Source: Methanothrix sp. (GTDB lineage: Archaea; Halobacteriota; Methanosarcinia; Methanotrichales; Methanotrichaceae). From it: DNA of 64,000 nt. The position numbers and the translations under genes were made by a program. Numbering within the stretch: position 1 is the stretch's first letter; each line of letters opens with the position of its first letter. The notes under the pieces are model-generated. The model saw only the letters and a program-made list of their open reading frames with translations, did not search any database and was not told where the DNA came from. Positions 1-64,000 of this stretch are shown here, in pieces. The stretch is taken from the NCBI GenBank assembly GCA_029907715.1, contig JARYLI010000003.1, positions 1 to 64,000 of the forward strand. The letters are read 5' to 3'.

Positions 1-257
<257 letters not shown>

Positions 258-549
258 TACCATCGGCCGGAATTGGCTGGGTCGCCACTTGACCAACGTC
301 AGACTGGGAGCTCAAACTCCCGTCTCCACCCCAACAAAATGTACCGCAGAGCGGAAACCAGTGCCATCATCCCAGGCCCCTCAGCCCGTCTGCACCGCGC
401 CTCTCTCCGCGATCCTATCGCCACATCTTGGCCCTCGCACATATTGCATAGTAGTATATAAACGTTTCTGCAGACCACTGCATTCTGGTTTTGCGGTCAG
501 AGAAGACCTGACATCTGGATCGCGATCTTCTGGTCTCATGACCTCCCCC
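258..549 (-). other. rRNA operon leader and upstream region
   Basis: This stretch between the 16S 5' end and the pheT stop holds no credible gene. It carries the pre-rRNA leader transcribed on the minus strand. An imperfect hairpin at about 302-324 (GAC/GTC and GGGAG/CTCCC arms) lies in the leader and could be part of precursor processing. The matching strand after the 16S 3' end is outside the window, so the processing stem cannot be checked. Confidence 0.6.
450..463 (-). promoter_or_regulatory. rRNA operon promoter (TATA box)
   Basis: On the minus strand the sequence CGTTTATATACTACT is a strong archaeal TATA box. About 22-27 nt downstream is ATGCAATATGTGCGA, which resembles the TGCAAGT-type start box described for methanogen stable RNA genes. 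Transcription would start near 430-440 and run into the 16S gene. Confidence 0.75.
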
Positions 550-2169
550 TTAAGGAGATATCTCCATCTCCATCCCGACCACAGGATGCTCCAGGCCGAA
601 CGCGAATATCACCTCTGGATGAATCTCGCCAAAGCATCCGATTCTGGCCCCATCGAGCATCAGATCCGCGCCCCTGCCAGGTATGAACGCGCCATCGCTC
701 GATTCGACTATCTCCGCGCTGACCCTCAACTCTCTCAGGATGGCGGAAATAAGAGAGCTGATCTCCGCGAACCCGGCTCCGCTGTGTATCGAGACCGCGC
801 TGAGGTGGCACTTTGTCTTCCCGCTGATGACTACATCCCCCACGGCGAACAGCCTCTGTGGCAGCGGATGATGCTGGTTGATCGAGAGTATCTCCATGAG
901 CCCCGGAAGTATATCAGTCCTTATGATGGTGTGCAGTTCGCTTATCGGGTGCATGACGCGCGTGCACCCTCCGGCGCTCCTGCGCATCATCTCGAAGTGG
1001 ACCCTCTCATTTGTCAGCGTGAACGGCATCACCTCCATGTAGCCGAGCCCGACCATGAGATCCCTGACCTCTTCCCTCAGCTCCTCCATCGGATGAGGCC
1101 TGCCGATTGTCAGAGTCCGCGGCATCTCAGCCTTAAGGTTCTCATATCCATAGCTCTTGGCCGCATCCTCAATTATATCCCATGTGTGCATTATGTCCGC
1201 ACGGTACGCAGGAACCAGCACCTCGACCCTGTCGCTGTCAAGAGGGCGTGCCCCGAACCTCATGCGCCTCAGATACTCCGCGAGATCCTCTGCGGAGAGG
1301 CTGAATCCAATCAGGCTGTTCGCCTCTGACGCGGTCACGGTCCAGCGTGCGGGGGAGAGATTCGGGCAGATCCACTCTCCCTCTTCAGAGATCATCCTGA
1401 CGCCCTCGATCCTGCCGCCACGCTCAGCCAGGGCGGTGACGACTATGTTCAGAGCCCTGTGAACAACAGGATCCGTGCCGGTCACGTCTATGAACAGATC
1501 TGTTGTATCCTCCCTGACCCTGGTCAGCTCCCCGTTTATTACCGGCGGGAATGACAGGACATTATCATCAGCATCCACGATCAGGGGGAACCTTTCGAAT
1601 CCATCCAGGATATGACGGTATGCAACACCCTTCGGATGCCGCTCAAGTATCTCCCTCATGCTCATGCTCTCATCGAAATCGAGCGGCACAAACCTCCTTT
1701 TGTCGGGATACTCTGCGATGTATCTGAATGGAGGTCTTACCCTGGAGATATCATGAACTCCTATCGCGACCTTCCTCCTGTTTCTCCCGAGACCCCAGTG
1801 GAGGTCCTCCTGGAGGCTCATGAGCGACTCTATGAAAGGATCCGTGAACCTGAGGCCCCTGACAACTGCGCATCCTATTATCGGGCGCACACTCTTCACA
1901 GACTCATCCACGCGCATCTCAACAGATCCGGTGTGGACCTGGTACTCAGGGAGTCCTGGCCTTATTCCCAGAAAACCCTGCAGCGCCCTGGCCACGCCCT
2001 CAGCGCTGTAGAGATCCGGCCTGTCGGGGAAGAACTCCACATCGATGTAATCCGCTTCCGGGCTCTTGCCAATATCTGCACCCATCATCGGCAGCCTTTC
2101 AATTATGAGCTCCCTTGAGGCGCCGACCATCTCCTCAAGATCTTCGTAATACAAACGCACGACAGGCAT
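550..2169 (-). CDS. pheT: phenylalanine--tRNA ligase beta subunit
   Basis: This is the archaeal/eukaryotic-type beta subunit (about 540 residues) of the alpha2-beta2 enzyme that charges tRNA-Phe in the cytoplasm. The protein opens with MPVVRLYYEDLEEM and contains the B3/4-like region and the FDVEFFPDRPDL-type B5 stretch (VEFFPDRPDLYSAEG near residues 45-60). The C-terminal part is a catalytic-core-like domain ending near FGLEHPVVGMEMEI. A GTG at 2178 would add three residues, but ATG 2169 lies one base after the pheS stop and fits the family start. It is translationally coupled to pheS. Confidence 0.95.
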   Translation of the reverse strand: MPVVRLYYEDLEEMVGASRELIIERLPMMGADIGKSPEADYIDVEFFPDRPDLYSAEGVARALQGFLGIRPGLPEYQVHTGSVEMRVDESVKSVRPIIGCAVVRGLRFTDPFIESLMSLQEDLHWGLGRNRRKVAIGVHDISRVRPPFRYIAEYPDKRRFVPLDFDESMSMREILERHPKGVAYRHILDGFERFPLIVDADDNVLSFPPVINGELTRVREDTTDLFIDVTGTDPVVHRALNIVVTALAERGGRIEGVRMISEEGEWICPNLSPARWTVTASEANSLIGFSLSAEDLAEYLRRMRFGARPLDSDRVEVLVPAYRADIMHTWDIIEDAAKSYGYENLKAEMPRTLTIGRPHPMEELREEVRDLMVGLGYMEVMPFTLTNERVHFEMMRRSAGGCTRVMHPISELHTIIRTDILPGLMEILSINQHHPLPQRLFAVGDVVISGKTKCHLSAVSIHSGAGFAEISSLISAILRELRVSAEIVESSDGAFIPGRGADLMLDGARIGCFGEIHPEVIFAFGLEHPVVGMEMEISP

Positions 2170-2170
2170 C

Positions 2171-3652
2171 TCAGACACCCCTGAAGACAGATACGGGAGT
2201 ATCCCGCAGCCATCCGATATCTGGCTGGTAGAGAAGCCTCAGATCCTTCAGGCCCAGCCGGAGCATCGCCAGCCTGCTCACACCCAGACCCCATGCGAGC
2301 ACTGGATGCTCTATTCCGAATGGCGCGGTCACCTCGCGCCTGAAGACGCCAGCGCCCCCGAGCTCCACCCAGCCCAGCCCATCTATCCAGACCTCGGGCT
2401 CGACGCTCGGCTCTGTGTACGGGAAGTATCCGGGCCTGAACCTGACCTCCTCGAATCCCATCTTTGAGTAAAACTCCTTTAATATTCCGAGAAGATTGCT
2501 GAACGTTACGCCCCTGTCCATCACAACCCCCTCAAGCTGCTCGAACTCAGGGGTGTGAGTCGCATCGATGGCCTCACGCCTGTAAACGCGATCTATGCAG
2601 AATGCCTTGACCGGAGGATCGGGGTTGTCTGCCAGATACTTTATTGTTATCGCGGTTGTGTGCGTCCTGAGGACCTCCTGCCTGGCGATCTCCGGATCCC
2701 AAACGCCGCCCCATCCTGTGGAACCTATCCTGCCGCCGTGCTCGTGCATCTCCTTCACACTTCTGTAATCAGGGATCTCAGCCCTGCTGTCCAGATAGAA
2801 CGTGTCCTGCATCTCCCTGGCCGGATGGTCCTGTGGCTGGAAGAGTGCATCGAAGTTCCAGAAGCTTGACTGTATTATCTCTCCCTTTATCTCCGTGAAC
2901 CCCATCTCAAGCATGATCCGTCTCATCCGATCCATCAAACGCCTGTAGGGGTGGATCTTCCCGGGATAGATCGTCTCCCCCGGCACCCTCACGTTGTATG
3001 GCCTGAATCTCGCTCCCCTCCATGCGCCGCTCTTTATGATCTCAGGGGTGAGCTGGGAGATCTCCTTTACCAGAGTAACAGCTGCGCCGTATCCAGCAGT
3101 TTTAGAAATGATATCCTTGCTCTGAGATAGCACCCGCTTCCCCTCATCTGTTATCTTGTACCTCCAGCTCTTGCTCCTGCTCGAGGTCACAAGACCTCTT
3201 TTGATCAGCAGATCGATGGCGCTGCCGAGCTCCGACCTGCTCTTCTCTCCCTCAAGAAGCATTTTGAGCGCGATCTCATCCTCTCCCTCAGCAGGTCTGC
3301 CGAGCGGCCTAAGAACACCCTTATCGATCCGGACCCAGCCCTTCTTTCGGGCCCATCCTATGGCGATCTTCAGCGCCGGATCCTGTAGATCGGATAACGG
3401 TTTACCATCGCCTATGATATCGATGAGCCTTCTCTCAGGGAGACCTTCACGCGCATATCGTCTCCCCTCCTCGGTCAGCGAGAAACGCTCTATAACCCTT
3501 TTGTCCACACTGATGAGCCCGCTCTCTGCAAGAGATTCCGCTGCTGACAGAACAGCCTCTGTCTTCACCTGGAGGCGATCAGCGATCTCCTGCGGGCTCG
3601 AACATCCATCTGATATGGCCTCAAGAATCCTCAAATCTCTCTCCGATGCCAT
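2171..3652 (-). CDS. pheS: phenylalanine--tRNA ligase alpha subunit
   Basis: This is the catalytic alpha subunit. Two or three N-terminal winged-helix (DNA-binding-fold) repeats, beginning MASERDLRILEAISDG, precede a class II synthetase core. Motif 2 is seen at RTHTTAITIKYL with FCIDRVYRREAIDATHTPEF, and motif 3 at GLGVSRLAMLRLG near the end. I chose ATG 3652 because the frame further upstream (to 3721) adds 23 residues unlike the family. The gene is first of a pheS-pheT pair with a 1-nt gap and has its own 125-bp upstream gap after the creatininase-like gene, where AT-rich stretches could be a promoter. Confidence 0.94.
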   Translation of the reverse strand: MASERDLRILEAISDGCSSPQEIADRLQVKTEAVLSAAESLAESGLISVDKRVIERFSLTEEGRRYAREGLPERRLIDIIGDGKPLSDLQDPALKIAIGWARKKGWVRIDKGVLRPLGRPAEGEDEIALKMLLEGEKSRSELGSAIDLLIKRGLVTSSRSKSWRYKITDEGKRVLSQSKDIISKTAGYGAAVTLVKEISQLTPEIIKSGAWRGARFRPYNVRVPGETIYPGKIHPYRRLMDRMRRIMLEMGFTEIKGEIIQSSFWNFDALFQPQDHPAREMQDTFYLDSRAEIPDYRSVKEMHEHGGRIGSTGWGGVWDPEIARQEVLRTHTTAITIKYLADNPDPPVKAFCIDRVYRREAIDATHTPEFEQLEGVVMDRGVTFSNLLGILKEFYSKMGFEEVRFRPGYFPYTEPSVEPEVWIDGLGWVELGGAGVFRREVTAPFGIEHPVLAWGLGVSRLAMLRLGLKDLRLLYQPDIGWLRDTPVSVFRGV

Positions 3653-3777
3653 TGTTCCATCCCACCGGCCTTCTATCCCTGGGACATTATTTGACCTCAG
3701 GTACGGCGAAAATACCTGCACCTACAAAAGTTCTGCCCTGACATCCACATCACGGATGAGCTATCGCCTTGAGTATT

Positions 3778-4479
3778 TCACTCAGCTGAGCACCCCTCCA
3801 GCTCGTCCAGCGCCTCCAGAACGCCCTGCACAGCCATCTCGAAGTACCTGACCCCCTTCTCGGCGCTCGCCCTGCTAGGATCACCCATGATCCCATCGCC
3901 CATGAACTCCCGCACCGATCTCAGGATCAGGTACCTGGGGCGCTCTGGATGGCTCGCGGCCGGGAGGCCCCTGACAAGATCCGGCCTGTGGAGCAGCATT
4001 CTTGACGTCTCGATATCTCCCGCGTGGCCATCCCCCGGAGTATCACACCTTATGAGATCAAAGTCTGTCAGCAGGCTGACTCTGAGATCTGTGCTGTTCA
4101 CAGCGCTCTGGCATGCCTCTTTGAGAGCGGCCATATGCTGTCCTCCGGCATGCCCCGATAGAACCATCACACACCTGAAGTTGCTCTCGTGGAAACCGAG
4201 AAGAATGTCGTACACATAATCCCTGAGGGCGCTGAATCCGACGCTCACCGTTCCGGGGAAGCCCCTTGTGCTCCTGCATATGCCGTAGTGCACCGGCGGC
4301 GCAACGAAGACTCCGCGCCTCCTGGCGACCTCGTAAGCCACCTCCATCGCCTGGATTGTGTCTGTGGTGGTCGGAAGATGCGGGCCGTGCTCCTCGACAG
4401 CTCCAACTGGCAGTATCACTGTCCTTGTCTTCATCAGCCCTTTCTCTATCTCAGGCCAGCTCATCTCCCCGAGGATCAT
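3778..4479 (-). CDS. creatininase-family metal amidohydrolase (possibly ArfB-like)
   Basis: The 233-residue protein has the creatininase-family metal ligands: LPVGAVEEHGPHLP (E and H) near residues 23-37, TDT shortly after, SGHAGGQH near residue 112, and a late Glu in HAGDIETS near residue 157. In methanogens one member of this family, ArfB, removes the formyl group from FAPy in F420/riboflavin synthesis, and others act in unrelated pathways. The sequence alone does not settle which. The start ATG overlaps the aglB stop as ATGA, so it is translationally coupled to aglB, an odd partner for a cofactor enzyme. Confidence 0.75.
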   Translation of the reverse strand: MILGEMSWPEIEKGLMKTRTVILPVGAVEEHGPHLPTTTDTIQAMEVAYEVARRRGVFVAPPVHYGICRSTRGFPGTVSVGFSALRDYVYDILLGFHESNFRCVMVLSGHAGGQHMAALKEACQSAVNSTDLRVSLLTDFDLIRCDTPGDGHAGDIETSRMLLHRPDLVRGLPAASHPERPRYLILRSVREFMGDGIMGDPSRASAEKGVRYFEMAVQGVLEALDELEGCSAE

Positions 4480-7145
4480 ACCTCAACGACACCCCCGCTC
4501 AGCACATCATTCTCCGACACCCGCACCTCTCTGGTCATCCCATTCACTGTGAGCCTGTATGCGCCTATCGGAGCGGTGTCAAAGTTCGTGCCCCCGACCA
4601 CCGGACCTTCAGTCGAATACGGAACCACCAGGACAAACTCTCCATTGGAGTCTGTGACGTTTGACTGTCTGTATATGAAGAGCCTCTTCTGGTTCGTCAT
4701 GATCGGGACCTCCACCAGTACCTTTGATCCAGGAGATGCCCTTCCCTTTATAACCGCGCCGGGGACATGCTCGAATGTCTTGACGTACCTGTTTCCTTCG
4801 GCTGTGACCTGTGTTGCGGATTCGTGGACCAGCCTGTAGTGCTGCAGAGCCTCAACGTGCACAGGAGATCTCGCGAAGCTCCTGCTCACAACGCTGACAT
4901 TGTACCCCTCGCTCAGGCTCTCGTTTATGAAGCTCTCCAGCTCATCCTCACTCTTCGGTATAAGTGGGGATTTTGTTATGACTGTGAGAGGTGTGCCATC
5001 CGGCATCGTGACCCTTGTGTATGCTATCGCCACCGGATCCTGCGGCTCGACCTCGCTTCCATCGAAGAAGTGGAGCCTCGCCACCATCGTCCTGAAGTAC
5101 TCCGGCCTCCATACCTGTATCGGGACGAGGCTGTCAGCCTGCGGCTGGTACACAGCCCCTGTGTATCTTGTGAGAGGTATGCTGCTCCACGCGGCTATCG
5201 CATGGAACTTTGTTACGGCCATCTCCACATCTGTCATTATGTACCGCGCATTCATGTAGAGGGATCTGCTCTCGTTCAGGCGCGCGAGCACATCCTCAGC
5301 CTCGCTTTCACTCTCGGCCAGGAAGAACGGAGATGATCCGGGTGTCCCCGTTGTCTTGCTTCCAATTCCCTCCTGGAAGGGGTTGGCGTTCGGATACCTG
5401 TGGCCTATGGTCTCTATGAGATGCCCGTAGTCCCACCATGACATCACACCATATGCTGTCTCAGGGTACTGGAAGTACTGTCCCTCAGGAGGTCGCTCAT
5501 AGACATTATAGATATCAAGCCCGGGATAGGGTGTGTTGTTGCGCATCCACTCGATTGAGCTGACCCAGTCCTGGTTCGGTCCCACAGAGTATCTCGCTAT
5601 TGCATGAGAGCTCAGAACGCTCGGGTATGCCAGTATCATCACTATGAGTATAACTGCAGCCGCTGAGGCCAGTCGCTCGGGCCGGACCTCTCTGGTCAGG
5701 TTCGACGGCGATCTTGCGAGAACATCCTCTATATCCCAGAGGCCCACGCGCGCGTAGGCGAGGGAGGCGAGGTAACCGCAGAGCAGGGCGACGTTGACCG
5801 CGTAGTAGTAGGCGGAGCGGTTTGCAGCCAGCGTTATGATCAGAGTCACAATGCTCCACACCACGACCAGTAGGTACGGAGCTCTGGAGTCCCTGAGGTA
5901 TCTATAAACCAGCAGGCCGAGGCCTATGATGGCAATGTAGAACGGAGAGAGTATGCGTATCACTCCGGGGAAGTTCTCCTCTATACCAGTAACCCCCCGC
6001 CCCACGTCCATGTATATGGGCGAGAGCTCTGCCACTGTTGCAGCGCCACCCGTGCGTGGGAGAAGATACGTCTTGAGACCGTAGACGACCGCGTTGAAGA
6101 GTTCGGGAACTGCCAGGACCACTATTATCAGATCTATAACGATAACAGCTGCAATCGATCCCGGGTACAGTGCCCATGAGAGTCCCCGCCTCGAGACCTC
6201 GCGTGATGCCACAGCAAGCTCCAAACAGAACAGCGATCCCAGGAGCAGCATCGATGGCTGGAAGAGCGAGTACTGAATCAGACTGAATCTGTTGTAGGAG
6301 TGCGCAAAGGGAACCACCATGAGAAAGGCGAAGAAAAGGCCTATCGCACCTATGATTCCCAGGTACTCCCCGCTCCTTCCGCGGTAGTGCTCCACCATGC
6401 TCTGCAAGGCTACCGCGATCAGGAGTATGCCCTCGAACAGGATTCCCATGGACCAGGCATCTATGTAGAGACCGAGGGCGATTCCCGCTAACACCGTCAT
6501 AACGAGCGGGCGCTTGACCGCAGTGAGATCCCGGGGCATGCTGAAGCTGAGGGATCGACCGCTTCTGAATGCCAGAATGAACAGCAGCATCGACAGCGTG
6601 CTCAGAAGTATCTCAGAGGAGTGGTGGTCGGTGAATCCGAGAACGGTTCTGGAGAAGAGCTGTCCTGGAAGCACCACAGAAAGGGCTGCTGCTGTTATTC
6701 CACAACCCCTCCCTCCGATCTCCTTTCCTATGTGGTACACTGGCAGTATCAGGAGCGAGCCCATAATCACAGGCCAGAACGCCCCGACCACATCAACTGT
6801 GTGGAGATCCGATCCACCGAGCCCGACGATCTTTGAGAGCAGGGCCACGCCCCAGCTCAGGAACGGACCGAAGTGGAGTGGCGTGCCATTCGGAAAGTTC
6901 GTGAGCGGATCGAACCAAGGACGTTGCCAGTGGAGGAACGTCGTCTTGGCGAGCATCATGTGATACCATGCGTCGCTCTCACTGCTGAACCTGACCGCAT
7001 CTCCAATGAACACATTCCTGAATGGAACTACAGCTCTTAGGTAGATGGAGAGCAGAAACAGCAGACCAAGTCCCGCATACCAGTATCTCTCGGGCAGGCG
7101 CTTTCTGCTCTGCTTTTTGCTATCTGTGTCCTTCTTCATATCCAT
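4476..7145 (-). CDS. aglB: oligosaccharyltransferase AglB/STT3 (first copy)
   Basis: An 889-residue membrane protein with about 12-13 hydrophobic segments in the first 500 residues and a large outer C-terminal domain. The first DxD-like motif is SESDAWYHM near residue 56. A TDHHSSE metal site follows in the second loop, and the hallmark WWDYGH is near residue 570. AglB transfers the lipid-linked glycan to Asn in NxS/T on the outer face of the membrane, as for S-layer proteins. The C-terminal domain carries a FEHVPGAVIKGRASPGS beta-rich segment that recurs in the second AglB of this window. A TATA-like AACGTTTATC lies at about 7181-7195. Confidence 0.93.
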   Translation of the reverse strand: MDMKKDTDSKKQSRKRLPERYWYAGLGLLFLLSIYLRAVVPFRNVFIGDAVRFSSESDAWYHMMLAKTTFLHWQRPWFDPLTNFPNGTPLHFGPFLSWGVALLSKIVGLGGSDLHTVDVVGAFWPVIMGSLLILPVYHIGKEIGGRGCGITAAALSVVLPGQLFSRTVLGFTDHHSSEILLSTLSMLLFILAFRSGRSLSFSMPRDLTAVKRPLVMTVLAGIALGLYIDAWSMGILFEGILLIAVALQSMVEHYRGRSGEYLGIIGAIGLFFAFLMVVPFAHSYNRFSLIQYSLFQPSMLLLGSLFCLELAVASREVSRRGLSWALYPGSIAAVIVIDLIIVVLAVPELFNAVVYGLKTYLLPRTGGAATVAELSPIYMDVGRGVTGIEENFPGVIRILSPFYIAIIGLGLLVYRYLRDSRAPYLLVVVWSIVTLIITLAANRSAYYYAVNVALLCGYLASLAYARVGLWDIEDVLARSPSNLTREVRPERLASAAAVILIVMILAYPSVLSSHAIARYSVGPNQDWVSSIEWMRNNTPYPGLDIYNVYERPPEGQYFQYPETAYGVMSWWDYGHLIETIGHRYPNANPFQEGIGSKTTGTPGSSPFFLAESESEAEDVLARLNESRSLYMNARYIMTDVEMAVTKFHAIAAWSSIPLTRYTGAVYQPQADSLVPIQVWRPEYFRTMVARLHFFDGSEVEPQDPVAIAYTRVTMPDGTPLTVITKSPLIPKSEDELESFINESLSEGYNVSVVSRSFARSPVHVEALQHYRLVHESATQVTAEGNRYVKTFEHVPGAVIKGRASPGSKVLVEVPIMTNQKRLFIYRQSNVTDSNGEFVLVVPYSTEGPVVGGTNFDTAPIGAYRLTVNGMTREVRVSENDVLSGGVVEV

Positions 7146-7419
7146 GGGTCCCCTGTTTTAGCGATGGAGAGCATATTTCAAGGAGATAAACGTTTTGAGG
7201 CAGAATAACGAGCAGGATGGCGACGATTCATGGGTTTGCTTTTATCCAGTTGATGACAGTTATGGTGTCCGGGAGTACTGACGGAACCGGCACTTTCCGG
7301 CCAAAAACTGACGAGTATCGCGAGATCCACATTGCTGATGCCAGTTTTACTAGCGGACGACCAATCTGATTCGGGTCATCCCATCACCAGCGCGGGAATC
7401 TCACACCACTCATTGCGTT

Positions 7420-8022
7420 CTACTTTCCGAATCTTCTCTCCCTTCTCTGGAAATCCCTTATCGCGCGCAGAAAGTCCAGGCGTCTCAGTGATGCCCAGTC
7501 GACATCTGTGAAGTACAGCTCTGAGTACGCAGCCTGCCATATCATGAAGTCGCTGAGCCTTCTGCCACCAGCCCTTATGACCAGATCCGGCTTCTGCTTG
7601 AACCTGAGGTAACGCTCTATGGTCTCCCTGTCTATCTCATCCGGATCCATCAGACCTGCGGCAACATCCATGAGAACAGACCTTATCGCCTCTGTGACCT
7701 CCTTCTTCCCACCGTAGCCCAGGGAGATTGTGACACTGATCCCGCCCTTTCCGGTCGATGCAGATCTGTCAGCGTCGATGATGATCACGTCCGCGGGGGC
7801 ATTCTTCAGGATGGACTCGAGAGAGGACGCGAGATCCCCGGCGTACTGCCCGATGTGTATCAGCAGGCTATCGATGCCGAGCGATGCGCTCCACTCGACG
7901 AGCTCCCTGAACTTCTCCAGTCCCAGGCCGTCGAACGATGATACCACAAACGCCACACATCCGGGCCTGGGATGGCTCATGACCTCCCTTTCAAGGAGCT
8001 TTTCGTATAATTTGTGTATCAA
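7420..8022 (-). CDS. cis-prenyltransferase (UppS)-like protein lacking the catalytic loop
   Basis: The C-terminal half matches undecaprenyl diphosphate synthase closely: DLVIRAGGRRLSDF, WQAAYSELYFTDV and the last residues RERRFGK. The N-terminal half is different. Where the family has HIAIIMDGNGRWA, the sequence has CVAFVVSSFDGLG and about 20 residues are missing, so the Asp/diphosphate-binding loop and the next helix are lost. The SxENW-like motif is also replaced. The start is TTG 8022, with GGAGAG upstream and LYEKLLEREV matching archaeal UppS N-termini; only 200 residues result against about 250. By analogy with eukaryotic Nus1/NgBR it may be a non-catalytic partner of a full UppS encoded elsewhere. 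Confidence 0.8.
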   Translation of the reverse strand: MIHKLYEKLLEREVMSHPRPGCVAFVVSSFDGLGLEKFRELVEWSASLGIDSLLIHIGQYAGDLASSLESILKNAPADVIIIDADRSASTGKGGISVTISLGYGGKKEVTEAIRSVLMDVAAGLMDPDEIDRETIERYLRFKQKPDLVIRAGGRRLSDFMIWQAAYSELYFTDVDWASLRRLDFLRAIRDFQRRERRFGK

Positions 8023-8040
8023 GTGAATCTCTCCGGGAGC

Positions 8041-8060
8041 ATCGATCGAAACAGATCGAT
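8041..8060. promoter_or_regulatory. inverted repeat between divergent genes
   Basis: ATCGATC-GAAACA-GATCGAT is a perfect 7-bp inverted repeat in the 140-bp gap between the UppS-like gene and the DUF92 gene. It could be an operator for one or both; no regulator is visible nearby. Confidence 0.3.
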
Positions 8061-8162
8061 TCTGAGATGCAGTGCCTCCCTGTAATCCATACTCAGCAAC
8101 TCTTGAAGGCAAAGTATTTTTGGTTGGATGGCGACTGGTTGGCCATGCAGAGAGAGGACGCC

Positions 8163-9335
8163 ATGAGGCTCGCGCTGGGTGCGCTGGCATTCCTGCTCCC
8201 AGTGACAGGCGTCTTCACCGCGATCTTTCTTGCAGTCTGCCTCCTGCACAGGCCCACCAGAATGCTGAGTGCATCGCTTATACTGCTTCTGATACTCAGA
8301 GAGGTGCTGACCTACACGCACCTGGATCTTCCGATGTATGTTGTTGCGATATCGTTCATTCCGCCGACCGTGGCCCACACAGTATCAAAGAGGTTCCAGC
8401 AGCTTGCGGGCAGCTTCATATATATAATGGCCACTGTGGCGATCGGCTATCCGGCTGCGTACCTCTCGGCTCCGTATCTCCTGCAGGAGAAGATACTGTT
8501 TCTGACCATACTCGGAGGGCTGAGCGGTGCATTCCTGCAGCATGTCTCCAGAGAGATGGACTTCACTGTGCCATTTGGCGCTTGCATGGTCATGTGGCTG
8601 TTCAGTTTCGAATACCCCCTTCCGGAGCTCAGCAACATCCTCATGATATACATGTTCGCCGTGCTTCTCGGGGTTGGAGCTTACTGGGCGAAGGCTGCGG
8701 ATGTTGATGCCGTGCTCAGCGAGGTCATAATATGCATACTGGTGGTTCTCTTTGCCGGCCTGAAGTGGTTTCTGCTCCTCCTCACGTTCTACCTGCTCGG
8801 AGGCGCGTTCACGCGCTACGGATATTCGTACAAGCACAGCCTGGGGATCGCCCAGGAGAAGTGCGGCGTCCGAGGATATAAGAACGTGTACAGCAACAGC
8901 TTAGTTCCTCTTGTGGCCGCGCTGTGCTACGGGATATACAGCAACGAGATATTCTTCTATGCCTTCCTCGGCGCTGTGGCAACTGCGAATGGAGATACGC
9001 TGGCCAGCGAGATAGGTGAGACCAGCAGGTCCAGGCCAAGGATGATAACCACGCTGAAGCCCGTGGATCCAGGCGTCGATGGAGGGGTGACACCTCTCGG
9101 GGAGATGGCATCGCTGGCCGGAGCTGCAGTTATAGGGCTGGTCGCGGTTGCAACGGGCATGAGCGGCGCGGATGGTTTCATGATCGCACTTACGAGCGGT
9201 TTTCTGGGATCGAACTTCGACAGCCTGATGGGAGCTGTATTTCAGAGACGGGGTTTGCTCACAAACAACGGCGTCAACCTCGTCGCAACGCTCTTCGGCG
9301 GGATTGTCGGGGCTCTGATGGGGGTGCTCATTTGA
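8163..9335 (+). CDS. DUF92 integral membrane protein (putative polyprenyl/phytyl phosphate kinase family)
   Basis: About 390 residues with roughly ten hydrophobic segments. The second half has the DUF92 hallmarks: GATATANGDTLASEIGE-type (seen as AVATANGDTLASEIGE), PVDPGVDGGVTPLGE, and GSNFDSLMGAVFQRRG near the end. The plant member VTE6 is a phytyl-phosphate kinase. A role in polyprenyl phosphate metabolism would suit the divergent UppS-like gene, but that is inference. ATG 8163 has GAGAGGA just upstream; ATG 8145 would add six residues. The stop overlaps the start of aroE as TTGA, so the two are co-translated. Confidence 0.85.
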   Translation: MRLALGALAFLLPVTGVFTAIFLAVCLLHRPTRMLSASLILLLILREVLTYTHLDLPMYVVAISFIPPTVAHTVSKRFQQLAGSFIYIMATVAIGYPAAYLSAPYLLQEKILFLTILGGLSGAFLQHVSREMDFTVPFGACMVMWLFSFEYPLPELSNILMIYMFAVLLGVGAYWAKAADVDAVLSEVIICILVVLFAGLKWFLLLLTFYLLGGAFTRYGYSYKHSLGIAQEKCGVRGYKNVYSNSLVPLVAALCYGIYSNEIFFYAFLGAVATANGDTLASEIGETSRSRPRMITTLKPVDPGVDGGVTPLGEMASLAGAAVIGLVAVATGMSGADGFMIALTSGFLGSNFDSLMGAVFQRRGLLTNNGVNLVATLFGGIVGALMGVLI

Positions 9336-10132
9336 AGGTCTATGCTGTTCTCGGAGATCCGGTAGAGCACAGCCTGTCTCCTGTGATGCATAACGCCGCC
9401 TTCCGTGAAATGGGGCTGAAGGCAAGCTACCATGCGTTCAGGGTTGGGATACACAGGCTGAGGGATGCAATTCTGGGCGCTGATGCCATGGGCTTCGGCG
9501 GCCTCAACCTGACAATTCCTCTGAAGGAGGGCGCGATGGCCGTGGTCGAGCCGGACGAGACCGCGAAGGCGATCGGCGCCGTGAACACAGTCTCATTTCG
9601 TGGAGGGATCAGGGGTCACAACACCGATGGGACTGGCGCGTCGCTTGCCCTGAGGCATTACGGCGTGGATGTCAGAGGAGCGAAGGTACTTCTCATAGGC
9701 GCTGGAGGCGCTGCCAGAGCAATCGCATACCAGCTGTCCAGAGAAGGCGCACGGATCGTGGTAACAAACAGGACGACTGAGAGGGGAGAGGCGCTGGCCG
9801 GGGATCTCGGCCTGGAGTTCCGCCCGTTCGGGGAGATCGGGGATCTTGTCAGAGGCTCAGACATAGTTATAAACGCAACATCTGTGGGAATGCGTGATGG
9901 CGACCCCAGACTCTTTGACGGGAGCATGCTGAGAGCGGAGCAGGTGGTCTTCGATATAATCTACAGCAGAGAGACGGAGCTTCTGAGGGATGCGAGGAGG
10001 GCCGGTGCGAAGGCGATCGATGGGGTCATGATGCTCGTGTACCAGGGTGCTGCAGCCTTGGGGATCTGGACAGGGCTCGAGGCGCCGGTCGGTGTGATGG
10101 AGGCTGCGGTCAGAGCCGCGCTCAGGGGTTGA
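9332..10132 (+). CDS. aroE: shikimate dehydrogenase
   Basis: A 266-residue enzyme reducing 3-dehydroshikimate with NADPH in the chorismate pathway. Shikimate-binding HSLSPVMHN is near residue 14, catalytic Lys lies in LTIPLKEGA, and Asp lies in HNTDGTG. The nucleotide site is LIGAGGAARAI near residue 122 and NRTTER follows. YQGAAALGIWTG near the end closes the active site. It starts with TTG overlapping the DUF92 stop. The prephenate dehydrogenase gene follows after 148 bp, so aromatic amino acid steps are grouped here. Confidence 0.94.
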   Translation: MKVYAVLGDPVEHSLSPVMHNAAFREMGLKASYHAFRVGIHRLRDAILGADAMGFGGLNLTIPLKEGAMAVVEPDETAKAIGAVNTVSFRGGIRGHNTDGTGASLALRHYGVDVRGAKVLLIGAGGAARAIAYQLSREGARIVVTNRTTERGEALAGDLGLEFRPFGEIGDLVRGSDIVINATSVGMRDGDPRLFDGSMLRAEQVVFDIIYSRETELLRDARRAGAKAIDGVMMLVYQGAAALGIWTGLEAPVGVMEAAVRAALRG

Positions 10133-10280
10133 TTGGATCCACCATGTGGCATGCGAGGATGTGGCGTGCCAGAAGGATTGAAACGGATGTATCTGGAATC
10201 GATGGTTTTGCGATATTGCTGCGCGCCTTCGGATGGGATGCATGAAGCTTTCGCGATTGTATAACGACAGGGGATGAGGA

Positions 10281-11156
10281 ATGGGCAGGATGCTGATAGT
10301 TGGCGGGACAGGGGAGACCGGCTCATGGTTTGCCAGGTACTTCAGGGATCATGGATTCGATGTGTGCATATGGGGGCCGAGCGGAAGGTTCCATGTTGCA
10401 GATGCTCTCGGAGTGAGATACGCGCGCGATCTAATGTGCGAGGTGGGGGAGAGCGATATCGTGGTGCTGAGCGTGCCGATAGACAGAACGCCAGAGGTGG
10501 CCAGGAGGATCGGGCCGGCAATGAGGAGTGGATCGCTGCTGATGGATCTGACATCTCTCAAGGTCGAGCCTGTGCGGGCGATGGTCGAGTCCTCCCCTCC
10601 CGATGTTGAGGTCCTCGGAGCACATCCCATGTTCGGGCCGACGATGCCATCGATAAGGGGTCAGACGGTGATAATCACGCCTGTAGAGGGGCGGTGGGGG
10701 AGATGGTCATCTCATATCAGGGAGATCCTGGAGAGGGACGGCGCCAGGGTCGAGGTCCTCGCGCCTGAGGAGCACGACAGGATGATGGCTGTGGTCCAGG
10801 CTCTGACGCACTTCTCATACATTGCTGTAGGCTCAACCCTTCGCGCCCTTGACTTCGACGTCTCAAGGTCGAGAAGGTTCATGAGCCCTGTTTACGAGGT
10901 GATGCTCGATTTCGTGGGGAGGATACTTGACCAGAACCCGGAGCTGTATGCATCGATTCAGATGAATCCCTTTGCGAAAGAGGTGCGGAGAGTGTTCATA
11001 GAGGAATGTTTGCGACTATCAGACGCGGTTGATCATGGCGATCTCGAGGGATTCATGAGGACTATGAGGGAGGCTGCGGAGCACTTCGGCGACACACACA
11101 GCGCGCTCCAGCGCTCTGACAGGATTATCAACCAGCGGGCTCAGGAGCGGGAGTGA
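10281..11156 (+). CDS. tyrA: prephenate dehydrogenase
   Basis: A 291-residue enzyme of tyrosine synthesis that oxidises prephenate with NAD(P). The Rossmann site is LIVGGTGETGSWFARYF at the N-terminus. The DLTSLK segment and GAHPMFGP (substrate-binding His) lie near residues 93-118, and the all-helical C-terminal dimer domain contains VQALTHFSY. There is no ACT or chorismate mutase domain. ATG 10281 has GATGAGGA directly upstream; ATG 10290 is a possible shorter start. Confidence 0.92.
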   Translation: MGRMLIVGGTGETGSWFARYFRDHGFDVCIWGPSGRFHVADALGVRYARDLMCEVGESDIVVLSVPIDRTPEVARRIGPAMRSGSLLMDLTSLKVEPVRAMVESSPPDVEVLGAHPMFGPTMPSIRGQTVIITPVEGRWGRWSSHIREILERDGARVEVLAPEEHDRMMAVVQALTHFSYIAVGSTLRALDFDVSRSRRFMSPVYEVMLDFVGRILDQNPELYASIQMNPFAKEVRRVFIEECLRLSDAVDHGDLEGFMRTMREAAEHFGDTHSALQRSDRIINQRAQERE

Positions 11157-11182
11157 TCTCATCCCGAGAGGTCACTCAGAGA

Positions 11183-11192
11183 AACTTAAAAG
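11183..11192 (+). promoter_or_regulatory. TATA box of the GH15 gene
   Basis: GAAACTTAAAAG lies 26-35 bases before the ATG of the GH15 gene, so the transcript should start within a few bases of ATG 11218. No Shine-Dalgarno sequence is present, which points to a leaderless mRNA. Confidence 0.6.
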
Positions 11193-11217
11193 CAATGATA
11201 ACAATTAATAAAAATAT

Positions 11218-13167
11218 ATGAGGCCGCTGCTGTTCGGAAATGGGAGATTACTGATATGCGAGGATGAACTGGGGATCATCCGGGATATTTACTATCCCTA
11301 TGTGGGTCTCGAAAATCACTGTAACATGATACGCGTAGGGATTTACGACGCGAATCTTCGCGTATTCAGCTGGCTTGATAGATGGGGGATTCAGCAGAGA
11401 TACAAATCATCTTTCGAGAAGAACTTCTTCGAGACTCTGGAGGATCTCAAAACGGATGACCGCAAAAATATGGAGATTGGCTTTTGTGCATCGAACATCG
11501 GTGAAACCATCTTCGAAAACCAGTCGTTGGGATTGAGGGTGAGAGTGCTGGATGCGGTACATCCATCATCAAATTATTTTTATAGATTGTTCGATGTGAT
11601 GAACATCTCGCCATCTTCCAGGGACATCAGTCTCTTCTCAAACCAGAATTACAACATACTGGAGAATAAGATCGGTGAGACGGCATTCGTAGATGGCGAT
11701 ATGTTGATTCACTACAAACGTGATCGGTACTTTCTTCACAGCAGCTATCCGCAGTTCGATCAATATGCTGTAGGGGTTGCTGAGTGGAAGGGAATGCAAG
11801 GTACTTGGAAGGACATGGAAGAGGATGGAATGCTGAGCTGCAATGCAGTAGCGCATGGATCCATCGACTCGACTATCAGCTGGAGAATATCAGGCATCAG
11901 GCCCGGGGAGTCAAGACGCATACACATGTGGATCGTTGTTGGTAGGGGGCATCGCCAGGTGGTTGATATTCACAGAAAAATGAAAGAGAATGGACCGGCC
12001 AACGTCTACCGCATCAGCTTCAATTTCTGGAAAGCGTTTATCGAGCACGTCGATGCTCTTCCAGAGTGCAGGAACCTCCGCGAGCTGCCGGAGAAGGTAC
12101 AGGATGCATTTTACAGAAGCCTCATGGCTACGGTTGCTCATATGGATGTGAACGGATCGATTATCGCCTCCTGCGATTCGGAGATAAAGCAATTCGGAGC
12201 GGATCTTTACACCTATTGCTGGCCAAGAGATGCCTCGTGGGCATGTATAGCGCTGGATAGGGCCAGATATCACCATCTCAGCAAAGAAATTATAGATTTT
12301 TTATCTAAAATAATAACTGTGGACGGTTATTTTCTCCATAAATACACACCTGCTGGTGATTTCGGTAGTACATGGCATCCAGTGCCCATGATTCAGCTCG
12401 ATGAGACGGGCCTGCCTCTCTATGCTCTGTACCACAACTGGCTCATGTCCAAGGATGTCTGGATAATAGGGCGTTACTTTTCATCGCTGGTGAGGCCAGC
12501 CGCAGAATTCCTCGTCGGCTCAATCGACAGAACGACAAATCTGCCCGCTGAGAGCTTTGACCTGTGGGAGGAAAGGAGAGGGTCACATGCATACACTGCG
12601 GCTGTTGTCCATGCTGGCCTCCGCGGAGCCTCAGAGATTGCGAGGATTTTGGGTAACGAGAAGTTTCACTCGAGGTGGTCGCAAGCTGCAGAGCTCATCA
12701 GGCATGCTGCGCTGGATCTTTATGATGACAGCATCATGCATTTCAGCCGCTCCCCTTCGGACTCCACACTTGATGCATCGGTTTTCAGCATCTGGTACTT
12801 TGAATTGCTGCCGGCAAACGATCCAAGAGTGGTCAATACGATGCGGGCTATTGAGAGAGAGCTTACCCGCCCGTCAGGAGGCGTTGCCCGTTATATGCAC
12901 GATAGCTATCATGGCTACATGAACAGCTGGATCATATGTACGCTTTGGCTGGCACAGTGGCATATCGCAGTGGGAAGCCTGGATCGTGCCCTGGAACTCA
13001 TAAAATGGTGTTCGGATCACACATTCTCTACAGGCTTGATGCCTGAGCAGGTCAGTGATGATAACACTTTCAGGTCGGTTCTTCCACTGATGTGGTCTCA
13101 CTGCACATTCGTTTTGGCAGTCCTGGAATATCTCAGGGCTGTTTCGGATAATCAGCGTAAAGAATAG
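11218..13167 (+). CDS. GH15 family glucoamylase-like protein
   Basis: A 649-residue protein with the archaeal GH15 layout: an N-terminal beta-sandwich (about residues 1-270) and an (alpha/alpha)6 barrel. Conserved barrel motifs are YCWPRDASW near residue 335, LWEERRGSHAYTAA near residue 448 (general acid Glu) and LMPEQV near residue 610 (general base Glu). The family releases glucose from alpha-glucans or cleaves trehalose. There is no signal peptide, so it acts in the cytoplasm, plausibly on stored polyglucose made by the cluster at 50.8-54.6 kb. The gene is more AT-rich than its neighbours (for example around 12290-12330) and is leaderless, which may hint at separate ancestry. Confidence 0.88.
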   Translation: MRPLLFGNGRLLICEDELGIIRDIYYPYVGLENHCNMIRVGIYDANLRVFSWLDRWGIQQRYKSSFEKNFFETLEDLKTDDRKNMEIGFCASNIGETIFENQSLGLRVRVLDAVHPSSNYFYRLFDVMNISPSSRDISLFSNQNYNILENKIGETAFVDGDMLIHYKRDRYFLHSSYPQFDQYAVGVAEWKGMQGTWKDMEEDGMLSCNAVAHGSIDSTISWRISGIRPGESRRIHMWIVVGRGHRQVVDIHRKMKENGPANVYRISFNFWKAFIEHVDALPECRNLRELPEKVQDAFYRSLMATVAHMDVNGSIIASCDSEIKQFGADLYTYCWPRDASWACIALDRARYHHLSKEIIDFLSKIITVDGYFLHKYTPAGDFGSTWHPVPMIQLDETGLPLYALYHNWLMSKDVWIIGRYFSSLVRPAAEFLVGSIDRTTNLPAESFDLWEERRGSHAYTAAVVHAGLRGASEIARILGNEKFHSRWSQAAELIRHAALDLYDDSIMHFSRSPSDSTLDASVFSIWYFELLPANDPRVVNTMRAIERELTRPSGGVARYMHDSYHGYMNSWIICTLWLAQWHIAVGSLDRALELIKWCSDHTFSTGLMPEQVSDDNTFRSVLPLMWSHCTFVLAVLEYLRAVSDNQRKE

Positions 13168-13353
13168 CGAGGCTGTGCATCTGCTGGATCACATCGATTA
13201 GCCTCTGATTTATTTGAATCGATGCGCATGTCGATTGGGACTGGTTCTCGAACAATTCGCTTCGATCACGAAAGGTTTTTTAACAACCAGGACTTTAACC
13301 CAGACGAGCAAGCGATTCAGATCGCCTGGAGCTTGCGGTAAAGGAGGCTTGAT

Positions 13354-14001
13354 ATGAATATAGTTCTGCTCGGCCCACCGGGATCTGGGAAGGGGACCCA
13401 GGCCAAGATGATCGCTGAGAAGTTCAATGTGAAGCACATATCCACCGGAGACATACTCAGGGAGCACGTGAGGAACGGAACTGAGCTTGGGAAAGAGGCG
13501 AAGAAGTACATGGACGCAGGCCAGCTTGTGCCGGACTCGATACTGATAGGCATAATCAAGGATCGTCTCTCAAAGCCGGATGTGGCTGGTGGCTACATGC
13601 TTGATGGGTATCCGAGAACCATCCCCCAGGCAGAGGCGCTGGACAAGATACTGCCTGAGCTGAAACAGAAGATCGATGTAGTTCTCAACATAGATGTTCC
13701 CGATGAGGAGCTGGTGAGGAGGCTCAGCGGAAGGCGGATGTGCAAGTGCGGCAGGAGCTACCACATAATCTTCAACCCCCCGAAGGTTCCCGGAAAGTGC
13801 GATGCCTGCGGAGGCGAGCTCTACCACAGGGACGATGACAAGGAGGAGGCGATACTCAACAGGCTCAAGGTGTACAAGCAGCAGACCCAGCCGCTGATCG
13901 ATTACTACACAAAGGCGGGCCTGATCGCAAACATTAACGGCGCAGGCGAGATCAACCAGATATTCGATGAGATATCAAAGGTACTGAGCAGGTTCAAGTG
14001 A
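13354..14001 (+). CDS. adk: adenylate kinase, zinc-lid bacterial type
   Basis: A 215-residue kinase that interconverts AMP, ATP and ADP. The P-loop GPPGSGKGT is at residues 7-15, the AMP site STGDILRE at about 30, and DGYPRTIPQAEAL at about 84. The long lid has four cysteines (CKCGRSYH and CDACGG) that bind zinc. This is the long bacterial-type form rather than the trimeric archaeal AdkA. A good ribosome binding site, AAAGGAGG, lies 6-7 nt before ATG 13354, and GGTTTTTTAAC at about 13275 may be its TATA box. Confidence 0.95.
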   Translation: MNIVLLGPPGSGKGTQAKMIAEKFNVKHISTGDILREHVRNGTELGKEAKKYMDAGQLVPDSILIGIIKDRLSKPDVAGGYMLDGYPRTIPQAEALDKILPELKQKIDVVLNIDVPDEELVRRLSGRRMCKCGRSYHIIFNPPKVPGKCDACGGELYHRDDDKEEAILNRLKVYKQQTQPLIDYYTKAGLIANINGAGEINQIFDEISKVLSRFK

Positions 14002-14004
14002 TCG

Positions 14005-14026
14005 GGCAGGTCAACCTGCCATTTTT
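14005..14026 (+). terminator. hairpin and T-run after adk
   Basis: GGCAGG-TCAA-CCTGCC forms a 6-bp stem with a tetraloop immediately after the adk stop, followed by ATTTTT. It reads as a terminator or a 3' stabilising hairpin. Confidence 0.6.
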
Positions 14027-14104
14027 GTATTTTCGCAGTGATTGTTTCAGAGTGCTCTTCAGTGGCTCAGAGGAGCCAGGCTGCTGGCCCTCTGTTCAGG
14101 TGAG

Positions 14105-14191
14105 TATCCCTATTAACCCCCTTTTCTGCGATCTGCCCATGTCGCTAAGTAATTAGATGCTATTTTATATCAAAAAAAGCAGGTTTTTAGG
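14105..14191. repeat. degenerate AT-rich element, copy 1
   Basis: The stretch has imperfect inverted ends (ATCCCTATTAACC and GGTTTTTAGGGAAT). It resembles 35101-35195: both share ATTAACC(C/T)CC, then CGATCTGC followed closely by ATG, then a TTTATA-AAAAA-GC segment. Identity is low and there is no clear target duplication. It may be the remnant of a small transposed element. Confidence 0.3.
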
Positions 14192-14217
14192 GAATCTCAG
14201 GCATATGAGTTCCACCA

Positions 14218-14457
14218 TCATTTCACATGCTGAGCGAGCTCGACCTGTATCTTCGATGCAATTCCGCGGCCAAGTGAGATCTTTGTTCCGTTGACATCAA
14301 CAACAACAGGTCCCCCAAATGGCTGGCATGCGATCTTCTTCAGCCTGATCCCCTTTCTGATCCCTATGGCCTCCAGCCGCTTCTGCCAGCCGCCCATTCC
14401 TGTGAAGGATTTGACCTCGAGCAGCGAGTTGCATGGCGCCTTTGTGAGCTCTATCAT
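14218..14457 (-). CDS. feoA: FeoA-domain protein
   Basis: A 79-residue SH3-like FeoA protein, a small cytoplasmic partner of the FeoB ferrous iron transporter. It shows the family pattern of the N-terminal LTKAPCNSLLEVKSFTG, a central RLEAIGIRKGIRLKKI, GGPVVVDVNGTKISLGRGIA and a hydrophobic C-terminus. No feoB is adjacent. It is a single-gene unit with its own TATA box. Confidence 0.88.
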   Translation of the reverse strand: MIELTKAPCNSLLEVKSFTGMGGWQKRLEAIGIRKGIRLKKIACQPFGGPVVVDVNGTKISLGRGIASKIQVELAQHVK

Positions 14458-14485
14458 CGAAACCCCCGCGAAGCTTCATCGCATA

Positions 14486-14497
14486 TTCTATAAATTT
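14486..14497 (-). promoter_or_regulatory. TATA box of feoA
   Basis: On the minus strand GGTAAATTTATAGAATATG gives a TATA box about 30 nt before ATG 14457, leaving a very short leader. Confidence 0.55.
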
Positions 14498-14689
14498 ACC
14501 GGTCCGATGTGCACTTCGGTCGCAGGATCCATGGAAGAGATGGGCAGACGAACATCAGCTGTTCCCACCTCATGCCCGGCCTGTGCGATGCAGAAATAAA
14601 TGGCGACTGAGATATGCTGCTTGGACGGCACAGCATCTACATCATCGCAGATGCAGCAACACGCGAGTTCTCGAAGCGATGCTTCGGGC

Positions 14690-15508
14690 CTAATCGGTGA
14701 TCCTCACGTTTATTCCGCGCTCGTGGAGATACCTCTTGCAATCCCGGATGCTCCACTGGTTGAAGTGGAATATGCTCGCGGCGAGCGCTGCAGATGCGCC
14801 CGTTCTTCTGAACACCTCGTACATGTGCTCAGGGCTGGCGCATCCGCCTGATGCGATCACGGGTATCCTCACCATTCCCGATACCGCATCAGTGAGCTCG
14901 ATATCGAAGCCATCGTATGTGCCATCCCGGTCCATGCTTGTGAGCAGTATCTCCCCTGCACCGAGCTCCTCAACGCGCCTCGCCCATGCGAGCGCGTCGA
15001 CCCCTGTGAAGCGCCTGCCTCCATAACAGGAGCACTCAAACCAGCACCGTCCGCTTTCAGTGTTTATTGTTATCCTGCCGTCCAGATCCTGATACCTTCT
15101 CTTCGCGTCGATCGCGACCACAACCGCCTGGCTGCCGTAGCTCTCCGAGATCTCTCTGATGAGCTCCGGCCTCCTGAGTGCTGCTGTGTTCACAGTCACC
15201 TTGTCAGCACCTGCGTTGAACGCATTCCTCGCGTCCTCCAGGCTCGAGATGCCTCCACCCACTGTCAGCGGCACGAAAACATGCTCTGATGTCTTTTTGA
15301 TGACGTCGAACATCGTCGCCCTGCGCTCGTGGGAGGCTGTGATATCCAGAAATACTATCTCGTCAGCGCCATCCTCGTAGTAGCGGGTCGCCAGCTCCCA
15401 CGGGACACCTGCGTATCTTATCTGCCTGAACTCGATCCCCTTGACAACCCTCCCGTCCGGGACTCCGAGATCGCAATCCAGACATGGAATGATTCTGCGG
15501 GCTAGCAT
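14690..15508 (-). CDS. hisF: imidazole glycerol phosphate synthase, cyclase subunit
   Basis: A 272-residue TIM barrel that uses ammonia from HisH to form imidazole glycerol phosphate and AICAR in histidine synthesis. The family start [13 protein letters not shown] carries the first catalytic Asp (residue 11), and the second is in [13 protein letters not shown]. Phosphate-binding GGGIS and [10 protein letters not shown] are present. It overlaps hisH by 7 bases. The AICAR by-product is the substrate of the PurH-type protein encoded at 20.6 kb. A 6-bp hairpin CGAAGC-GAT-GCTTCG follows the stop at about 14673-14687. Confidence 0.95.
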
Positions 15509-16101
15509 CTGACCATCCTCACGAAGTTCTCAAGTATCCTCAGTCCTTTTGGACCTGACTTTTCCGGATGAAACTGCGTTCCGTATATGTTATCCTCTGC
15601 CACAACCGCTGCGATCTCCACGCCATAGTGTGTGGTTGCCACAACAGCTGTTTTATCAGATGGAACGCAGTGGTACGAGTGGACGAAGTAGAACATATCT
15701 CCTGGGGATATGCCGTCCAGCAGCTCCAGGTCCCGCTTTATCTCAAGGCTGTTCCACCCCATCTGCGGCACGGTTACGCCCTCAGGCAGCCGCACAACCC
15801 TTCCGGGGATCCAGCCGAAGCCTCTGGCTCCCGGGCTCTCCTCGCTCTCGTCCATCATCACCTGCATGCCTATGCAGATCCCCAGCACCGGAGTTCCCTC
15901 AGCGATTCTCTGCTCCAGAGGCTCCTGAAATCTGCGTAGGCTCTCCATGCACCTCCCGAAGGAGCCAACACCGGGTATGACTATACCCGCAGCACCAGCA
16001 AAATCGGGCTCTCTCTTTATCTCAGGATCGCCACCTGCCTTCAAAAGTGCGTTGTATATGCTGAATAGATTGCCCATGCCGTAGTCCACTATGGCTATCA
16101 T
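15502..16101 (-). CDS. hisH: imidazole glycerol phosphate synthase, glutaminase subunit
   Basis: A 199-residue class I glutamine amidotransferase that feeds ammonia to HisF. The nucleophile Cys is in [15 protein letters not shown] near residue 78, HSYHCVP follows, and the His-Glu pair is in [11 protein letters not shown] near residue 180. PGVGSFG and QMGWNSLE are family marks. ATG 16101 is the family start. The gene leads a hisH-hisF unit whose promoter lies in the 154-bp gap shared with the divergent glutamate synthase gene. Confidence 0.94.
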
Positions 16102-16255
16102 CTCATGCCCTTCTTTTCCGATGGTCGGAAATTGTTATCCTGCATCATGTAAATATAGCTTTTGAAAACACTTTTATAGAGGAAGAAAGGAAGCAACCTG
16201 TCGGCTCTCATCGAGCCGTGTGTTTAACAGTGATCTGTAAAGAGGGTGTCTTGGA
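16102..16255. promoter_or_regulatory. divergent hisHF / glutamate synthase promoter region
   Basis: For the minus strand, AAAAGCTATATTTACATG (about 16148-16163) is a TATA candidate for hisH. For the plus strand, CACTTTTATAG (about 16167-16177) is a TATA candidate for the glutamate synthase gene, and GAGGGTGT precedes its ATG. The perfect palindrome TTTCCGA-TGG-TCGGAAA at 16115-16131 lies in the hisH leader and could be an operator shared by these two nitrogen-linked genes. Confidence 0.5.
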
Positions 16256-17854
16256 ATGAACCTTAGAAGGCCGAATGCCAATGAGGCAACAGGGACGTTC
16301 AACCGCTCGCGGGATGTCGTCCCGATGTCCGGCATATGCAGCAGGTGTGTGGATGGATGCAGAGGCGGCTGTGAGACCTGGCTGTCATCATTCAGAGGAA
16401 GAGAGGTGCTATATCCAGGTCCTTTTGGAGAGATAACTGCGGGAGCCGACAAGAACTATCCTGTGGATTACTCGCATCTGAACATACAGGGTTACGCTGT
16501 CGGTGCCTACGGTCTCCCTGAGGGCGTCGAGCCTGATCCGGACACCGCGCTATTCCCGAATGTCAACACGGAGACAGAGTATGGCTGGACCAGGAAGGTG
16601 AGGATGAGAGTGCCGATATTCACGGGCGCTCTTGGGTCCACAGAGATAGCCAGAAAGAACTGGGAGCATTTCGCAATCGGTGCGGCCATATCCGGCATAA
16701 CGCTTGTCTGTGGAGAGAACGTCTGCGGCGTCGATCCGGACCTTGTGCTTGGGAGCGACAATAAGGTCAAGAGGTCTCCTGAGATGGACAGGAGGATAGA
16801 GACATACAGGAGATTCCACGAAGGCTATGGCGAGATCCTGGTGCAGATGAATGTCGAGGACACGCGCCTGGGCGTTGCCGAGTACGTTTCATCGAAGCAC
16901 AACCTTGAGACGATAGAGCTCAAGTGGGGGCAGGGCGCGAAGTGCATCGGCGGTGAGATAAGGGTGCCATCACTCGAACGCGCGCTCGTCCTCAAGAGAA
17001 GGGGCTATGTGGTGCAGCCAGATCCGGAGGATCCGGCGATCCAGGCTGCATTCAAGGAGGGCGGAATAAAGGAGTTCGAGCGGCATTCGCGCCTCGGCTT
17101 TGTCACAAAGGAGGGCTTCCTGAGAGAGGTGGATCGTCTCAGAGATCTTGGATTCAAGCGGATCACGCTCAAGACAGGCGCTTACTCCATGGTTGAGCTC
17201 GCGATGGCCATAAGATTCGGCGCCGAGGCGCATTTGGATCTCATCACGATAGACGGAGCGCCGGGCGGCACCGGAATGAGCCCGTGGCCGATGATGAACG
17301 AGTGGGGGATACCCACCTTCTATCTGGAGGCTCTTGCGTACGAGTTCTGCGAGCGGTTATCGAAGCGGGGCATGCGCGTCCCTGACCTGGCAATGGCAGG
17401 CGGCTTCTCAACAGAGGATGGTGTCTTCAAGGCTATCGCCATGGGCAGCCCATACGTGAAGGCTGTCTGCATGGGAAGGGCTCTGATGATCCCTGGCATG
17501 GTCGGGAAGAACATCCAGAAGTGGCTCGAGACAGGGGATCTACCAAAGACGGTTGCAAAGTACGGGCAGCGGCCTGAGGAGATATTTGTGAGCTATGAGG
17601 AGCTCAGGGCGAAGTATGGAGAGGAGATCAAGAACATACCGCTTGGCGCTGTCGCGATCTACACGTACTGCCAGAAGTTCAGGACCGGGCTGCAGCAGCT
17701 CATGGCAGGCTCGAGGAACTTCAGCATCTCATCCATATCGAGGAAGGATCTCATGGCGCTCACAGAGGATGCCGCGAGGATCTCCGGCATACCCTATGTC
17801 ATGGACGCATACAGGGATAAGGCGCTTGAGATCCTCGACTGGATGGGAGAGTGA
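16256..17854 (+). CDS. archaeal glutamate synthase-type FMN protein
   Basis: A 532-residue protein with the FMN-binding barrel of glutamate synthase: PIFTGALGS, ELKWGQGAKCIGGEI, TIDGAPGGTGMSPWPMMNEWG, and AMAGGFSTEDGVFKAIAMG near the end. A short cysteine cluster, CSRCVDGCRGGC, sits near residues 27-38, ahead of the barrel. There is no glutaminase domain and no second subunit next to it. The family transfers an amino group to 2-oxoglutarate, but the exact donors for this stand-alone form are not shown by the sequence. It sits divergently to hisHF. Confidence 0.85.
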   Translation: MNLRRPNANEATGTFNRSRDVVPMSGICSRCVDGCRGGCETWLSSFRGREVLYPGPFGEITAGADKNYPVDYSHLNIQGYAVGAYGLPEGVEPDPDTALFPNVNTETEYGWTRKVRMRVPIFTGALGSTEIARKNWEHFAIGAAISGITLVCGENVCGVDPDLVLGSDNKVKRSPEMDRRIETYRRFHEGYGEILVQMNVEDTRLGVAEYVSSKHNLETIELKWGQGAKCIGGEIRVPSLERALVLKRRGYVVQPDPEDPAIQAAFKEGGIKEFERHSRLGFVTKEGFLREVDRLRDLGFKRITLKTGAYSMVELAMAIRFGAEAHLDLITIDGAPGGTGMSPWPMMNEWGIPTFYLEALAYEFCERLSKRGMRVPDLAMAGGFSTEDGVFKAIAMGSPYVKAVCMGRALMIPGMVGKNIQKWLETGDLPKTVAKYGQRPEEIFVSYEELRAKYGEEIKNIPLGAVAIYTYCQKFRTGLQQLMAGSRNFSISSISRKDLMALTEDAARISGIPYVMDAYRDKALEILDWMGE

Positions 17855-17975
17855 GAACCTCCCGCCTTTTTTTGCTTTCCTGTTTGGCAACTTGAAGGTC
17901 AAGCAGGCTGGTTTGTTTCTGGAAGCGCTCTTTAGAATCGCATAGCAGGGCAGTGCCGCCACTGGGAGGTTCTCA
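17852..17975. repeat. 12-bp perfect inverted repeat spanning the gap before purC
   Basis: TGAGAACCTCCC (17852-17863, including the stop codon of the glutamate synthase gene) is exactly complementary to GGGAGGTTCTCA (17964-17975). A T7 run at 17867-17873 after the first arm could end the upstream transcript. No flanking direct repeat was found, so a transposed element is not supported. The arms could pair in a read-through RNA into purC. Confidence 0.45.
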
Positions 17976-18055
17976 GAGCGACAGAAGCTCTGTTACGCAG
18001 CTGCAACTCACTGATCAGCAAAAGCGTTATCAAATTCCTATTGGATCTATGTGCA

Positions 18056-18976
18056 ATGAACCGCAAGCTTTTGATGAGGGGCAAGGTGAAGGAGGCCTAT
18101 GATCTCGGCTCCGAGCTGGAGTTCCAGTTCACCGATAACATCTCTGTGTTCGACAAGATCATACCGACAAGGATACCGTACAAGGGCGAGACGCTATGCA
18201 GGGAGGGTGTCTTCTGGTTCGAGCGCGCTGAGCGGATGGGCATAAGGAATCATTTCGTCAGATACCTCCCGCCCGCTGGTATGATTGTGAGAAAGGTCAG
18301 CATAGTATCTCCGGAGCGCATAACCCGTGAGACGAAAGGACATCTGATACCTCTGGAGTTCATATGCAGATGGTACGTTGCAGGCTCTCTCTTCGACCGG
18401 CTTGAGTCCGGAGAGATGGACCCGGAGGCTCTTGGGTTCCCACGTGGGAGAAAGGTCTCCTATGCAGAGCAGCTGCCGGAGCCGTACATAGAGGTCTCCA
18501 CCAAACTGGAGAAGACCGACAGGCTTCTGAGCAGGGATGAGGCCCTTGAGCTCGCAAGGCTAAGCCCGCAGGAGTTCGAGGAGATCACAGAGACGATAAT
18601 CAGGATAGACGAGGATATCAGGAGATGTGTGGAGCCCCGAGGTCTCATACACGTGGATGGGAAGAAGGAGTTCGCGTTCGATGAGAACAGGGAGATCATG
18701 GTGGTCGATGTCTACGGGACAGCAGACGAGGACAGGTTCTGGGATAAAGCTCTGTACGAGGAGGGCGAGTACGTCGATCTGAGCAAGGAGTACGTCCGGA
18801 AGTACTACAGGCAGATCGGCTACAAGGATTTGCTCTATCAGGCAAGAAGCTCGAAGATGCCAGAGCCGGAGATTCCACCCCTGCCGGATGAGATCGTGCA
18901 AAGGACGAGCGAGATTTATATCAAGCTGTACGAGAGGATCACAGGCGAGAGGTTCGTGCCCGCTGGAGCACAGTGA
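18056..18976 (+). CDS. purC: phosphoribosylaminoimidazole-succinocarboxamide synthase
   Basis: SAICAR synthase, an ATP-dependent ligase of purine synthesis, about 306 residues and thus of the longer subtype. It shows RGKVKEAYDLG at the N-terminus, FTDNISVFDKIIP near residue 25, the PLEFICRWYVAGSLFDR segment, KLEKTDRLLSRDEAL, and VDGKKEFAFDENREIMVVD near residue 210. TTG 18041 would add five residues, but ATG 18056 fits the family. No Shine-Dalgarno sequence is evident, so it may be leaderless. A T6 run at 18984-18989 follows the stop. Confidence 0.93.
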   Translation: MNRKLLMRGKVKEAYDLGSELEFQFTDNISVFDKIIPTRIPYKGETLCREGVFWFERAERMGIRNHFVRYLPPAGMIVRKVSIVSPERITRETKGHLIPLEFICRWYVAGSLFDRLESGEMDPEALGFPRGRKVSYAEQLPEPYIEVSTKLEKTDRLLSRDEALELARLSPQEFEEITETIIRIDEDIRRCVEPRGLIHVDGKKEFAFDENREIMVVDVYGTADEDRFWDKALYEEGEYVDLSKEYVRKYYRQIGYKDLLYQARSSKMPEPEIPPLPDEIVQRTSEIYIKLYERITGERFVPAGAQ

Positions 18977-19165
18977 TTCACAATTTTTTATGCCTCATGC
19001 TGTTGATTCGGCGGATCGATAATCTCGCAGAAAGATGTAGAGTTGGTTGATGGTGGTCTGGTTTGCCGGAGCTCGCCTCTCCGACGATTCCACCACATGA
19101 GCTTTTTATCAACAGCAGATAAGCTCGTATGCTGGACTCCCCCATGGGGATGCGATCACAAATTT

Positions 19166-20629
19166 TTATAACACCGGCGTGAACGGCGGGCGTTCAACCA
19201 CCGTATTCGTATTCTCCTCGAAGACCGGAGGGGCTCTACGAGCTGCGTATTTTATCGTGGCTCCGCTCTCATCGACCCGGATGGTGCTGCCCTCCTCTGG
19301 ATTGTAACGGGCATATCGCTTTATATCCTCCAGGATCTCATCTGGATCGATCTCTCCTGTGAATGGCATCACAAGCGGTCTGTAGTCCGTGGCCACCGAG
19401 CTGCCCTTTGGTATGGCGTAGGGCACATCGCCTATACCATCTCCATCGTCATCGGATCCCCTGTAGTCGCTGTAGTAATTGCCGACGGTCGTGTTCCATA
19501 TGCTCTTCGTCTGATTGTCGTAGCCGCTTATCACGTTGTCCACAAAGTTGTTCCTGTAGATCAGATTGTTCCAGTTCTTGTCGAGTCTGACACCGTGCGT
19601 GTTCCTGGATATGTTGTTCCCGCAAAGCGCGTTTCTCTGGCAGTTCTCGGTTATCTCCAAACCGTTGTAGTTGTTTGATGCTGTGTTTTTGAAAACCAGG
19701 TTGTAGCTGCTGTTCGCCTGGATGCTCATGCCAACTCCGAATCCACTCACAATCTCGCTTCTCCTGTTGTTGACGAGAATGTTTCTGGAGATCGTGTTGT
19801 TGTGCGAGTCCGCAAGGAGAATTCCGTAGTAGTTCTGATCTGCGCGATTGCCCGTTGCAGAGCTGTGGTTCGTGCCCCAGAAGACCAGTCCCTCTGAGTT
19901 TCCCCTCAGGGTGTTATCAATGACATCGATATCCTCGCAGTTTCTGAAGAAGAGTCCAGCATGAGTGTTGTTTATCGCACTGCATCCACTGACCGTAAAT
20001 GACCTGGAGTTCGAGGCGTTCAGCCCAGCCTTCTCACAACCGATCAGCCCGGTGTTGCCGACGATCACGTTCGAGGCTCTGATAATCAGCACGCCGGTCT
20101 TGCAGCTCTGAAATGTGGATTCATTTATCAGGAGATCATCAAGTCCCTCGGCAAAAACCCCCACCTCAGCATCCCTGACGCTCATTTTCTCCAGCGTTAC
20201 GTTGCTTCCAAATACAAGAACGGCAGCGTTCGGCAGGTCCAGTCTGAGATTGCCTGTGGATTTCGCAGGGGTTGAAACTCGTGATGCACCTCCTGAAGCG
20301 CCGCCCTGGTATCGCTCCATGTAATACCTGAACTTCTCCTCAGACGGCCTCTTCACCCCTGCTATCGAAAATCCCTCAATCCTCACATTGTCGGATCGGA
20401 CTGTTATCGCTGGAGACTGGACATCAGAGCGTATGAAGGCGCCATCTCCGATGAGCGTCAGCGGCCTGTCCACAACGAACGGCCTGTGCTCACCTGCCCC
20501 CAGGATCAGGACATCTCCGGGGGAGGCTGAATTTATTGCGCTCTGGACATCCTGACCTGCGTGGATCTGGACAGCCAGGGCTGGAGACGAGAGAAGTGTT
20601 AGGATTATCACGATCCTGAGAGCAGCCAT
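19166..20629 (-). CDS. secreted right-handed beta-helix (NosD-like) surface protein
   Basis: A 487-residue protein that begins [19 protein letters not shown], a clear signal peptide. Then come many parallel beta-helix repeats rich in Asn, such as [20 protein letters not shown] and [14 protein letters not shown], typical of NosD/pectate-lyase-like folds. [15 protein letters not shown] near residue 405 is a calcium-type acidic loop common in archaeal surface proteins. Numerous NxS/T sites could be glycosylated by AglB. ATG 20629 lies 4 nt past the purH stop, so it is read from the purH transcript even though its job is unrelated. The exact function is unknown. Confidence 0.8.
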
Positions 20630-20633
20630 CTGC

Positions 20634-21989
20634 TCAGTGCCTGAAGTGGCGCATCCCAGTGAACACCATGGCCATGCCATGCTCATCTGCCGCCTGGATT
20701 ACCTCCTTATCCCTTATCGATCCCCCCGGATGGACGACAGCGGTCGCCCCTGCCTCGTGAACCCTGTCAAGACCATCGCGGAAGGGGAAGAACGAGTCGG
20801 TCGCTGCCACAGTGCCCCTCGTATCAAGACCGTGCTCCTCAGCCTTCTCAGCGCCGAATCTGGCAGAGTCGACCCTGCTGACCTGGCCTGAGCCTATGCC
20901 TATCGTCCGGTCTGCAGTGGTGTAAACCAGTGCGTTGGACTTTACGTACTTTGTGACCTTCCAGGCGAATCTGAGCGCTCTGTTCTCCTCCGGAGTAGGA
21001 GAGCGCTGTGTGACAACCCTCCACTCAAGGATATCCTCCCTGTCGTAATCCTGGAGCATCATTCCTCCGAATATGCTCCTGAACGCATGCCCCCTGTACA
21101 GCTCCTCCTTTCTCTGGAGCATATCCCCGATGTCCAGTATCCTGCGGTTCGGCTTGTTTCGCATCAGCAGCTCGAGCGCATCAGGCTCGTATCCGGGTGC
21201 TATGAGGACCTCGACGAAACTGTCGCCTATCGCCTCTGCGGTCGCGAGATCGACCTTCATGTTGAATCCGATCACACCGCCGAACGCCGACTTCGGGTCT
21301 GTGGCGAATGCCCATCTGTATGCCTCCTCGAGATCCCTGCCGTACGCAACGCCACATGGGTTCGCGTGCTTCACTATGACGGCGAGCGGTCTGTTTGTCG
21401 GAACCCCATCGTACTCTGATAGGTCGATGAGCATCTCCAGCACGGTCTCTGCATCCACAAAGTTGTTGTAGGACATCTCCTTGCCGTTGAGCTTGACCGC
21501 TCTGAAGAGGCCCATCCCTCCCGGCCTTGCATAGAGTGCTGCCCTCTGGTGCCAGTTCTCCCCGTATCTGAGATCCTGGACCTTCTCGAAGAGGCTGACG
21601 CTGTACCTGGGCCAGTACATGTCTGACTGGAGCGAGGAGAGCTCGGCGGCGTCGAAGGCCATGCACCTGTAAAGCGCTGAGGCGGAAGCAAGCCTTTTTA
21701 CATCATCCGCGAGATTCAGGTCTCTCCTGATTGCCTCGAAGATCTCTCTGTCATCACATTCGAGAACAGCACCGCCGCCGTGGATGGCAGATCTTATCAG
21801 CAATCGTCCATTCGAGCTTGACATCACAGATTCGTCGTAGATGAGAAGTCTCCCGGACCAGTCATCGGGCGCAGAAAAAGCCGGATTCGAAAGGGTGAGG
21901 ATATCCAAGCCGAGCTCCTGCAGCTCACTTGCCATCTCCTTCGCCCGTTCAGAGGCTCCGGCGGGGATCACAGCTTGCCTGAGCTTCAT
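20634..21989 (-). CDS. purH: AICAR transformylase (PurH) with shortened cyclohydrolase domain
   Basis: A 451-residue PurH-type protein. Residues about 125-451 are a complete AICAR formyltransferase: [46 protein letters not shown] and [18 protein letters not shown]. The N-terminal MGS-type IMP cyclohydrolase domain is only about 115 residues instead of about 200. The GRVKTLHPKIHGG-type stretch and neighbouring residues are missing, so closure to IMP is probably lost here. The start ATG 21989 has AAGG upstream and replaces a longer frame from 22025. A 65-bp part of the gene (20886-20950) is duplicated upstream in inverted form. Confidence 0.9.
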
Positions 21990-22128
21990 GGAACCTTGAC
22001 GTGCAATGCAGCGACAATATTTCAAGGTTGCCCTCGAAGGCCGCTCATCACACTGATTTTAGAGGAAGTAATTTTTAATGTTATTAATTTTAATTTTATT
22101 AATACTAAATGCAGAAGGCGTCTGATTT

Positions 22129-22193
22129 AGTACGTAAAGTCCAACGCACTGGTTTACACCACTGCAGACCGGACGATAGGCATAGGCTCAGGC
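22129..22193 (+). repeat. exact inverted copy of an internal purH segment
   Basis: Positions 22129-22193 are identical over 65 bases to the reverse complement of 20886-20950 inside purH, the coding strand for [20 protein letters not shown]. The copy is not in any gene. It lies 140-204 bases upstream of the purH start, next to a very AT-rich stretch (22068-22112). A purH transcript starting beyond 22193 would contain both arms and could fold on itself. Confidence 0.9.
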
Positions 22194-22260
22194 TTCAACG
22201 ATCCGGACTGAGATCGTCCTGAGAGTCAGTTTTTTATCGCACTGCTGCGAAGATGCATGC

Positions 22261-22578
22261 GTGAAGAGTCTGGATGATGCGGTCGAGCGCCACCCTGATG
22301 GCGTGGTCCTGCACATCGATGTTCTTCCAGGGGCGTCAGAGCTGGTGATTCCAGCGGGTTTCAATGCCTGGAGGGGCAGCATCGAGATCAGGCTTACGGA
22401 GAGAGCTGATCACGGGCGGGCCAACAGACAGCTGCTGCATGAGCTGGCCAGGGCTTTCGGGCTCTCGCAGGGCGATGTGGAGATAATGAGCGGACACAGG
22501 AGCCACAGGAAGGTGGTTCTCATGAGGGGCATCGATGCCGGATCTGTTCTGGAGGCTCTCAGGAGATCGCTCGGGTGA
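22261..22578 (+). CDS. DUF167 (YggU-like) protein
   Basis: A 105-residue DUF167 protein, with HIDVLPGASELVIPAGFNAWRG and the C-terminal half LSQGDVEIMSGHRSHRKVVLM typical of the family. The molecular role of DUF167 is not known. The GTG start lies about 25 bases after the TATA-like TTTTTTATCGC (22228-22238), consistent with a leaderless message. A toprim gene follows 4 bases after its stop, a pairing that suggests co-expression. Confidence 0.85.
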   Translation: MKSLDDAVERHPDGVVLHIDVLPGASELVIPAGFNAWRGSIEIRLTERADHGRANRQLLHELARAFGLSQGDVEIMSGHRSHRKVVLMRGIDAGSVLEALRRSLG

Positions 22579-22582
22579 TCGG

Positions 22583-22990
22583 ATGAGAGCGCACAGGAGG
22601 AGCTACGATCTCGAGGCGCTCGAGGAGCAGATCGAGGCCCTCCTTGATGCATCAGAGCGGGGCGCAGCTGTCATCGTCGAGGGGCCGCGCGACAGGGATG
22701 CGCTCCGCAGGATCGGCGTTCCTGGTCCGATACTGATGTCGTCCCAGAGATCGTGCCTGGAGCTTGCAGAGGAGACCGCGAGATCGTACAGCGAGATCGT
22801 GCTGATGACCGACTGGGACGCGCGAGGGGAGGAGATCGCCCACAAGATGGAGGAGTACCTCCGCCCCACTGGAGTCAGGGTCGATGTGGAGATCAGAAAG
22901 CGGCTCAAGCTTCTTGTTAGAAAGGAGATAAAGGATGTCGAGAGCCTCTGGATATTCCTGGAGAGGGCGCGGGAGAGCCAGGGTCTGTAG
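22583..22990 (+). CDS. stand-alone toprim-domain protein (UPF0292-like)
   Basis: A 135-residue protein consisting of a short helix and a toprim fold. AVIVEGPRDRDALRRIG (the toprim Glu) is near residue 32 and VLMTDWDARGEEI (DxD) near residue 75; RRRL-type basic residues follow. Toprim domains bind Mg2+ in primases, nucleases and RNase M5-type enzymes. This small archaeal form is of unknown function. ATG 22583 is chosen because the frame upstream overlaps the DUF167 gene. Confidence 0.85.
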   Translation: MRAHRRSYDLEALEEQIEALLDASERGAAVIVEGPRDRDALRRIGVPGPILMSSQRSCLELAEETARSYSEIVLMTDWDARGEEIAHKMEEYLRPTGVRVDVEIRKRLKLLVRKEIKDVESLWIFLERARESQGL

Positions 22991-23115
22991 TGCTATTGCT
23001 TGAGCTGAGCACTGAAAGTTTGCTGCTCTCCTGAGACAGTTCTGTGCTTTGCAGGCGGGATCTCGCTCTTCGAGCATCGATTATCACGCGTGCAGATCAC
23101 TGCCCCCGCGGAATG

Positions 23116-23245
23116 TATTTGCTCAATATCGTGAGCTTACTTGAGTTACTGATCACGTGAAGGCCGATATGGCACAGTCGTTCATACAGAAATCTGCCAA
23201 GAGGGCGATTTGCCTCAATGTGTTGAGCATGTTCCGTGGAATTCA
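23116..23245 (+). repeat. 130-bp dispersed repeat, copy A
   Basis: This stretch matches 25633-25759 at roughly 80-85 percent by eye, with shared blocks CTTGAGTTACTGATCA and CAGAAATCTGCCAAGAGGG. Small stems occur inside (GCTCA/TGAGC; CTCAA/TTGAG). No flanking direct repeat was found. It fills most of the 304-base gap before the next gene, which otherwise holds only that gene's promoter (CCTTTTATATCG at 23258-23269). Confidence 0.75.
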
Positions 23246-23294
23246 TCTGTGAGCCATCCTTTTATATCGATTGCACATACAGCAGAGCGGTGGT

Positions 23295-23666
23295 ATGATG
23301 GTATCCATAAAAGTCGATGCGGACGCGAAGGCCAGGCTGCAGGGCGATGAGAGCCTCGAGAGGTATCCGATAGTCGCGAAGGTCACAGGCAGCGGGAAGG
23401 ATGGATCTGTGGGAGTGAGGATATCGAGCGATGGGGAGCCTCTGCCCGCATCGGTGTCAGTGAATGGAGCTGTCGGCATCGATATCCGAGAGCTGTCTAG
23501 CGTTGCGGAGTCCCTGGCGAAGCTCGTCTCTTCAGGGATCAAGATAGCTGATGCTCCGGTTACCGTATCGCTTGGAGAGATACCGGTCGATCTCACCATC
23601 TCCGTGTATTCACCCAGGGAGGAGCAGGTCTTCCGGGTCGAGATAAGGGGATCTCTGGGAAAATGA
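23295..23666 (+). CDS. hypothetical protein
   Basis: I do not recognise this 123-residue protein. It begins MMVSIKVDADAKARLQGDES, has an even mix of charged and hydrophobic residues with beta-strand-like alternation, and no signal peptide or membrane helix. Its codon use matches the genome, and a TATA box (CCTTTTATATCG) and GGTGG before ATG 23295 support it. ATG 23298 is an equally possible start. Confidence 0.7.
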   Translation: MMVSIKVDADAKARLQGDESLERYPIVAKVTGSGKDGSVGVRISSDGEPLPASVSVNGAVGIDIRELSSVAESLAKLVSSGIKIADAPVTVSLGEIPVDLTISVYSPREEQVFRVEIRGSLGK

Positions 23667-23901
23667 GATCCTGTGTCTCTCTTGAGATCTGCAGCATCCA
23701 ATCCCAGATGTTTCATGCAACATCACGTCCAGAGCTATCGACTTCTGCTGTCTCATTCAGCCATTCCAGCTCGAGGGTCGAACAGGTTCGTTACCTGCTA
23801 CAGCGTCAACCGTTACGGCCTGAAGACCGGGGTCTCCGCTGCCTGTATACCAGGATCCATGAGAAATGGAGCTTCAGCCATTTCCGTATGCTGGAGGTTT
23901 T

Positions 23902-24384
23902 ATGAGTGATATTCCGGGATGGGCGATGGTCATGCTGCTGGCAATGTCACCCATATCTGAGCTTCGCGGAGCGATACCCCTGGCAATCGCCTACGGCTAT
24001 TCGCCCCTGGAGGCGTACGCGATCTCGGTCCTGGGCAATCTGATCCCTGTGGCACCTCTGCTGCTCTTTCTGGGTCCGGTATCATCCTTCCTCAAGAGGT
24101 ACCCGCCCGGGGACAGGTTCTTCACCTGGCTCTTCTCAAGGACCAGAAGGAAATACATTGAGGGCAGAGAGGGAATTGGATTTGCTGCTCTGACGCTCTT
24201 TGTCGCTATCCCTCTACCAATGACCGGCGCTTGGACCGGATGCGTTCTTGCATTTCTCCTGGGATTCAGGTTCGTCCCCGCATTTCTCTCGATATCACTG
24301 GGCGTGCTCATGGCAGGCGTGGTGGTGACAGCAGCCGTCTCCGGAGCTTTCGCAATCGGACATACGGTACAGATGGTCATTTGA
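23902..24384 (+). CDS. small multidrug export-like membrane protein (COG2426)
   Basis: A 160-residue membrane protein with four or five hydrophobic segments. The family signature SPISELRGAIPLAIAYGYSP is near the N-terminus and IPLPMTGAWTGCVLAFLLG near residue 107. The paired helices resemble the SNARE-associated/DedA-like fold. The annotation as a drug exporter is only by family name. GGAGG 5 nt before ATG 23902 decides the start against a longer frame from 23866. Confidence 0.8.
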   Translation: MSDIPGWAMVMLLAMSPISELRGAIPLAIAYGYSPLEAYAISVLGNLIPVAPLLLFLGPVSSFLKRYPPGDRFFTWLFSRTRRKYIEGREGIGFAALTLFVAIPLPMTGAWTGCVLAFLLGFRFVPAFLSISLGVLMAGVVVTAAVSGAFAIGHTVQMVI

Positions 24385-24545
24385 GGACGGCCTGCAAAAG
24401 CTGATGCGGCGCGCTCATCATCTGATCCTGTTCGCGAAGACATTCATGTATGCGTTCAGCCGGATAAATATGTGCTTCCAGAAGCCAGCCTGCGCAATCT
24501 TCACCTGCCAAACACATGAGAGCGCGTGATTGGAGATGATGCGAT

Positions 24546-24668
24546 CGCTCTTATGTGCGTAGCAACTTGCAGAGCATGCAATGTGGTCGCTGAAAGCATT
24601 CATTTGTCGAAACGAACGCATAGCATGACCCCTGCTCCTTCGGGCAAGTTATCAAATGGATATGAGCG
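24546..24668 (+). mobile_element. MITE family 1, copy R1 (123 bp)
   Basis: The element runs from CGCTCTTATG to GGATATGAGCG and contains the family core GCATAGCATGAC and TTCGGGCAAGTTATCA. It is flanked on both sides by the perfect 8-bp direct repeat GATGCGAT (24538-24545 and 24669-24676), a target site duplication. There is no reading frame. It fills the gap between the export-like gene and the end of the methyltransferase gene. Confidence 0.85.
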
Positions 24669-24680
24669 GATGCGATTTAT

Positions 24681-25469
24681 TCACTCCGGCTGCTTCTCAG
24701 CCAGAGCCTGCAGCCGCATCATCCTGACGTGGATCATGCCATCAGGAGATGGATAACGCTCGATGTAGCGCCCGGCTATCTCCTGAACGAGGTCAGGGCG
24801 CAGATCTGGAGGAAGTCTCTGCAGATAAGGAAGCCATGTGGACCTTATGAACCCCTCGAGCGCATGCCGGCTGTGCACCATATCCTTTGGTATGAGCTTC
24901 ACGCTCACGGTGTGGAGGCCGGCCTCCGGGATCCACCTCTCGTAATCTTCAGGGGTGTAGAAGAAGTAAGGGAATCCGAAGTCTTTGAAGTAAGAGGCAA
25001 AGCGCTCCTCCCTGATCACCTCTGATGTTATATCCAAAAGCTGAGCCGCGTTTCCCCTGCCGCCGCACTGTATGAGCATCCTGCCTCCGGGCACGAGACT
25101 CCTGCATATGCCCCTCAGGACTGAAAGATGATCCTGGATCCAGTGCAGGCATGCGAATGACACCACCATATCGAACTCCTCCTGGAAGTGGAGATCGAGT
25201 GCGTCGCCCTGCTCAAATCTGAGGTTCCTGAAAACATCAGAGGGATGCCTGCTCCTTGCGAAGGAGATCATATCTGCGGAGATGTCTATTCCGAGAACCG
25301 ATCCATCAGGCACGAGCTGTGAGATGCGCGCAGTGACCTTCCCGTCCCCGCACCCGACGTCGAGTATGCGCTCGTCTCCTCTGATCCTCAGCTCGGAGAG
25401 AGCGCTCATGGCCCACTCCTGCTGGGCTGAGGAGCTCCTCTCGTACTCCTCCGGGTCCCATGTGTACAT
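24681..25469 (-). CDS. class I SAM-dependent methyltransferase (trans-aconitate methyltransferase-like)
   Basis: A 262-residue Rossmann methyltransferase. Motif I ILDVGCGDGKVTARI is near residue 35, the acidic end of strand 2 is GIDIS, and FDMVVSFACLHWIQDH is motif IV. The arrangement and the C-terminal RYPSPDGMIHVRMMRLQA resemble trans-aconitate 2-methyltransferases, but the substrate is not known. A TATA box GTATTTATCTGG at about 25493-25504 lies some 25 bases before ATG 25469. That supports this start and a leaderless message rather than the longer frame from 25598. Confidence 0.82.
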   Translation of the reverse strand: MYTWDPEEYERSSSAQQEWAMSALSELRIRGDERILDVGCGDGKVTARISQLVPDGSVLGIDISADMISFARSRHPSDVFRNLRFEQGDALDLHFQEEFDMVVSFACLHWIQDHLSVLRGICRSLVPGGRMLIQCGGRGNAAQLLDITSEVIREERFASYFKDFGFPYFFYTPEDYERWIPEAGLHTVSVKLIPKDMVHSRHALEGFIRSTWLPYLQRLPPDLRPDLVQEIAGRYIERYPSPDGMIHVRMMRLQALAEKQPE

Positions 25470-25632
25470 GATATGCCAGTTCAGACCAGATCCAGATAAA
25501 TACACTGCGATCTGAGCTGCGGGCATGTGTGTAAAGATGGGGGTGTGAAGATCTGGTGCGGATAGCTGAGCACAGAGCTGAATATTTCGGTGCGCCATAA
25601 AGATCTCCTGAACACTCGCCTTATGGCATTAG

Positions 25633-25759
25633 TATTTGCTTGATATCACGAACGTACTTGAGTTACTGATCAAGTGAAGCCGCTTATGGCAAATCGTTCA
25701 TCCAGAAATCTGCCAAGAGGGCCATTTACCTCAACGCATTGAGCATGTTCTGGAATTCA
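25633..25759 (+). repeat. 130-bp dispersed repeat, copy B
   Basis: Partner of 23116-23245. In this copy the stems CTTGA/TCAAG and CTCAA-CGCA-TTGAG are perfect, so small hairpins are kept while loops vary. It lies in the 423-base gap between the methyltransferase and kinase genes. The rest of that gap holds the two gene promoters and nothing else I can name. Confidence 0.75.
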
Positions 25760-25892
25760 ACACAGGATGTCGATTTCTGTGCCTGTATCTGTCTGACTCC
25801 CGGAATGGAGAGATGCTCAAAGATGCAAAAGATTTAGATAGAATGCTGGAATTAAAATATAGATTGGAGAGTGTCACAGTATTTGCTCTGCA

Positions 25893-27692
25893 ATGAAGCA
25901 AGTTTATGATGGATCTGAGGAGGGTGGGGTGCTGCACAGCTATTTGACGTTCCGCCGTGCCCTGATGCTGGGGGCGGCTATCCTGTTCCTCAGATCCGCG
26001 ATTGTTCTCTACCTGGGAGATAATGAGCACCAGCGTGTGATCGTAGATGATATAATATGGCCGGTGGTCAACGGGCTTGCTGCACTCTCTCTCTTCAGAG
26101 CTGCAAGAGCCACAAGATCACTGGATGAGAGGATGTACATCGCATGGGCGTTTTTCGCGGTTGCGCAGATGCTTTATGCCCTTGGGGACGTGCTCTGGAG
26201 CATCCTGGAGGTCGGACTTGGGGAGACGCCATTTCCGTCGGTTGCTGATGGCCCCTATCTCGCTTACTACTTCTTCTTCCTCGTAGGCATCCTTCTGCTC
26301 CCAGCCACGTACCAGAGTGCCTTCGAGCGCCTGAAGTCCATCCTGGACACAGGCATTGTGACGATATTCGCGATCATAGTATTCTGGAGCTTTCTCATCG
26401 CGCCCACGATCGCGACGCTTGAGGAATCGGATCCGCTTGCAAATGCGATTGCAGTCGCGTACCCGGTTGCAGATCTTGTTCTCACATTCTCCATCATCGC
26501 GCTCATCTTCAGAAGAATAGAGCACATAGCCCAGCGACCCATCATGCTCCTGGCGGCAAGTGCTGTCTTCATGATAGTTGCAGACTCGATGTTCATGGTC
26601 GAGGCCCTGAGGGAGACCTATGTTCCCGCAACGCTCAAGGACAGCTTCTGGCTGATCAGCTACATACTCACCGGACTTGCAGGGGTGCTCCAGGTTGAAT
26701 CAGTTGGCGTGCCAGTAAAGAGATCTGCAGAGCGGCCATCACATGGGTTCACATGGCCTCTCTATCTCCCATACATCTGTGCCATCTCGGCATATGCATT
26801 TCTGATCTGGAGCATGGAGCAGGAGGATGTAAATTTGTACATCCGCCAGCACCATCTAGCCGCAGGCGTGGGGATGATAATACTGCTGATAGTGATCAGA
26901 CAGGTAATCGCGATCAAGGAGAACACAATGCTTTACGCGGCTGCCCAGAAAGAGCTGCACCAGAGGATCGCATCGGAGCGTGAGAAGGAGCTTCTCATAA
27001 AAGAGCTTGAGGCCAAGACATCAGAGATGGAGAGGTTCATATACACCGTCTCCCACGACCTCAGATCACCTCTGATCACTGTCAGCGGGTTCCTCGGGTT
27101 CCTCAGGGATGATATCGAGAAGGGCGCCTGGGATAAGGTCAGAAAGGACATCGAGATACTGGAGAGCGCCGTAACGAAGATGGACAGGCTGCTCCAGGAC
27201 ACGCTGGAGCTCAGTCGCATCGGCCGGATGATGAACCCGCCTGAGGACGTGCCGTTCTCTGAGATCGTCAGGGAGGCGCTGGAGCAGACATCTGAGAGGA
27301 TACGGTCCAGGGGAGTGACCGTGGATGTGGCGGAGGACCTGCCAGTCGTCCACGTCGACAGGATGAGAGCTGTGGAGGCGCTCGTCAATCTCATAGAGAA
27401 CAGCGCCAAGTACATGGGTGATCAGAGAGAGCCGCGGATAGAGATCGGCTGCATTAGCGACGGCGAAACGGTATTCTATGTCAAAGATAACGGCATCGGG
27501 ATAGATCCCAAAAACCACCAGAAGATATTCGAGCTCTTCTACAAGGTGGACAACAGATCTGAGGGCACCGGCGCCGGACTGGCCATCGTCAAAAGGATCA
27601 TCGAGGTGCATGGCGGAAGGATATGGATAGAGTCAGAGCTGGGAAAGGGATGTACGGTCTTTTTCACGCTGCCGCTATCGGAAAAATCCTGA
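25893..27692 (+). CDS. membrane sensor histidine kinase
   Basis: A 599-residue sensor. Residues 1-345 hold about nine membrane helices in place of an outer sensor domain. A short coiled coil (about 350-385) leads to a HisKA domain with the phospho-His in VSHDLRSPLITVSGF near residue 392. A HATPase_c domain follows with N box ENSAKYMGD, G1 DNGIGI, and G2 GTGAGLAI. There is no PAS or receiver domain and no response regulator gene next to it. The TATA-like AATTAAAATATAG is at 25850-25862. GTG 25929, preceded by GGAGG, is an alternative start. Confidence 0.88.
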   Translation: MKQVYDGSEEGGVLHSYLTFRRALMLGAAILFLRSAIVLYLGDNEHQRVIVDDIIWPVVNGLAALSLFRAARATRSLDERMYIAWAFFAVAQMLYALGDVLWSILEVGLGETPFPSVADGPYLAYYFFFLVGILLLPATYQSAFERLKSILDTGIVTIFAIIVFWSFLIAPTIATLEESDPLANAIAVAYPVADLVLTFSIIALIFRRIEHIAQRPIMLLAASAVFMIVADSMFMVEALRETYVPATLKDSFWLISYILTGLAGVLQVESVGVPVKRSAERPSHGFTWPLYLPYICAISAYAFLIWSMEQEDVNLYIRQHHLAAGVGMIILLIVIRQVIAIKENTMLYAAAQKELHQRIASEREKELLIKELEAKTSEMERFIYTVSHDLRSPLITVSGFLGFLRDDIEKGAWDKVRKDIEILESAVTKMDRLLQDTLELSRIGRMMNPPEDVPFSEIVREALEQTSERIRSRGVTVDVAEDLPVVHVDRMRAVEALVNLIENSAKYMGDQREPRIEIGCISDGETVFYVKDNGIGIDPKNHQKIFELFYKVDNRSEGTGAGLAIVKRIIEVHGGRIWIESELGKGCTVFFTLPLSEKS

Positions 27693-27776
27693 GCAGCAAG
27701 ATCCCAACATGCTGCACCGCTGATCAGATGTAACGATTTGATTGGCTGCAGAGAAGTCCGAGGCAGTTAACTCCGC

Positions 27777-27908
27777 CGCTCTTATGTCTTCAGCAATCTG
27801 AAGGACATGCAAGCCGGTTGCTGGATGCACTCATTCACTCGCCGGTGGGGGGGGGGCGCATAGCATGACTGGTGCCTCTAAAGGTAAGTTATCACATGGA
27901 TATGAGCG
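27777..27908 (+). mobile_element. MITE family 1, copy R2 (132 bp)
   Basis: It runs from CGCTCTTATG to GATATGAGCG and is flanked by the perfect 8-bp direct repeat AACTCCGC (27769-27776 and 27909-27916). Stem arms CAGCAA and TTGCTG are kept. The middle part found in R3 and R4 is replaced by a run of ten G (27847-27856), a length worth confirming in the raw data. Confidence 0.88.
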
Positions 27909-27967
27909 AACTCCGCACCTCTCTCCAAAGCATCAAAACTCGTGGCGCAGACGCCGGACAGAAGCGC

Positions 27968-28123
27968 TTATCTCACCCTCTCGACATCCTCGGAGCGGCA
28001 TGAGGGGCACTTTGGCCCGACGCCAATTCCCTTGAACCTGTGGCCGCATGAGCGACAGACATAATCGGTAGGGAAGAACGACTCGGGGTCACCCATATCC
28101 GGAGGGCCTCCAACTGCGCACAT
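27968..28123 (-). CDS. 51-residue zinc-ribbon protein
   Basis: This small gene encodes MCAVGGPPDMGDPESFFPTD followed by a zinc ribbon with CRSCGHRFKGIG and CPSCRS, then a basic end. The four cysteines are spaced as a rubredoxin/zinc-ribbon knuckle pair. GAGGTGA stands 6-7 bases before ATG 28123 and a TATA box, AAGTATATTTAATG, is at about 28155-28168, so it has a full set of expression signals. Such proteins may bind nucleic acid or act as small metal proteins; the role is unknown. Confidence 0.8.
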   Translation of the reverse strand: MCAVGGPPDMGDPESFFPTDYVCRSCGHRFKGIGVGPKCPSCRSEDVERVR

Positions 28124-28312
28124 GAAATCACCTCAAAGATATATCATCAAAAATCATTAAATATACTTTTCGGAGTCTGTCCGGTCGATGCCAGGGATGA
28201 TGCTACGAGCTTTCTCCATGCAGAAGACCGGATGCAAAGCTTGATTTTGTGGACCCGGGAACATCTTTTCCTGCGAAATCGATTTAAGAGATGAGGCAGA
28301 AAACAAAGATAG

Positions 28313-29494
28313 ATGAGCGACTTCTCCGCAAATCAGTTTCTTGAGATGGCCGGCACCCCTCCTCTGGACATAGAGATATGCGATGTGACGCTGAGGGATG
28401 GGGAACAGATGCCAGGGGTCGTGTTCAAGCCTGAGGAGAAGCTCGAGATAGCCAGGATGCTCGACGAGATCGGCGTTGAGATCATAGAGGCCGGATTTCC
28501 GGTGGTCTCAAAGAGCGAGAAGAACGCGGTGAAAGAGGTCTGCAATCTCGGCCTGAACGCGAAGATATCCGCCCTCTCCAGGTCCAGGCAGTCTGATGTC
28601 GATGCAGCCATCGATTGCGGTGTTGATATGGTGAGCGTCTTCATAGCGACATCCGATCTCCACCTCAAATACAAGCTGCACATGACATGCGCAGAGGCGA
28701 TAAGGTGCGCGCTTGAGACGGTTGAGTACGCAAAGGATCATGGCTTGATAGTGAGATTCTCAGCTGAGGATGCGACACGAACGGATTTCAACACGCTCAA
28801 AAAGCTATACAAAAAAGCAGAGGAGTACCACGCTGACTATGTGAGCGTGGCCGACACGGTCGGCATAATGAACCCCAGAACGATGTACTACATGATCAGC
28901 GAGATCAGGAAGATTGTGAGCGTGCCGATATGCGTTCACTGCCACGACGATCTCGGTCTCGCGCTGGCAAACACCCTTGCCGGCGCAGAGGCCGGTGCGA
29001 AGCAGCTCCACACCACCGTCAACGGCATCGGCGAGAGGAGCGGGAACACGCCACTTGAGGAGCTGCTCGTCAACCTCCGCCTTCACTACGGCATAGACCG
29101 CTACGACCTGGGCAGGCTCAAGTCAATATCCTCTGTGGTTGAGAGGTATTCGGGCGTGCCGGTGGCAAAGAACAAGGCCGTCGTCGGGGAGAACGCATTT
29201 GCCCACGAATCCGGGATCCATGTTGCCGCGGTCCTTGAGGAGCCCAGGACCTATGAGCTCTACTCCCCTGAGATGGTGGGGGCTGAGAGGAGGATCATCA
29301 TCGGGAAGCACACAGGAGCCAAGGCGCTCAAGTACATCACGAAGAAGATGGGCTATGACCTGGAGAAAAAGGATCTCTGCCTCCTTGCTGAGAAGGTGAA
29401 GACCGCGAGCGAGTTCAAGAGACCGATAACATGCGATGAGCTGAGAAGGCTGATCCTCGATCTCAACATAGAGTTTGTGTACAACGGTCCGTAA
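28313..29494 (+). CDS. aksA: homocitrate synthase (coenzyme B pathway)
   Basis: A 393-residue member of the isopropylmalate/homocitrate synthase family. The start of the barrel is ICDVTLRDGEQMPGVVF (metal and 2-oxo-acid site), HCHDDLGLALAN carries the metal-binding His pair, and NGIGERSGNTPLEE follows. The C-terminal subdomain is shorter than in LeuA and lacks its leucine-binding domain, as in AksA. AksA condenses acetyl-CoA with 2-oxoglutarate and its longer homologues on the way to the 7-mercaptoheptanoyl chain of coenzyme B. The assignment over citramalate synthase is by sequence resemblance. A TATA box (GATTTAAGAG, 28281-28290) suggests a leaderless message. Confidence 0.88.
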   Translation: MSDFSANQFLEMAGTPPLDIEICDVTLRDGEQMPGVVFKPEEKLEIARMLDEIGVEIIEAGFPVVSKSEKNAVKEVCNLGLNAKISALSRSRQSDVDAAIDCGVDMVSVFIATSDLHLKYKLHMTCAEAIRCALETVEYAKDHGLIVRFSAEDATRTDFNTLKKLYKKAEEYHADYVSVADTVGIMNPRTMYYMISEIRKIVSVPICVHCHDDLGLALANTLAGAEAGAKQLHTTVNGIGERSGNTPLEELLVNLRLHYGIDRYDLGRLKSISSVVERYSGVPVAKNKAVVGENAFAHESGIHVAAVLEEPRTYELYSPEMVGAERRIIIGKHTGAKALKYITKKMGYDLEKKDLCLLAEKVKTASEFKRPITCDELRRLILDLNIEFVYNGP

Positions 29495-29564
29495 TGGGAG
29501 ACAATAATCACGATCTTCTGTGGCACCTCTCTGAAATCCTGGTTTTCCATCAGCGGAGAAATAC

Positions 29565-31490
29565 ATGAAGAAAGCGATGAGCAACGTTGACGTGGCTGCT
29601 ATCGCGGCTGAGCTCCAGTCCCGTATTGTCGGTGGATTCTTTGGCAAGGCCTACCAGAGTTCTGGAGATGCAATCTGGCTCACGGTCCAGGCGCGCGAGG
29701 GCAGGCTCGATATAATTCTGGAGGCGGGAAGAAGGGCGCATGTCACCAGGAGAGAAAGGGTGGTGGGCAGAACGCCCCCGCAGTTCCCTGCGATGCTCCG
29801 CTCACGTCTCTCCGGCGGGAGAATCGTGAGCGTTGAGCAGCACGACTTCGATAGGGTGCTGGAGATATGTGTTGAAAGAGCAGAAGGAAGATATCGCATT
29901 GTTGTAGAACTCTTCCCGAAGGGTAACATACTGCTTCTCGATGAGGATATGAGGATCATACTCCCGCTCAGGCCGATGAGCTTCAGGGACAGGAAGCTGA
30001 TCGCTGGCGAGAAGTATGCCTATCATGCCGGGGCAGAGGATCCGAGAAGGGTGTCGATCGAGAGGCTCAGGGAGATCCTGCGCGGCTCAGACACAGATCT
30101 CGTGAGAGCTCTTGTTCGCAACCTGAACATGGGCGGGACATACGGAGAGGAGGTCTGCCTCAGGGCAGGGGTGGAGAAGAATATCCCTGCAGCAGATCTA
30201 TCTGAGGAGGAGATCTCAAGGGTGCATTCGGCTCTGAGAGATGTGTTCGATCTCAGGGAGATCAGGCCTCAGATAGTTTACATGGATGGGGCGCCGTTTG
30301 ATGTGATCCCCTTCCCTCTTGAGGTTTACAGGGGACTCGAGTCGAGATCCTTCGAGAGGTTCAGCGATGCGCTCGATGAGTTCTTCGTGGCAGAGCCGGA
30401 GATGCCAAAACCCAGCGCTCTTGAGAGGAGGCTTGAGCTTCAGAGGGCTGCTGTCGATGAGCTCAGAGCGAGGGAGACCCAGATGGCCTCGATGGGAGAT
30501 CTCATATACCAGCGGTATTCTGAGATCGACTCGATTCTGAAGGCGATAGCAGGCGCAAGGGAGAAGGGGCTCTCATACAGTGAGATCTGGGAGAGGATAC
30601 GGAGCTCTGGGCAGTCTGCCATAAAATCTCTGGATTACAGCGGCGAGATGGTCGTCGAGCTTGATGGGGTCGCTCTGGAGCTGAACGCGGGTCTCACAGT
30701 GCCCCAGAACGCGGGAAGGTACTACGAGCGTGCGAAGGAGCTGGCGAAGAAGGCCGCAGGAGCAGAGGAGGCTCTCCGAAAGACGGAAGAGCTCCTCCAG
30801 CGTGGAGAGGAGCGCAGAAGGTCCCCAGTTTTGAAGCGAAGGCAGAAACCGAGATGGTTCGAGAGGTTCAGGTGGTTCTTCTCATCAGACGGATTCCTGG
30901 TCATAGGCGGCAGGGATGCGGATGGCAACGAGGAGATATACCTCAAGTACCTGGAGAAGAGGGATCTTGCGCTTCACACAGACTACCCTGGAGCGCCGCT
31001 GACGGTGATAAAGACAGAGGGGCGGGAGGTGCCGGAGCGCACCGTGCAGGAGGCAGCAGAGTTCGCTGTGAGCTACAGCAACCTCTGGAGGGAGGGCGTG
31101 GCATCGGGCGACTGTTACTTGGTCAGAGGTGAGCAGGTCACAAAGACGCCCGAGCACGGTGAGTTCCTCCGGAAGGGTGCGTTTGTAGTCCGCGGGGAGC
31201 GCAGGTATCTGAGAGATGTCCCTCTGGGGGTTGCCCTGGCGATCGCCGATGGATCCCTGATAGGCGGGCCGGTCTCTGCTGTGAGATCCAAAAGTTCGGG
31301 GGCGATCGAGCTGGAGCCAGGCGAGTACATGCCTGATGATCTCGCGAAGATGATCTACAGGCATCTCCTCGAGATCTGCGAGGACAGGAGGTACCTGAAG
31401 GCGATCGCGTCCCCTGATAAGATAGTGGCATTCCTGCCTCCCGGGGGATCCAGGATCAGGCGGTTCGATGTGAAGGAGCTCGGCGTTTAG
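29565..31490 (+). CDS. rqcH: ribosome quality control protein RqcH (NFACT family)
   Basis: A 641-residue NFACT protein, the archaeal relative of Rqc2/NEMF. It has an NFACT-N domain (residues about 1-180), a helix-hairpin-helix region, a long coiled coil (about 285-420, rich in Glu, Arg and Lys) and an NFACT-R domain from KPRWFERFRWFFSSDGFLVI, including KYLEKRDLALHTD and AVSYSNLWREG. The family binds obstructed large subunits and helps add C-terminal tails to stalled chains. The N-terminal part VAAIAAELQSRIVGGFFGKA matches the family start. It follows aksA by 70 bases. Confidence 0.9.
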   Translation: MKKAMSNVDVAAIAAELQSRIVGGFFGKAYQSSGDAIWLTVQAREGRLDIILEAGRRAHVTRRERVVGRTPPQFPAMLRSRLSGGRIVSVEQHDFDRVLEICVERAEGRYRIVVELFPKGNILLLDEDMRIILPLRPMSFRDRKLIAGEKYAYHAGAEDPRRVSIERLREILRGSDTDLVRALVRNLNMGGTYGEEVCLRAGVEKNIPAADLSEEEISRVHSALRDVFDLREIRPQIVYMDGAPFDVIPFPLEVYRGLESRSFERFSDALDEFFVAEPEMPKPSALERRLELQRAAVDELRARETQMASMGDLIYQRYSEIDSILKAIAGAREKGLSYSEIWERIRSSGQSAIKSLDYSGEMVVELDGVALELNAGLTVPQNAGRYYERAKELAKKAAGAEEALRKTEELLQRGEERRRSPVLKRRQKPRWFERFRWFFSSDGFLVIGGRDADGNEEIYLKYLEKRDLALHTDYPGAPLTVIKTEGREVPERTVQEAAEFAVSYSNLWREGVASGDCYLVRGEQVTKTPEHGEFLRKGAFVVRGERRYLRDVPLGVALAIADGSLIGGPVSAVRSKSSGAIELEPGEYMPDDLAKMIYRHLLEICEDRRYLKAIASPDKIVAFLPPGGSRIRRFDVKELGV

Positions 31491-31555
31491 GGAGCGTGTA
31501 TCTCGTCAATCGCCTTAACCGAAAAACTTATATTCGACGAAAGCCGTAAGGATGA

Positions 31556-31625
31556 TTGGGCAAAAGTCGGAGATTGTTTTTCCTCCCTCCTACATCCCAC
31601 AACGGCTTTTGCTCGCACTTCTCTT
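31556..31625 (+). ncRNA. candidate small structured RNA
   Basis: In a 339-base gap without genes, a good BRE/TATA (CCGAAAAACTTATATTCG, centred near 31530) points to a start about 25 bases on. There a hairpin begins: GCAAAAGTCG (31560-31569) pairs with CGGCTTTTGC (31603-31612), ten pairs including one G-U. An inner GGAG/CTCC helix may extend it, and a pyrimidine-rich tail follows. No coding frame explains it. It is a prediction from promoter position and folding only. Confidence 0.4.
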
Positions 31626-31829
31626 CTTTCTCACAAGCTTCGAAGGCGCGTGATTCCAGATGCGATGTCAGATCAGCGGAGATGTGATTGGGTGTGTCGA
31701 TATCTCTCCCGTACTGCTGAGCGGGGTAGGCCAGATCTGTCGTAATGCATCAACAGGTCGCATCAATCCCTCTCTTCCGTATCCTTCTCCATACAGCTTA
31801 AAATACCAGATCCGTCAATCTTCCTCTGG

Positions 31830-32450
31830 ATGAGAGAGCTGACGTCTTTGGTGCTCGCGGCTGCGATCCTCGCAGCGTTTGCATGCGTGATTGTTCTTGG
31901 CGACAGGGCAGAATCGACATCAGTAGATGAGTACATAAGCGCCTCACGGGGTGAAGTCAAGCCTGTCTTCGACCCGAGGTTCCCAGCTGACCCCAGAAGT
32001 TCCAGAAAGCTCTGGGAGGCGAGGAAGGATTCAAGCGCAGATTCTGCAAGCGCAGATTCTGAAATGGAAGCGCCCCCTGAGAACATATCAGAAGCATCCG
32101 CTGCGCCTGTCGTTGAGGAAAAGGCGCCGGATATCTCCGGCAGGCTGAGCTTCGTGCTGAAGGACCTGACATCGAAGAGAGTGGAGCTGCAGCTCTACCG
32201 GCTTGATGATACTCTCTTCGGCCATGGCACCATATCCGAGAACAGCTCGACCCAGCGGGTATCCGCAGTAGGAGACATCAGGGGTAACGCGCTCGAGCTG
32301 GATCTCATCTCCGAATACACCATCTACAGGCTCAAGATCGATTCGAGCAAAAGCCCCATGACAGGCACCTTCACAGCATACAGAGCTGATGCATCATCGT
32401 GGCCTGGTGTGGTGTACCAGGAGGGCGCCGAAGGAGCCGGCATCGCATAA
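31830..32450 (+). CDS. secreted or anchored hypothetical protein, C-terminal domain shared with the 57.6-kb protein
   Basis: A 206-residue protein with a hydrophobic N-terminal segment (SLVLAAAILAAFACVIVLG) that can be a signal peptide or anchor. A Ser/Glu/Ala-rich linker (about 60-95) is followed by a beta-rich domain, DISGRLSFVLKDL to the end. That domain has the same order of motifs (SGxxSxxL, VELxLY, GxGxI, LDLI, GTxT) as the C-terminal domain of the protein encoded at 57612-58253. TATA-like GCTTAAAATACC (31795-31806) lies about 25 bases before the ATG, so it is probably leaderless. Function unknown. Confidence 0.75.
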   Translation: MRELTSLVLAAAILAAFACVIVLGDRAESTSVDEYISASRGEVKPVFDPRFPADPRSSRKLWEARKDSSADSASADSEMEAPPENISEASAAPVVEEKAPDISGRLSFVLKDLTSKRVELQLYRLDDTLFGHGTISENSSTQRVSAVGDIRGNALELDLISEYTIYRLKIDSSKSPMTGTFTAYRADASSWPGVVYQEGAEGAGIA

Positions 32451-32649
32451 GAGGCGGTTTCTGACTTCCAGGCACCTCTGCATGCGCCGCTCTTGGCGCA
32501 CATGATGCCGGTGGATCCGAGAGAGACCAGGTTCAGCCACCCACATAGATCCGAATGCAAAACCGCGCTCCTGTCATTCGTGGATCCACAGGACGAAGAT
32601 AAATGGCTGCCAGCAGCGATCGCGTGCTAAAGATGCTGATTTTAAATTA

Positions 32650-32823
32650 CGCTCTTATGTATTCAGCAACTTGGAGGTCATGCAGGCCGGTTGCTGAGTG
32701 CACTCATTCGCTCGCCAGGCCTTCGACTTCGTCGAAACTCTTCGACGCAGTCGGAGATAAGTCGAAACGGGCGAATAGCATGACTGATGCCTCTTCGGGC
32801 AAGTTATCAGATGGATAAGAGCA
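32650..32823 (+). mobile_element. MITE family 1, copy R3 (174 bp)
   Basis: The longest intact copy. It runs from CGCTCTTATG to GGATAAGAGCA and is flanked by the perfect 8-bp direct repeat TTAAATTA (32642-32649 and 32824-32831). It carries a hairpin CAGCAAC/GGTTGCTG, a middle block of TTCGAC/GTCGAA stems, and the core AATAGCATGACTGATGCC. It occupies the 434-base gap between the secreted protein and speA; I see no gene there. Confidence 0.9.
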
Positions 32824-32884
32824 TTAAATTATTCGTGGATCACAGGAGGATGGATGGCTGCCAGAGGTGGCAGACCACCGATCC

Positions 32885-34834
32885 TCAGATGCGACCGGTC
32901 TCAATAACCCTGAGAGCTGCCCTGCCCTCTGACCCATGCTTGTCATCCCCCTTTGCCTCGGAGGCCAGGCATGGGGAGTTGAAGTATGTGGTCGTCCTGA
33001 GCGCACTCCTGATCTCCTCAAGCACCGCCTCCAGCCGCGGGTCCGCCGCACATCTCTCGCTGAGCCGCTTGATGTATGCATCTGTGTCGTAGTTGAAGAA
33101 CCTAAGTAGCTTCTCGCATGTATCTCCAGGTATGCGTCTGCATATCTTCCAGCTGCTCCCATCAACAAGCACATGGATCTCTGTAACGCAGCCGAGGAGG
33201 TTGTGGAAGTCCCCGAGCGTGTCCTGGTAGGCTCCCAGAAGGAATATGCCCATGTAGTAGTCCTCGCCCCTGCTGAGCTTGTGTAGCTCTATGGCCTCCT
33301 TCCCACCCGCGAAGCTCTTTATCTCGCCATCCGAATCACATGTTATGTCCGCTATGGTCCCGGATTCTGATGGCACCTCCCTGAGCCTGTGGAGGGGCAT
33401 GATCGGGAAGATCTGGCCCACACCCCACATGTCCGGCACCGACTGGAAGAGCGAGAAGTTCCCTATGTACTTCTGCCCAACCAGCTTCTTCAGCTCCCTG
33501 AACTCCTCGGAGTTGTCGCCAGCCTGTCTTGCCAGGCTCACGGCCTTCTGGCAGACCATCCAGAAGAGCATCTCCCCCTTCGCGCGTTCCTCAAGCCCGA
33601 TATTGCCCAGGTTGAACGAGTCGAGAAGCTCATCTCTGTAATGGAGTGCATCGTGGTAGTACTCCTTGTAGTTCTTGAGGTTGATGTTCTTGAAGGCAAA
33701 GTAGAGATCCTCTATCTGTATGGGATCCCCCTCAAGCGGGAACGCCACGAACCCATCCTTGGAGTTCTTCTTGCCGATTATCTTGAAGACCAGGAATGAG
33801 TGGTATGCAGCTATCGCCCTGCCGCTCTCCGAGACTATTGTGGGTGACGGCACGCCCTCCTCCTCGCATATCTTCTGGAGCGTGTAAACAATGTCGTTGC
33901 TGTACTCCCGGAGAGTGTAGTTCGCGCTCGAGGGCCCGGAGCTCTTCGAGCCATCGTAGTCTACACTCAGGCCGCCTCCCACGTTGAAGTACTCTATCTC
34001 CGCGACCTTTCTCACCTTCGCGTAGATCCTGGCGGCCTCGTTCATCGCGTGCTTTATTCTGTGTATATCGGTGATCTGAGATCCGATGTGGAAGTGTATC
34101 ATCCTGAGGCGATCGAGCAGTCCGTTCTCCTCCAGGATCTTCAGCAGCTCCAGGCACTCGATGGTCGAGAGTCCGAACTTGGCCGACTCACCGCCGGACT
34201 CGGCCCATCTGCCGCTCCCCTTCGAGAAGAGCTTGACCCTCATGCCGAGGAGAGGCCTCACCCCCATGCTCCTGGCCAGTCTCAGTATGTTGAAGATCTC
34301 CTCGAAGAGGTCCACGACTATTATTATCCTGTGCCTGTCCGATAACATCAGGGCAAGGCGGAGGAAATCATCATCCTTGTATCCATTGCAGATGAGCAGT
34401 GAGTCCTCAGGAAGATCGAGCGTCAGCGCGGCGAGCAGCTCCGCCTTTGTGCCTATCTCCAGTCCGATGTTGATCTCCCTGCCGTAATTCAGGATGTACT
34501 CTATGACCTCCTTCCTCTGGTTCACCTTCATGGGGAATACCGGCTGATACCTTCCCTGGTAGCCGAACTCTGATATGGATCCGGCAAATGCTCTGTATAT
34601 CTCCCAGATCCTGTACTCGATTATCTGGGGAAATCTGAGAAGCACCGGCAGGTTCTCTCCGGACGCCTCCAGGCTCCTGATAATGTCCATCACATCGACA
34701 CAGCATTCGCTGCTCTTGTTCGGCATCACGACGACGTTGCCCTTCTCATTGACCGAGAAGTAGCCATCGCCCCAGCCGTGAATCCCATAGAGGGCGATGG
34801 AGTCGTCAACCTTCCACATCCGCGGAGCCCCCAT
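32885..34834 (-). CDS. speA: biosynthetic arginine decarboxylase, bacterial SpeA type
   Basis: A 649-residue PLP enzyme of the fold III decarboxylase family that converts arginine to agmatine for polyamine synthesis. The PLP lysine is in YQPVFPMKVNQRKEV near residue 100. HFHIGSQITD and YFNVGGGLSVDYDGSKS bind PLP phosphate, and DMWGVGQIFPIMPLHRL is in the C-terminal barrel. Many archaea instead use the small pyruvoyl enzyme PvlArgDC, so a full-length bacterial-type SpeA suggests lateral transfer. AAGAGGTTCAG precedes the start. The agmatine-processing gene is not adjacent. Confidence 0.92.
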   Translation of the reverse strand: MGAPRMWKVDDSIALYGIHGWGDGYFSVNEKGNVVVMPNKSSECCVDVMDIIRSLEASGENLPVLLRFPQIIEYRIWEIYRAFAGSISEFGYQGRYQPVFPMKVNQRKEVIEYILNYGREINIGLEIGTKAELLAALTLDLPEDSLLICNGYKDDDFLRLALMLSDRHRIIIVVDLFEEIFNILRLARSMGVRPLLGMRVKLFSKGSGRWAESGGESAKFGLSTIECLELLKILEENGLLDRLRMIHFHIGSQITDIHRIKHAMNEAARIYAKVRKVAEIEYFNVGGGLSVDYDGSKSSGPSSANYTLREYSNDIVYTLQKICEEEGVPSPTIVSESGRAIAAYHSFLVFKIIGKKNSKDGFVAFPLEGDPIQIEDLYFAFKNINLKNYKEYYHDALHYRDELLDSFNLGNIGLEERAKGEMLFWMVCQKAVSLARQAGDNSEEFRELKKLVGQKYIGNFSLFQSVPDMWGVGQIFPIMPLHRLREVPSESGTIADITCDSDGEIKSFAGGKEAIELHKLSRGEDYYMGIFLLGAYQDTLGDFHNLLGCVTEIHVLVDGSSWKICRRIPGDTCEKLLRFFNYDTDAYIKRLSERCAADPRLEAVLEEIRSALRTTTYFNSPCLASEAKGDDKHGSEGRAALRVIETGRI

Positions 34835-35449
34835 CGCATCTGAACCTCTTGAACCAGCTGCCTGTTCTGCACCTTCCCCTCAGCCAGCCCTCAGGTGGAC
34901 TGCCCCGACTGATATTGGTAATCATCTCAGATCACTCCACAACCGATACACGGAAATGTGAATGTTCATTTGAGCGTCGATGTTGAGGGTGTTCTGATAT
35001 ATAAAGATGTGACCTCGAAATGGGGAGGAGCTGCATGCTTCTGGTAGTGTTGCATTCTGGCTGCAGTCAGAACTGTCTAAATGTGTTTCAAGTTATGTAC
35101 TAGGGATTCCCATTAACCTCCTGCTCAACGATCTGCGAATGACGTTGCATGCTTCTATCAAAAGAAGCTTTATACCAAAAAGCTGGATTGTGGGAGTCCT
35201 CACTGTAATCACAAATCTTAAGGTTGTGGGCTGGGTGCTCGCATCATTGAGATCTGCAGCATGCGGCATCGCAGTAGTTGTGAGGCATTGTGTCGATGGA
35301 CATCGATTTAGTGGCAGATTGTTTGGTGATGCGAGCCCACGATCTGATCATGGTATCTACGGAGTGCAGGTTTTCGTCAGTAGTCGGTGATGCAATGCGA
35401 CCTCCAAAGAAATAAATATCGGGAGCACCCATATCACCACGTGGGTCAA
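34835..35449. other. 615-base gap with promoter-like signals and a degenerate repeat
   Basis: No full gene is visible. At 34993-35004 GATATATAAAG is a strong TATA box, followed by GGGGAGGAG and a 22-codon frame. At about 35101-35195 lies the second copy of the element seen at 14105-14191. 35237-35360 resembles 38259-38390, sharing a 26-base block GCTCGC(A/G)TCATTGAGATC..CAGCAT. GAAATAAATATCG at 35408-35420 is the TATA box for the SDH-family gene. The region looks like a site of old insertions. Confidence 0.45.
35035..35103 (+). CDS. possible 22-residue leader peptide or small protein
   Basis: ATG 35035 opens a 22-codon frame, MLLVVLHSGCSQNCLNVFQV plus two residues, ending at TAG. GGGGAGGAG lies 6-8 bases upstream and a strong TATA box (GATATATAAAG) about 35 bases upstream. 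Two cysteines and a hydrophobic start are the only features. The signals are better than the peptide, so it may instead mark the start of an RNA. Confidence 0.25.
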   Translation: MLLVVLHSGCSQNCLNVFQVMY

Positions 35450-36301
35450 GTGTACAGTCAGATACCTGTGGATCAGATACTCAGCAACCTTTGGGTAATA
35501 CTCTTTCTGCTTCTCTTTCTCGTGCCGATGGTTCAGAGGAACGCCCTTCAGATCGCCAGGAAGCGGCTCCTCGTGAAGCTCGGAAAGAAGAGAGGCTCGC
35601 TTGTGATCACTCTTATACACAGACAGGAGGTCATAAGCTTTCTCGGGCTGCCTCTCGCAAGGTACATAGACATCGATGACAGCGAGGAGGTCCTCAGGGC
35701 GATACGCAGCGCGCCGAAGGACGTGCCCATAGACATCATACTCCACACTCCCGGAGGGCTCGCGCTTGCTGCAACGCAGATCGCCCTGGCGCTGAAGAAC
35801 CACCCTGCAAGGACGAGCGTGATAATACCACACTATGCGATGTCCGGCGGAACCCTGATCGCCCTGGCGGTGGATGAGATAATCATGGACCCGAACGCTG
35901 CTCTCGGCCCCGTGGACCCGCAGCTTGGCGACCAGACCGGGGCGTATCCGGCGACATCGATACTGAAGGTCGTTGAGAGGAAGAAGATCGACGAGATCGA
36001 TGACAGGACGCTGATACTGGCTGAGGAGGCAAGAAAGGCGGTGGAGCAGATGAAGGCGCTGCTCCGCAGGATAGTGTGCTCCGGATGTGATGAGGAGACG
36101 GTCAACAGAATCATCGAGGAGATGGTCTCCGGAAAGTACACCCACGACCACCCCTTCCTTGCAGAGGACGTGAAGGCCCTCCTGGGGGATCGCGTCAGGA
36201 CCGATGTTCCACAGGAGGTCTATGATCTCATGGCACTCTACAGGATGGACATAAGCAGGAGACGTCCCGGGGTAGAGTACGTGCCGATGTCTAAGGGTTA
36301 G
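35450..36301 (+). CDS. membrane-anchored SDH-family (ClpP-like) serine protease
   Basis: A 283-residue protein with one N-terminal membrane segment ([15 protein letters not shown], residues about 14-28) and a Clp/crotonase-like domain. The oxyanion-type loop is in [19 protein letters not shown] and the candidate nucleophile Ser is in [17 protein letters not shown]. The family (SDH_sah) comprises membrane-associated Ser-Lys-type proteases related to SppA and ClpP. The GTG start at 35450 fits a TATA box 30-40 bases upstream. Its end overlaps the convergent YgiQ gene by 11 bases. Confidence 0.85.
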
Positions 36302-38090
36302 AAGGTATCAGGCATCTCGGCCCATCACCGATCAGATCGGCTCTGCCCGCAGAGATCAACCCCTCCCTTACGAGCTTGCGGTTCTCTGGAAGCCAGTACT
36401 GGAGCAGGGCCCTCTGGATCCTCTTCTCTCTGCCTCTGGGGATGTGGACAGGCTCCATTGTGAAGGGATCGAGCCCTGTGTGATACATCGCTGTGGAGAC
36501 AGTCATCGGCGTGGGCGTGAAGTCCTGGACCTGCTCAACCCTCATGTGATGGTCGCGCAGGTACTCCGCCAGCTCGATCATGTCCCTCACAGTGCATCCG
36601 GGATGGCCTGACATAAGGTACGGCACCACGTACTCCTCCATTCCGGATCTGCTCACCGAATGCTGGAATCGCTTCATGAATGCATCCAGGACCTCGACAG
36701 GAGGCTTGCGCATGCATCTCGTCACGCTCTTCGATACGTGCTCAGGCGCGATCTTCAGGTGGCCTGATATGTGCTCGCGGCAGAGCTCCTCCAGAAATAG
36801 ATCTCCATACTTCTCATCTCTCACAACAAGATCGTGGCGTATTCCAGAGCTGACGAAGACATGCCTGACGCCAGGTATCTCCTTTAGCCTTCGCAGCAGT
36901 TCAAGGTATCTTCTGTGGGATATCTCGATATTATCGCACTCTGGCGTGCATATTCTTCCGCACCCTCCCCGCTCCCACAGGGCACAAACCATGCCGTACA
37001 TGTCGGCTGTCGGTCCCCCCACATCCTGTATCACCCCCCTGAATCCGGGCATCTCAACCAGCCGCCGCGCCTCCTTGAGGATCGATTCTATGCTCCTGGA
37101 CTGCACAATGCGCCCCTGATGGTGTGTCAGCGCGCAGAAGCTGCAGGAGCCAAAGCACCCTCTGTGGCTTGTTATGGAGAACCTGACGCTCTCCAGCGCC
37201 GGCACGGGTTTTCTGTATAAAGGATGCTCCCTTCTGCTGTATGGCAGCTCGTATATCCTGTCGAGCTCCTCTGTTTTTAACGGCCTCGCGGGCGGGTTCT
37301 GGACTATGACCGTCTTTGGGTGGGGCTGCACAACGGCTCTGCCCCTGAACGGATCCTGCTCCATGTAGTGGAGCCTGAACGCCTCTGCGTACTTTCTCTT
37401 GTCAGAGGAGACCTCATCAAAAGACGGTATAACCGTGTACTCCTCATGCCTGGAGCTCTTCCACTCCTTAACGCTAATCCTGAAGACCGTGCCCTTAACA
37501 TCTCTGATCTCGTCGATCTTCTCCCCATTATTCAGCCTAGATGCCACCTCCACCACGGCCAGCTCTCCCATACCGAAGATGAGGAGATCTGCGGGCGCGT
37601 CTGCGAGGATAGATCTCCTCACAGAGTCCGACCAGTAGTCGTAATGCGCAAACCTCCGGAGGCTGGCCTCGATGCCGCCGAGCACTATCGGTTTCCGAGG
37701 GAATATCGAGTGAAGCCTGTCAGCGTAAACCAGAGTCGCTCGATCCGGCCTCCTGATCTCTCCCCCCGGAGAGTACACGTCGCTGCTTCTCCTCTTCAGA
37801 TTTGGAGTGAAGGCATTGACCATCGAGTCAACGTTTCCAGCGGTCACTCCGAAGAAGAGCCTCGGCTCTCCGAGGCGCTTGAAATCATCTGCCCTCCTCC
37901 AGTCGGGCTGCGGGATGATGCCCACCGTGAAACCGTGATCCCACAGAACCCTGCCGATGAGAGCTGCTCCGAAGGATGGATGATCCACATATGCATCGCC
38001 CGTGACAACAATCACATCGAGCTGATCTTCACCAAGCTCCTTCATCTCCTTCCTGGAGATCGGCAGGTAAACTGGCTGCTCCGGCATCAC
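36291..38090 (-). CDS. YgiQ family (UPF0313) radical SAM protein
   Basis: A 599-residue radical SAM protein. A B12-binding-like N-terminal region (residues about 20-230, with [20 protein letters not shown]) precedes the iron-sulfur motif [15 protein letters not shown] near residue 318. The family segments [22 protein letters not shown] and SGHPGC follow. UPF0313 enzymes are conserved but the reaction is not established. The C-terminus has the usual [18 protein letters not shown]. It is convergent with the SDH-family gene. Confidence 0.9.
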
Positions 38091-38132
38091 ATACCAGAGC
38101 GTCAGCCGGGCTTAAAAAGGTGGGCCATAACC

Positions 38133-38248
38133 TGCTGTGTTGAATAATTGAGACCTGAAGGGTCGATAGCTATATATTTTTACTATAATTGTAATTTGTA
38201 TGATTTAGTTCTTTGCTATCGGATCCTCAAACATTATTCAACACAGCA
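38133..38248. mobile_element. MITE family 2, 116 bp
   Basis: The ends TGCTGTGTTGAATAAT (38133-38148) and ATTATTCAACACAGCA (38233-38248) are perfect 16-bp inverted repeats. Pairing continues inward imperfectly to GATAGC/GCTATC, with an AT-rich centre. The element is flanked by the perfect 8-bp direct repeat CCATAACC (38125-38132 and 38249-38256). There is no reading frame. Its sequence is unrelated to family 1. It lies between the start of the YgiQ gene and the trp promoter. Confidence 0.92.
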
Positions 38249-38256
38249 CCATAACC

Positions 38257-38457
38257 GCGCTCGCGTCATTGAGATCGACAGCATTTGACCCTGATTTTCA
38301 TGATCTGTTATGCCACTCAATGTCGATACCTAACATGCTGTTCAGTGGTTCGAGTCCACGACCACAGTTTCTTTCATGATCCTACAGAGCCCCATGAATC
38401 ACACTGTCTCCTGATTTGAAAATGCTCCCGTTATATTTTGGTCATTCCTACACAAAT
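38257..38457. other. gap before the trp promoter
   Basis: No gene is visible. The first 130 bases resemble 35237-35360. GTGGTTCGAGTCCAC at about 38347 looks like a tRNA T-arm, but no other tRNA arm can be drawn around it. A further TATA-like CCGTTATATTTTGG lies at about 38428-38441. Confidence 0.35.
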
Positions 38458-38494
38458 CTTATATATGATGTACTAATTTAGTCATCAAAGTACA
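38458..38494 (+). promoter_or_regulatory. trp operon promoter and TrpY-like operator
   Basis: CTTATATATG (38458-38467) is a strong TATA box. TGTACT (38469-38474) and AGTACA (38489-38494) form an inverted pair centred 20 bp, two helical turns, apart. They sit just downstream of the TATA box and over the expected transcription start. TrpY of Methanothermobacter binds TGTACA-type boxes in its trp promoter, so repression by a TrpY-like protein with tryptophan is likely. No trpY gene is in the window. Confidence 0.6.
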
Positions 38495-38516
38495 TTAATC
38501 TACAAAGGTGATCCTG

Positions 38517-39542
38517 TTGAACTATCTGACGAGGCTGATTGAGGGGCAGAATCTCACCATGGAGGAGTCTGGGTCTCTCCTGAGCGCGTTTTTCGATGGC
38601 GCCACGGACGCACAGATCGCCTCGGCTCTCACGGCTCTCAGGATGAAGGGCGAGACCGCCGAGGAGCTCGCTGGCATGGCGAAGAGGATGCGCGAGTCCG
38701 CGATTCGAATACAACCCAAAGTCTCTGGGACGCTGGTTGATACATGCGGGACAGGCGGGGACAGCATGAACACGATAAATGTGAGCACAGCGGCCGCGAT
38801 AGTTGCAGCCGCATGCGGCGTGCCGATCGCGAAGCACGGCAACTACGCTGTGAGCTCGCGATGTGGAAGCGCCAACGTCCTCGAGGCTCTGGGTGTCAAC
38901 ATCTCCTCCCCTCCGGAGGTGGTGGAGAGCATCATAGAGTCTGTCGGGATGGGATTCATGCTCGCCCCGCTCTTCCATCCAGCGATGAAGCGTGTCGCGC
39001 ACATCAGAAGGGAGATGGGGATCAGGACTGTTTTCAACATTCTGGGGCCCCTCACAAACCCGGCTGGAGCAGAGGCTCAGGTCGTGGGAGTCTACTCTCC
39101 AGCGCTCTGCGAGAAGATCGCAAACGTCCTGAAACTCCTCGGAACGAGACGGGCAATGGTTGTGCACGGCAGCGGTCTCGATGAGATATCCAACACTGGC
39201 ACCACCTTCGTCTCAGAGCTCTGCGAGGGGGCTGTGAGAAACTATGTTATAGATCCCAGGGATCTCGGATACCCGCTTGCAGACCTGAAGGATATCGCCG
39301 GAGGGACTCCTGAGGAGAATGCAGAGCGTCTTGTGAGGGTGCTCAAGGGCGAGAAGAGCAGAGCGAGGGATCTGGTGGCGATGAATGCAGGCGCAGCTGT
39401 GTACATCTCAGGAATGGCATCCACCCTCAGAGAGGGGTGTGCGATTGCAGAGTGCGCCATAAGCTCCGGGAGCGCGCTGGAGGCCCTGAAGACCCTGGTC
39501 GAGGAGAATGGGGATCCTGCAAGGCTCAGGAGATTCCTGTGA
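38517..39542 (+). CDS. trpD: anthranilate phosphoribosyltransferase
   Basis: A 341-residue enzyme joining anthranilate and PRPP. The family start is MNYLTRLIEG, the PRPP site is DTCGTGGDSMNTINVSTAAA near residue 77, followed by KHGNYAVSSRCGSANVLEALG and the anthranilate-site FHPAMKRVAHIRREMGIRT. GTG 38508 would add three residues, but AAAGGTGAT ends 5 bases before TTG 38517 and marks that as the start. First gene of trpDFEGC. Confidence 0.94.
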   Translation: MNYLTRLIEGQNLTMEESGSLLSAFFDGATDAQIASALTALRMKGETAEELAGMAKRMRESAIRIQPKVSGTLVDTCGTGGDSMNTINVSTAAAIVAAACGVPIAKHGNYAVSSRCGSANVLEALGVNISSPPEVVESIIESVGMGFMLAPLFHPAMKRVAHIRREMGIRTVFNILGPLTNPAGAEAQVVGVYSPALCEKIANVLKLLGTRRAMVVHGSGLDEISNTGTTFVSELCEGAVRNYVIDPRDLGYPLADLKDIAGGTPEENAERLVRVLKGEKSRARDLVAMNAGAAVYISGMASTLREGCAIAECAISSGSALEALKTLVEENGDPARLRRFL

Positions 39543-39570
39543 GCCGTCCGGAATTCCTCGGTGATCTTCA

Positions 39571-40197
39571 ATGACCAGGGTCAAGATCTGCGGGCTCACG
39601 GATGAGGATGAGCTGAGATGCGCGCTGAAAGCAGGCGCAGATGCTGTCGGATTCATAGTGGAGATAGAGCGGTCGAGGCATCGCCTCTCTGTGGATGAGG
39701 CCAGGGATCTGATAGAGATGGTTCCGCCGTTCACAGCAAGTGTCGCTGTGATCGAGCCGGATTGCGTGGAGGATGCTCTCCGGCTCGCCGGATGTCTTGA
39801 GAGCGACGCGCTTCAGATCCATGGTGGCATCTCTCTGGAGGAGATCGGGGAGATCAGAAGACGTGTTCCTCAGAGGATAATCGTCGCAGTGCCTCCCGGA
39901 TCCGAAAGAGCGTTGGAGATGAGCAGGGTTGCTGATGCTGTTCTCGTCGACACGCCAGTCTCCGGCGGTCTGGGAGGGTCCGGCAGGACGCACGACTGGT
40001 CTGTGACAGCGAGAATGAGATCGATGCTTCGCACTCCTCTGATACTGGCAGGCGGTCTGAGGCCGGAAAACATCGTTGACGCGATCGATGCGGTGAAACC
40101 GTATGCTGTTGATGTCTCCAGCGGCGTCGAGACGAATGGAAGAAAGGACCCGGCGAAGATCGAGGAGTTCGTGAGGAGGGTGAGATCCTGCCAGTGA
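39571..40197 (+). CDS. trpF: phosphoribosylanthranilate isomerase
   Basis: A 208-residue TIM barrel for the Amadori rearrangement step of tryptophan synthesis. The catalytic Cys is in RVKICGLTDEDEL at the N-terminus and the catalytic Asp in VLVDTP. The phosphate loop is LAGGLRPENI and VDVSSGVET closes the barrel. GGTGATC precedes the ATG by 4 bases. The last bases overlap trpE as GTGA, so translation is coupled. Confidence 0.93.
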   Translation: MTRVKICGLTDEDELRCALKAGADAVGFIVEIERSRHRLSVDEARDLIEMVPPFTASVAVIEPDCVEDALRLAGCLESDALQIHGGISLEEIGEIRRRVPQRIIVAVPPGSERALEMSRVADAVLVDTPVSGGLGGSGRTHDWSVTARMRSMLRTPLILAGGLRPENIVDAIDAVKPYAVDVSSGVETNGRKDPAKIEEFVRRVRSCQ

Positions 40198-41630
40198 CAT
40201 ATCCTGTTCTCATCGACGTAACAGACAAGATAAGCGTGGATGCGCCGCTCTCGCTCTACCTATCCCTGAGAGATCGACGGTATCCATACCTCCTGGAATC
40301 TGTTGAGAAATCGGGCCAGAGGGCCAGGTTCTCGTTCGTCGGCGCAGATCCATCCGCGGTTGTGAGATTGAAGAACAGGGAGATAGAGGTCGAGGTCTTC
40401 AACGGCGGGGAAGAGTTCCTGAGCCGGAGGCTATCACGATGTGCGGAGATCGAGGAGTCCAACCACAGGATAAGAGGATGGGTGCTTCCAGAGTTCGATA
40501 TGTTCGACGCTCTCAGAGCTGCAGTACCGTGCCCGAGATCTGATGAGAGGAACTTCTTCGGCAGGCAGGTGTTCCTCGGCGGCGGCATCGGATACATCGC
40601 ATATGATATGATCAAAGAACGTCTCGGGAAGGTCTCGACATCAGAAACTCCTGATGCGCAGTTCGCAATAGTAGAGAGCACCTTTATCTTCGATCATCTC
40701 ATGAGGAGGGTATACTTCGCGGTAGTTCCAATGCTCCCCGGCGCGAAGACGGATCTGATCGAAAGGATCGAGGGCGTTGACGAGTATCCGGAGAATTCTG
40801 AGCTCCGCGGGAGGGTTATACGCTCCGGTGATCCCGCGGAGTACATCGAGGCTGTTGTGGCCGCAAAGAAGCACATAATCGATGGCGACATATTCCAGGT
40901 GGTGCTAGCCCGGTCGACAGAAGTCGAATGCAGGGATACCATAGCGCTCTACAGAAACCTCAGGAGGATAAATCCCAGCCCGTACACGTACCTCTTCGAG
41001 TTCGGGGATCTCGGAATCGTGGGCGCATCTCCTGAGACTCTATTTAACACATACGCTGGAACCCTCAGGGTCAACCCGATCGCGGGAACGTGTCCCAGGG
41101 GGAGAACCCCCGAGGAGGATGAGGCCCTGGCGAGGGCGATGCTGAACGACGAGAAGGAGAGGGCCGAGCATGTGATGCTCGTGGATCTAGGAAGGAATGA
41201 CGTCAGGAGTGTGTGCAGGGCTGGAAGTGTGAGGGTCGAGGACTTCATGTCTGTTTTGAGATACTCCCATGTCCAGCACATAGAGACCACGGTCTCGGGA
41301 TTGCTGAGAGATGAGTGCGACCAGTTCGATGCTGCACGTGCAGTATTTCCAGCAGGAACTCTCTCAGGTGCGCCGAAGATGAGAGCCATGGAGATCATCG
41401 ATGATCTGGAGAAAGAGCCGCGTGGCATCTACGGCGGAGGTATAGGATACTTCTCGGCTGACGGCAGCGCAGACTTCGCGATAGCCATAAGGAGCATCAT
41501 CCTGAAGGATGGCATCGCGAGGATACAGGCTGGCGCTGGAATAGTCGCAGACTCAGAGCCGGAGAGGGAGCTGGCGGAGACGGAGAGAAAGATGGGCGCG
41601 ATGAAGCGGGCGCTGGGGGTGATCGATTGA
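40194..41630 (+). CDS. trpE: anthranilate synthase component I
   Basis: A 478-residue chorismate-binding enzyme. The N-terminal feedback region includes PYLLESVEKSGQRARFSFVG, the LLES-type tryptophan-binding site. The catalytic domain shows GDIFQVVLARS, NPSPYTYLFEFGDLGIVGASPE, IAGTCPRGRTPEEDEA, FPAGTLSGAPKMRAMEIID and IQAGAGIVADSEPERE. It works with TrpG, whose gene overlaps by four bases (TTGA). It starts with GTG. Confidence 0.95.
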   Translation: MTYPVLIDVTDKISVDAPLSLYLSLRDRRYPYLLESVEKSGQRARFSFVGADPSAVVRLKNREIEVEVFNGGEEFLSRRLSRCAEIEESNHRIRGWVLPEFDMFDALRAAVPCPRSDERNFFGRQVFLGGGIGYIAYDMIKERLGKVSTSETPDAQFAIVESTFIFDHLMRRVYFAVVPMLPGAKTDLIERIEGVDEYPENSELRGRVIRSGDPAEYIEAVVAAKKHIIDGDIFQVVLARSTEVECRDTIALYRNLRRINPSPYTYLFEFGDLGIVGASPETLFNTYAGTLRVNPIAGTCPRGRTPEEDEALARAMLNDEKERAEHVMLVDLGRNDVRSVCRAGSVRVEDFMSVLRYSHVQHIETTVSGLLRDECDQFDAARAVFPAGTLSGAPKMRAMEIIDDLEKEPRGIYGGGIGYFSADGSADFAIAIRSIILKDGIARIQAGAGIVADSEPERELAETERKMGAMKRALGVID

Positions 41631-42274
41631 GCCGGACGATCCTCTTCGTGGACAACCAGGACTCGTTCGTATGGAACCTGGTGGACTACGTATCGCAGCT
41701 CTACCCTGATACGCTGGTCGTACCGAACCGGATATCTCTGAGGGATGTGAGGGATATAGACCCGGCGGGCATCGTGATATCCCCGGGCCCAGGGCATCCG
41801 GCGAACCCGAGGGATACAGGGAACTGCATCGAGATAATAAGATCGTTCGGATCATCAGGCGTGCCAGTACTCGGCGTCTGTCTAGGCCATCAGGCGATCA
41901 ACATCGCATTTGGAGGAAGCATATCCCACACAAGGCCTTTACATGGGAAGGTCTCCAGGATAATCCACGATGGTCAGGGTGTGTTCAGAGGCATCGAGTC
42001 TCCCATAATCGGAGGGAGATACCACTCCCTGGCGGTGAAGACTCTGGCGCCTGATCTTGTGATATCTGCGGTGAGCGATGATGGGGTGGTGATGGCGATA
42101 AGGCACCGGAACCTCAGGATAGAGGGGCTCCAGTTCCATCCGGAGTCTGTTCTCACACCATGCGGAATGAAGATCATATCGAACTGGGTGGAGGTGGTGG
42201 AGGATGCATCCGCTAATAGAGGGAATACTGAGCGCGACAGAGCTCCGAATGGCTGGAGTGAAACAGTCGTTTGA
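41627..42274 (+). CDS. trpG: anthranilate synthase component II (glutaminase)
   Basis: A 215-residue class I glutamine amidotransferase that gives ammonia to TrpE. DNQDSFVWNLVDYV is at the start, the nucleophile Cys is in VLGVCLGHQAIN near residue 84, and the His-Glu pair is in LQFHPESVLT near residue 170. The start is TTG, overlapping the trpE stop. The last 24 codons run over the start of trpC (71-base overlap) and add a polar tail that other TrpG proteins lack. That tail may be functionally neutral. Confidence 0.94.
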   Translation: MSRTILFVDNQDSFVWNLVDYVSQLYPDTLVVPNRISLRDVRDIDPAGIVISPGPGHPANPRDTGNCIEIIRSFGSSGVPVLGVCLGHQAINIAFGGSISHTRPLHGKVSRIIHDGQGVFRGIESPIIGGRYHSLAVKTLAPDLVISAVSDDGVVMAIRHRNLRIEGLQFHPESVLTPCGMKIISNWVEVVEDASANRGNTERDRAPNGWSETVV

Positions 42275-42959
42275 TAGCCTGGAATCCAGGGATCTCATAG
42301 GCTCCGCCATGTCTGCGAGACGGAAAGGCCTGATACCTGTGATAGCAGAGATAAAGCCGCGGGCGATATCCAGGCCCCTCAGAGCTGGCGAGGCAGGTGA
42401 GATTGCGAGGCTCTACGAGAGCATGGGCGCATGCGGCATCTCAGTTCTCACAGAGCCCACTTACTTCCTCGGCTCGATATCATCCCTGGAGGAGGCCAGA
42501 ACCTCCACATCCATTCCGGTTCTCAGGAAGGATTTCATCATAGACAGAAAACAGATCCGCGAGGCTGAGGCGGATCTGGTGCTGCTGATCGCGTCCATAG
42601 CAGATATCGAGGAGCTCATAGAGGATGTCAGGGCAGCCGGAATGGAGCCTCTGGTGGAGGTTCATGATGAGGAGGAGCTTGATAGAGCCGCGGATGCCGG
42701 CGCCCTGGTGGTTGGAATAAACAACAGGGATCTCAGAACTCTCGAGGTTGATCTGAGAAGGTTCGAGTCCCTCGGTCCTCTTGCGAGGGATCTCGGCCTC
42801 TTCACGGTCGCCGAGAGCGGGGTGAGATCGAGAGATGATGCGATGAGAATGATGAGCGCAGGTGCTGATGCTCTGCTCATCGGGACCTCGATAATGAAAA
42901 ACCCCGCTCTGCTTGGGGAGATAACTGGAATCGATATCAAGGGCGGACAGGCAATCTGA
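42204..42959 (+). CDS. trpC: indole-3-glycerol phosphate synthase
   Basis: A 251-residue TIM barrel forming indole glycerol phosphate. IAEIKPRAIS (Glu and Lys), RKDFIIDRKQI (catalytic Lys), EVHDEEEL (Glu), GINNRDL and VAESGVRSRDD are the family motifs. GTGGAGG and GGAGGTGG stand just before ATG 42204, deep inside trpG. It is the last gene of the operon. TrpB and TrpA, needed to finish tryptophan, are encoded elsewhere. Confidence 0.93.
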   Translation: MHPLIEGILSATELRMAGVKQSFDSLESRDLIGSAMSARRKGLIPVIAEIKPRAISRPLRAGEAGEIARLYESMGACGISVLTEPTYFLGSISSLEEARTSTSIPVLRKDFIIDRKQIREAEADLVLLIASIADIEELIEDVRAAGMEPLVEVHDEEELDRAADAGALVVGINNRDLRTLEVDLRRFESLGPLARDLGLFTVAESGVRSRDDAMRMMSAGADALLIGTSIMKNPALLGEITGIDIKGGQAI

Positions 42960-42963
42960 TGTT

Positions 42964-43078
42964 CGCTCTTATCCATGATGACCTGCCCGTAGAGGCGCCG
43001 GTACTGCTATGCGCGCCCTGCGGATGAGTTGCGACCGGCAACCAGATCTCATGTACAATCTGCTGATGCGAAATGCCT
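42964..43078 (-). mobile_element. MITE family 1, copy R6 (degenerate)
   Basis: Four bases after the trpC stop the sequence CGCTCTTATCC begins an inverted copy of the family. Its reverse complement gives GCGCATAGCA, GGCGCCTCTACGGGCAGGTCATC and GGATAAGAGCG. Further on, GGCAACCAGAT and ATGTACA match copy R4. The far end has decayed and no target duplication remains. It may contribute the 3' end of the trp mRNA. Confidence 0.7.
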
Positions 43079-43118
43079 TTGTGACGGCTGAGCGTTCCAG
43101 GGAGGGCATGGCCAAAGG

Positions 43119-43127
43119 ATTTTTAAA
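43119..43127 (+). promoter_or_regulatory. TATA box of the flavoprotein gene
   Basis: AAAGGATTTTTAAACGC lies about 30 bases before ATG 43153, which leaves almost no leader. GAGAGGCC just before the ATG could serve only if the start is slightly upstream. Confidence 0.5.
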
Positions 43128-43152
43128 CGCAGCTGGTGCGTAGTGAGAGGCC

Positions 43153-44229
43153 ATGCGAAGCTCGCCCAGACTTGTGATCGTTGGAGGCGGAATAGCTGGA
43201 GCGGAGCTCATCAGGCTGCTGGCCAATACAGGCTTTGAGATATCGCTCATAGAGCCGAAGCACCAGATCGAGTGCCAGGCTCTCTACCCCGACTATCTCG
43301 CGGGTCTGGTCGGCATCGACGATATGATCGCCCCGCTGGACGATTTCTGCGAGCGCTCCGGCGCCATTCACATCAGCGAGCGCGCGCTTGATCTCGACGA
43401 TGGGGCTGTTGTCTGCCAGAGATCGCGAGTTGAATATGATATTCTGGTTATCGCAGTGGGGGCTGAGCAGAACTTTTACGGCGTGAAGGGCTCGGAGAAT
43501 GCGTTTTCTGTGAACACATTTGAGGGAACGCTGCATGCCAGAGAGTTCATAGAGCGCGAGAGCCCGGACAGGATAATGGTCGTCGGCTCCGGCCTCACCG
43601 GCGTGGAGGTCGCATCAGTCCTCGCCGATTCCCTGGAGTCCAGCATATACATAGTGGAGATGCAGGACCGGATACTCCCACAGTTCCCTGAGAGGATCTC
43701 CAGACTGGTGGAGAGGATGCTCTTTGAGAGGGGTGTGAGCATGCTCACATCCACTCAGGTCTCTGAGATACAGAGGGACAGCATAACATTCGCGGATGGC
43801 ACAACACTGGACTGCGACATGACCATATGGACGACGGGCATAAAGCCGACGCAGTTCGCGGAGAATCTCAGGCTCCCTAAGAAGCGTGGCTGGCTTCTGA
43901 CAGACCCGTATCTGCGCGCCCAGGACGATGTCTTCGCGATAGGGGACTGCGCCTGGGTCGAGATCGACCAGAAGCTCGCGACCAAGACAGGCATCGAGGC
44001 TGAGAGGCAGGCGAAGCACATGGCAGAGAACCTGAAAAGGATGATCCGGAGGAGGCCGCTGACACAGTACTCGATACTCGCATGCACCGAGAACCCTGTT
44101 GCACTCATCTCAACAGGCTGCGGCAGGGCCGTGGGAGTATACGGGAGAACCTGCATAACAATTCCCGCAAGGCTTCTGAGAGCCGTGAAGATATGGATTG
44201 ATAAATCGATAGTCAGCAGATACAGGTGA
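43153..44229 (+). CDS. NADH dehydrogenase-like FAD/NAD(P) oxidoreductase
   Basis: A 358-residue two-dinucleotide-binding flavoprotein like type II NADH dehydrogenase. FAD site LVIVGGGIAGAELIRLL is at the N-terminus, the NAD site is MVVGSGLTGVEVASVL near residue 144, the ATG-like WTTGIKP is near residue 230, and the FAD-ribityl site is DDVFAIGDCAW near residue 260. It lacks the redox CxxC of disulfide reductases. The C-terminus (residues about 315-358) is amphipathic and basic, which may attach it to the membrane. Electron donor and acceptor in a methanogen are unknown. Confidence 0.85.
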   Translation: MRSSPRLVIVGGGIAGAELIRLLANTGFEISLIEPKHQIECQALYPDYLAGLVGIDDMIAPLDDFCERSGAIHISERALDLDDGAVVCQRSRVEYDILVIAVGAEQNFYGVKGSENAFSVNTFEGTLHAREFIERESPDRIMVVGSGLTGVEVASVLADSLESSIYIVEMQDRILPQFPERISRLVERMLFERGVSMLTSTQVSEIQRDSITFADGTTLDCDMTIWTTGIKPTQFAENLRLPKKRGWLLTDPYLRAQDDVFAIGDCAWVEIDQKLATKTGIEAERQAKHMAENLKRMIRRRPLTQYSILACTENPVALISTGCGRAVGVYGRTCITIPARLLRAVKIWIDKSIVSRYR

Positions 44230-44300
44230 CACAGCCTGTCTCGAACAGCTCAATGGCTCTGCTGCGACCGCCACGAACAGGATGCTGGAGAAGTCTGGAC

Positions 44301-44409
44301 AGACTGATCGCGGCGTTCAGCGATACGATCGCGCGTCGGGTTCTCGAGAGCGTTCACTTGCGAACTGAATACAGACTGAGCGTGGCGCTAAGCGATACGA
44401 TTGCGCGAC
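44301..44409 (+). repeat. two direct 37-bp repeats, 72 bases apart
   Basis: AGACTGATCGCGGCG...GCGATACGATCGCGCGTC (44301-44337) recurs as AGACTGAGCGTGGCG...GCGATACGATTGCGCGAC (44373-44409), about 31 of 37 bases identical. They fill the 324-base gap after the flavoprotein gene along with the next gene's promoter (GCTTTTAAATCC near 44495-44507). No function is evident. Confidence 0.5.
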
Positions 44410-44553
44410 CTGAAAATGGCGCCCGCCTGAGAACATCTGAAGTGCGGTGCTGATTCTTGCGCACATCCGGCAAATTATGAGCATATCCAGAAATGCTTTT
44501 AAATCCTCCCGCCATTCTCATTCGATCTGGGGGAAACATGGGGTGAATCCTGA

Positions 44554-45249
44554 ATGAAAATTGGTTTTGGTTTTGCGATCGCAGTGCTGGCGGTCATGGC
44601 TGCAGCCAGCGCTGCGGATGAGAACAGGTCGTGGCTCGCGGATGATATGCTCGAGACGTACCATGAGGGTACGCTGAACTTCCTCGAGGACCCAACTGGC
44701 GCAGGCCTCTCAGTCTACGATAACTATGTCTTCTACGTCAAGGGCTCCACATACTTCAGATCGAAGTGGAAGACCCCACCGAACCTGCCACCTGACAGGA
44801 GCTGGGCATGGGGCTCGGGAAATGTCGGTGGATGGGCGTACACTCCTGAGGGGACGTTTATAAGGTTCGAGATGGTATCGCCACCCTCCTACGTCTACAT
44901 CGGTGGCACTCCTGTGCCCTATACGACATATGTATCAGCGCCTCTCTACACGGAGAGCAACCATCTCTACATTCACGGCGCTGATAGCCTGACAAGATAC
45001 GTGAAGGCTCCTGCCGGCTCGAGCGTGTGGCTTCTCGCCTATACAAAGACAGCAGGCATGGCCGATGTGTATAAAGTATCCCCTGATTTGAAGGTCTCTG
45101 TGAATCGTGTGGTCATGCCGGCCGGACACAGCCACATGTCACTGAACATAACAGATCCAGGAAGGTACCTGGTCAGCTTTGTGAAGGACAGCATACCCAG
45201 CGAGACTGTCGTCATAGACGCGATCCCTGCTGGTGTGACCCTGAGCTGA
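44554..45249 (+). CDS. secreted hypothetical protein
   Basis: A 231-residue protein starting MKIGFGFAIAVLAVMAAASA, a classical signal peptide with cleavage near residue 20. The mature part is rich in aromatic residues and Pro, with a repeated Tyr/Trp/Gly pattern (KWKTPPNLPPDRSWAWGSG) and beta-strand-like C-terminal half. I find no known domain. One NxT site is present. The TATA box GCTTTTAAATCC and GGGGTGAAT before the ATG support expression. It converges on the membrane protein gene with a 4-base gap. Confidence 0.75.
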   Translation: MKIGFGFAIAVLAVMAAASAADENRSWLADDMLETYHEGTLNFLEDPTGAGLSVYDNYVFYVKGSTYFRSKWKTPPNLPPDRSWAWGSGNVGGWAYTPEGTFIRFEMVSPPSYVYIGGTPVPYTTYVSAPLYTESNHLYIHGADSLTRYVKAPAGSSVWLLAYTKTAGMADVYKVSPDLKVSVNRVVMPAGHSHMSLNITDPGRYLVSFVKDSIPSETVVIDAIPAGVTLS

Positions 45250-45253
45250 TCCT

Positions 45254-45676
45254 TCATCTCTCTCTTTTTCTGTCCATTCTGTACATGATGTCTCTGGCGT
45301 CCTCATCCCTGCTCACCCACGCCTTAAGGGCTGCAGCATCTCCCTTCTTGCTCTCCTTCGCGTAGCCAAGGAACTTCATCACAGAGTTGATGCCCTCTGT
45401 GCCGGCGCTTATTATGAATGCTGTGATCAGCGCGTCGAGCAGGTCGAAGTAATATCCCTCCTGAATATCGCTGTAGATGCAGAGCGGTGCCAGGACACGC
45501 AGGCCTGTGCCAAAGGCTATCAGAAGACCCGCGATCAGCGATATTATCCCCAGGATCAGCTTCTTGTCCCGCTCCCCTATCAGCCTCACGACTATCGGAT
45601 CAAGTATCTCAAGAAACTGCTGTATCGCGAAACCGGCCGCAAATATCGGCACAACTGTTGCCACCAGCTGATCCAT
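45254..45676 (-). CDS. membrane hypothetical protein
   Basis: A 140-residue protein with three hydrophobic segments: about residues 5-25, 40-62 and 80-97. A basic cytoplasmic tail ends in RMDRKRER. I do not recognise the family; the size and layout are holin-like but that is a weak resemblance. GGAGG lies 6 bases before ATG 45676. The leader carries CTCCAT-G-ATGGAG, which could hide that site. GTTATAAACA at about 45700-45710 is the TATA box. Confidence 0.7.
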   Translation of the reverse strand: MDQLVATVVPIFAAGFAIQQFLEILDPIVVRLIGERDKKLILGIISLIAGLLIAFGTGLRVLAPLCIYSDIQEGYYFDLLDALITAFIISAGTEGINSVMKFLGYAKESKKGDAAALKAWVSRDEDARDIMYRMDRKRER

Positions 45677-45808
45677 CCCAGACCTCCATCATGGAGTTGT
45701 TTATAACTGAATAAGTATTTTACGGTTAATTATGTTTCGATCAGGGATGCAGCAGCAAGATATTATACATGCTCTCCCAAGATGACCCTGATACCTGGAG
45801 ATGTGTTT

Positions 45809-46231
45809 ATGGTCAGAGCTAAGCTGGGGGACAGGGTCCGTGTGCATTACACTGCCCGGCTCGAGAGAGGAGTGATTGTGGATACCTCCGAGGGCGGGGA
45901 GCCCTTCGAGTTTGTTCTGGGCGATGGAAGGGTGCTTCCCGGCTTCGAGGAGGCGGTCATTGGTATGAGCCCTGGGGATGTGAGGACCGTGAGGATACCC
46001 CCTGAGAAGGGGTACGGCCCTTACAGGCAGGATCTCGAGGTCGAGGTCGAGAGGTCGAGGCTGCCAGCGGATTTGAATATCGGGGACACCCTGGAGATTG
46101 TGGAGGAGGATGGAAGGGTGATCAAGGTGGAGGTCATGGACATCATCGGAGACAGGGTGGTGCTGAACGCAAACCACCCGCTCGCAGGCGTCGATCTGAT
46201 ATACGAGATCAGGCTGCTGGATATACTGTGA
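45809..46231 (+). CDS. FKBP-type peptidyl-prolyl isomerase (SlyD-like)
   Basis: A 140-residue FKBP with an inserted IF domain. VRVHYTARLERGVIVDTSEG opens the FKBP fold; FVLGDGRVLPGFEEAVIGM and PPEKGYGPY follow. The IF domain is about residues 75-120, and the fold closes with HPLAGVDLIYEIRLLDIL. It lacks the His-rich metal tail of bacterial SlyD. It assists proline-limited folding in the cytoplasm. TATA ATATTATAC at 45760-45768 puts the transcript start near 45788, so ATG 45809 with GGAG upstream is preferred over ATG 45782. Confidence 0.92.
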   Translation: MVRAKLGDRVRVHYTARLERGVIVDTSEGGEPFEFVLGDGRVLPGFEEAVIGMSPGDVRTVRIPPEKGYGPYRQDLEVEVERSRLPADLNIGDTLEIVEEDGRVIKVEVMDIIGDRVVLNANHPLAGVDLIYEIRLLDIL

Positions 46232-46276
46232 CCAGCTTCACAGAATAGAGCTGTTTCGGCAACAGGCGGGTCTGCC

Positions 46277-48385
46277 ATGAGATCTCAGCGCTCTCTCCGG
46301 GCTGTGATGATTCTGATCATCTCAGCATTTCTGTTGAGGCTCTATGCTGGAAGGTTCGCTCTATCAGATGGATCTGTGCTCTTCTACGGCCCAGACTCCT
46401 ACTACCACATGCGCAGGATTCTTTACACAGTAAATCACTTCCCTGCAACGCTCTGGTTCGATTCGTATGTGGATTACCCGAACGGGCTGGAGATAACCTG
46501 GCCACCGCTCTTCGACATCGTGGGGGCTGCTGTGGCATCGGCCGGCGGGAGCACATACGGCGCAGAGATGATGGCATCGCTGCTTCCTCCTGTTATCGGC
46601 GCACTCGCCGTTGGCGTTATATACCTCGTCGCGAGGGAGATGTTCGATAAGCGGATCGGGCTGGCATCTGCGTTCTTTCTCACGATATCCTCGTATGCGG
46701 TGGCAGTGAACTCGTTCGGATATGTTGATCACCATGCCCTCGAGATGCTGCTGCTAGCGCTGATCGTGCTATCGCTTCTGCGATCGGCCAGCGACATCAG
46801 ATGGTCTGCAGCCGCCGGGATCTCCATCGCACTCCTCGCCTACACATGGATGGGCTCAGCCGCGTATGTACTGATGGTTCTGATCTACACCATCGCCAGG
46901 ATGTCCCTGGATCTAAGGGATGGCAGAGAGCCGCCGAAGGATCTCGTGATGGCGCCCGCGATCGCCTTGCTTCTCGTGCTACCGTTCTGGAGCAGTCACT
47001 GGATGATCCCATCGGCCATCGCGATATTCACCCTTCTTGGATCCTCTCTTCTGGGATATGCGATTTACATTATTGTGCAGAAACGGCTGCCATGGTACTC
47101 GCTTCCCGGCATAATGATAGCCTCCGGTTTGATCGTTCTGGTGGTCATCTACGCCCTCAGAGGCGGCGTCACATCTGTGTTCTACACAACCCTGGTAAAC
47201 AGGCTTCCCTATGTCCTGGGGGGCGAGATGTCGGGGCTCATAGAGGAGGCCAGCCCGCTTCTGACAATGGATCTCAAATCGGTTCTGGGGCTCAACATCA
47301 TCATAACAGTGGCAGTTCTGGCGCTGGTTGCAAGACGTCACATTTACGACCGGAAGAAGGTTCTCCTGATCGTCTGGACCCTCATCGCCCTGCTTCTCAC
47401 CTTCGGGCAGAAGAGATTCCTCTACATCCTCTCGCTGAACATGTCCATCCTCTTCGCTGTCCTATTCTCGGAGCTCTGCACGCTTGCGGAGAGGAAGGAG
47501 AGAAGGCAGATGATGGCACTCACGCTTATCATTCTTGTTGTGATGTCCATACCGTCCCTTTGGAGGCTCAGCAGGATCTCGGATGATGCTCCTGATATAG
47601 AGGGCGACTGGGTGGCTGCGCTGAAGTGGCTGAAGGAAGGGACACCACCAACAAGCTTCTTCGATGATCCTTCCAGAAGGCCGGAGTACGGCATAATGAG
47701 CAGCTGGAGCTATGGCAACTGGATAATATACCTAGGAGAGCGACCGGTGGTCGCGAACAACTTCCAGGCGGGAGTTGCTGACTCCACGAGGTTCTTTTTG
47801 TCTGAGAGCGAGAGCGATGCTGAGGGGATTCTGAACAAACGGGGTGCAAGGTATGTCATAACATCATGGGAGATGCTGTATCTCACCCTTCCATCGACGG
47901 CGCGATGGATCGGCGAGGACCCCTCGAGCTATCTCAGATACACAGTCTCAGGGAAGTATCTGAGCATAGAGCTCACAGACCGTTTGAGAAAAACCATGCT
48001 CGCCCGCCTGCAGCTCTATGATGGGCTGAACATGAGCCATCTGAGGCTTGTGTACGAATCAGCCACATTCAGAGGAGATAACCCGAGCACCGCGAGCGTG
48101 AAGATCTTCGAGCACGTCCCAGGAGCGGTAGTCACTGGAAGGAGCAGCGGGCCTGTCGTTGCAATCCTCAATTTGACAACAAACCAGGGCAGGAGGTTCA
48201 CGTATGCGATTGAGGCAGATCCGGTGAATGACGTTTACACACTAAGCCTGCCGTACTCGACCGGAGACAACGGGGCCGTAAGAGCCGAGGGAGATTATGT
48301 CATCATGAGCCCGGAGATCGCAAAAGAGCTGAGCATAGACGAAGAGGATGTGCTCCTTGGCAGCACGATCCAGCTCGATCTCTGA
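46277..48385 (+). CDS. oligosaccharyltransferase AglB/STT3 homologue (second copy, variant motif)
   Basis: A 702-residue STT3-family membrane protein, about 190 residues shorter than the first AglB. The first acidic motif GPDSYYHMRR is near residue 39, and YVDHHALEMLL lies in the second outer loop. The motif that is WWDYG in most members is here SSWSYGNWI near residue 470, so both the first Trp and the Asp are changed. The C-terminal FEHVPGAVVTGRSSGP beta domain is shared with the first copy. It may have another glycan or site preference, or reduced activity. It follows the FKBP gene by 45 bases. Confidence 0.85.
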   Translation: MRSQRSLRAVMILIISAFLLRLYAGRFALSDGSVLFYGPDSYYHMRRILYTVNHFPATLWFDSYVDYPNGLEITWPPLFDIVGAAVASAGGSTYGAEMMASLLPPVIGALAVGVIYLVAREMFDKRIGLASAFFLTISSYAVAVNSFGYVDHHALEMLLLALIVLSLLRSASDIRWSAAAGISIALLAYTWMGSAAYVLMVLIYTIARMSLDLRDGREPPKDLVMAPAIALLLVLPFWSSHWMIPSAIAIFTLLGSSLLGYAIYIIVQKRLPWYSLPGIMIASGLIVLVVIYALRGGVTSVFYTTLVNRLPYVLGGEMSGLIEEASPLLTMDLKSVLGLNIIITVAVLALVARRHIYDRKKVLLIVWTLIALLLTFGQKRFLYILSLNMSILFAVLFSELCTLAERKERRQMMALTLIILVVMSIPSLWRLSRISDDAPDIEGDWVAALKWLKEGTPPTSFFDDPSRRPEYGIMSSWSYGNWIIYLGERPVVANNFQAGVADSTRFFLSESESDAEGILNKRGARYVITSWEMLYLTLPSTARWIGEDPSSYLRYTVSGKYLSIELTDRLRKTMLARLQLYDGLNMSHLRLVYESATFRGDNPSTASVKIFEHVPGAVVTGRSSGPVVAILNLTTNQGRRFTYAIEADPVNDVYTLSLPYSTGDNGAVRAEGDYVIMSPEIAKELSIDEEDVLLGSTIQLDL

Positions 48386-48448
48386 TGGATATATCAGTAA
48401 AGTGCAGAATGCGAAACGCACCGGCCTGAAGATCTCGCGTCACGGATC

Positions 48449-49612
48449 TCAGCCCGGTCTAAGCACATCCTCATAGACCCTCACGGTCGTCTCTGCGATC
48501 TTATCCCAGCTGAAGTCGTGCTCGAGCCTCGCCCGAGCCATGGCAGATAGCTTCATCATCTCCGCAGGGTTGCTGAGGAGACGCTTGATGCACCATGCCA
48601 GGGATTCCGGCTGTATGTATGCCAGCAGCCCGTCCTCGAAGTTTTTAATTATGGTAACCGCTTCTGTGGCAACCACAGGCTTTCCGGCATCCCATGCCTC
48701 CAGCACGACAACACCGAACGGTTCGTTCCTGCTAGGAAGGCATATGATGTCGCATGCGTTCATCAGATCCTCTTTGGTTGAGCTCGGAACGTATCCCAGA
48801 AACCTGCATGCATGCTCGACGCCGAGTTCTCTGGCCAGACGCTCGCACTCCCATTTCATATCACCCTCGCCGATGAAGACGAACTTTGCGTCCCATCTCT
48901 CCCTGAGCACTTCGGGTATCGCTCTGACAAGAAGATCCGGGCCTTTCTGGTAGCACATCCTCCCGCAGAAGAGGATCACAGGCGCAAGCGGATGTATGCC
49001 GTACCTCTCCTTGACCCTGCCGGCATCGAGAGACCTTCTGAGCTTCCCGATCACTATCCCATTTGGGATTATCTCGATCTTCTCCTCCGGTATGGAGTAG
49101 AGCATCATAAGCTCGTTCTTCATCTGCTGTGTTGTCACTATCACCCGCGCGGACTCGTAGCCTCCGAGCCATTCGCGATGGGATATCTCTCTTGATACTG
49201 GACTATGGGCATAACTGTTACCGTTTCTTCCCCACTCGGTGCTGTGGACGGTGAATATCAGCGGAATGGAATGGCTCTTTTTTATTCGGACGATCGCATT
49301 CACAGGATGCCAGTCGTGGCCGTGAATCACATCGAACCTTCCGAAGATCCTCTGGACAGCCTCGAACCGATCGACCATCGCATCGCACATCGTGTCCATC
49401 TGGTGGACTATATCCCCTGTGGGGTCGTGATCCACCCGCTGGTAGTGGACCCCATTGATCTCATCATAGTAATCGAAATCGCCACGCCTTGTGAAGACGT
49501 GCACCTCGTGGCCCATCCTGGCGAGAGCCTCAGACAGCTCAGAGACATGCGGGGCCACGCCGCCGACCTTCACCGAGTAAAGGCTCTCCCAGGAGAACAT
49601 ACCTATACGCAT
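48449..49612 (-). CDS. GT4 family glycosyltransferase
   Basis: A 387-residue GT-B glycosyltransferase. MRIGMFSWESLYSVKVGGVA with a Gly loop starts the acceptor domain and DVIHGHDWHPVNAI is near residue 100. VILFCGRMCYQKGPDLLVRA starts the nucleotide-sugar domain, and PSRNEPFGVVVLEAWDAGKPV holds the conserved EX7E. It resembles archaeal glycogen synthase-like and sucrose-synthase-like GT4 enzymes. AGGTGA precedes ATG 49612, with TATA GAGTTAAATCAC about 35 bases up. It could serve either the glycogen cluster or protein glycan assembly next to the second AglB. Confidence 0.85.
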   Translation of the reverse strand: MRIGMFSWESLYSVKVGGVAPHVSELSEALARMGHEVHVFTRRGDFDYYDEINGVHYQRVDHDPTGDIVHQMDTMCDAMVDRFEAVQRIFGRFDVIHGHDWHPVNAIVRIKKSHSIPLIFTVHSTEWGRNGNSYAHSPVSREISHREWLGGYESARVIVTTQQMKNELMMLYSIPEEKIEIIPNGIVIGKLRRSLDAGRVKERYGIHPLAPVILFCGRMCYQKGPDLLVRAIPEVLRERWDAKFVFIGEGDMKWECERLARELGVEHACRFLGYVPSSTKEDLMNACDIICLPSRNEPFGVVVLEAWDAGKPVVATEAVTIIKNFEDGLLAYIQPESLAWCIKRLLSNPAEMMKLSAMARARLEHDFSWDKIAETTVRVYEDVLRPG

Positions 49613-49867
49613 CAGCTCACCTTTAACAATACATCCTAATAGGTTGATGTGATTTAACTCTTTCACATCTCTCGAAATTCTGTTCTGATTGTACCGCTCA
49701 GCTCACCCTTACAGAATCCGAACCGCTGCAGAAGATTGCAATCCGCCGATACGAAATTCCATCGCATTCGAACTCAGATGACCATCAAGGCCTGAATCTC
49801 CTCGGGATGCAAAGCGGTCGGAGACCGTGACTTCCTCTCCTGAAAGTTTGCGCACTGCCATCCCCTA

Positions 49868-50830
49868 TCACAAGACAGATCTCAGCTCCGAGGCTGCCTG
49901 CTCAGGCGGAACAGGGTTTATGTAAATCCCCGTATTCTTCTCGAATCCTGCGATCCTGGTTATGGCAGGCTGGATCCGGATGTTCAGATGGTAGTTCGAG
50001 CTCATCTGAAACAGCATGTAGTTGTACGGCGGGTCATTCAGAAGCGCAGAAAGCCGGCGGAGCGCCTCCTTCAGAGCCCTGGCAAGGTCTGAACGCATCG
50101 ATTCTTCAATCTCTAAAAGATTGCTGATGTGCCTGAATGGAAGGATCCACATCTCATAGGGTGCCTGGGAGCAGAACGGCGCTATGCAAATCCACTCGCC
50201 CTCCCTGAATATCACCCTCCCAGAGCTCGCCTCCCTCTCAGCGATATTGCAGTATGGACATGCAGGCATCGATGATATCGCGAAGATCTCGCGCATCAGA
50301 AGCGGTGGGATAAGAGGAAGCGCTATCAGCTGAGTGTGCGTGTGGCTCAGAGAGGCACCAGCCTCACGCCCCCAGTTCTTGAATATGGACACGTAAGAGG
50401 ATCCCTGCTCTGTGTGATACCTGTACCGGTCTGCATAGACGCTGATCATTCTGGCAACCATCTCATCATCAAAGTTGGCCGGACTGCTGTCATGATCCGG
50501 CGATTCGATTATGACCTCGTGTCCTCCCCTCGCAGGAATAGCCATCCACTCCGAGGTTGGCGCGTCCGGGCCCGGAACCATCGCAGGGTACATGTTTGGG
50601 ATGCATCTCGCCCACCATCCCCTGATCCGGGTCTCGCCATCCACAAACACGCCGTCGTCTCTGTAGACAGCTACTGCTTTTGGCGTCATCTCCTCGTTCC
50701 CGGGACAGAACGGACACTCCTTCGATGCACGTGCCTCTCTCGGCCGGATGAAATCTGTGGGTCTCCTGGCCCGCTCTTTCGCTATGACACAGTACTCCTC
50801 TAAAAAATAGTGACGCCTCAGCTCCGGTAT
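49868..50830 (-). CDS. galT: galactose-1-phosphate uridylyltransferase family protein, non-canonical start
   Basis: A HIT-superfamily nucleotidylyltransferase of about 320 residues. The N-terminal part has ELRRHYFLEEYCVIAKERAR and the zinc-binding CPFCPGNEE. Then come a second cysteine pair in CPYCNIAERE, SLSHTHTQLIALPLIPP, and the NYHLNIRIQPAITR end. The first ATG in frame (50689) lies after CPFCPGNEE and would remove the zinc and substrate-binding N-terminus. Upstream to the previous stop there is no ATG, GTG or TTG in frame. ATA 50830 lies 7 bases after GGAGG; CTG 50821 is the other candidate. In this cluster it may supply or salvage NDP-glucose. Confidence 0.8.
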   Translation of the reverse strand: MPELRRHYFLEEYCVIAKERARRPTDFIRPREARASKECPFCPGNEEMTPKAVAVYRDDGVFVDGETRIRGWWARCIPNMYPAMVPGPDAPTSEWMAIPARGGHEVIIESPDHDSSPANFDDEMVARMISVYADRYRYHTEQGSSYVSIFKNWGREAGASLSHTHTQLIALPLIPPLLMREIFAISSMPACPYCNIAEREASSGRVIFREGEWICIAPFCSQAPYEMWILPFRHISNLLEIEESMRSDLARALKEALRRLSALLNDPPYNYMLFQMSSNYHLNIRIQPAITRIAGFEKNTGIYINPVPPEQAASELRSVL

Positions 50831-52035
50831 GCGATAACCTCCTCGTAGATCTTCAGAGTATTCTCAGCGGCTTTCCTCCAGGTGAACATCTCCAGGACCC
50901 GCTCCCTTGCATTCCTTCCCCACTCCCTGAGCCGCTCCCGATCTTCGAGAGCGAGATTGACGCCCCATGCGATATCGTTCGGATCTCGAGCATTCACATG
51001 AACGCCTGTCGGCTTCTCAGTCGCAGGGTTCATGACGATCTCCCTCAAACCGCTGACGCCGCTGGCCCCGACGACAGAGGCGCGTTCCATCGATGCTGCC
51101 TCGAGCGCCACAATCCCGAACGGCTCATAGGTGCTGGGGAATATGCAGAGGTCCGCGAGCGCGTAATGATACACCTTCTCCTGTGGGGAGAGGAAGCGCT
51201 CGACGAGAATAACACCGCCGAGCCTCTCAGCCTCTGATCTCACATGATCGATTAGGGATCCGCTGCCCACCACGAGAAGCTTGACGTCAGGATTATTCCT
51301 GCGTATTGCGGGCAGAGCAGCAAGAAGCTGGGAGACGCCCTTGACAGGCTCGAGCCTTCCGAGGAACAGAAGGACTGTATCAGATTCCTTCAGGCCATAA
51401 CTCCTCCTGAGCATCTCGAGCCGCTCTGGCTTCACAGCAGATGGGTCGAAGAGCTTAGTATCCACGCCGTGATAACACACCCTTATCTTATCCGCCGGAA
51501 CCCCGAGACCCTCGAGCTCCCCCTTCATCGCCTCTGAGACCGTGAGCACGAGATCTGCGAGCCTGGCGCCCTTCACCTCTAGAGATACGAGCTGTGGATT
51601 CGGATGCTCGGAGCGCCCGACCTCGGTGCAGTGGACATGGTATATCATTGGCATGATCTGACGCAGCGCCATGCCTGCGGGCAGAGCGAGCCAGTCGTGT
51701 GCAACACAGATGTCAAAAGGACCTGAGTCCCTCAAACGGGCTGCAGCCAGCTGGTTGTAACTAAGGAGGCTGTTCAGGAAATCCAGGCCCGTGCCCCATG
51801 AGAGGGTCTCTTTTGAATAGAAGATCTCCAGAGCATCGCCCAGGGGAAGAGGCATCTCCCTGAACGCCTTCACGCCCTTCTTCGTCTCCCTCCTCTTCAG
51901 ATCCGGCCTGCCCATTGTGAACACAGAGACCTTATGCCCCATCGAGGCGATCTCTCTGGATATCGAATCGACATAAACTCCAAGGCCTCCGTAGACCAGC
52001 GGCGGGTACTCTGTGCTCAGATATGCTATATCCAT
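50818..52035 (-). CDS. GT4/GT5-like glycogen synthase-type glycosyltransferase
   Basis: A 405-residue GT-B enzyme that starts MDIAYLSTEYPPLVYGGLGV, the starch synthase-like catalytic N-terminus with a glycine loop. DICVAHDWLALPAGM, LLFLGRLEPVKGVSQLLAA and FPSTYEPFGIVALEAASM (EX7E) follow. It probably adds glucose from an NDP-sugar to an alpha-glucan. ATG 52035 overlaps the stop of the GT3 gene by one base (TGATG), so translation is coupled; its own stop overlaps the galT N-terminal coding region. Confidence 0.86.
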   Translation of the reverse strand: MDIAYLSTEYPPLVYGGLGVYVDSISREIASMGHKVSVFTMGRPDLKRRETKKGVKAFREMPLPLGDALEIFYSKETLSWGTGLDFLNSLLSYNQLAAARLRDSGPFDICVAHDWLALPAGMALRQIMPMIYHVHCTEVGRSEHPNPQLVSLEVKGARLADLVLTVSEAMKGELEGLGVPADKIRVCYHGVDTKLFDPSAVKPERLEMLRRSYGLKESDTVLLFLGRLEPVKGVSQLLAALPAIRRNNPDVKLLVVGSGSLIDHVRSEAERLGGVILVERFLSPQEKVYHYALADLCIFPSTYEPFGIVALEAASMERASVVGASGVSGLREIVMNPATEKPTGVHVNARDPNDIAWGVNLALEDRERLREWGRNARERVLEMFTWRKAAENTLKIYEEVIAYRS

Positions 52036-53831
52036 CACACCACCAGATTCCTGTAGTACTCCAGAACAGGCTCCTTCCAGTCCATGTACTTTGCAAGCGC
52101 AAACGACTCCTCGCAGAGGAGCCTGTACTCGATCTGATCTGCCACCTGGCTCCAGGTGAAGTAATCGAGCGCGAGGGCGTAATCGAGCACGGTCTCACTG
52201 TACGTCTGCTCTATGTTATCGACCACAACAACCCCACCCATGCCTGTTGTCAGCCTCTTTATCTTCTTCAGAGCATCGCTGAAGCCGCAGGCTCTGCTGA
52301 CTATGCTCGGTGTACCCTCCCTCCCGGCCTCGAGCCCTGTGAGAAGGAAGGGCTCATACTGTGAGGGGAAGATGCCTGCAACACAGCCCGCCATGATCTC
52401 GTCCGCCCTCATGTTCAGCCCGCCGTCATCCGGTCCGACCCATTGAGGGTAGAGGATCGCAGATACTATGCGGTTTCCTGATACGAGCCTCCACGGCTCC
52501 AGGCCCCTCTCCTGTATCATCTTGTAGAGCCTGTGCTCCTCCCACACCAGCACCTCTGGCGTCAGGTTTATCGGGAATCCCTGCGGGAGCCTGTCCTTCT
52601 GCTTCGGGCCGTGCGCCGCTATGAGAAAGCAGGCGACCCTGAGCTTCTCGGCAAACCTCTGCTTCATCGCTCTGTGTTTGAGCAGATGGTCCTGAAGGAC
52701 CAGGGCATCAAGGAGCTGCGGATATCCCTTGTTCTCTATCTCTATCCTTGATATGGTGAATATGGGTATTATGTTCTCAGGATCGATCTTCTCCCCGCCG
52801 TAGATGTTGTAGAGTGTGTCTGAGAGGAACTTCTGTATCCTAGCCCTGCAGCGGTTCTTCTTCTCCCAGTCTATGTGGTCCTCCTCCACCTCTATCCCGT
52901 TTCTTATGACGATGCCCTTCAGATCGTGGAAGAGCATCGCCTCCTTCATCGTGGAGTCGCCGACGAAGGTCACGATATCCGCATACCTCGCCAGGCCCTC
53001 CAGTGCCGCCATCGAGACAGGGGTGTTCGGTGGCCAGTGTTTCTCGTTCCTGGCGATCATCTCCAGGGACCTGTACCCTGCTGCCCTCCCGGGAACCGTG
53101 GCATGAAGCGTCGCCATCGTGCGGACGGGCTGGCCGAGAGCCTTCAGACGCGCAACCGCATAGAAGACTCCGAACTCGTGGCAGTGGAGCGATATTCTTA
53201 TCTTCGGGAGAACCGAGCGCGCGAACTCCGACACCGCCTTATCAGCGTATTTCTCTGCAGGCTCCTCGGCCATCGACTTCAGCACACGCACGAGCTCTGA
53301 GATCGCATAGGAGAGGCATAGGTAGTGATTGTACTCGGGAGCGTTGCTGAGGCGCTCGTACTTGAGCGAGTCCAGCCCCACAAGCCTCCATGCCTCCTCC
53401 TTTATCGCGTTCGTGAGCGTCATCTCCCTGGAGTCCCTTCGAACTATGCAGCTGTCATAGTAATGCGTATCGAAGAGTATGTAGCCAACAGGAACATCAT
53501 GATAAACCGCCTGGCACGATACTGATTTTATCCCAAGGGATTCGAGCCGCTCAAGGGCTGTTTTGATCTCGTCGCCCATGCTCAGAGGCTCGAGGCCGGA
53601 TATGTCCGTAACACGCATCTTTCCCCTGTTCCAGTCTGCGCCAGCTGTGGGGAAGTACGGGCCAGCGACGAGGATCCTGATATCGTTCTCGATATCGCCG
53701 CTGCTGATCAGCTTTGCAAGGGTCCTGGCCTCTGCATCTATCACATTCCATATGCCGCCCATCTTGTTTGAGACTGGGCCCGCCTCCTCTCCTGCGATCA
53801 CTATCCATCTCTGTATCATGATCTCCCTCAT
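52035..53831 (-). CDS. glycogen synthase, GT3 (eukaryotic-type) family
   Basis: A 598-residue GT3-like glycogen synthase. The N-terminal GPVSNKMGGIWNVI sugar-nucleotide loop is followed by LHCHEFGVFYAVARL and ATLHATVPGRAAGY. TISRIEIENKGYPQLLDAL and FPSQYEPFLLTGLEAGREGTPS are diagnostic of GT3 rather than of GlgA (GT5). It elongates alpha-1,4-glucan from UDP-glucose in the family. The start overlaps the KaiC-like gene as ATGA, and the next GT4 gene overlaps its stop, which makes a tight four-gene unit. Confidence 0.88.
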   Translation of the reverse strand: MREIMIQRWIVIAGEEAGPVSNKMGGIWNVIDAEARTLAKLISSGDIENDIRILVAGPYFPTAGADWNRGKMRVTDISGLEPLSMGDEIKTALERLESLGIKSVSCQAVYHDVPVGYILFDTHYYDSCIVRRDSREMTLTNAIKEEAWRLVGLDSLKYERLSNAPEYNHYLCLSYAISELVRVLKSMAEEPAEKYADKAVSEFARSVLPKIRISLHCHEFGVFYAVARLKALGQPVRTMATLHATVPGRAAGYRSLEMIARNEKHWPPNTPVSMAALEGLARYADIVTFVGDSTMKEAMLFHDLKGIVIRNGIEVEEDHIDWEKKNRCRARIQKFLSDTLYNIYGGEKIDPENIIPIFTISRIEIENKGYPQLLDALVLQDHLLKHRAMKQRFAEKLRVACFLIAAHGPKQKDRLPQGFPINLTPEVLVWEEHRLYKMIQERGLEPWRLVSGNRIVSAILYPQWVGPDDGGLNMRADEIMAGCVAGIFPSQYEPFLLTGLEAGREGTPSIVSRACGFSDALKKIKRLTTGMGGVVVVDNIEQTYSETVLDYALALDYFTWSQVADQIEYRLLCEESFALAKYMDWKEPVLEYYRNLVV

Positions 53832-54574
53832 GGATAGGGCGAGAGGCCCGAGACCGCCATCCCATCATCCGATATGTCCAGAACCCTTATGCTGTTCGAT
53901 ATCTTCGAGCCCCGCATCTTCATGACATAAATGGAGCGCACAAGTGCGTTGCCGATTCTGTCCCTTCTGAGCATGGTGCACGAATCAGCGCCGTACTCCA
54001 GTATCTGGTTCATGCCGAACGCGGTGCCAATCGTTATGACGGACGTCGCCTTTGTGGCCCTCAGACTCGAGAAGAGATCGTCTGCCAGCGACCTTATCTT
54101 GAATGGCGCCTGAACCGCGTAGAAGAACGCCATCAGATCATCGACGAAAACCCTCTGTGGGTTCTCCTCCTTCACCTTCCGCTCTACCAGCTTTCTGAAG
54201 TTGATGAGAAAATCCACTGGATCCAGATCTATGCTCTTCTGAAGCCTGAGCACCGGATCTGTGACGTCGACTATGACAAGCTTTTTCTCCTCTTCCAGCT
54301 TCCACAGATCCCAGTTGAAGGAGGAGTACATCTCCCTCTTGAGCGACTCTGCGCTCTCGGAGGGCGTTATTATCATCCCCTTGTCGCCCATCCTGATGCC
54401 CTCATAAATGAACTGGGTGGCAAATACCGTCTTTCCCGTGCCGGAGCCGCCGGTGACGGTATTGACTGTACCCCTGTTGAAGCCGCCATTTACAAGCTCG
54501 TCAAAGCCTGGTATGCCGGACCTGACTTTGGTGTACTTCTTGGCGGCAACCGCCTCAACATCATGCGTATCCAC
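53828..54574 (-). CDS. single-domain KaiC-like ATPase
   Basis: A 248-residue RecA-fold KaiC-domain protein. RSGIPGFDELVNGGFNRGTV is the family N-terminus, Walker A GGSGTGKT is near residue 42, the catalytic Glu region is TPSESAESLKREM, and Walker B is RVFVDDLMAFF near residue 144. It is a single domain, unlike two-domain cyanobacterial KaiC. Archaeal members often act in signalling through autophosphorylation. Being first in a translationally coupled glycogen synthase operon, it may sense ATP or energy state and control polyglucose synthesis. GTG 54574, 7 bases after GGAGG, is preferred over GTG 54580. Confidence 0.85.
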   Translation of the reverse strand: MDTHDVEAVAAKKYTKVRSGIPGFDELVNGGFNRGTVNTVTGGSGTGKTVFATQFIYEGIRMGDKGMIITPSESAESLKREMYSSFNWDLWKLEEEKKLVIVDVTDPVLRLQKSIDLDPVDFLINFRKLVERKVKEENPQRVFVDDLMAFFYAVQAPFKIRSLADDLFSSLRATKATSVITIGTAFGMNQILEYGADSCTMLRRDRIGNALVRSIYVMKMRGSKISNSIRVLDISDDGMAVSGLSPYP

Positions 54575-54625
54575 AGACACTCCTCCTCTACATCCTCAGG
54601 GTCTGTAGTACTTAGTTTTTCCGAT

Positions 54626-54777
54626 CGCTCTTATCCCCCTGATAACTTGCAAAAGAAGCACCAGCCCTGATATGCGCACGTTTCGACTTATCTTCGACTG
54701 CGTTGAAAACCTTGAGAGTGAAGAGGTCCTTCCAGCAACCAGATTGCATGCACATAAGTTGCTGAGCACTAAGAGCG
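54626..54777 (-). mobile_element. MITE family 1, copy R4 (152 bp, inverted)
   Basis: On the minus strand it runs from CGCTCTTAGTG to GGATAAGAGCG and carries CAGCAAC/GGTTGCTG and AGATAAGTCGAAACG as in R3. It is flanked by the perfect 8-bp direct repeat TTTCCGAT (54618-54625 and 54778-54785). It sits 44 bases upstream of the coding start of the KaiC-like gene, so that gene's promoter is either inside it or very close. Confidence 0.88.
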
Positions 54778-54812
54778 TTTCCGATGCAATAACAGCGTGC
54801 GGATTTATATAC

Positions 54813-55424
54813 TCAACCTGGCTCGCCTCTGCAGAGCGGGACACGGTGAGCCCCCTCCCTATCGTGAACTATGCACACGCCTGTGGGGCTCTCCGGTCGG
54901 TCCGCAGCCGCAAATCCGGAGAATCTCGATCTGGCCTCCCGCTCCTCCCGTATCTCTGAGATGAGACGTCTCTTCAGCTCCTGAGCGATATGCAGCGCCT
55001 CTTCATCGTCCATCTCCATCCCCAGACCCCTGCACTCTGACACACAGAGCTCATCGCCGTCAAGATAGAATGGATATGTCCTGCATATATCAGGGCGCGC
55101 CAGGTATATACTGCAGGATCCCGACGCAGCATCGTAGTAAGCGCAGCCATTTTCACTGCGCCTGAGCATCCACTCGAGCGTGTGGAAGTTTCCTTCCGCG
55201 TCCCAGACTCCGGCCTTCGGCGGCTCGACCACCTCCAGCCACGGCTGGTCTGTGTGAGATATGATCCGCCTCACTTCAGAGGGGAAGAGCAGGACCTCGG
55301 CATCCGGGCCCCTGCAGCAGTCGCCGCAGCGCTGACACCTGAACCCCACCGCCTTTATCCTCTCGGCCAGCGCCTCAACCGATATCCTGCCTGCAATCTC
55401 GAGATCGATAATCTCATTAATCAT
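54813..55424 (-). CDS. YkgJ-family CxxCxxCC metal-binding protein
   Basis: A 203-residue member of the YkgJ family. The cluster FRCQRCGDCCRG is near residue 28 and further cysteines follow in GCAYYDAASGSCSIYLARPDICRTYP. The family is thought to bind zinc or iron-sulfur, with no proven reaction. The C-terminal 50 residues, rich in Arg and Glu, lie outside the domain. Its start overlaps the guaA stop as ATGA, so the two are translated together. Confidence 0.86.
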   Translation of the reverse strand: MINEIIDLEIAGRISVEALAERIKAVGFRCQRCGDCCRGPDAEVLLFPSEVRRIISHTDQPWLEVVEPPKAGVWDAEGNFHTLEWMLRRSENGCAYYDAASGSCSIYLARPDICRTYPFYLDGDELCVSECRGLGMEMDDEEALHIAQELKRRLISEIREEREARSRFSGFAAADRPESPTGVCIVHDREGAHRVPLCRGEPG

Positions 55425-55966
55425 CTCCTGCAGATCTCCAGGAAGTTATCGAACACCTTCTCCCCGTGCTCCGTATGCGCGACCTCCGGGTGCCACTGGA
55501 CGCCGTAAAGCGGCCTGCTCTCGTGACAGATCGCTTCCATCTCGCAGATCGACGAGCGCGCGATGACCCTGAATTCCCTCGGACAGACGGTCACCTGATC
55601 CGCATGCGATGCCCATGCCATGAACCTGCGTGGCATCCCCCTCAGAATACCATCCTCATCCAGGACCTCTATCTCGACGTTCGCATACCCTCCGATCCTG
55701 CCGGTCTCGACTTTGCCCCCAAAGGTCACGGCCATTATCTGCAGTCCGAGACATATGCCGAGAACAGGGATATCCAGCATTCGCAGGTACTCTGAGCACC
55801 TCCCCGCTCTCTCCATTGAGGGTCCCCCGCCGAGTATCAGGCCGTCTGCGACGATCTCCTCAACAGGCGTCTCGTTTGAGACAATCCTGGTCTCAACCTT
55901 CTCCCTTATGCTTCTGTGTATAAGATGATTGAACTGGCCGTAGTTGTTGACCACGATTATCTTCAT
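55421..55966 (-). CDS. guaA: GMP synthase glutaminase subunit (archaeal GuaA subunit A)
   Basis: A 181-residue class I glutamine amidotransferase. MKIIVVNNYGQFNHLIHRSI is the archaeal start, and the nucleophile Cys is in VLGICLGLQIMA near residue 76. HADQV and GVQWHPEVAHTEHG (His, Glu) complete the triad. In archaea it is a separate chain that supplies ammonia to the PP-ATPase subunit GuaAB, here not adjacent. ATG 55966 is chosen over the frame to 56062. It is divergent from the phosphoglycerate mutase gene with 110 bases between starts. Confidence 0.92.
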   Translation of the reverse strand: MKIIVVNNYGQFNHLIHRSIREKVETRIVSNETPVEEIVADGLILGGGPSMERAGRCSEYLRMLDIPVLGICLGLQIMAVTFGGKVETGRIGGYANVEIEVLDEDGILRGMPRRFMAWASHADQVTVCPREFRVIARSSICEMEAICHESRPLYGVQWHPEVAHTEHGEKVFDNFLEICRR

Positions 55967-56076
55967 CCGAGCTTTACTATGAGGTTTTGAAGATAACCTT
56001 TGTGCTCTCCATTCCGGTACGCCCATGTTTCCGCCCGCAACCACTAAAAAGCCTGGGGACAAACCCGGCTGGCATC

Positions 56077-57594
56077 ATGAGGCCGGTGGTTCTTATAATA
56101 ATGGACGGCTACGGGCTCTCCGAGGAGAAAGAGGGCAATGCAGTGGCAGGCGCCCGTAAGCCAAACCTGGACAGGCTTGAATCAATCTATCCCCACACAT
56201 CTCTTGGCGCATCAGGGCTCGATGTGGGGCTTCCCAGAGGGCAGATGGGAAACTCTGAGGTTGGTCACCTGAACCTTGGCGCGGGAAGGATTGTCTACCA
56301 GGATTACACACGCATAAGCCTGGCCATCGAGCAGAACAGGCTGAAGGATGTGAAGCAGCTTGTTGATGCGATGGTGAATGCGAGGGACTCGGGGAGAAAC
56401 CTGCACCTGATCGGCCTCCTCTCAGATGGCGGCGTTCACAGCCACATCACACACCTCTTCGCGCTTCTCGACATGGCAAAGGAGCTTGGGGTGGAGAGAG
56501 TTTATGTGCACCCCATACTCGATGGCAGGGACGTTCCACCGAGGAGCGCACTGATCTATGTCTCACAGCTCGAGGATAAGCTCGCCCGGATCGGCATCGG
56601 CAGAGTCGCCACCATATCCGGTCGGTATTATGCGATGGACAGGGATAAGCGATGGGATCGCACTGAGGCTGCTTACAGGGCCATGACCGAGGGTATGGGG
56701 ATGCATGCTGCCAGTGCAGAGGAGGCGGTCCGCATCGGATACGCCCGGGGCGAAACCGATGAGTTTTTAAAGCCAACCGTTATCGATCCGCATGGGCTTG
56801 TCCGTGAGGGGGACAGCATAATCTTCTTCAACTTCAGGCCAGATCGCGCACGCCAGATAACCAGAGCTTTCGTGCAGCCCGATTTCAGGGAGTTTGAGCG
56901 CAGGTATCTCAGACCGTTTTTTGTCTGCATGACGCAGTACGATGAGAGCATCGATGCTCCGGTCGCGTTTCCTCCAGAGTACCTGAAGGAGACGCTGGGC
57001 GAGGTTCTGAGCAAAGCTGGCCTCAGGCAGCTCAGGATAGCGGAGACTGAGAAGTATGCGCATGTCACGTACTTCTTCAATGGCGGGCAGGAGGAGCCGT
57101 TTCCCGGCGAGGACAGGATTCTGATACCATCTCCCAGGATACCGACATATGATCTGAAGCCTGAGATGTCAGCGCCAGAGGTCACAGCCACGGTTGTAGA
57201 CCGCATCAGGTCCGGGGTATATGATGTTGTGATCATGAACTACGCCAACCCTGATATGGTCGGGCACACCGGTGTATACGAGGCTGCTGTGCGTGCCGTT
57301 GAGGCTGTCGATCGCGGCGTTGGCACTGTCGTCGATGAGGTTCTCTCCAGAGGTGGGATTGCTCTCATAACCTCAGATCATGGGAATGCGGAGAAGATGG
57401 TGGAGCGGAGCACAGGAGAGCCGCACACGGCGCACACAACAAACAGAGTGCCGTTCATACTGGTCGGCTGCGATCGCGTCAGGATGCTCAGGGACGACGG
57501 GATCCTCGCGGATGTCGCGCCCACGATGCTCGATCTGCTTGGGATAGAAAAACCTGAATCGATGAGCGGAAGATCTCTCATAAAAAAAGATTGA
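56077..57594 (+). CDS. gpmI: 2,3-bisphosphoglycerate-independent phosphoglycerate mutase
   Basis: A 505-residue alkaline phosphatase-fold enzyme interconverting 3- and 2-phosphoglycerate. IIMDGYGLSEEKEGNA holds the first metal Asp, QMGNSEVGHLNLGAGR the phospho-Ser near residue 60, and HPILDGRDVPPRSA, SGRYYAMDRDKRWDR and FFNFRPDRARQITRAF the substrate site. MVGHTGVYEAA and ITSDHGNAEKM bind the metals. This is the long bacterial-type GpmI rather than the short archaeal ApgM. TATA-like CACTAAAAAGCC at 56042-56053 suggests a nearly leaderless message. Confidence 0.95.
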   Translation: MRPVVLIIMDGYGLSEEKEGNAVAGARKPNLDRLESIYPHTSLGASGLDVGLPRGQMGNSEVGHLNLGAGRIVYQDYTRISLAIEQNRLKDVKQLVDAMVNARDSGRNLHLIGLLSDGGVHSHITHLFALLDMAKELGVERVYVHPILDGRDVPPRSALIYVSQLEDKLARIGIGRVATISGRYYAMDRDKRWDRTEAAYRAMTEGMGMHAASAEEAVRIGYARGETDEFLKPTVIDPHGLVREGDSIIFFNFRPDRARQITRAFVQPDFREFERRYLRPFFVCMTQYDESIDAPVAFPPEYLKETLGEVLSKAGLRQLRIAETEKYAHVTYFFNGGQEEPFPGEDRILIPSPRIPTYDLKPEMSAPEVTATVVDRIRSGVYDVVIMNYANPDMVGHTGVYEAAVRAVEAVDRGVGTVVDEVLSRGGIALITSDHGNAEKMVERSTGEPHTAHTTNRVPFILVGCDRVRMLRDDGILADVAPTMLDLLGIEKPESMSGRSLIKKD

Positions 57595-57611
57595 ATCAAA
57601 AGGGTTGAGCC

Positions 57612-58253
57612 TCACGTGTGCACTACATCAGTGACGGTGCCCGTGCCGGTCACGAGAGCTGCATCTCCATTGGTGCCGAACCTGCTGTAGCTCCCTGATA
57701 TCGTGTTGTTCTCCTGCACCAGGGTCAGCTTGTATAGCACATCCTCTCTGTACTTCTCACCGTCGAAGACCTGGATCAGGTCGAGGCGCACATCTTCTCC
57801 CACTGAGCCCCTGGCCTTGAGCGGGATCGTCGAGTTCCCCTCGATAAGGCTGCCCGTACCGTAAAATACCGTGCCAACAGGATACAGCAGAAGCTCCACA
57901 TGTCTGCCGTCAGATAGGTTCATGCTCCAGCTTCCGCTCAGGTTGATCTGAGCCCGCTGCTTTACAGTATCGACACTCTCTTCAGTCGTGTTGGTCTCAT
58001 TTGCTGCAGAAGCATTGCCCGACCCGGTGGTCGTCCTTACAGGCCCTGGCTCCGGCATCGACATGTCTGGCTTTGTCACGGGTTTCGGCATGCCCATATT
58101 CGGCCTCTCAAAGCCGACTGGGGTGCCTGTATCAGAGCCTATTTCATACCCACCAAGCCAGTTCACGCCGCCTGTCCCTGTGGGACACCCAGCATGAGCA
58201 GCTCCGGCGAGCGCAAAAAGCATGAGCAGAACCGATATCGCTATTATGCGCAT
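57612..58253 (-). CDS. secreted hypothetical protein, paralogous domain to the 31.8-kb protein
   Basis: A 213-residue protein with the signal peptide MRIIAISVLLMLFALAGAAH and a Cys near residue 22. A Pro/Met/Lys-rich segment and a Ser/Thr/Asn linker with several NxT sites follow. The C-terminal beta domain begins NLSGSWSMNLSDGRHVELLLYP and carries GTGSLIEGN, LDLIQV and NTISGSY, in the order seen in the protein at 31830-32450. TATA GCTTTAAAGCC (58271-58282) lies about 25 bases before ATG 58253, so it is leaderless. Likely an outer surface protein of unknown role. Confidence 0.78.
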   Translation of the reverse strand: MRIIAISVLLMLFALAGAAHAGCPTGTGGVNWLGGYEIGSDTGTPVGFERPNMGMPKPVTKPDMSMPEPGPVRTTTGSGNASAANETNTTEESVDTVKQRAQINLSGSWSMNLSDGRHVELLLYPVGTVFYGTGSLIEGNSTIPLKARGSVGEDVRLDLIQVFDGEKYREDVLYKLTLVQENNTISGSYSRFGTNGDAALVTGTGTVTDVVHT

Positions 58254-58942
58254 GGTCTCCAATCATACCCTTCAGGCTTTAAAGCTTGCCATCCGCTCTG
58301 CACGCTTGGAAACCCGCATGCTACAGCAGGGGCACGCCAAAAGAATGAAAGCATCAAAGCGTGTGGATTCGTGCAATTCGTGATGGCAGTCGATCTCTTT
58401 CATGGTAATGCAAGGGCAATTCATTTGTCATCGATTAAGGATTTTCTGCAAATATATTGACCATGAAATTTGACAAATTGAGATCTCCCCATAGTGGAGA
58501 GTTTGATTCAAATCGACCGCCTGTGGACTTGAGTCCTGATAGCAGTGCTGAGGCGAGATAAGACTATTATAGTATTCCGCATAAGTTGATATAATATCAC
58601 ATGTCACATAAAATCATCTATGAAATATGACATATCCAGTAGCTTTTAAATGGATTTACATGAAGTGGCGCAAAGAACTATAATCCCTCGCTAGGCTTCG
58701 ACTACGTCGAAGATAAGTCGAAACGAGAGCATAGCATGACTGCTCTCTGCGGGCAGGTCATCGGCTGGATAAGAGCGAAAGCGCAAAGGCTCGTGTCCGC
58801 ATATCCGAGACCTGAGGTGACTCCGAGTCTCCGGTGAGCTGCATGCCCTATCGTCCATCACATATCTGGTGCCCCGTCAAATCGGATGATCCTCAGGAAG
58901 ATATTAATACGTCTTCACAAAAGAGTCACACCAGGTTGCATC
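58254..58942. other. 689-base gap with a truncated MITE and AT-rich DNA
   Basis: No gene is supported. It contains a small hairpin TCTCC-CCATAGT-GGAGA (about 58484-58500) and an AT-rich tract (58560-58660) with ATGTCA/TGACAT arms. It also holds the TATA-like GCTTTTAAATGG at 58642-58653, the truncated family-1 element at 58686-58777, and the EcfT gene promoter AGATATTAATACG near 58898-58910. Confidence 0.5.
58686..58777 (+). mobile_element. MITE family 1, copy R5 (left end missing)
   Basis: It begins within the middle block (TTCGACTACGTCGAAGATAAGTC) and runs through GAGCATAGCATGACTG and GGGCAGGTCATC to GGATAAGAGCG. The CGCTCTTAT end and hairpin 1 are gone, and no flanking direct repeat exists, as expected for a deletion derivative. 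Confidence 0.75.
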
Positions 58943-59875
58943 ATGATACCTGATTGGATGAAGAGCGTCAGTCTAACACATGCGGAGTTTGCTCCGCCGC
59001 CTCCCGCGAGGAAGGACTTCGTCAAAAAGACGATAGACGGCATCATCACATTCTTCCAGGAGGCGATGACAACTGAGGAGATCTCCTCAAGAAGAGGTCT
59101 TCTGCAGAGCCTCGACCCAAGAGTCAAGCTGATCTCGATGCTCTTCCTGATATTCGCAATAAGTATGACGAGAAACCTGGAGATTATAGCTTTATTTTAT
59201 CTTGCGACACTGATTTTTGCGTATCTGAGCTCAATAAGTATAGCATTTTTTATAAAAAGGGTGTGGCTGTTCATACCGATCTTCACAGGTGTGATAGCCA
59301 TCCCGATGACGCTCAACATCTTCCTGCCCGGTGACGTCCTCCTGCCTCTGGTTGATCTCGGCCGGAGCGTGCACATCGGGCCTTTCGCGATTCCGGAGAG
59401 CATATACATAACATCTCAGGGCAGCAGGGCAGCGGTTCTCTTCACCCTCCGGGTTGCAGCATGCGTCTCTGCAGTCGTGCTGCTGTTCCTCACGACCCCT
59501 CAGAAGGTGCTCTTCAAATCCCTGAGATCCATCGGCGTGCCGAAGGTCTACGTTCTCACGCTCGAGATGGCCAACAGGTACATCTTTCTCTTCATGGAGA
59601 TGGTCAGGGATCTCTACATCGCGAAGAGGAGCAGGACCATCAAGAGCAGAGGCACCATGGCAGAGCAGAGATGGGTCGGGGGCAGAATAGGCTACATGCT
59701 TATAAAGGCGCTCGACATGAGCGAGAAGGTCCACATGGCGATGATATCCAGAGGATTCAGCGGCGATGTCAGGCTCAGCTATGAATTCGCCATGAGAAGC
59801 CGCGACTACATCGCTCTTGGGGTCTCTGTGGTGATCAGCATTATGCTCCTGGCGCACGGCATGGCGAAGGGATGA
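58943..59875 (+). CDS. energy-coupling factor transporter transmembrane protein (EcfT/CbiQ)
   Basis: A 310-residue membrane protein of the CbiQ/EcfT family. A 65-residue hydrophilic N-terminus precedes LDPRVKLISMLFLIFAIS. About six membrane segments follow, and the coupling helices with TPQKVLFKSLRSIGVP and RSRTIKSRG contact the ATPase. It forms the membrane scaffold of an ECF importer. ATG 58943 is placed 35 bases after the TATA box. Its stop overlaps the ATPase gene as ATGA. A substrate-binding CbiM/NikM gene is not next to it. Confidence 0.88.
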   Translation: MIPDWMKSVSLTHAEFAPPPPARKDFVKKTIDGIITFFQEAMTTEEISSRRGLLQSLDPRVKLISMLFLIFAISMTRNLEIIALFYLATLIFAYLSSISIAFFIKRVWLFIPIFTGVIAIPMTLNIFLPGDVLLPLVDLGRSVHIGPFAIPESIYITSQGSRAAVLFTLRVAACVSAVVLLFLTTPQKVLFKSLRSIGVPKVYVLTLEMANRYIFLFMEMVRDLYIAKRSRTIKSRGTMAEQRWVGGRIGYMLIKALDMSEKVHMAMISRGFSGDVRLSYEFAMRSRDYIALGVSVVISIMLLAHGMAKG

Positions 59876-60720
59876 GATGGTTTGAAATGAACGTGATATT
59901 CGATCTGCAGGATGTATCCTACATCTACAATGGCAGGCTGAAGGCGCTGGAGGACATAAATCTGAGGATCTGCCAGGGGGAGCAGGTCGCACTCCTGGGT
60001 GCCAACGGCTCGGGAAAGTCGACGCTCCTCGCCATAATTGATGCTCTCATTTATCCAACGTCGGGCAGGTACTATGCATTCGGAACCCAGGTGAATGAGG
60101 AGATATTCGGCACGCTCAAAGACAACGATTTCAAGCGTTTCTTCCGCAGCAAGGTGGGATTCGTATTCCAGAACCCCGATGTTCAGCTCTTCTCATCCAC
60201 GGTCTTCGACGAGATAGCATTCGGCCCCCTGCAGCTGGATATGCCAATGGGGGAGGTCCGGGAAAGAGTGGAGGAGCTGATGGAGATGCTCGGCATAACC
60301 AAGCTCAGGGAGAGGGCGCCTCACACGCTCAGCGGCGGCGAGAAGAAAAAGGTCTGCATAGCATCTGTGCTCGCGACGAATCCGGACGTGCTCCTGCTCG
60401 ATGAGCCGACCGCTGGACTGGATCCGCGCAGTCAGCTCTGGCTGATCGAGCTTCTCAATGAGCTTGCCAGCTGCGGGAAGACCATCATCACCGCCACACA
60501 CGACCTGGACATAATAGATAAGATAAGCAGGAGGGCGGTTGTCATAGGGGAGAACCACAGGATTGTTGTGGACAGAGACGTCGATGATGTTCTGAACGAC
60601 ATAGATCTGCTTCTGGAGACGAATCTAATCCATGAGCATATGCACCGCCATGGCAGGCTGATCCACAGGCATCCACATCTGCACAGAGAAGAGCACGCTC
60701 ACACCCACATTCACGGATGA
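59872..60720 (+). CDS. energy-coupling factor transporter ATPase (CbiO/EcfA), His-rich tail
   Basis: A 282-residue ABC ATPase. Walker A GANGSGKST is near residue 43, the Q-loop VFQNPDVQLF near residue 103, signature HTLSGGEKKK near residue 147, Walker B VLLLDEPTAGLD, and H-loop TATHDLDII. The C-terminal 30 residues are packed with histidines (HEHMHRHGRLIHRHPHLHRE), about 13 in all, typical of nickel or cobalt handling. This supports a Ni/Co importer rather than a vitamin importer. Nickel would feed F430 and CO dehydrogenase. Confidence 0.92.
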   Translation: MRWFEMNVIFDLQDVSYIYNGRLKALEDINLRICQGEQVALLGANGSGKSTLLAIIDALIYPTSGRYYAFGTQVNEEIFGTLKDNDFKRFFRSKVGFVFQNPDVQLFSSTVFDEIAFGPLQLDMPMGEVRERVEELMEMLGITKLRERAPHTLSGGEKKKVCIASVLATNPDVLLLDEPTAGLDPRSQLWLIELLNELASCGKTIITATHDLDIIDKISRRAVVIGENHRIVVDRDVDDVLNDIDLLLETNLIHEHMHRHGRLIHRHPHLHREEHAHTHIHG

Positions 60721-60849
60721 GGCATGTGCAGGATGTGAATGGGGGCGTCAGCTTGCATGCAATCGCAGACTGTGCCACGATCCCATATAAACAGCCCGTC
60801 AACCGTTACGATTATATGACGATGCCATTCACTAGCATCTGTGATAGGC

Positions 60850-60972
60850 ATGTCATGGACCAAGAGCAAGAAGTACTCTGAGAAGGAGAGGATGAAGATC
60901 GAGAAGGGATCGGGATTCGAGAAGTTCTGGACTCTCATATGCAACTGGCTCTGGAGGGCGATCTCCTGGTAG
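60850..60972 (+). CDS. 40-residue basic, Trp-rich small protein
   Basis: The frame encodes MSWTKSKKYSEKERMKIEKG followed by SGFEKFWTLICNWLWRAISW. A strongly basic first half and a Trp/Leu/Ile second half form a likely membrane-seeking amphipathic helix. GATTATATGAC at about 60807-60817 is a TATA box 33 bases before ATG 60850, and a hairpin with a T-run sits at the stop. I know no family for it. The expression signals make a real gene plausible. Confidence 0.55.
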   Translation: MSWTKSKKYSEKERMKIEKGSGFEKFWTLICNWLWRAISW

Positions 60973-60994
60973 CTCCAGGAGGTCATGTGTTTTT
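60963..60994 (+). terminator. hairpin over the stop codon of the small protein gene
   Basis: CTCCTGG-TAGCT-CCAGGAG is a perfect 7-bp stem whose loop holds the TAG stop, followed at 60990-60994 by TTTTT. It looks like the 3' end of the small gene's transcript. Confidence 0.55.
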
Positions 60995-61104
60995 CAGCTC
61001 CTAATCGAGCTCATCGAAACTCTTTTAGCGGATACCGACATTCTCTGATCCTCAGGATATATGGCCGTCAATCGATCGAACAGATCAGCTGTGGGGCTGG
61101 CCCG

Positions 61105-62145
61105 ATGAGCATCGAGGAGGAGATCAGGGCCCTTGAGGAGGAGATCCTCAGAACGCAGAAGAACAAGGCGACTGAGCACCACATAGGCCGCCTGAAGGCG
61201 AAGATAGCCAGGCTGCGCGAGGAACAGGAGAGACGGGCGGCTTCCAGGGCGAAGAAGGGGGGAGGCGTCAGAAAATCCGGGGATGCCACGGTCACTCTTG
61301 TGGGGCCGGTGGGCGCCGGAAAGTCCACACTTGTGAGCCGGCTCACCGGGGCCAGGACCAGCGAGGATCCGTACTCCATGGAGATAACCCCCGGAATCCT
61401 GCAGCACAGGGGCGCCAAGATACAGATTCTAGATGTACCTGATATAACGGTCTCAGGTGATGCACTGTCCGCGGTGAGGGACTCTGATCTGGTGCTGCTC
61501 GTCACGGAGCCGTATGGAGGATCGCTCGATCCATACCTTAACAGGCTCTACCAGAGCGGTGTCCGCCTGAACCAGAATCCCCCATCGGTTCTGATAAGAA
61601 AAACATCTAGAGGCGGCATAAGTGTGACGAGCACCGTAGACCCCGGGATAGACAAGGGATCGATCGAGGCGATACTCAGGGAGTACAGGATACACAGCGC
61701 AGATGTCCTGATAAGGGAGAGGCTCAGCCAGGAGAGGTTCATCGATGCCCTCGAGGCCAACAGGCGCTACATAAAGGCCATACATGTGATGAACAAGGTG
61801 GATATCCTGGATCCTGAGAAGCGGGATCACGATGGTGATGTGATACCGGTATCGGCCATCGATGGCACAGGCCTCGACAGGCTGAAGGACGAGATATTCG
61901 ACCGGCTGGAGCTCATAAGGGTGTTCATGAAGCCGCAGGGAAGGCCTCCAGATCTCGACGAGCCCATGATAATGAGAAAGGGAGCAAACATAGGCGACCT
62001 GTGCGACAGGATCCACAAGGACTTCAGGCAGCGGTTCAGGTACGCCACTGTCTGGGGGACATCTGCAAAACACAACGGTCAGCGCGCAGGTCTCGATCAC
62101 ATCCTGAGCGATGGGGATATAGTGACAATCGTCCTGGAAAAGTGA
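61105..62145 (+). CDS. DRG/Obg-like GTPase with TGS domain, altered G3
   Basis: A 346-residue cytoplasmic GTPase. A coiled, basic N-terminus (ALEEEILRTQKNKATEHHIG) is typical of DRG proteins. Next are G1 GPVGAGKSTL near residue 73, then ILDVPDI where DRGs have DLPG, then NKVD (MNKVDILD) and the G5-like VSAID. A TGS domain closes the protein (RKGANIGDLCDRIHKDFRQR). DRG proteins act with ribosomes. The lack of the DxxG glycine and the changed G1 set it apart from the ordinary archaeal DRG. ATG 61105 is the family start; the frame upstream to 60985 is non-homologous. Confidence 0.85.
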   Translation: MSIEEEIRALEEEILRTQKNKATEHHIGRLKAKIARLREEQERRAASRAKKGGGVRKSGDATVTLVGPVGAGKSTLVSRLTGARTSEDPYSMEITPGILQHRGAKIQILDVPDITVSGDALSAVRDSDLVLLVTEPYGGSLDPYLNRLYQSGVRLNQNPPSVLIRKTSRGGISVTSTVDPGIDKGSIEAILREYRIHSADVLIRERLSQERFIDALEANRRYIKAIHVMNKVDILDPEKRDHDGDVIPVSAIDGTGLDRLKDEIFDRLELIRVFMKPQGRPPDLDEPMIMRKGANIGDLCDRIHKDFRQRFRYATVWGTSAKHNGQRAGLDHILSDGDIVTIVLEK

Positions 62146-62334
62146 GGACCATTTCGGAGCAGACCGGATTTCGGCCACAGCAATCCCGCAAACCATATAT
62201 CTCAGAGAAATAAAACAAATTGACATAAAGCTCGTAAAATTCAGAGGCATCTCTCCAGCAGGAGGGCCTGTGGATAGAACGGCAGAATCTGTGCTTGTGA
62301 GAAGCTGTTCGGAGCAGAGATGGAGGTAAAAATT

Positions 62335-62712
62335 ATGTGTGGGTGTGGAGACAGACATGGCGAGATAATGCGAGCTCTTGGGGATAAGATGGGTGGATAT
62401 GTCCCCGAGACGCTCAAGGCGATATACGACCACAGGCCTGAGCTCGTTGAGCTCATCGAGAGGCTCGACAGGGTGCTCCTTGAGGATGGCGCCCTCGACA
62501 AAAAGACGAAGAGGCTCATAGCGCTGGCCTGTGTTATAACGAGAATGTGTGAGGACTGTGTATACCCACAGGCAAAGGTTGCTGTGAATTATGGCGCAAC
62601 AAAGGAGGAGATCCTGGAAACTCTGGAGGTATGCATGATCACAGGGGGCGTCCCGACATTCTCGATCGCCAAGAGTGGCATAAGCAAGCTGTTCAAAGAG
62701 ATGGAGGATTGA
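62335..62712 (+). CDS. carboxymuconolactone decarboxylase (AhpD-like) family protein
   Basis: A 125-residue helical protein with the AhpD-like signature: KTKRLIALACVITRMCEDCV has the CxxC pair, followed by YPQAKVAVNYGATKEEI. An additional N-terminal MCGCGD cysteine motif is unusual. The family includes alkylhydroperoxidase-type disulfide reductases, so a redox role is plausible. GGAGG 8 bases before ATG 62335 decides the start. Confidence 0.85.
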   Translation: MCGCGDRHGEIMRALGDKMGGYVPETLKAIYDHRPELVELIERLDRVLLEDGALDKKTKRLIALACVITRMCEDCVYPQAKVAVNYGATKEEILETLEVCMITGGVPTFSIAKSGISKLFKEMED

Positions 62713-62867
62713 GCTCAGGTTTGTGGGCTGCAGTACTGGAAAAGGCTGTCGTAGCTGGTGGACACTTGCATAATGCCAGCAGATCTCCCAGGGTCGCACG
62801 CGTCTGAACTCGACGATTCGGAGCACGACCTTAACGCAGCCCTCGCATACCTTTTTGAGCTGGATTT

Positions 62868-63674
62868 TCACAGAAGAGACATCACATCCTTTTTGCTCAT
62901 CACCTTCAGGTCGAGGCTCGATGCGATCTCCTCAAGCCTCCTGCGCTCCTCTGAGCGGAATGATTTGCCATCCAGATAGACGCCGGACGCTCCTGAGAGC
63001 TCAGCCGCTCTCCTCATCACATCAAGGCTGAGCATCGATGCCTGGTACTTCGAGAACATGTGACCGAATGCGACATGCCCTGAGAGCATCAGATCGGTCT
63101 GCCTCTGAACATAGTGACCACCGCCAACTCCCAGAAGCACCGGTTCACCAGCATGCTCCTCATATCTCTCAAGCTCGAGAATCGCCCGTGCGACCGCGGT
63201 TCCTGCTGCTGGGTCGGTCCAGTGCTGCTCACATGAGCCTATCTCGGCGAACAGCGATGGTGTGCGCAGATCCACAGGCCCGTGGTGTGTGGCCTCGGCG
63301 GAGAGGCGAAATCCTGATGGGGAGTCACGCTGCAGGGCCATGAGCAGTCTTTTCAGGGCATATGGCGCTGGTCTGGAGAGCTCAAAAGATCCCTCCTGAA
63401 CGACGCCGGTGAAGTGCCCTCCGAGCCATGCCACTGCCTCTTTTGATTTGTGCCTGGATGCGAAGACTATCAGCCTCGGCGAGAGGCCCATACGATCCAG
63501 CATACCCTCCAGGTTCCTGAGCCCCACAAGCTCACCCTCGATGCACAGCATGCAGCAGCTTTTGTGAAACCTGAGATCCCCATGCTCCTCCCACTCCACC
63601 AGCTCAAGCAGCCTCGAGGCTATGTTCGAGCTGGCCGGATCAGATGATGAGCAGATTATCACTATCTCGCTCAT
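62868..63674 (-). CDS. dtdA: D-aminoacyl-tRNA deacylase (GEK1/DtdA type)
   Basis: A 268-residue zinc enzyme that removes D-amino acids from mischarged tRNA. FRLSAEATHHGPVDLRTPS near residue 122 and GVGGGHYVQRQTD near residue 182 are the family's metal-binding signatures. HVAFGHMFSKYQ follows. Archaea and plants use this form instead of bacterial Dtd. The start overlaps the stop of the preceding gene as ATGA. Confidence 0.92.
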   Translation of the reverse strand: MSEIVIICSSSDPASSNIASRLLELVEWEEHGDLRFHKSCCMLCIEGELVGLRNLEGMLDRMGLSPRLIVFASRHKSKEAVAWLGGHFTGVVQEGSFELSRPAPYALKRLLMALQRDSPSGFRLSAEATHHGPVDLRTPSLFAEIGSCEQHWTDPAAGTAVARAILELERYEEHAGEPVLLGVGGGHYVQRQTDLMLSGHVAFGHMFSKYQASMLSLDVMRRAAELSGASGVYLDGKSFRSEERRRLEEIASSLDLKVMSKKDVMSLL

Positions 63675-64000
63675 ATCTCCTTTTCAATCCCCAGCATCTC
63701 AGCAACAGCAGGCGCGTAATCGAGCTTCTCCACTCTCATAGCTCTCAGCGGCATGATGACCATGTATGGTCTGCCATCCATGAGGCCCCTCTCAAATGCG
63801 CTGTTGACAAATGCATCCAACCCATCCTTGAGATCAGAGTAGCTGGATGAGAGCATCGCGCCGCAGACGTCCCCGGGCTGCATGTGGTAGAACAGCTGCG
63901 ACCCCATCATGCTCAGGAGAGATCCTGCATCCTGGGGGCTCACATCCCGCCTCATGCGAAGATGGTAGAAGCACATGAGCTCACAGCATATCCTCTGCCA
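63671..64000 (-). CDS. hypothetical protein, 5' end outside the window
   Basis: At least 109 codons are open to the right edge; the visible part reads WQRICCELMCFYHLRMRRDV onward. It includes DVCGAMLSSSYSDLKDGLDAF and GRPYMVIMPLRAMRVEKLDY. ATG 63976 is in frame but the frame stays open upstream, so the true start is probably beyond position 64000. I do not recognise the family. Coupling to dtdA by a 4-base overlap suggests co-expression. Confidence 0.65.
   Translation of the reverse strand, partial: WQRICCELMCFYHLRMRRDVSPQDAGSLLSMMGSQLFYHMQPGDVCGAMLSSSYSDLKDGLDAFVNSAFERGLMDGRPYMVIMPLRAMRVEKLDYAPAVAEMLGIEKEI

Follow-up and report, generated by a model that had tools for sequence, protein, structure and literature searches.

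A MITE family of Methanothrix, probably moved in trans by an IS1595-family transposase

The small repeats in the 64,000-nucleotide stretch of Methanothrix DNA analysed here (the window) are a family of MITEs, that is, non-autonomous DNA transposons. We consider it highly likely that this genus-wide family was moved in trans by an IS1595-family transposase, as the layout of the MITE ends and the length of their duplications suggest. The insertion sequence (IS) that would have supplied the enzyme appears to be dead or lost in the six genus genomes examined, so that the family may be stranded or may depend on an unsampled copy.

Copies, ends and distribution of the family

The first-pass annotation had described a six-copy family, four intact members of which each sit between a private perfect 8-bp repeat, and the coordinates, ends and repeats of these four copies are all as it gave them (Table 1). 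Both of its decayed copies are real as well and are recovered by R1, a sequence-only model of the MITE that we used for the genome counts and for decayed copies. Its copy number is too low, however, both for the genome (see below) and for the window, which holds at least eight copies, four intact and four decayed. Copy lengths of 109-201 bp are consistent with its statement that the elements encode nothing.

Table 1. MITE copies in the window, with their target-site duplications (TSDs) or matches to the sequence model.
Feature	Position	Strand	Description	TSD or model match
MITE copy 1	24546..24668	+	123 bp	GATGCGAT at 24538-24545 and 24669-24676
MITE copy 2	27777..27908	+	132 bp	AACTCCGC
MITE copy 3	32650..32823	+	174 bp, long subtype with TCGA-rich module	TTAAATTA
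MITE copy 4	54626..54777	-	152 bp	TTTCCGAT
Decayed MITE copy	42964..43065	-	R end intact, L end lost	Sequence-model match
Left-truncated MITE copy	58686..58777	+	Truncated by second repeat family (58606-58683)	Model match at 58718-58777
Additional decayed MITE copy	24418..24524	-		Sequence-model match, 31.1 bits, E 1.2e-8
Additional decayed MITE copy	17881..17983	+		Sequence-model match, 31.0 bits, E 1.3e-8

We counted 299 occurrences of the terminal motif CGCTCTTAT in the 2.0-Mb genome, versus 14 of the reversed motif. CGCTCTTAT forms the outer part of a two-part end of 24 bp, the inner part of which is AACTTG (CGCTCTTATGTATTCAGCAACTTG and CGCTCTTATCCATCTGATAACTTG; pattern CGCTCTTATG(T/C)AT...AACTTG), and the left and right ends match each other at 17 of 24 positions as terminal inverted repeats. 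The elements are about 124 bp long, with longer subtypes of up to about 200 bp, and fall into several subfamilies, to all of which both ends are common. The TCGA-rich module of the longer subtypes is found almost exclusively inside MITEs in a 464-kb sample, which consists of the window and 20 stretches picked for holding the motif and is therefore enriched for copies. The window copy at 54626-54777 differs from an orthologous copy (L203) by about 28 bp of this module, indicating that the module was gained or lost in place.

The first-pass annotation had proposed a search of the whole genome and of related Methanothrix genomes, and this search extended the family across the genus: among the matches listed, R1 gave at least 95 in the window's own genome (G000) and between 23 and at least 96 in each of the other five genus genomes (at least about 95 in three of them, 52 and 23 in the remaining two). 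In 31 genomes of other genera, R1 found no match, and among the 6 + 31 genomes examined the family is confined to the six of the genus.

Evidence for transposition

A query built by joining the sequences on either side of the four intact window copies was searched against the genus genomes. In the sister species G005, which is about 91-95% identical to the window in most aligned stretches, the sites of copies 1 and 2 are clean empty sites, with a single GATGCGAT and a single AACTCTGC, respectively. Relatives lack copy 3, but the locus is rearranged there and therefore uninformative, and the site of copy 4 is occupied in G005 too, by a copy that is about 28 bp shorter. Additional empty sites between G000 and G005 are seen in both directions. 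The G005 orthologue of the decayed remnant at 42964-43065 carries a further MITE inside it, the empty target of which is found at 43021-43028 of the window. In addition, a MITE in contig C6 of G000 (113949-114072), flanked by the duplication TAAGGGTA, splits an IS256-type transposase gene, the flanks of which, when joined across the MITE, read in frame and align with the uninterrupted homologue from G001.

Similarly, 44 end-pairs lying 60-450 bp apart in the 464-kb sample are bordered by 8-bp repeats that are perfect in 37 cases and differ at no more than one base in the others, versus one such pair and no perfect repeat in the reversed-motif control; the matching of the 8-bp flanks thus holds in additional copies. 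Agreement between the two flanks, taken position by position, is high over exactly eight bases and drops sharply on either side. The target preference is palindromic: A/T occupies the four positions around each edge, with G immediately outside. Only 6 of the 44 insertions lie inside ORFs of 200 aa or more, though 73% of the sequence consists of such ORFs. Taken together, the target-site duplications, empty sites, split gene, target pattern and avoidance of ORFs establish transposition, which is how the first-pass annotation had read the repeats. MITEs are also found in one another's company: at locus L165 of G005 (1960-2202), one lies inside or against another, and its duplication TAAGAGCG falls within the end of the older copy.

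The candidate mover and its rivals

Broken or partial copies of an IS1595-family element are present in G000, G001 and G005, and a search for the PF12762 domain gave a match in a single genus genome out of six, that of the window. The reading frames of these remnants match PF12760 (3.2e-7, zinc ribbon) and PF12762 (3.8e-14, DDE_Tnp_IS1595), as well as the NCBI model NF033547 (IS1595) with 78.7 bits at a cut-off of 75, and the gene is broken by a frameshift. One end of the remnant, CGCTCATCACCTCATAACAACTTA, is set by the point at which homology stops sharply in several copies whose flanks differ, and the other is CGCTCATATTGATTTAGCGACTTA or CGCTCTTATTGATCTAGCGAGTTT. Compared with the MITE ends over 24 positions, 17-18 match at one end and 15 at the other, whereas about 54 of 200,000 random genomic 24-mers scored 15-18. 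The ends of both kinds of element begin with CGCTC(A/T)T (positions 1-7) and have, at positions 19-23, an (A/G)ACTT-type motif, which is replaced by GAGTT in one copy; the last base of the inner motif differs, being AACTTG in the MITE versus (A/G)ACTTA in IS1595. One IS1595 copy, on contig C100 of G005, has AGCACTTA on both sides as a perfect 8-bp duplication, the only copy in which this was seen. Duplications of 8 bp are usual for IS1595 members (PMC8101967), and those of ISApl4 are A/T-rich (PMC12561309).

Because of the common end layout and the same duplication length, we prefer IS1595 acting in trans as the mover. An IS1595-family transposase supplied in trans would act on the 24-bp two-part ends of the MITE and cut at CGCTC, which would give rise to the 8-bp duplication of targets that tend to have A/T at their edges. 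The homology between the MITE and IS1595 is limited to the ends and thus does not show descent of the MITE by internal deletion; archaeal MITEs and their IS partners generally have only their borders in common (PMC3852290). The first-pass annotation had suggested looking for a full IS with the MITE ends and 8-bp duplications, and an element with the same kind of ends was indeed found, but in broken copies only: none of the six genus genomes contains an intact IS1595 transposase, and no IS1595 match exists in the one-contig genome G002, despite the many MITEs there. Five of the six genomes, that of the window among them, consist of several or many contigs, and an intact IS present in multiple copies could thus have been missed.

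These same observations, namely a genus with no intact IS1595 gene in six genomes, a one-contig genome with many MITEs and no IS1595 match, and a similarity limited to the ends, would also fit a different lost or unsampled IS with an IS1595-like end as the mover, the IS1595 remnants being bystanders. We regard this as unlikely, since among the IS types of the clade that were examined, only IS1595 combines the two-part end, the right spacing and the 8-bp duplication, whereas the clade's ISL3, ISH1-like and IS5-group elements have ends that agree with those of the MITE at 3-10 of 24 positions. The ends of ISL3 elements resemble GGCTCTT. ISL3 was rejected as a partner, as no ISL3 transposase is present in the genus and the ISL3 of a sister genus ends in GGCTCCTCGC. 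IS256 was likewise set aside: it is found in G000 and G001, but has no CGCTCTTAT ends of its own in either, and one of its genes is itself a MITE target. An IS5-type partner was considered because of a 1269-bp piece in contig C12 of G000 that is bounded by CGCTCTTAT on each side and contains an IS5-type transposase. However, where this transposase has intact relatives in other genera, these terminate in repeats resembling GAGGATTCC, the sequence of the IS5-group ends, and as GAGGATTCC ends lie inside the 1269 bp, the piece is a MITE interrupted by an unrelated IS5-group element. G002 contains a multi-copy, 988-bp ISH1-like IS5 element (L083, 1123-2110), which was rejected as well: although it generates 8-bp duplications, the agreement of its ends (TGCTGTGTTGGATAA) with those of the MITE is limited to 7-10 of 24 positions. 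The 464-kb sample and about 300 kb of G005 contained no long elements (451-6000 bp) with both MITE ends and a perfect duplication, and neither MITE end pattern matched in viral contigs. In contig C1 of G002, matches near 1642790, 1649675 and 1656560 have a constant spacing of 6885 bp, which suggests a triplicated 6.9-kb segment.

A sub-terminal hairpin of the MITE (TTCAGCAAC/GGTTGCTGAA) contains a further, inverted occurrence of the inner end motif, and its reuse of this motif makes a putative role as a binding site as good an explanation as a role in an RNA. One might speculate that the hairpin is a working part, acting as a second transposase-binding site or as a regulator of transposition, and that, throughout the genus, the family has survived the loss of its own transposase by making use of an IS1595 enzyme that is rare or arrives from outside; we give this combination little credence. 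The first-pass annotation had pointed to a strongly kept internal structure and had suggested that the RNA or DNA fold matters. In 87% of cells the hairpin is indeed formed, but compensatory change does not rise clearly above shuffled controls, and the importance of the fold finds no support in covariation. Of the ten pairs of the hairpin, one is changed in both partners, from A-U to G-C in 10 sequences, and neither the number of covarying pairs nor the pair types exceed those of the shuffles. That the repeats are instead a structured element of RNA or DNA (REP/ERIC-like or regulatory) that was retained because of its fold and whose function includes its spread is highly improbable: the frequency of the hairpin, the one doubly changed pair and the strongly intergenic position of the copies would fit it, but the covariation term of RNAalifold over 37 copies is about zero (at -8.8 kcal/mol), the pair counts and types are no higher than in shuffles, single copies fold with z-scores of -0.3 to -2.3, the window has no Rfam match other than 16S rRNA, and a transposase-binding site would explain why the hairpin carries the inner end motif.

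Relatives of the family and neighbouring repeats

The first-pass annotation was not aware of any described family with such ends, and no earlier description of a Methanothrix or Methanosaeta MITE was found in the papers searched. A close counterpart comes from Haloquadratum walsbyi, in which Kamoun et al. (2013, Table 4) tied a MITE of 165 bp, with 25-bp inverted repeats, 8-bp duplications and 7 copies, to ISHwa6, a member of the IS1595 family (PMC3852290). The Methanothrix family is of the same kind, being archaeal, with 8-bp duplications and an IS1595-family partner, but in another lineage, at a higher copy number and with a decayed partner: it resides in another host class, reaches at least 95 copies per genome, among those listed, in several species, and its partner is known from broken copies alone. 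The same study lists 19 orphan 'MITE-like' archaeal repeats, the partner of which is unknown or possibly lost (PMC3852290). These are similarly short, repeated and bounded by inverted repeats, sometimes with duplications, whereas for the Methanothrix family a partner family has been identified from remnants. The IS1595 family comprises the groups ISPna2, ISH4, IS1016, IS1595, ISSod11, ISNwi1 and ISNha5. Its members (PMC8101967) and the remnants described here have a transposase with a zinc ribbon and a DDE_Tnp_IS1595 domain and make 8-bp duplications, whereas the MITE is without a transposase. The ends of ISApl4 from the IS1016 group, GGGGCTGTACTAGA (PMC12561309), are unlike the CGCTC(A/T)T ends found here.

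The family is thus not a new kind of system. Our results name a probable source for a very common repeat of the genus that otherwise confuses annotation and assembly, and provide a case of an archaeal MITE present at high copy number in several species while the transposase has decayed. The insertion differences between sister species can be used as markers.

Two further repeats were seen in contact with the MITEs. At locus L024 (880-1233), a MITE copy carries an insert that is bounded by CATCGGTTAAG...CTTAACCGATG and apparently has a duplication of 11 bp, AGGGAGGTTGC; the insert is possibly a third small element family. A second repeat, CACATAAAATCATCTATGAARTATGACATATCC...GATTTACATGAAGTGRCGCAAAG, adjoins the truncated MITE of the window at 58606-58683 and is also present within L035 (3680-4075) and L226 (1365-1975), as an insertion into a MITE and into an IS1595 copy; it has the appearance of a further small mobile repeat.

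Follow-up and report, generated by a model that had tools for sequence, protein, structure and literature searches.

Why a KaiC-like ATPase should be encoded at the head of a set of glycogen genes is the question raised by a 64,000-nucleotide stretch of contig JARYLI010000003.1 of Methanothrix sp. (assembly GCA_029907715.1; hereinafter, the window). To our knowledge, the regulation of archaeal glycogen is largely unknown, and for the majority of KaiC-like ATPases in archaea no partner has been identified. An earlier reading, made from the sequence alone, described this locus as a translationally coupled operon of KaiC-like, GT3, GT4/5 and galT genes and proposed that the ATPase is an energy-sensing control protein for the storage polymer. 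The four genes, their order on the minus strand (kaiC-like, GT3, GT4, GalT-like) and their families are borne out by the open reading frames and profile matches (Table 1).

Table 1. Positions of the genes and promoter-like elements of the kaiC-GT3 locus in the window
Feature	Position	Strand	Start codon and basis of assignment
Single-domain KaiC-like ATPase	53828..54574	minus	GTG start 54574, ORF opens at GTG 54580; PF06745, alignment to solved KaiC, ortholog alignments
GT3-family glycogen synthase	52035..53819	minus	Conserved ATG 53819; PF05693, yeast and human glycogen synthase matches
GT4-family glucosyltransferase, GlgA/GlgM-like	50818..52035	minus	ATG 52035 or GTG 52038; PF00534/PF13439
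GalT / ADP-glucose-phosphorylase-like nucleotidyltransferase	49868..50830	minus	Probable non-AUG start ATA 50830; 1z84 match, start-codon comparison
Second GT4 glycosyltransferase, probable separate transcription unit	48449..49612	minus	Own conserved upstream block
Promoter-like block GTGAAAGAGTTAAATCAC of the second GT4	49649..49666	minus	
Promoter-like element ATCGGAAAAACTAAGTACT, family consensus ACCGAAAGRMCTAATTACC	54607..54625	minus	Aligned 5' regions and match counts

The genes lie close together, but the strict translational coupling by overlap that was originally proposed is unsupported for KaiC and GT3. The 4-base overlap attributed to this pair probably stems from an over-long GT3 open reading frame: the close relative L009 reads CCCTGA and does not have the ATG at 53831 that produces it, whereas the GT3 start M-I-[QE]-R-W is conserved in relatives, so that GT3 likely begins 8 bases past the KaiC stop. 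In other species, the gap ranges from about 1 to 55 bases. The GT3 protein of the window is 95% identical to that of L009 (a Methanothrix sp. MAG) and 97% identical to that of L008 (a Euryarchaeota MAG). The overlap of GT3 and the first GT4 stands, at 1 base (TGATG) or 4 bases (GTGATG), and the 13-base overlap of GT4 and galT stands if galT starts at the ATA codon but not otherwise. This start call is non-canonical yet plausible given the GGAGGT located 6 bases 5' of the ATA in the window. Species sharing the overlap have ATA, ATC or ATT at this position, and those in which it is missing have ATG; a non-AUG galT start within the 13-base overlap (50818-50830, minus strand) appears to be lineage-wide. 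The second GT4, left out of the earlier reading, begins about 250 bases beyond the GalT-like gene, probably at ATG 49612, and is likely a separate unit because it has its own conserved upstream block. On the other side of the operon, the neighbor at 54813-55424 encodes a CxxCxxCC (PF03692) protein; of the relatives surveyed, L008 alone has such a gene immediately ahead of kaiC. No Rfam family was found in the region.

The KaiC-like protein consists of one domain (248-250 amino acids) and belongs to the KaiC-domain family, matching PF06745 over profile positions 1-226 of 231 (E=5.6e-47; 160 bits against a cut-off of 26.6). The nearest archaeal solved structures, Pyrococcus PH0186 and PH0284 (2zts and 2dr3), are alike in size and domain, and Foldseek recovers KaiC folds from the AlphaFold models, although these models, derived from shallow alignments, are poor (mean pLDDT 62 and 66) and serve to draw nothing finer than the fold. 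The cyanobacterial clock is linked to glycogen, and this link, along with the distant homology to KaiC, is what would speak for the control of glycogen by a circadian device or timer in Methanothrix. The parallel is weak, however: the ATPase domain is shared with cyanobacterial KaiC and the ATP-binding residues align, but the Methanotrichaceae protein has a single domain rather than two, with no autokinase half, and scores 85.6 bits with the circadian KaiC model TIGR02655, far below the cut-off of 546, which makes such a device highly improbable. Neither is the protein an ArlH, as it reaches 37.2 bits with the ArlH equivalog NF052589, against a cut-off of 215.

The active site of cyanobacterial KaiC uses E77 for water activation and E78 for Mg coordination, while the phosphates are held by K52, K224 and R226 (PMC2777353). 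The aligned Methanotrichaceae sequences conserve K48, E73, D145, K219 and R221, and accordingly contain the residues expected of an ATPase of this family, namely the Walker A lysine, the Walker B aspartate and the K-x-R finger. Unlike cyanobacterial KaiC, the protein has Ser or Asn in place of the second glutamate in the EE pair and an additional aspartate after Walker B; the second glutamate is already lost in the sister lineage of L168 and L170. The assignment of E73 as the first glutamate, obtained from the ungapped alignment through L168 and L170, is the least certain one, given that the profile alignment to KaiC would put S72 in this position. The profile alignment, by which the first glutamate is lost, had led to a 'dead ATPase' interpretation of the TPSES motif; it was dropped because L168 and L170 (TSEASESLKREM and TSESAESLKREM, respectively) show that the first glutamate is kept and the second lost. 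Because Walker A and B, the K-x-R finger and the first glutamate are all kept, the protein likely binds ATP at subunit interfaces, whereas hydrolysis is uncertain. In one genome (G014, L160, approximately 5088-5708), kaiC contains an in-frame TGA that is possibly a frameshift or a sequencing error.

The GT3 protein is recognized by PF05693 (65 bits; cut-off 27) and keeps the E-x7-E motif, with EPFLLTGLE aligned with EPWGYTPAE. The HAT..GR and R-x5-K active-site segments are likewise common to this protein, yeast Gsy2 and human muscle GT3, but the similarity to both is distant (about 50-65 bits). In yeast, an arginine helix of GT3 serves glucose-6-phosphate control. When Gsy2 (a wild-type sequence assembled from two mutant entries) is compared with the window GT3, this helix, RRQRINQRNRTER, aligns to VADQIEYRLLCEE, with one of the six arginines kept; in this respect the protein differs from the regulated GT3 of eukaryotic type, which has an arginine cluster for its control by glucose-6-phosphate and phosphorylation, and it shows no sign of the glucose-6-phosphate switch. 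The first GT4 is matched best by PF00534/PF13439 and more weakly by the GT5 model PF08323; its nearest solved structures are archaeal GlgA and maltose-1-phosphate synthase. The 'galT' label holds at the level of the family (PF01087), but the protein is closer to Arabidopsis ADP-glucose phosphorylase (At5g18200, 1z84; for the function, see PMC11066809), which it matches over the full length (E=1.8e-46) with the SHxHxQ motif in common, than to E. coli GalT (62 bits). With the galactose-1-phosphate uridylyltransferase model TIGR00209, it scores 60.9 bits, below the equivalog cut-off of 102. No archaeon among 427 proteomes has the complete classical five-enzyme glycogen pathway (PMC6355812).

Contrary to the initial impression, the co-occurrence of GT3 with a GT4/5 synthase is not unusual in this class: in most Methanosarcinia, a GT4 gene is clustered with those for GT3 and the GalT-like protein, and throughout most Methanosarcinaceae this grouping is found without KaiC. 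In distant lineages of the phylum, GT3-like synthases are encoded near GH57 or GT4 genes (L148, L150, L151, L152 and L153), in one case (L152) adjoining a sugar nucleotidyltransferase. Those of L151-L153 score about 270-400 bits with the GT3 profile, far above the window GT3, suggesting transfer.

The pairing of kaiC with GT3 proved to be conserved, albeit within one family only. Among 50 Methanotrichaceae genomes surveyed with the KaiC-like and GT3 profiles, 46 contain both genes (the same 46 by either profile), and in 45 of these, from 10 genera, the two are adjacent on one strand; outside the family, adjacency is found in 1 of the 51 genomes with both genes. The one Methanotrichaceae exception (G028) has kaiC and GT3 on different contigs; the pair was separated by a break or an insertion, since kaiC ends 184 bases from the contig end and unrelated sequence lies in front of GT3. 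Both genes are missing in the remaining four genomes, two of them from one genus (93-95% complete) and two incomplete (58% and 86%), a joint loss that could reflect a single deletion or MAG incompleteness. A contig with a broken GT3 inverted beside kaiC (L078) looks like an assembly chimera. The genes upstream of kaiC differ between genera: a GH57 amylase and a glycogen debranching enzyme are found there in several, and replication factor C or other genes elsewhere. The GH57 and debranching enzyme genes are also found downstream in some genomes, and in the genome studied here they lie at a distance of about 80 kb on the contig that holds the window. Because the upstream neighbors vary in this way, the linkage of kaiC and GT3 is not mere regional synteny. 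KaiC is also the best conserved protein of the operon, with about 69-81% identity across genera, compared with 66-73% for GT3 and 54-67% for GT4 and GalT.

The conservation extends to a short element in front of the operon. The sequence 5' of kaiC is unalignable even within the genus save for the last 60 or so bases, and yet the box ACCGAAAGRMCTAATTACC recurs across the family, 50-90 bases 5' of the kaiC start codon. Matches to this box in the 50 genomes are almost confined to this position: just upstream of kaiC lie all 17 of those with one mismatch or none and 22 of the 24 with two or fewer. When up to three mismatches are allowed, the version of the box from the same genus matches the Methanothrix genome once. 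Outside the family, the box was not found ahead of KaiC or GT3 genes, where the best scores were at chance level. In the layout of the element, GAAAG precedes an AT-rich box that lies a short way 5' of a plausible transcription start, which suggests that it is probably a BRE with a box at the TATA position, that is, the unusually well conserved core promoter of the operon itself, where a bound regulator is possible. The conservation and near-uniqueness of an element directly upstream of kaiC, together with the precedent of the KaiC-like GvpD that regulates gas-vesicle genes, could be taken to mean that the KaiC-like protein acts, by itself or together with a partner that binds DNA, as a regulator of its own promoter and hence of the operon. 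This reading appears unlikely, considering that the element resembles a core promoter, that the block upstream of the second GT4 has a similar layout, and that a profile search finds no DNA-binding domain in the KaiC-like protein. Another box, TATATAAA (around 54805-54812), was rejected as a promoter as it is not retained in close relatives. In genus g9 (L022, L024, L017, L029, L030 and similar), the kaiC leader is longer and includes, about 40-70 bases past the promoter box and between the promoter and the ribosome-binding site, a short inverted repeat: GCGCTGC-AAATC-GCAGCGC or a variant of it, with wobble pairs in some cases. Given the adjacency in 45 of 46 genomes and a promoter element conserved despite the shuffled upstream genes, the pairing is under selection, which supports a functional tie of the KaiC-like protein to the glycogen genes within Methanotrichaceae.

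This tie does not extend to methanogens at large. A comparison of the KaiC and GT3 lists for another 150 genomes of the class gives 51 with both genes, 33 with GT3 only (most of these from one genus cluster, g17/g18), 30 with the KaiC ortholog only and 36 with neither. In the sole genome where the two genes are neighbors (G051, L181 at 6204-8906), they are divergent, with a debranching enzyme gene downstream, and could represent an independent association or a relic. All this excludes a general KaiC-glycogen system of methanogens. The other orthologs sit alone, near cobalamin, HMG-CoA reductase, RIO kinase or DUF5591/TrmB genes. As the orthologs are nearly always unlinked outside the family and each gene often occurs alone, KaiC is not an obligate GT3 subunit, and its ancestral job, judging from its occurrence without GT3, was something else. 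The stand-alone orthologs of Methanosarcinaceae and their relatives, present even in genomes without GT3, are what would be expected if the KaiC-like protein had kept its ancestral role, for example, as a signaling hub, and merely shared a promoter with the enzymes, being co-expressed without touching them because the same growth state calls for both. Such an arrangement is a serious alternative but a doubtful one: the pair persists through the shuffling of its neighborhood, and the Methanotrichaceae KaiC proteins form a clade (100/100) with a long stem (1.12 changes per column) and 19 fixed differences from other orthologs, which suggests a changed role. The sister lineage of this clade is not GT3-linked, and the simplest history is that a KaiC-like gene, originally stand-alone, joined the glycogen operon through a single recruitment when the ancestor of Methanotrichaceae arose or before the family diversified.

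The reading favored here, if tentatively, is that the KaiC-family ATPase was recruited to the head of the operon as an ATP-dependent switch for the synthesis of the storage polymer. The closest precedent is ArlH (FlaH), also a single-domain archaeal KaiC-family ATP-binding protein encoded beside an enzyme, ArlI, with which it interacts and which it modulates (PMC8978795), an example of a KaiC-like protein serving as ATP-gated modulator of the product of a neighboring gene; the partner of the Methanotrichaceae protein would instead be a glycosyltransferase. Starting from the operon link itself, the KaiC-like protein and GT3 would be produced from the same message, presumably a single transcript, under the dedicated promoter. 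If the protein works as ArlH does on ArlI, an ATP-loaded ring, putatively a hexamer, would then bind either GT3 alone or the whole GT3/GT4/nucleotidyltransferase group, and the bound ring would raise or gate the enzyme activity so that glycogen is made when ATP is plentiful, with this direction of control being part of the conjecture. A switch acting on GT3 or its neighbors is placed first, short of being probable in its own right, ahead of contact-free co-expression and then of transcriptional control. The more specific version, in which the ring senses ATP, is dedicated to the allosteric regulation of GT3 in place of the glucose-6-phosphate/phosphorylation switch of the eukaryotic enzymes, and arose once in Methanotrichaceae, is conceivable but rather unlikely.

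The KaiC-like protein itself belongs to a known family. A literature search found no paper on an archaeal pairing of KaiC with glycogen synthase, and the conserved operon with GT3 within a single family is, as far as the literature was searched, undescribed, although an earlier mention in surveys of KaiC neighborhoods is possible. Methanotrichaceae are major acetate-using methanogens, and the family-wide, promoter-linked KaiC-GT3 operon provides one KaiC-like protein with a concrete candidate target that is directly assayable; the linkage suggests that the KaiC-like protein may control carbohydrate storage in Methanotrichaceae.
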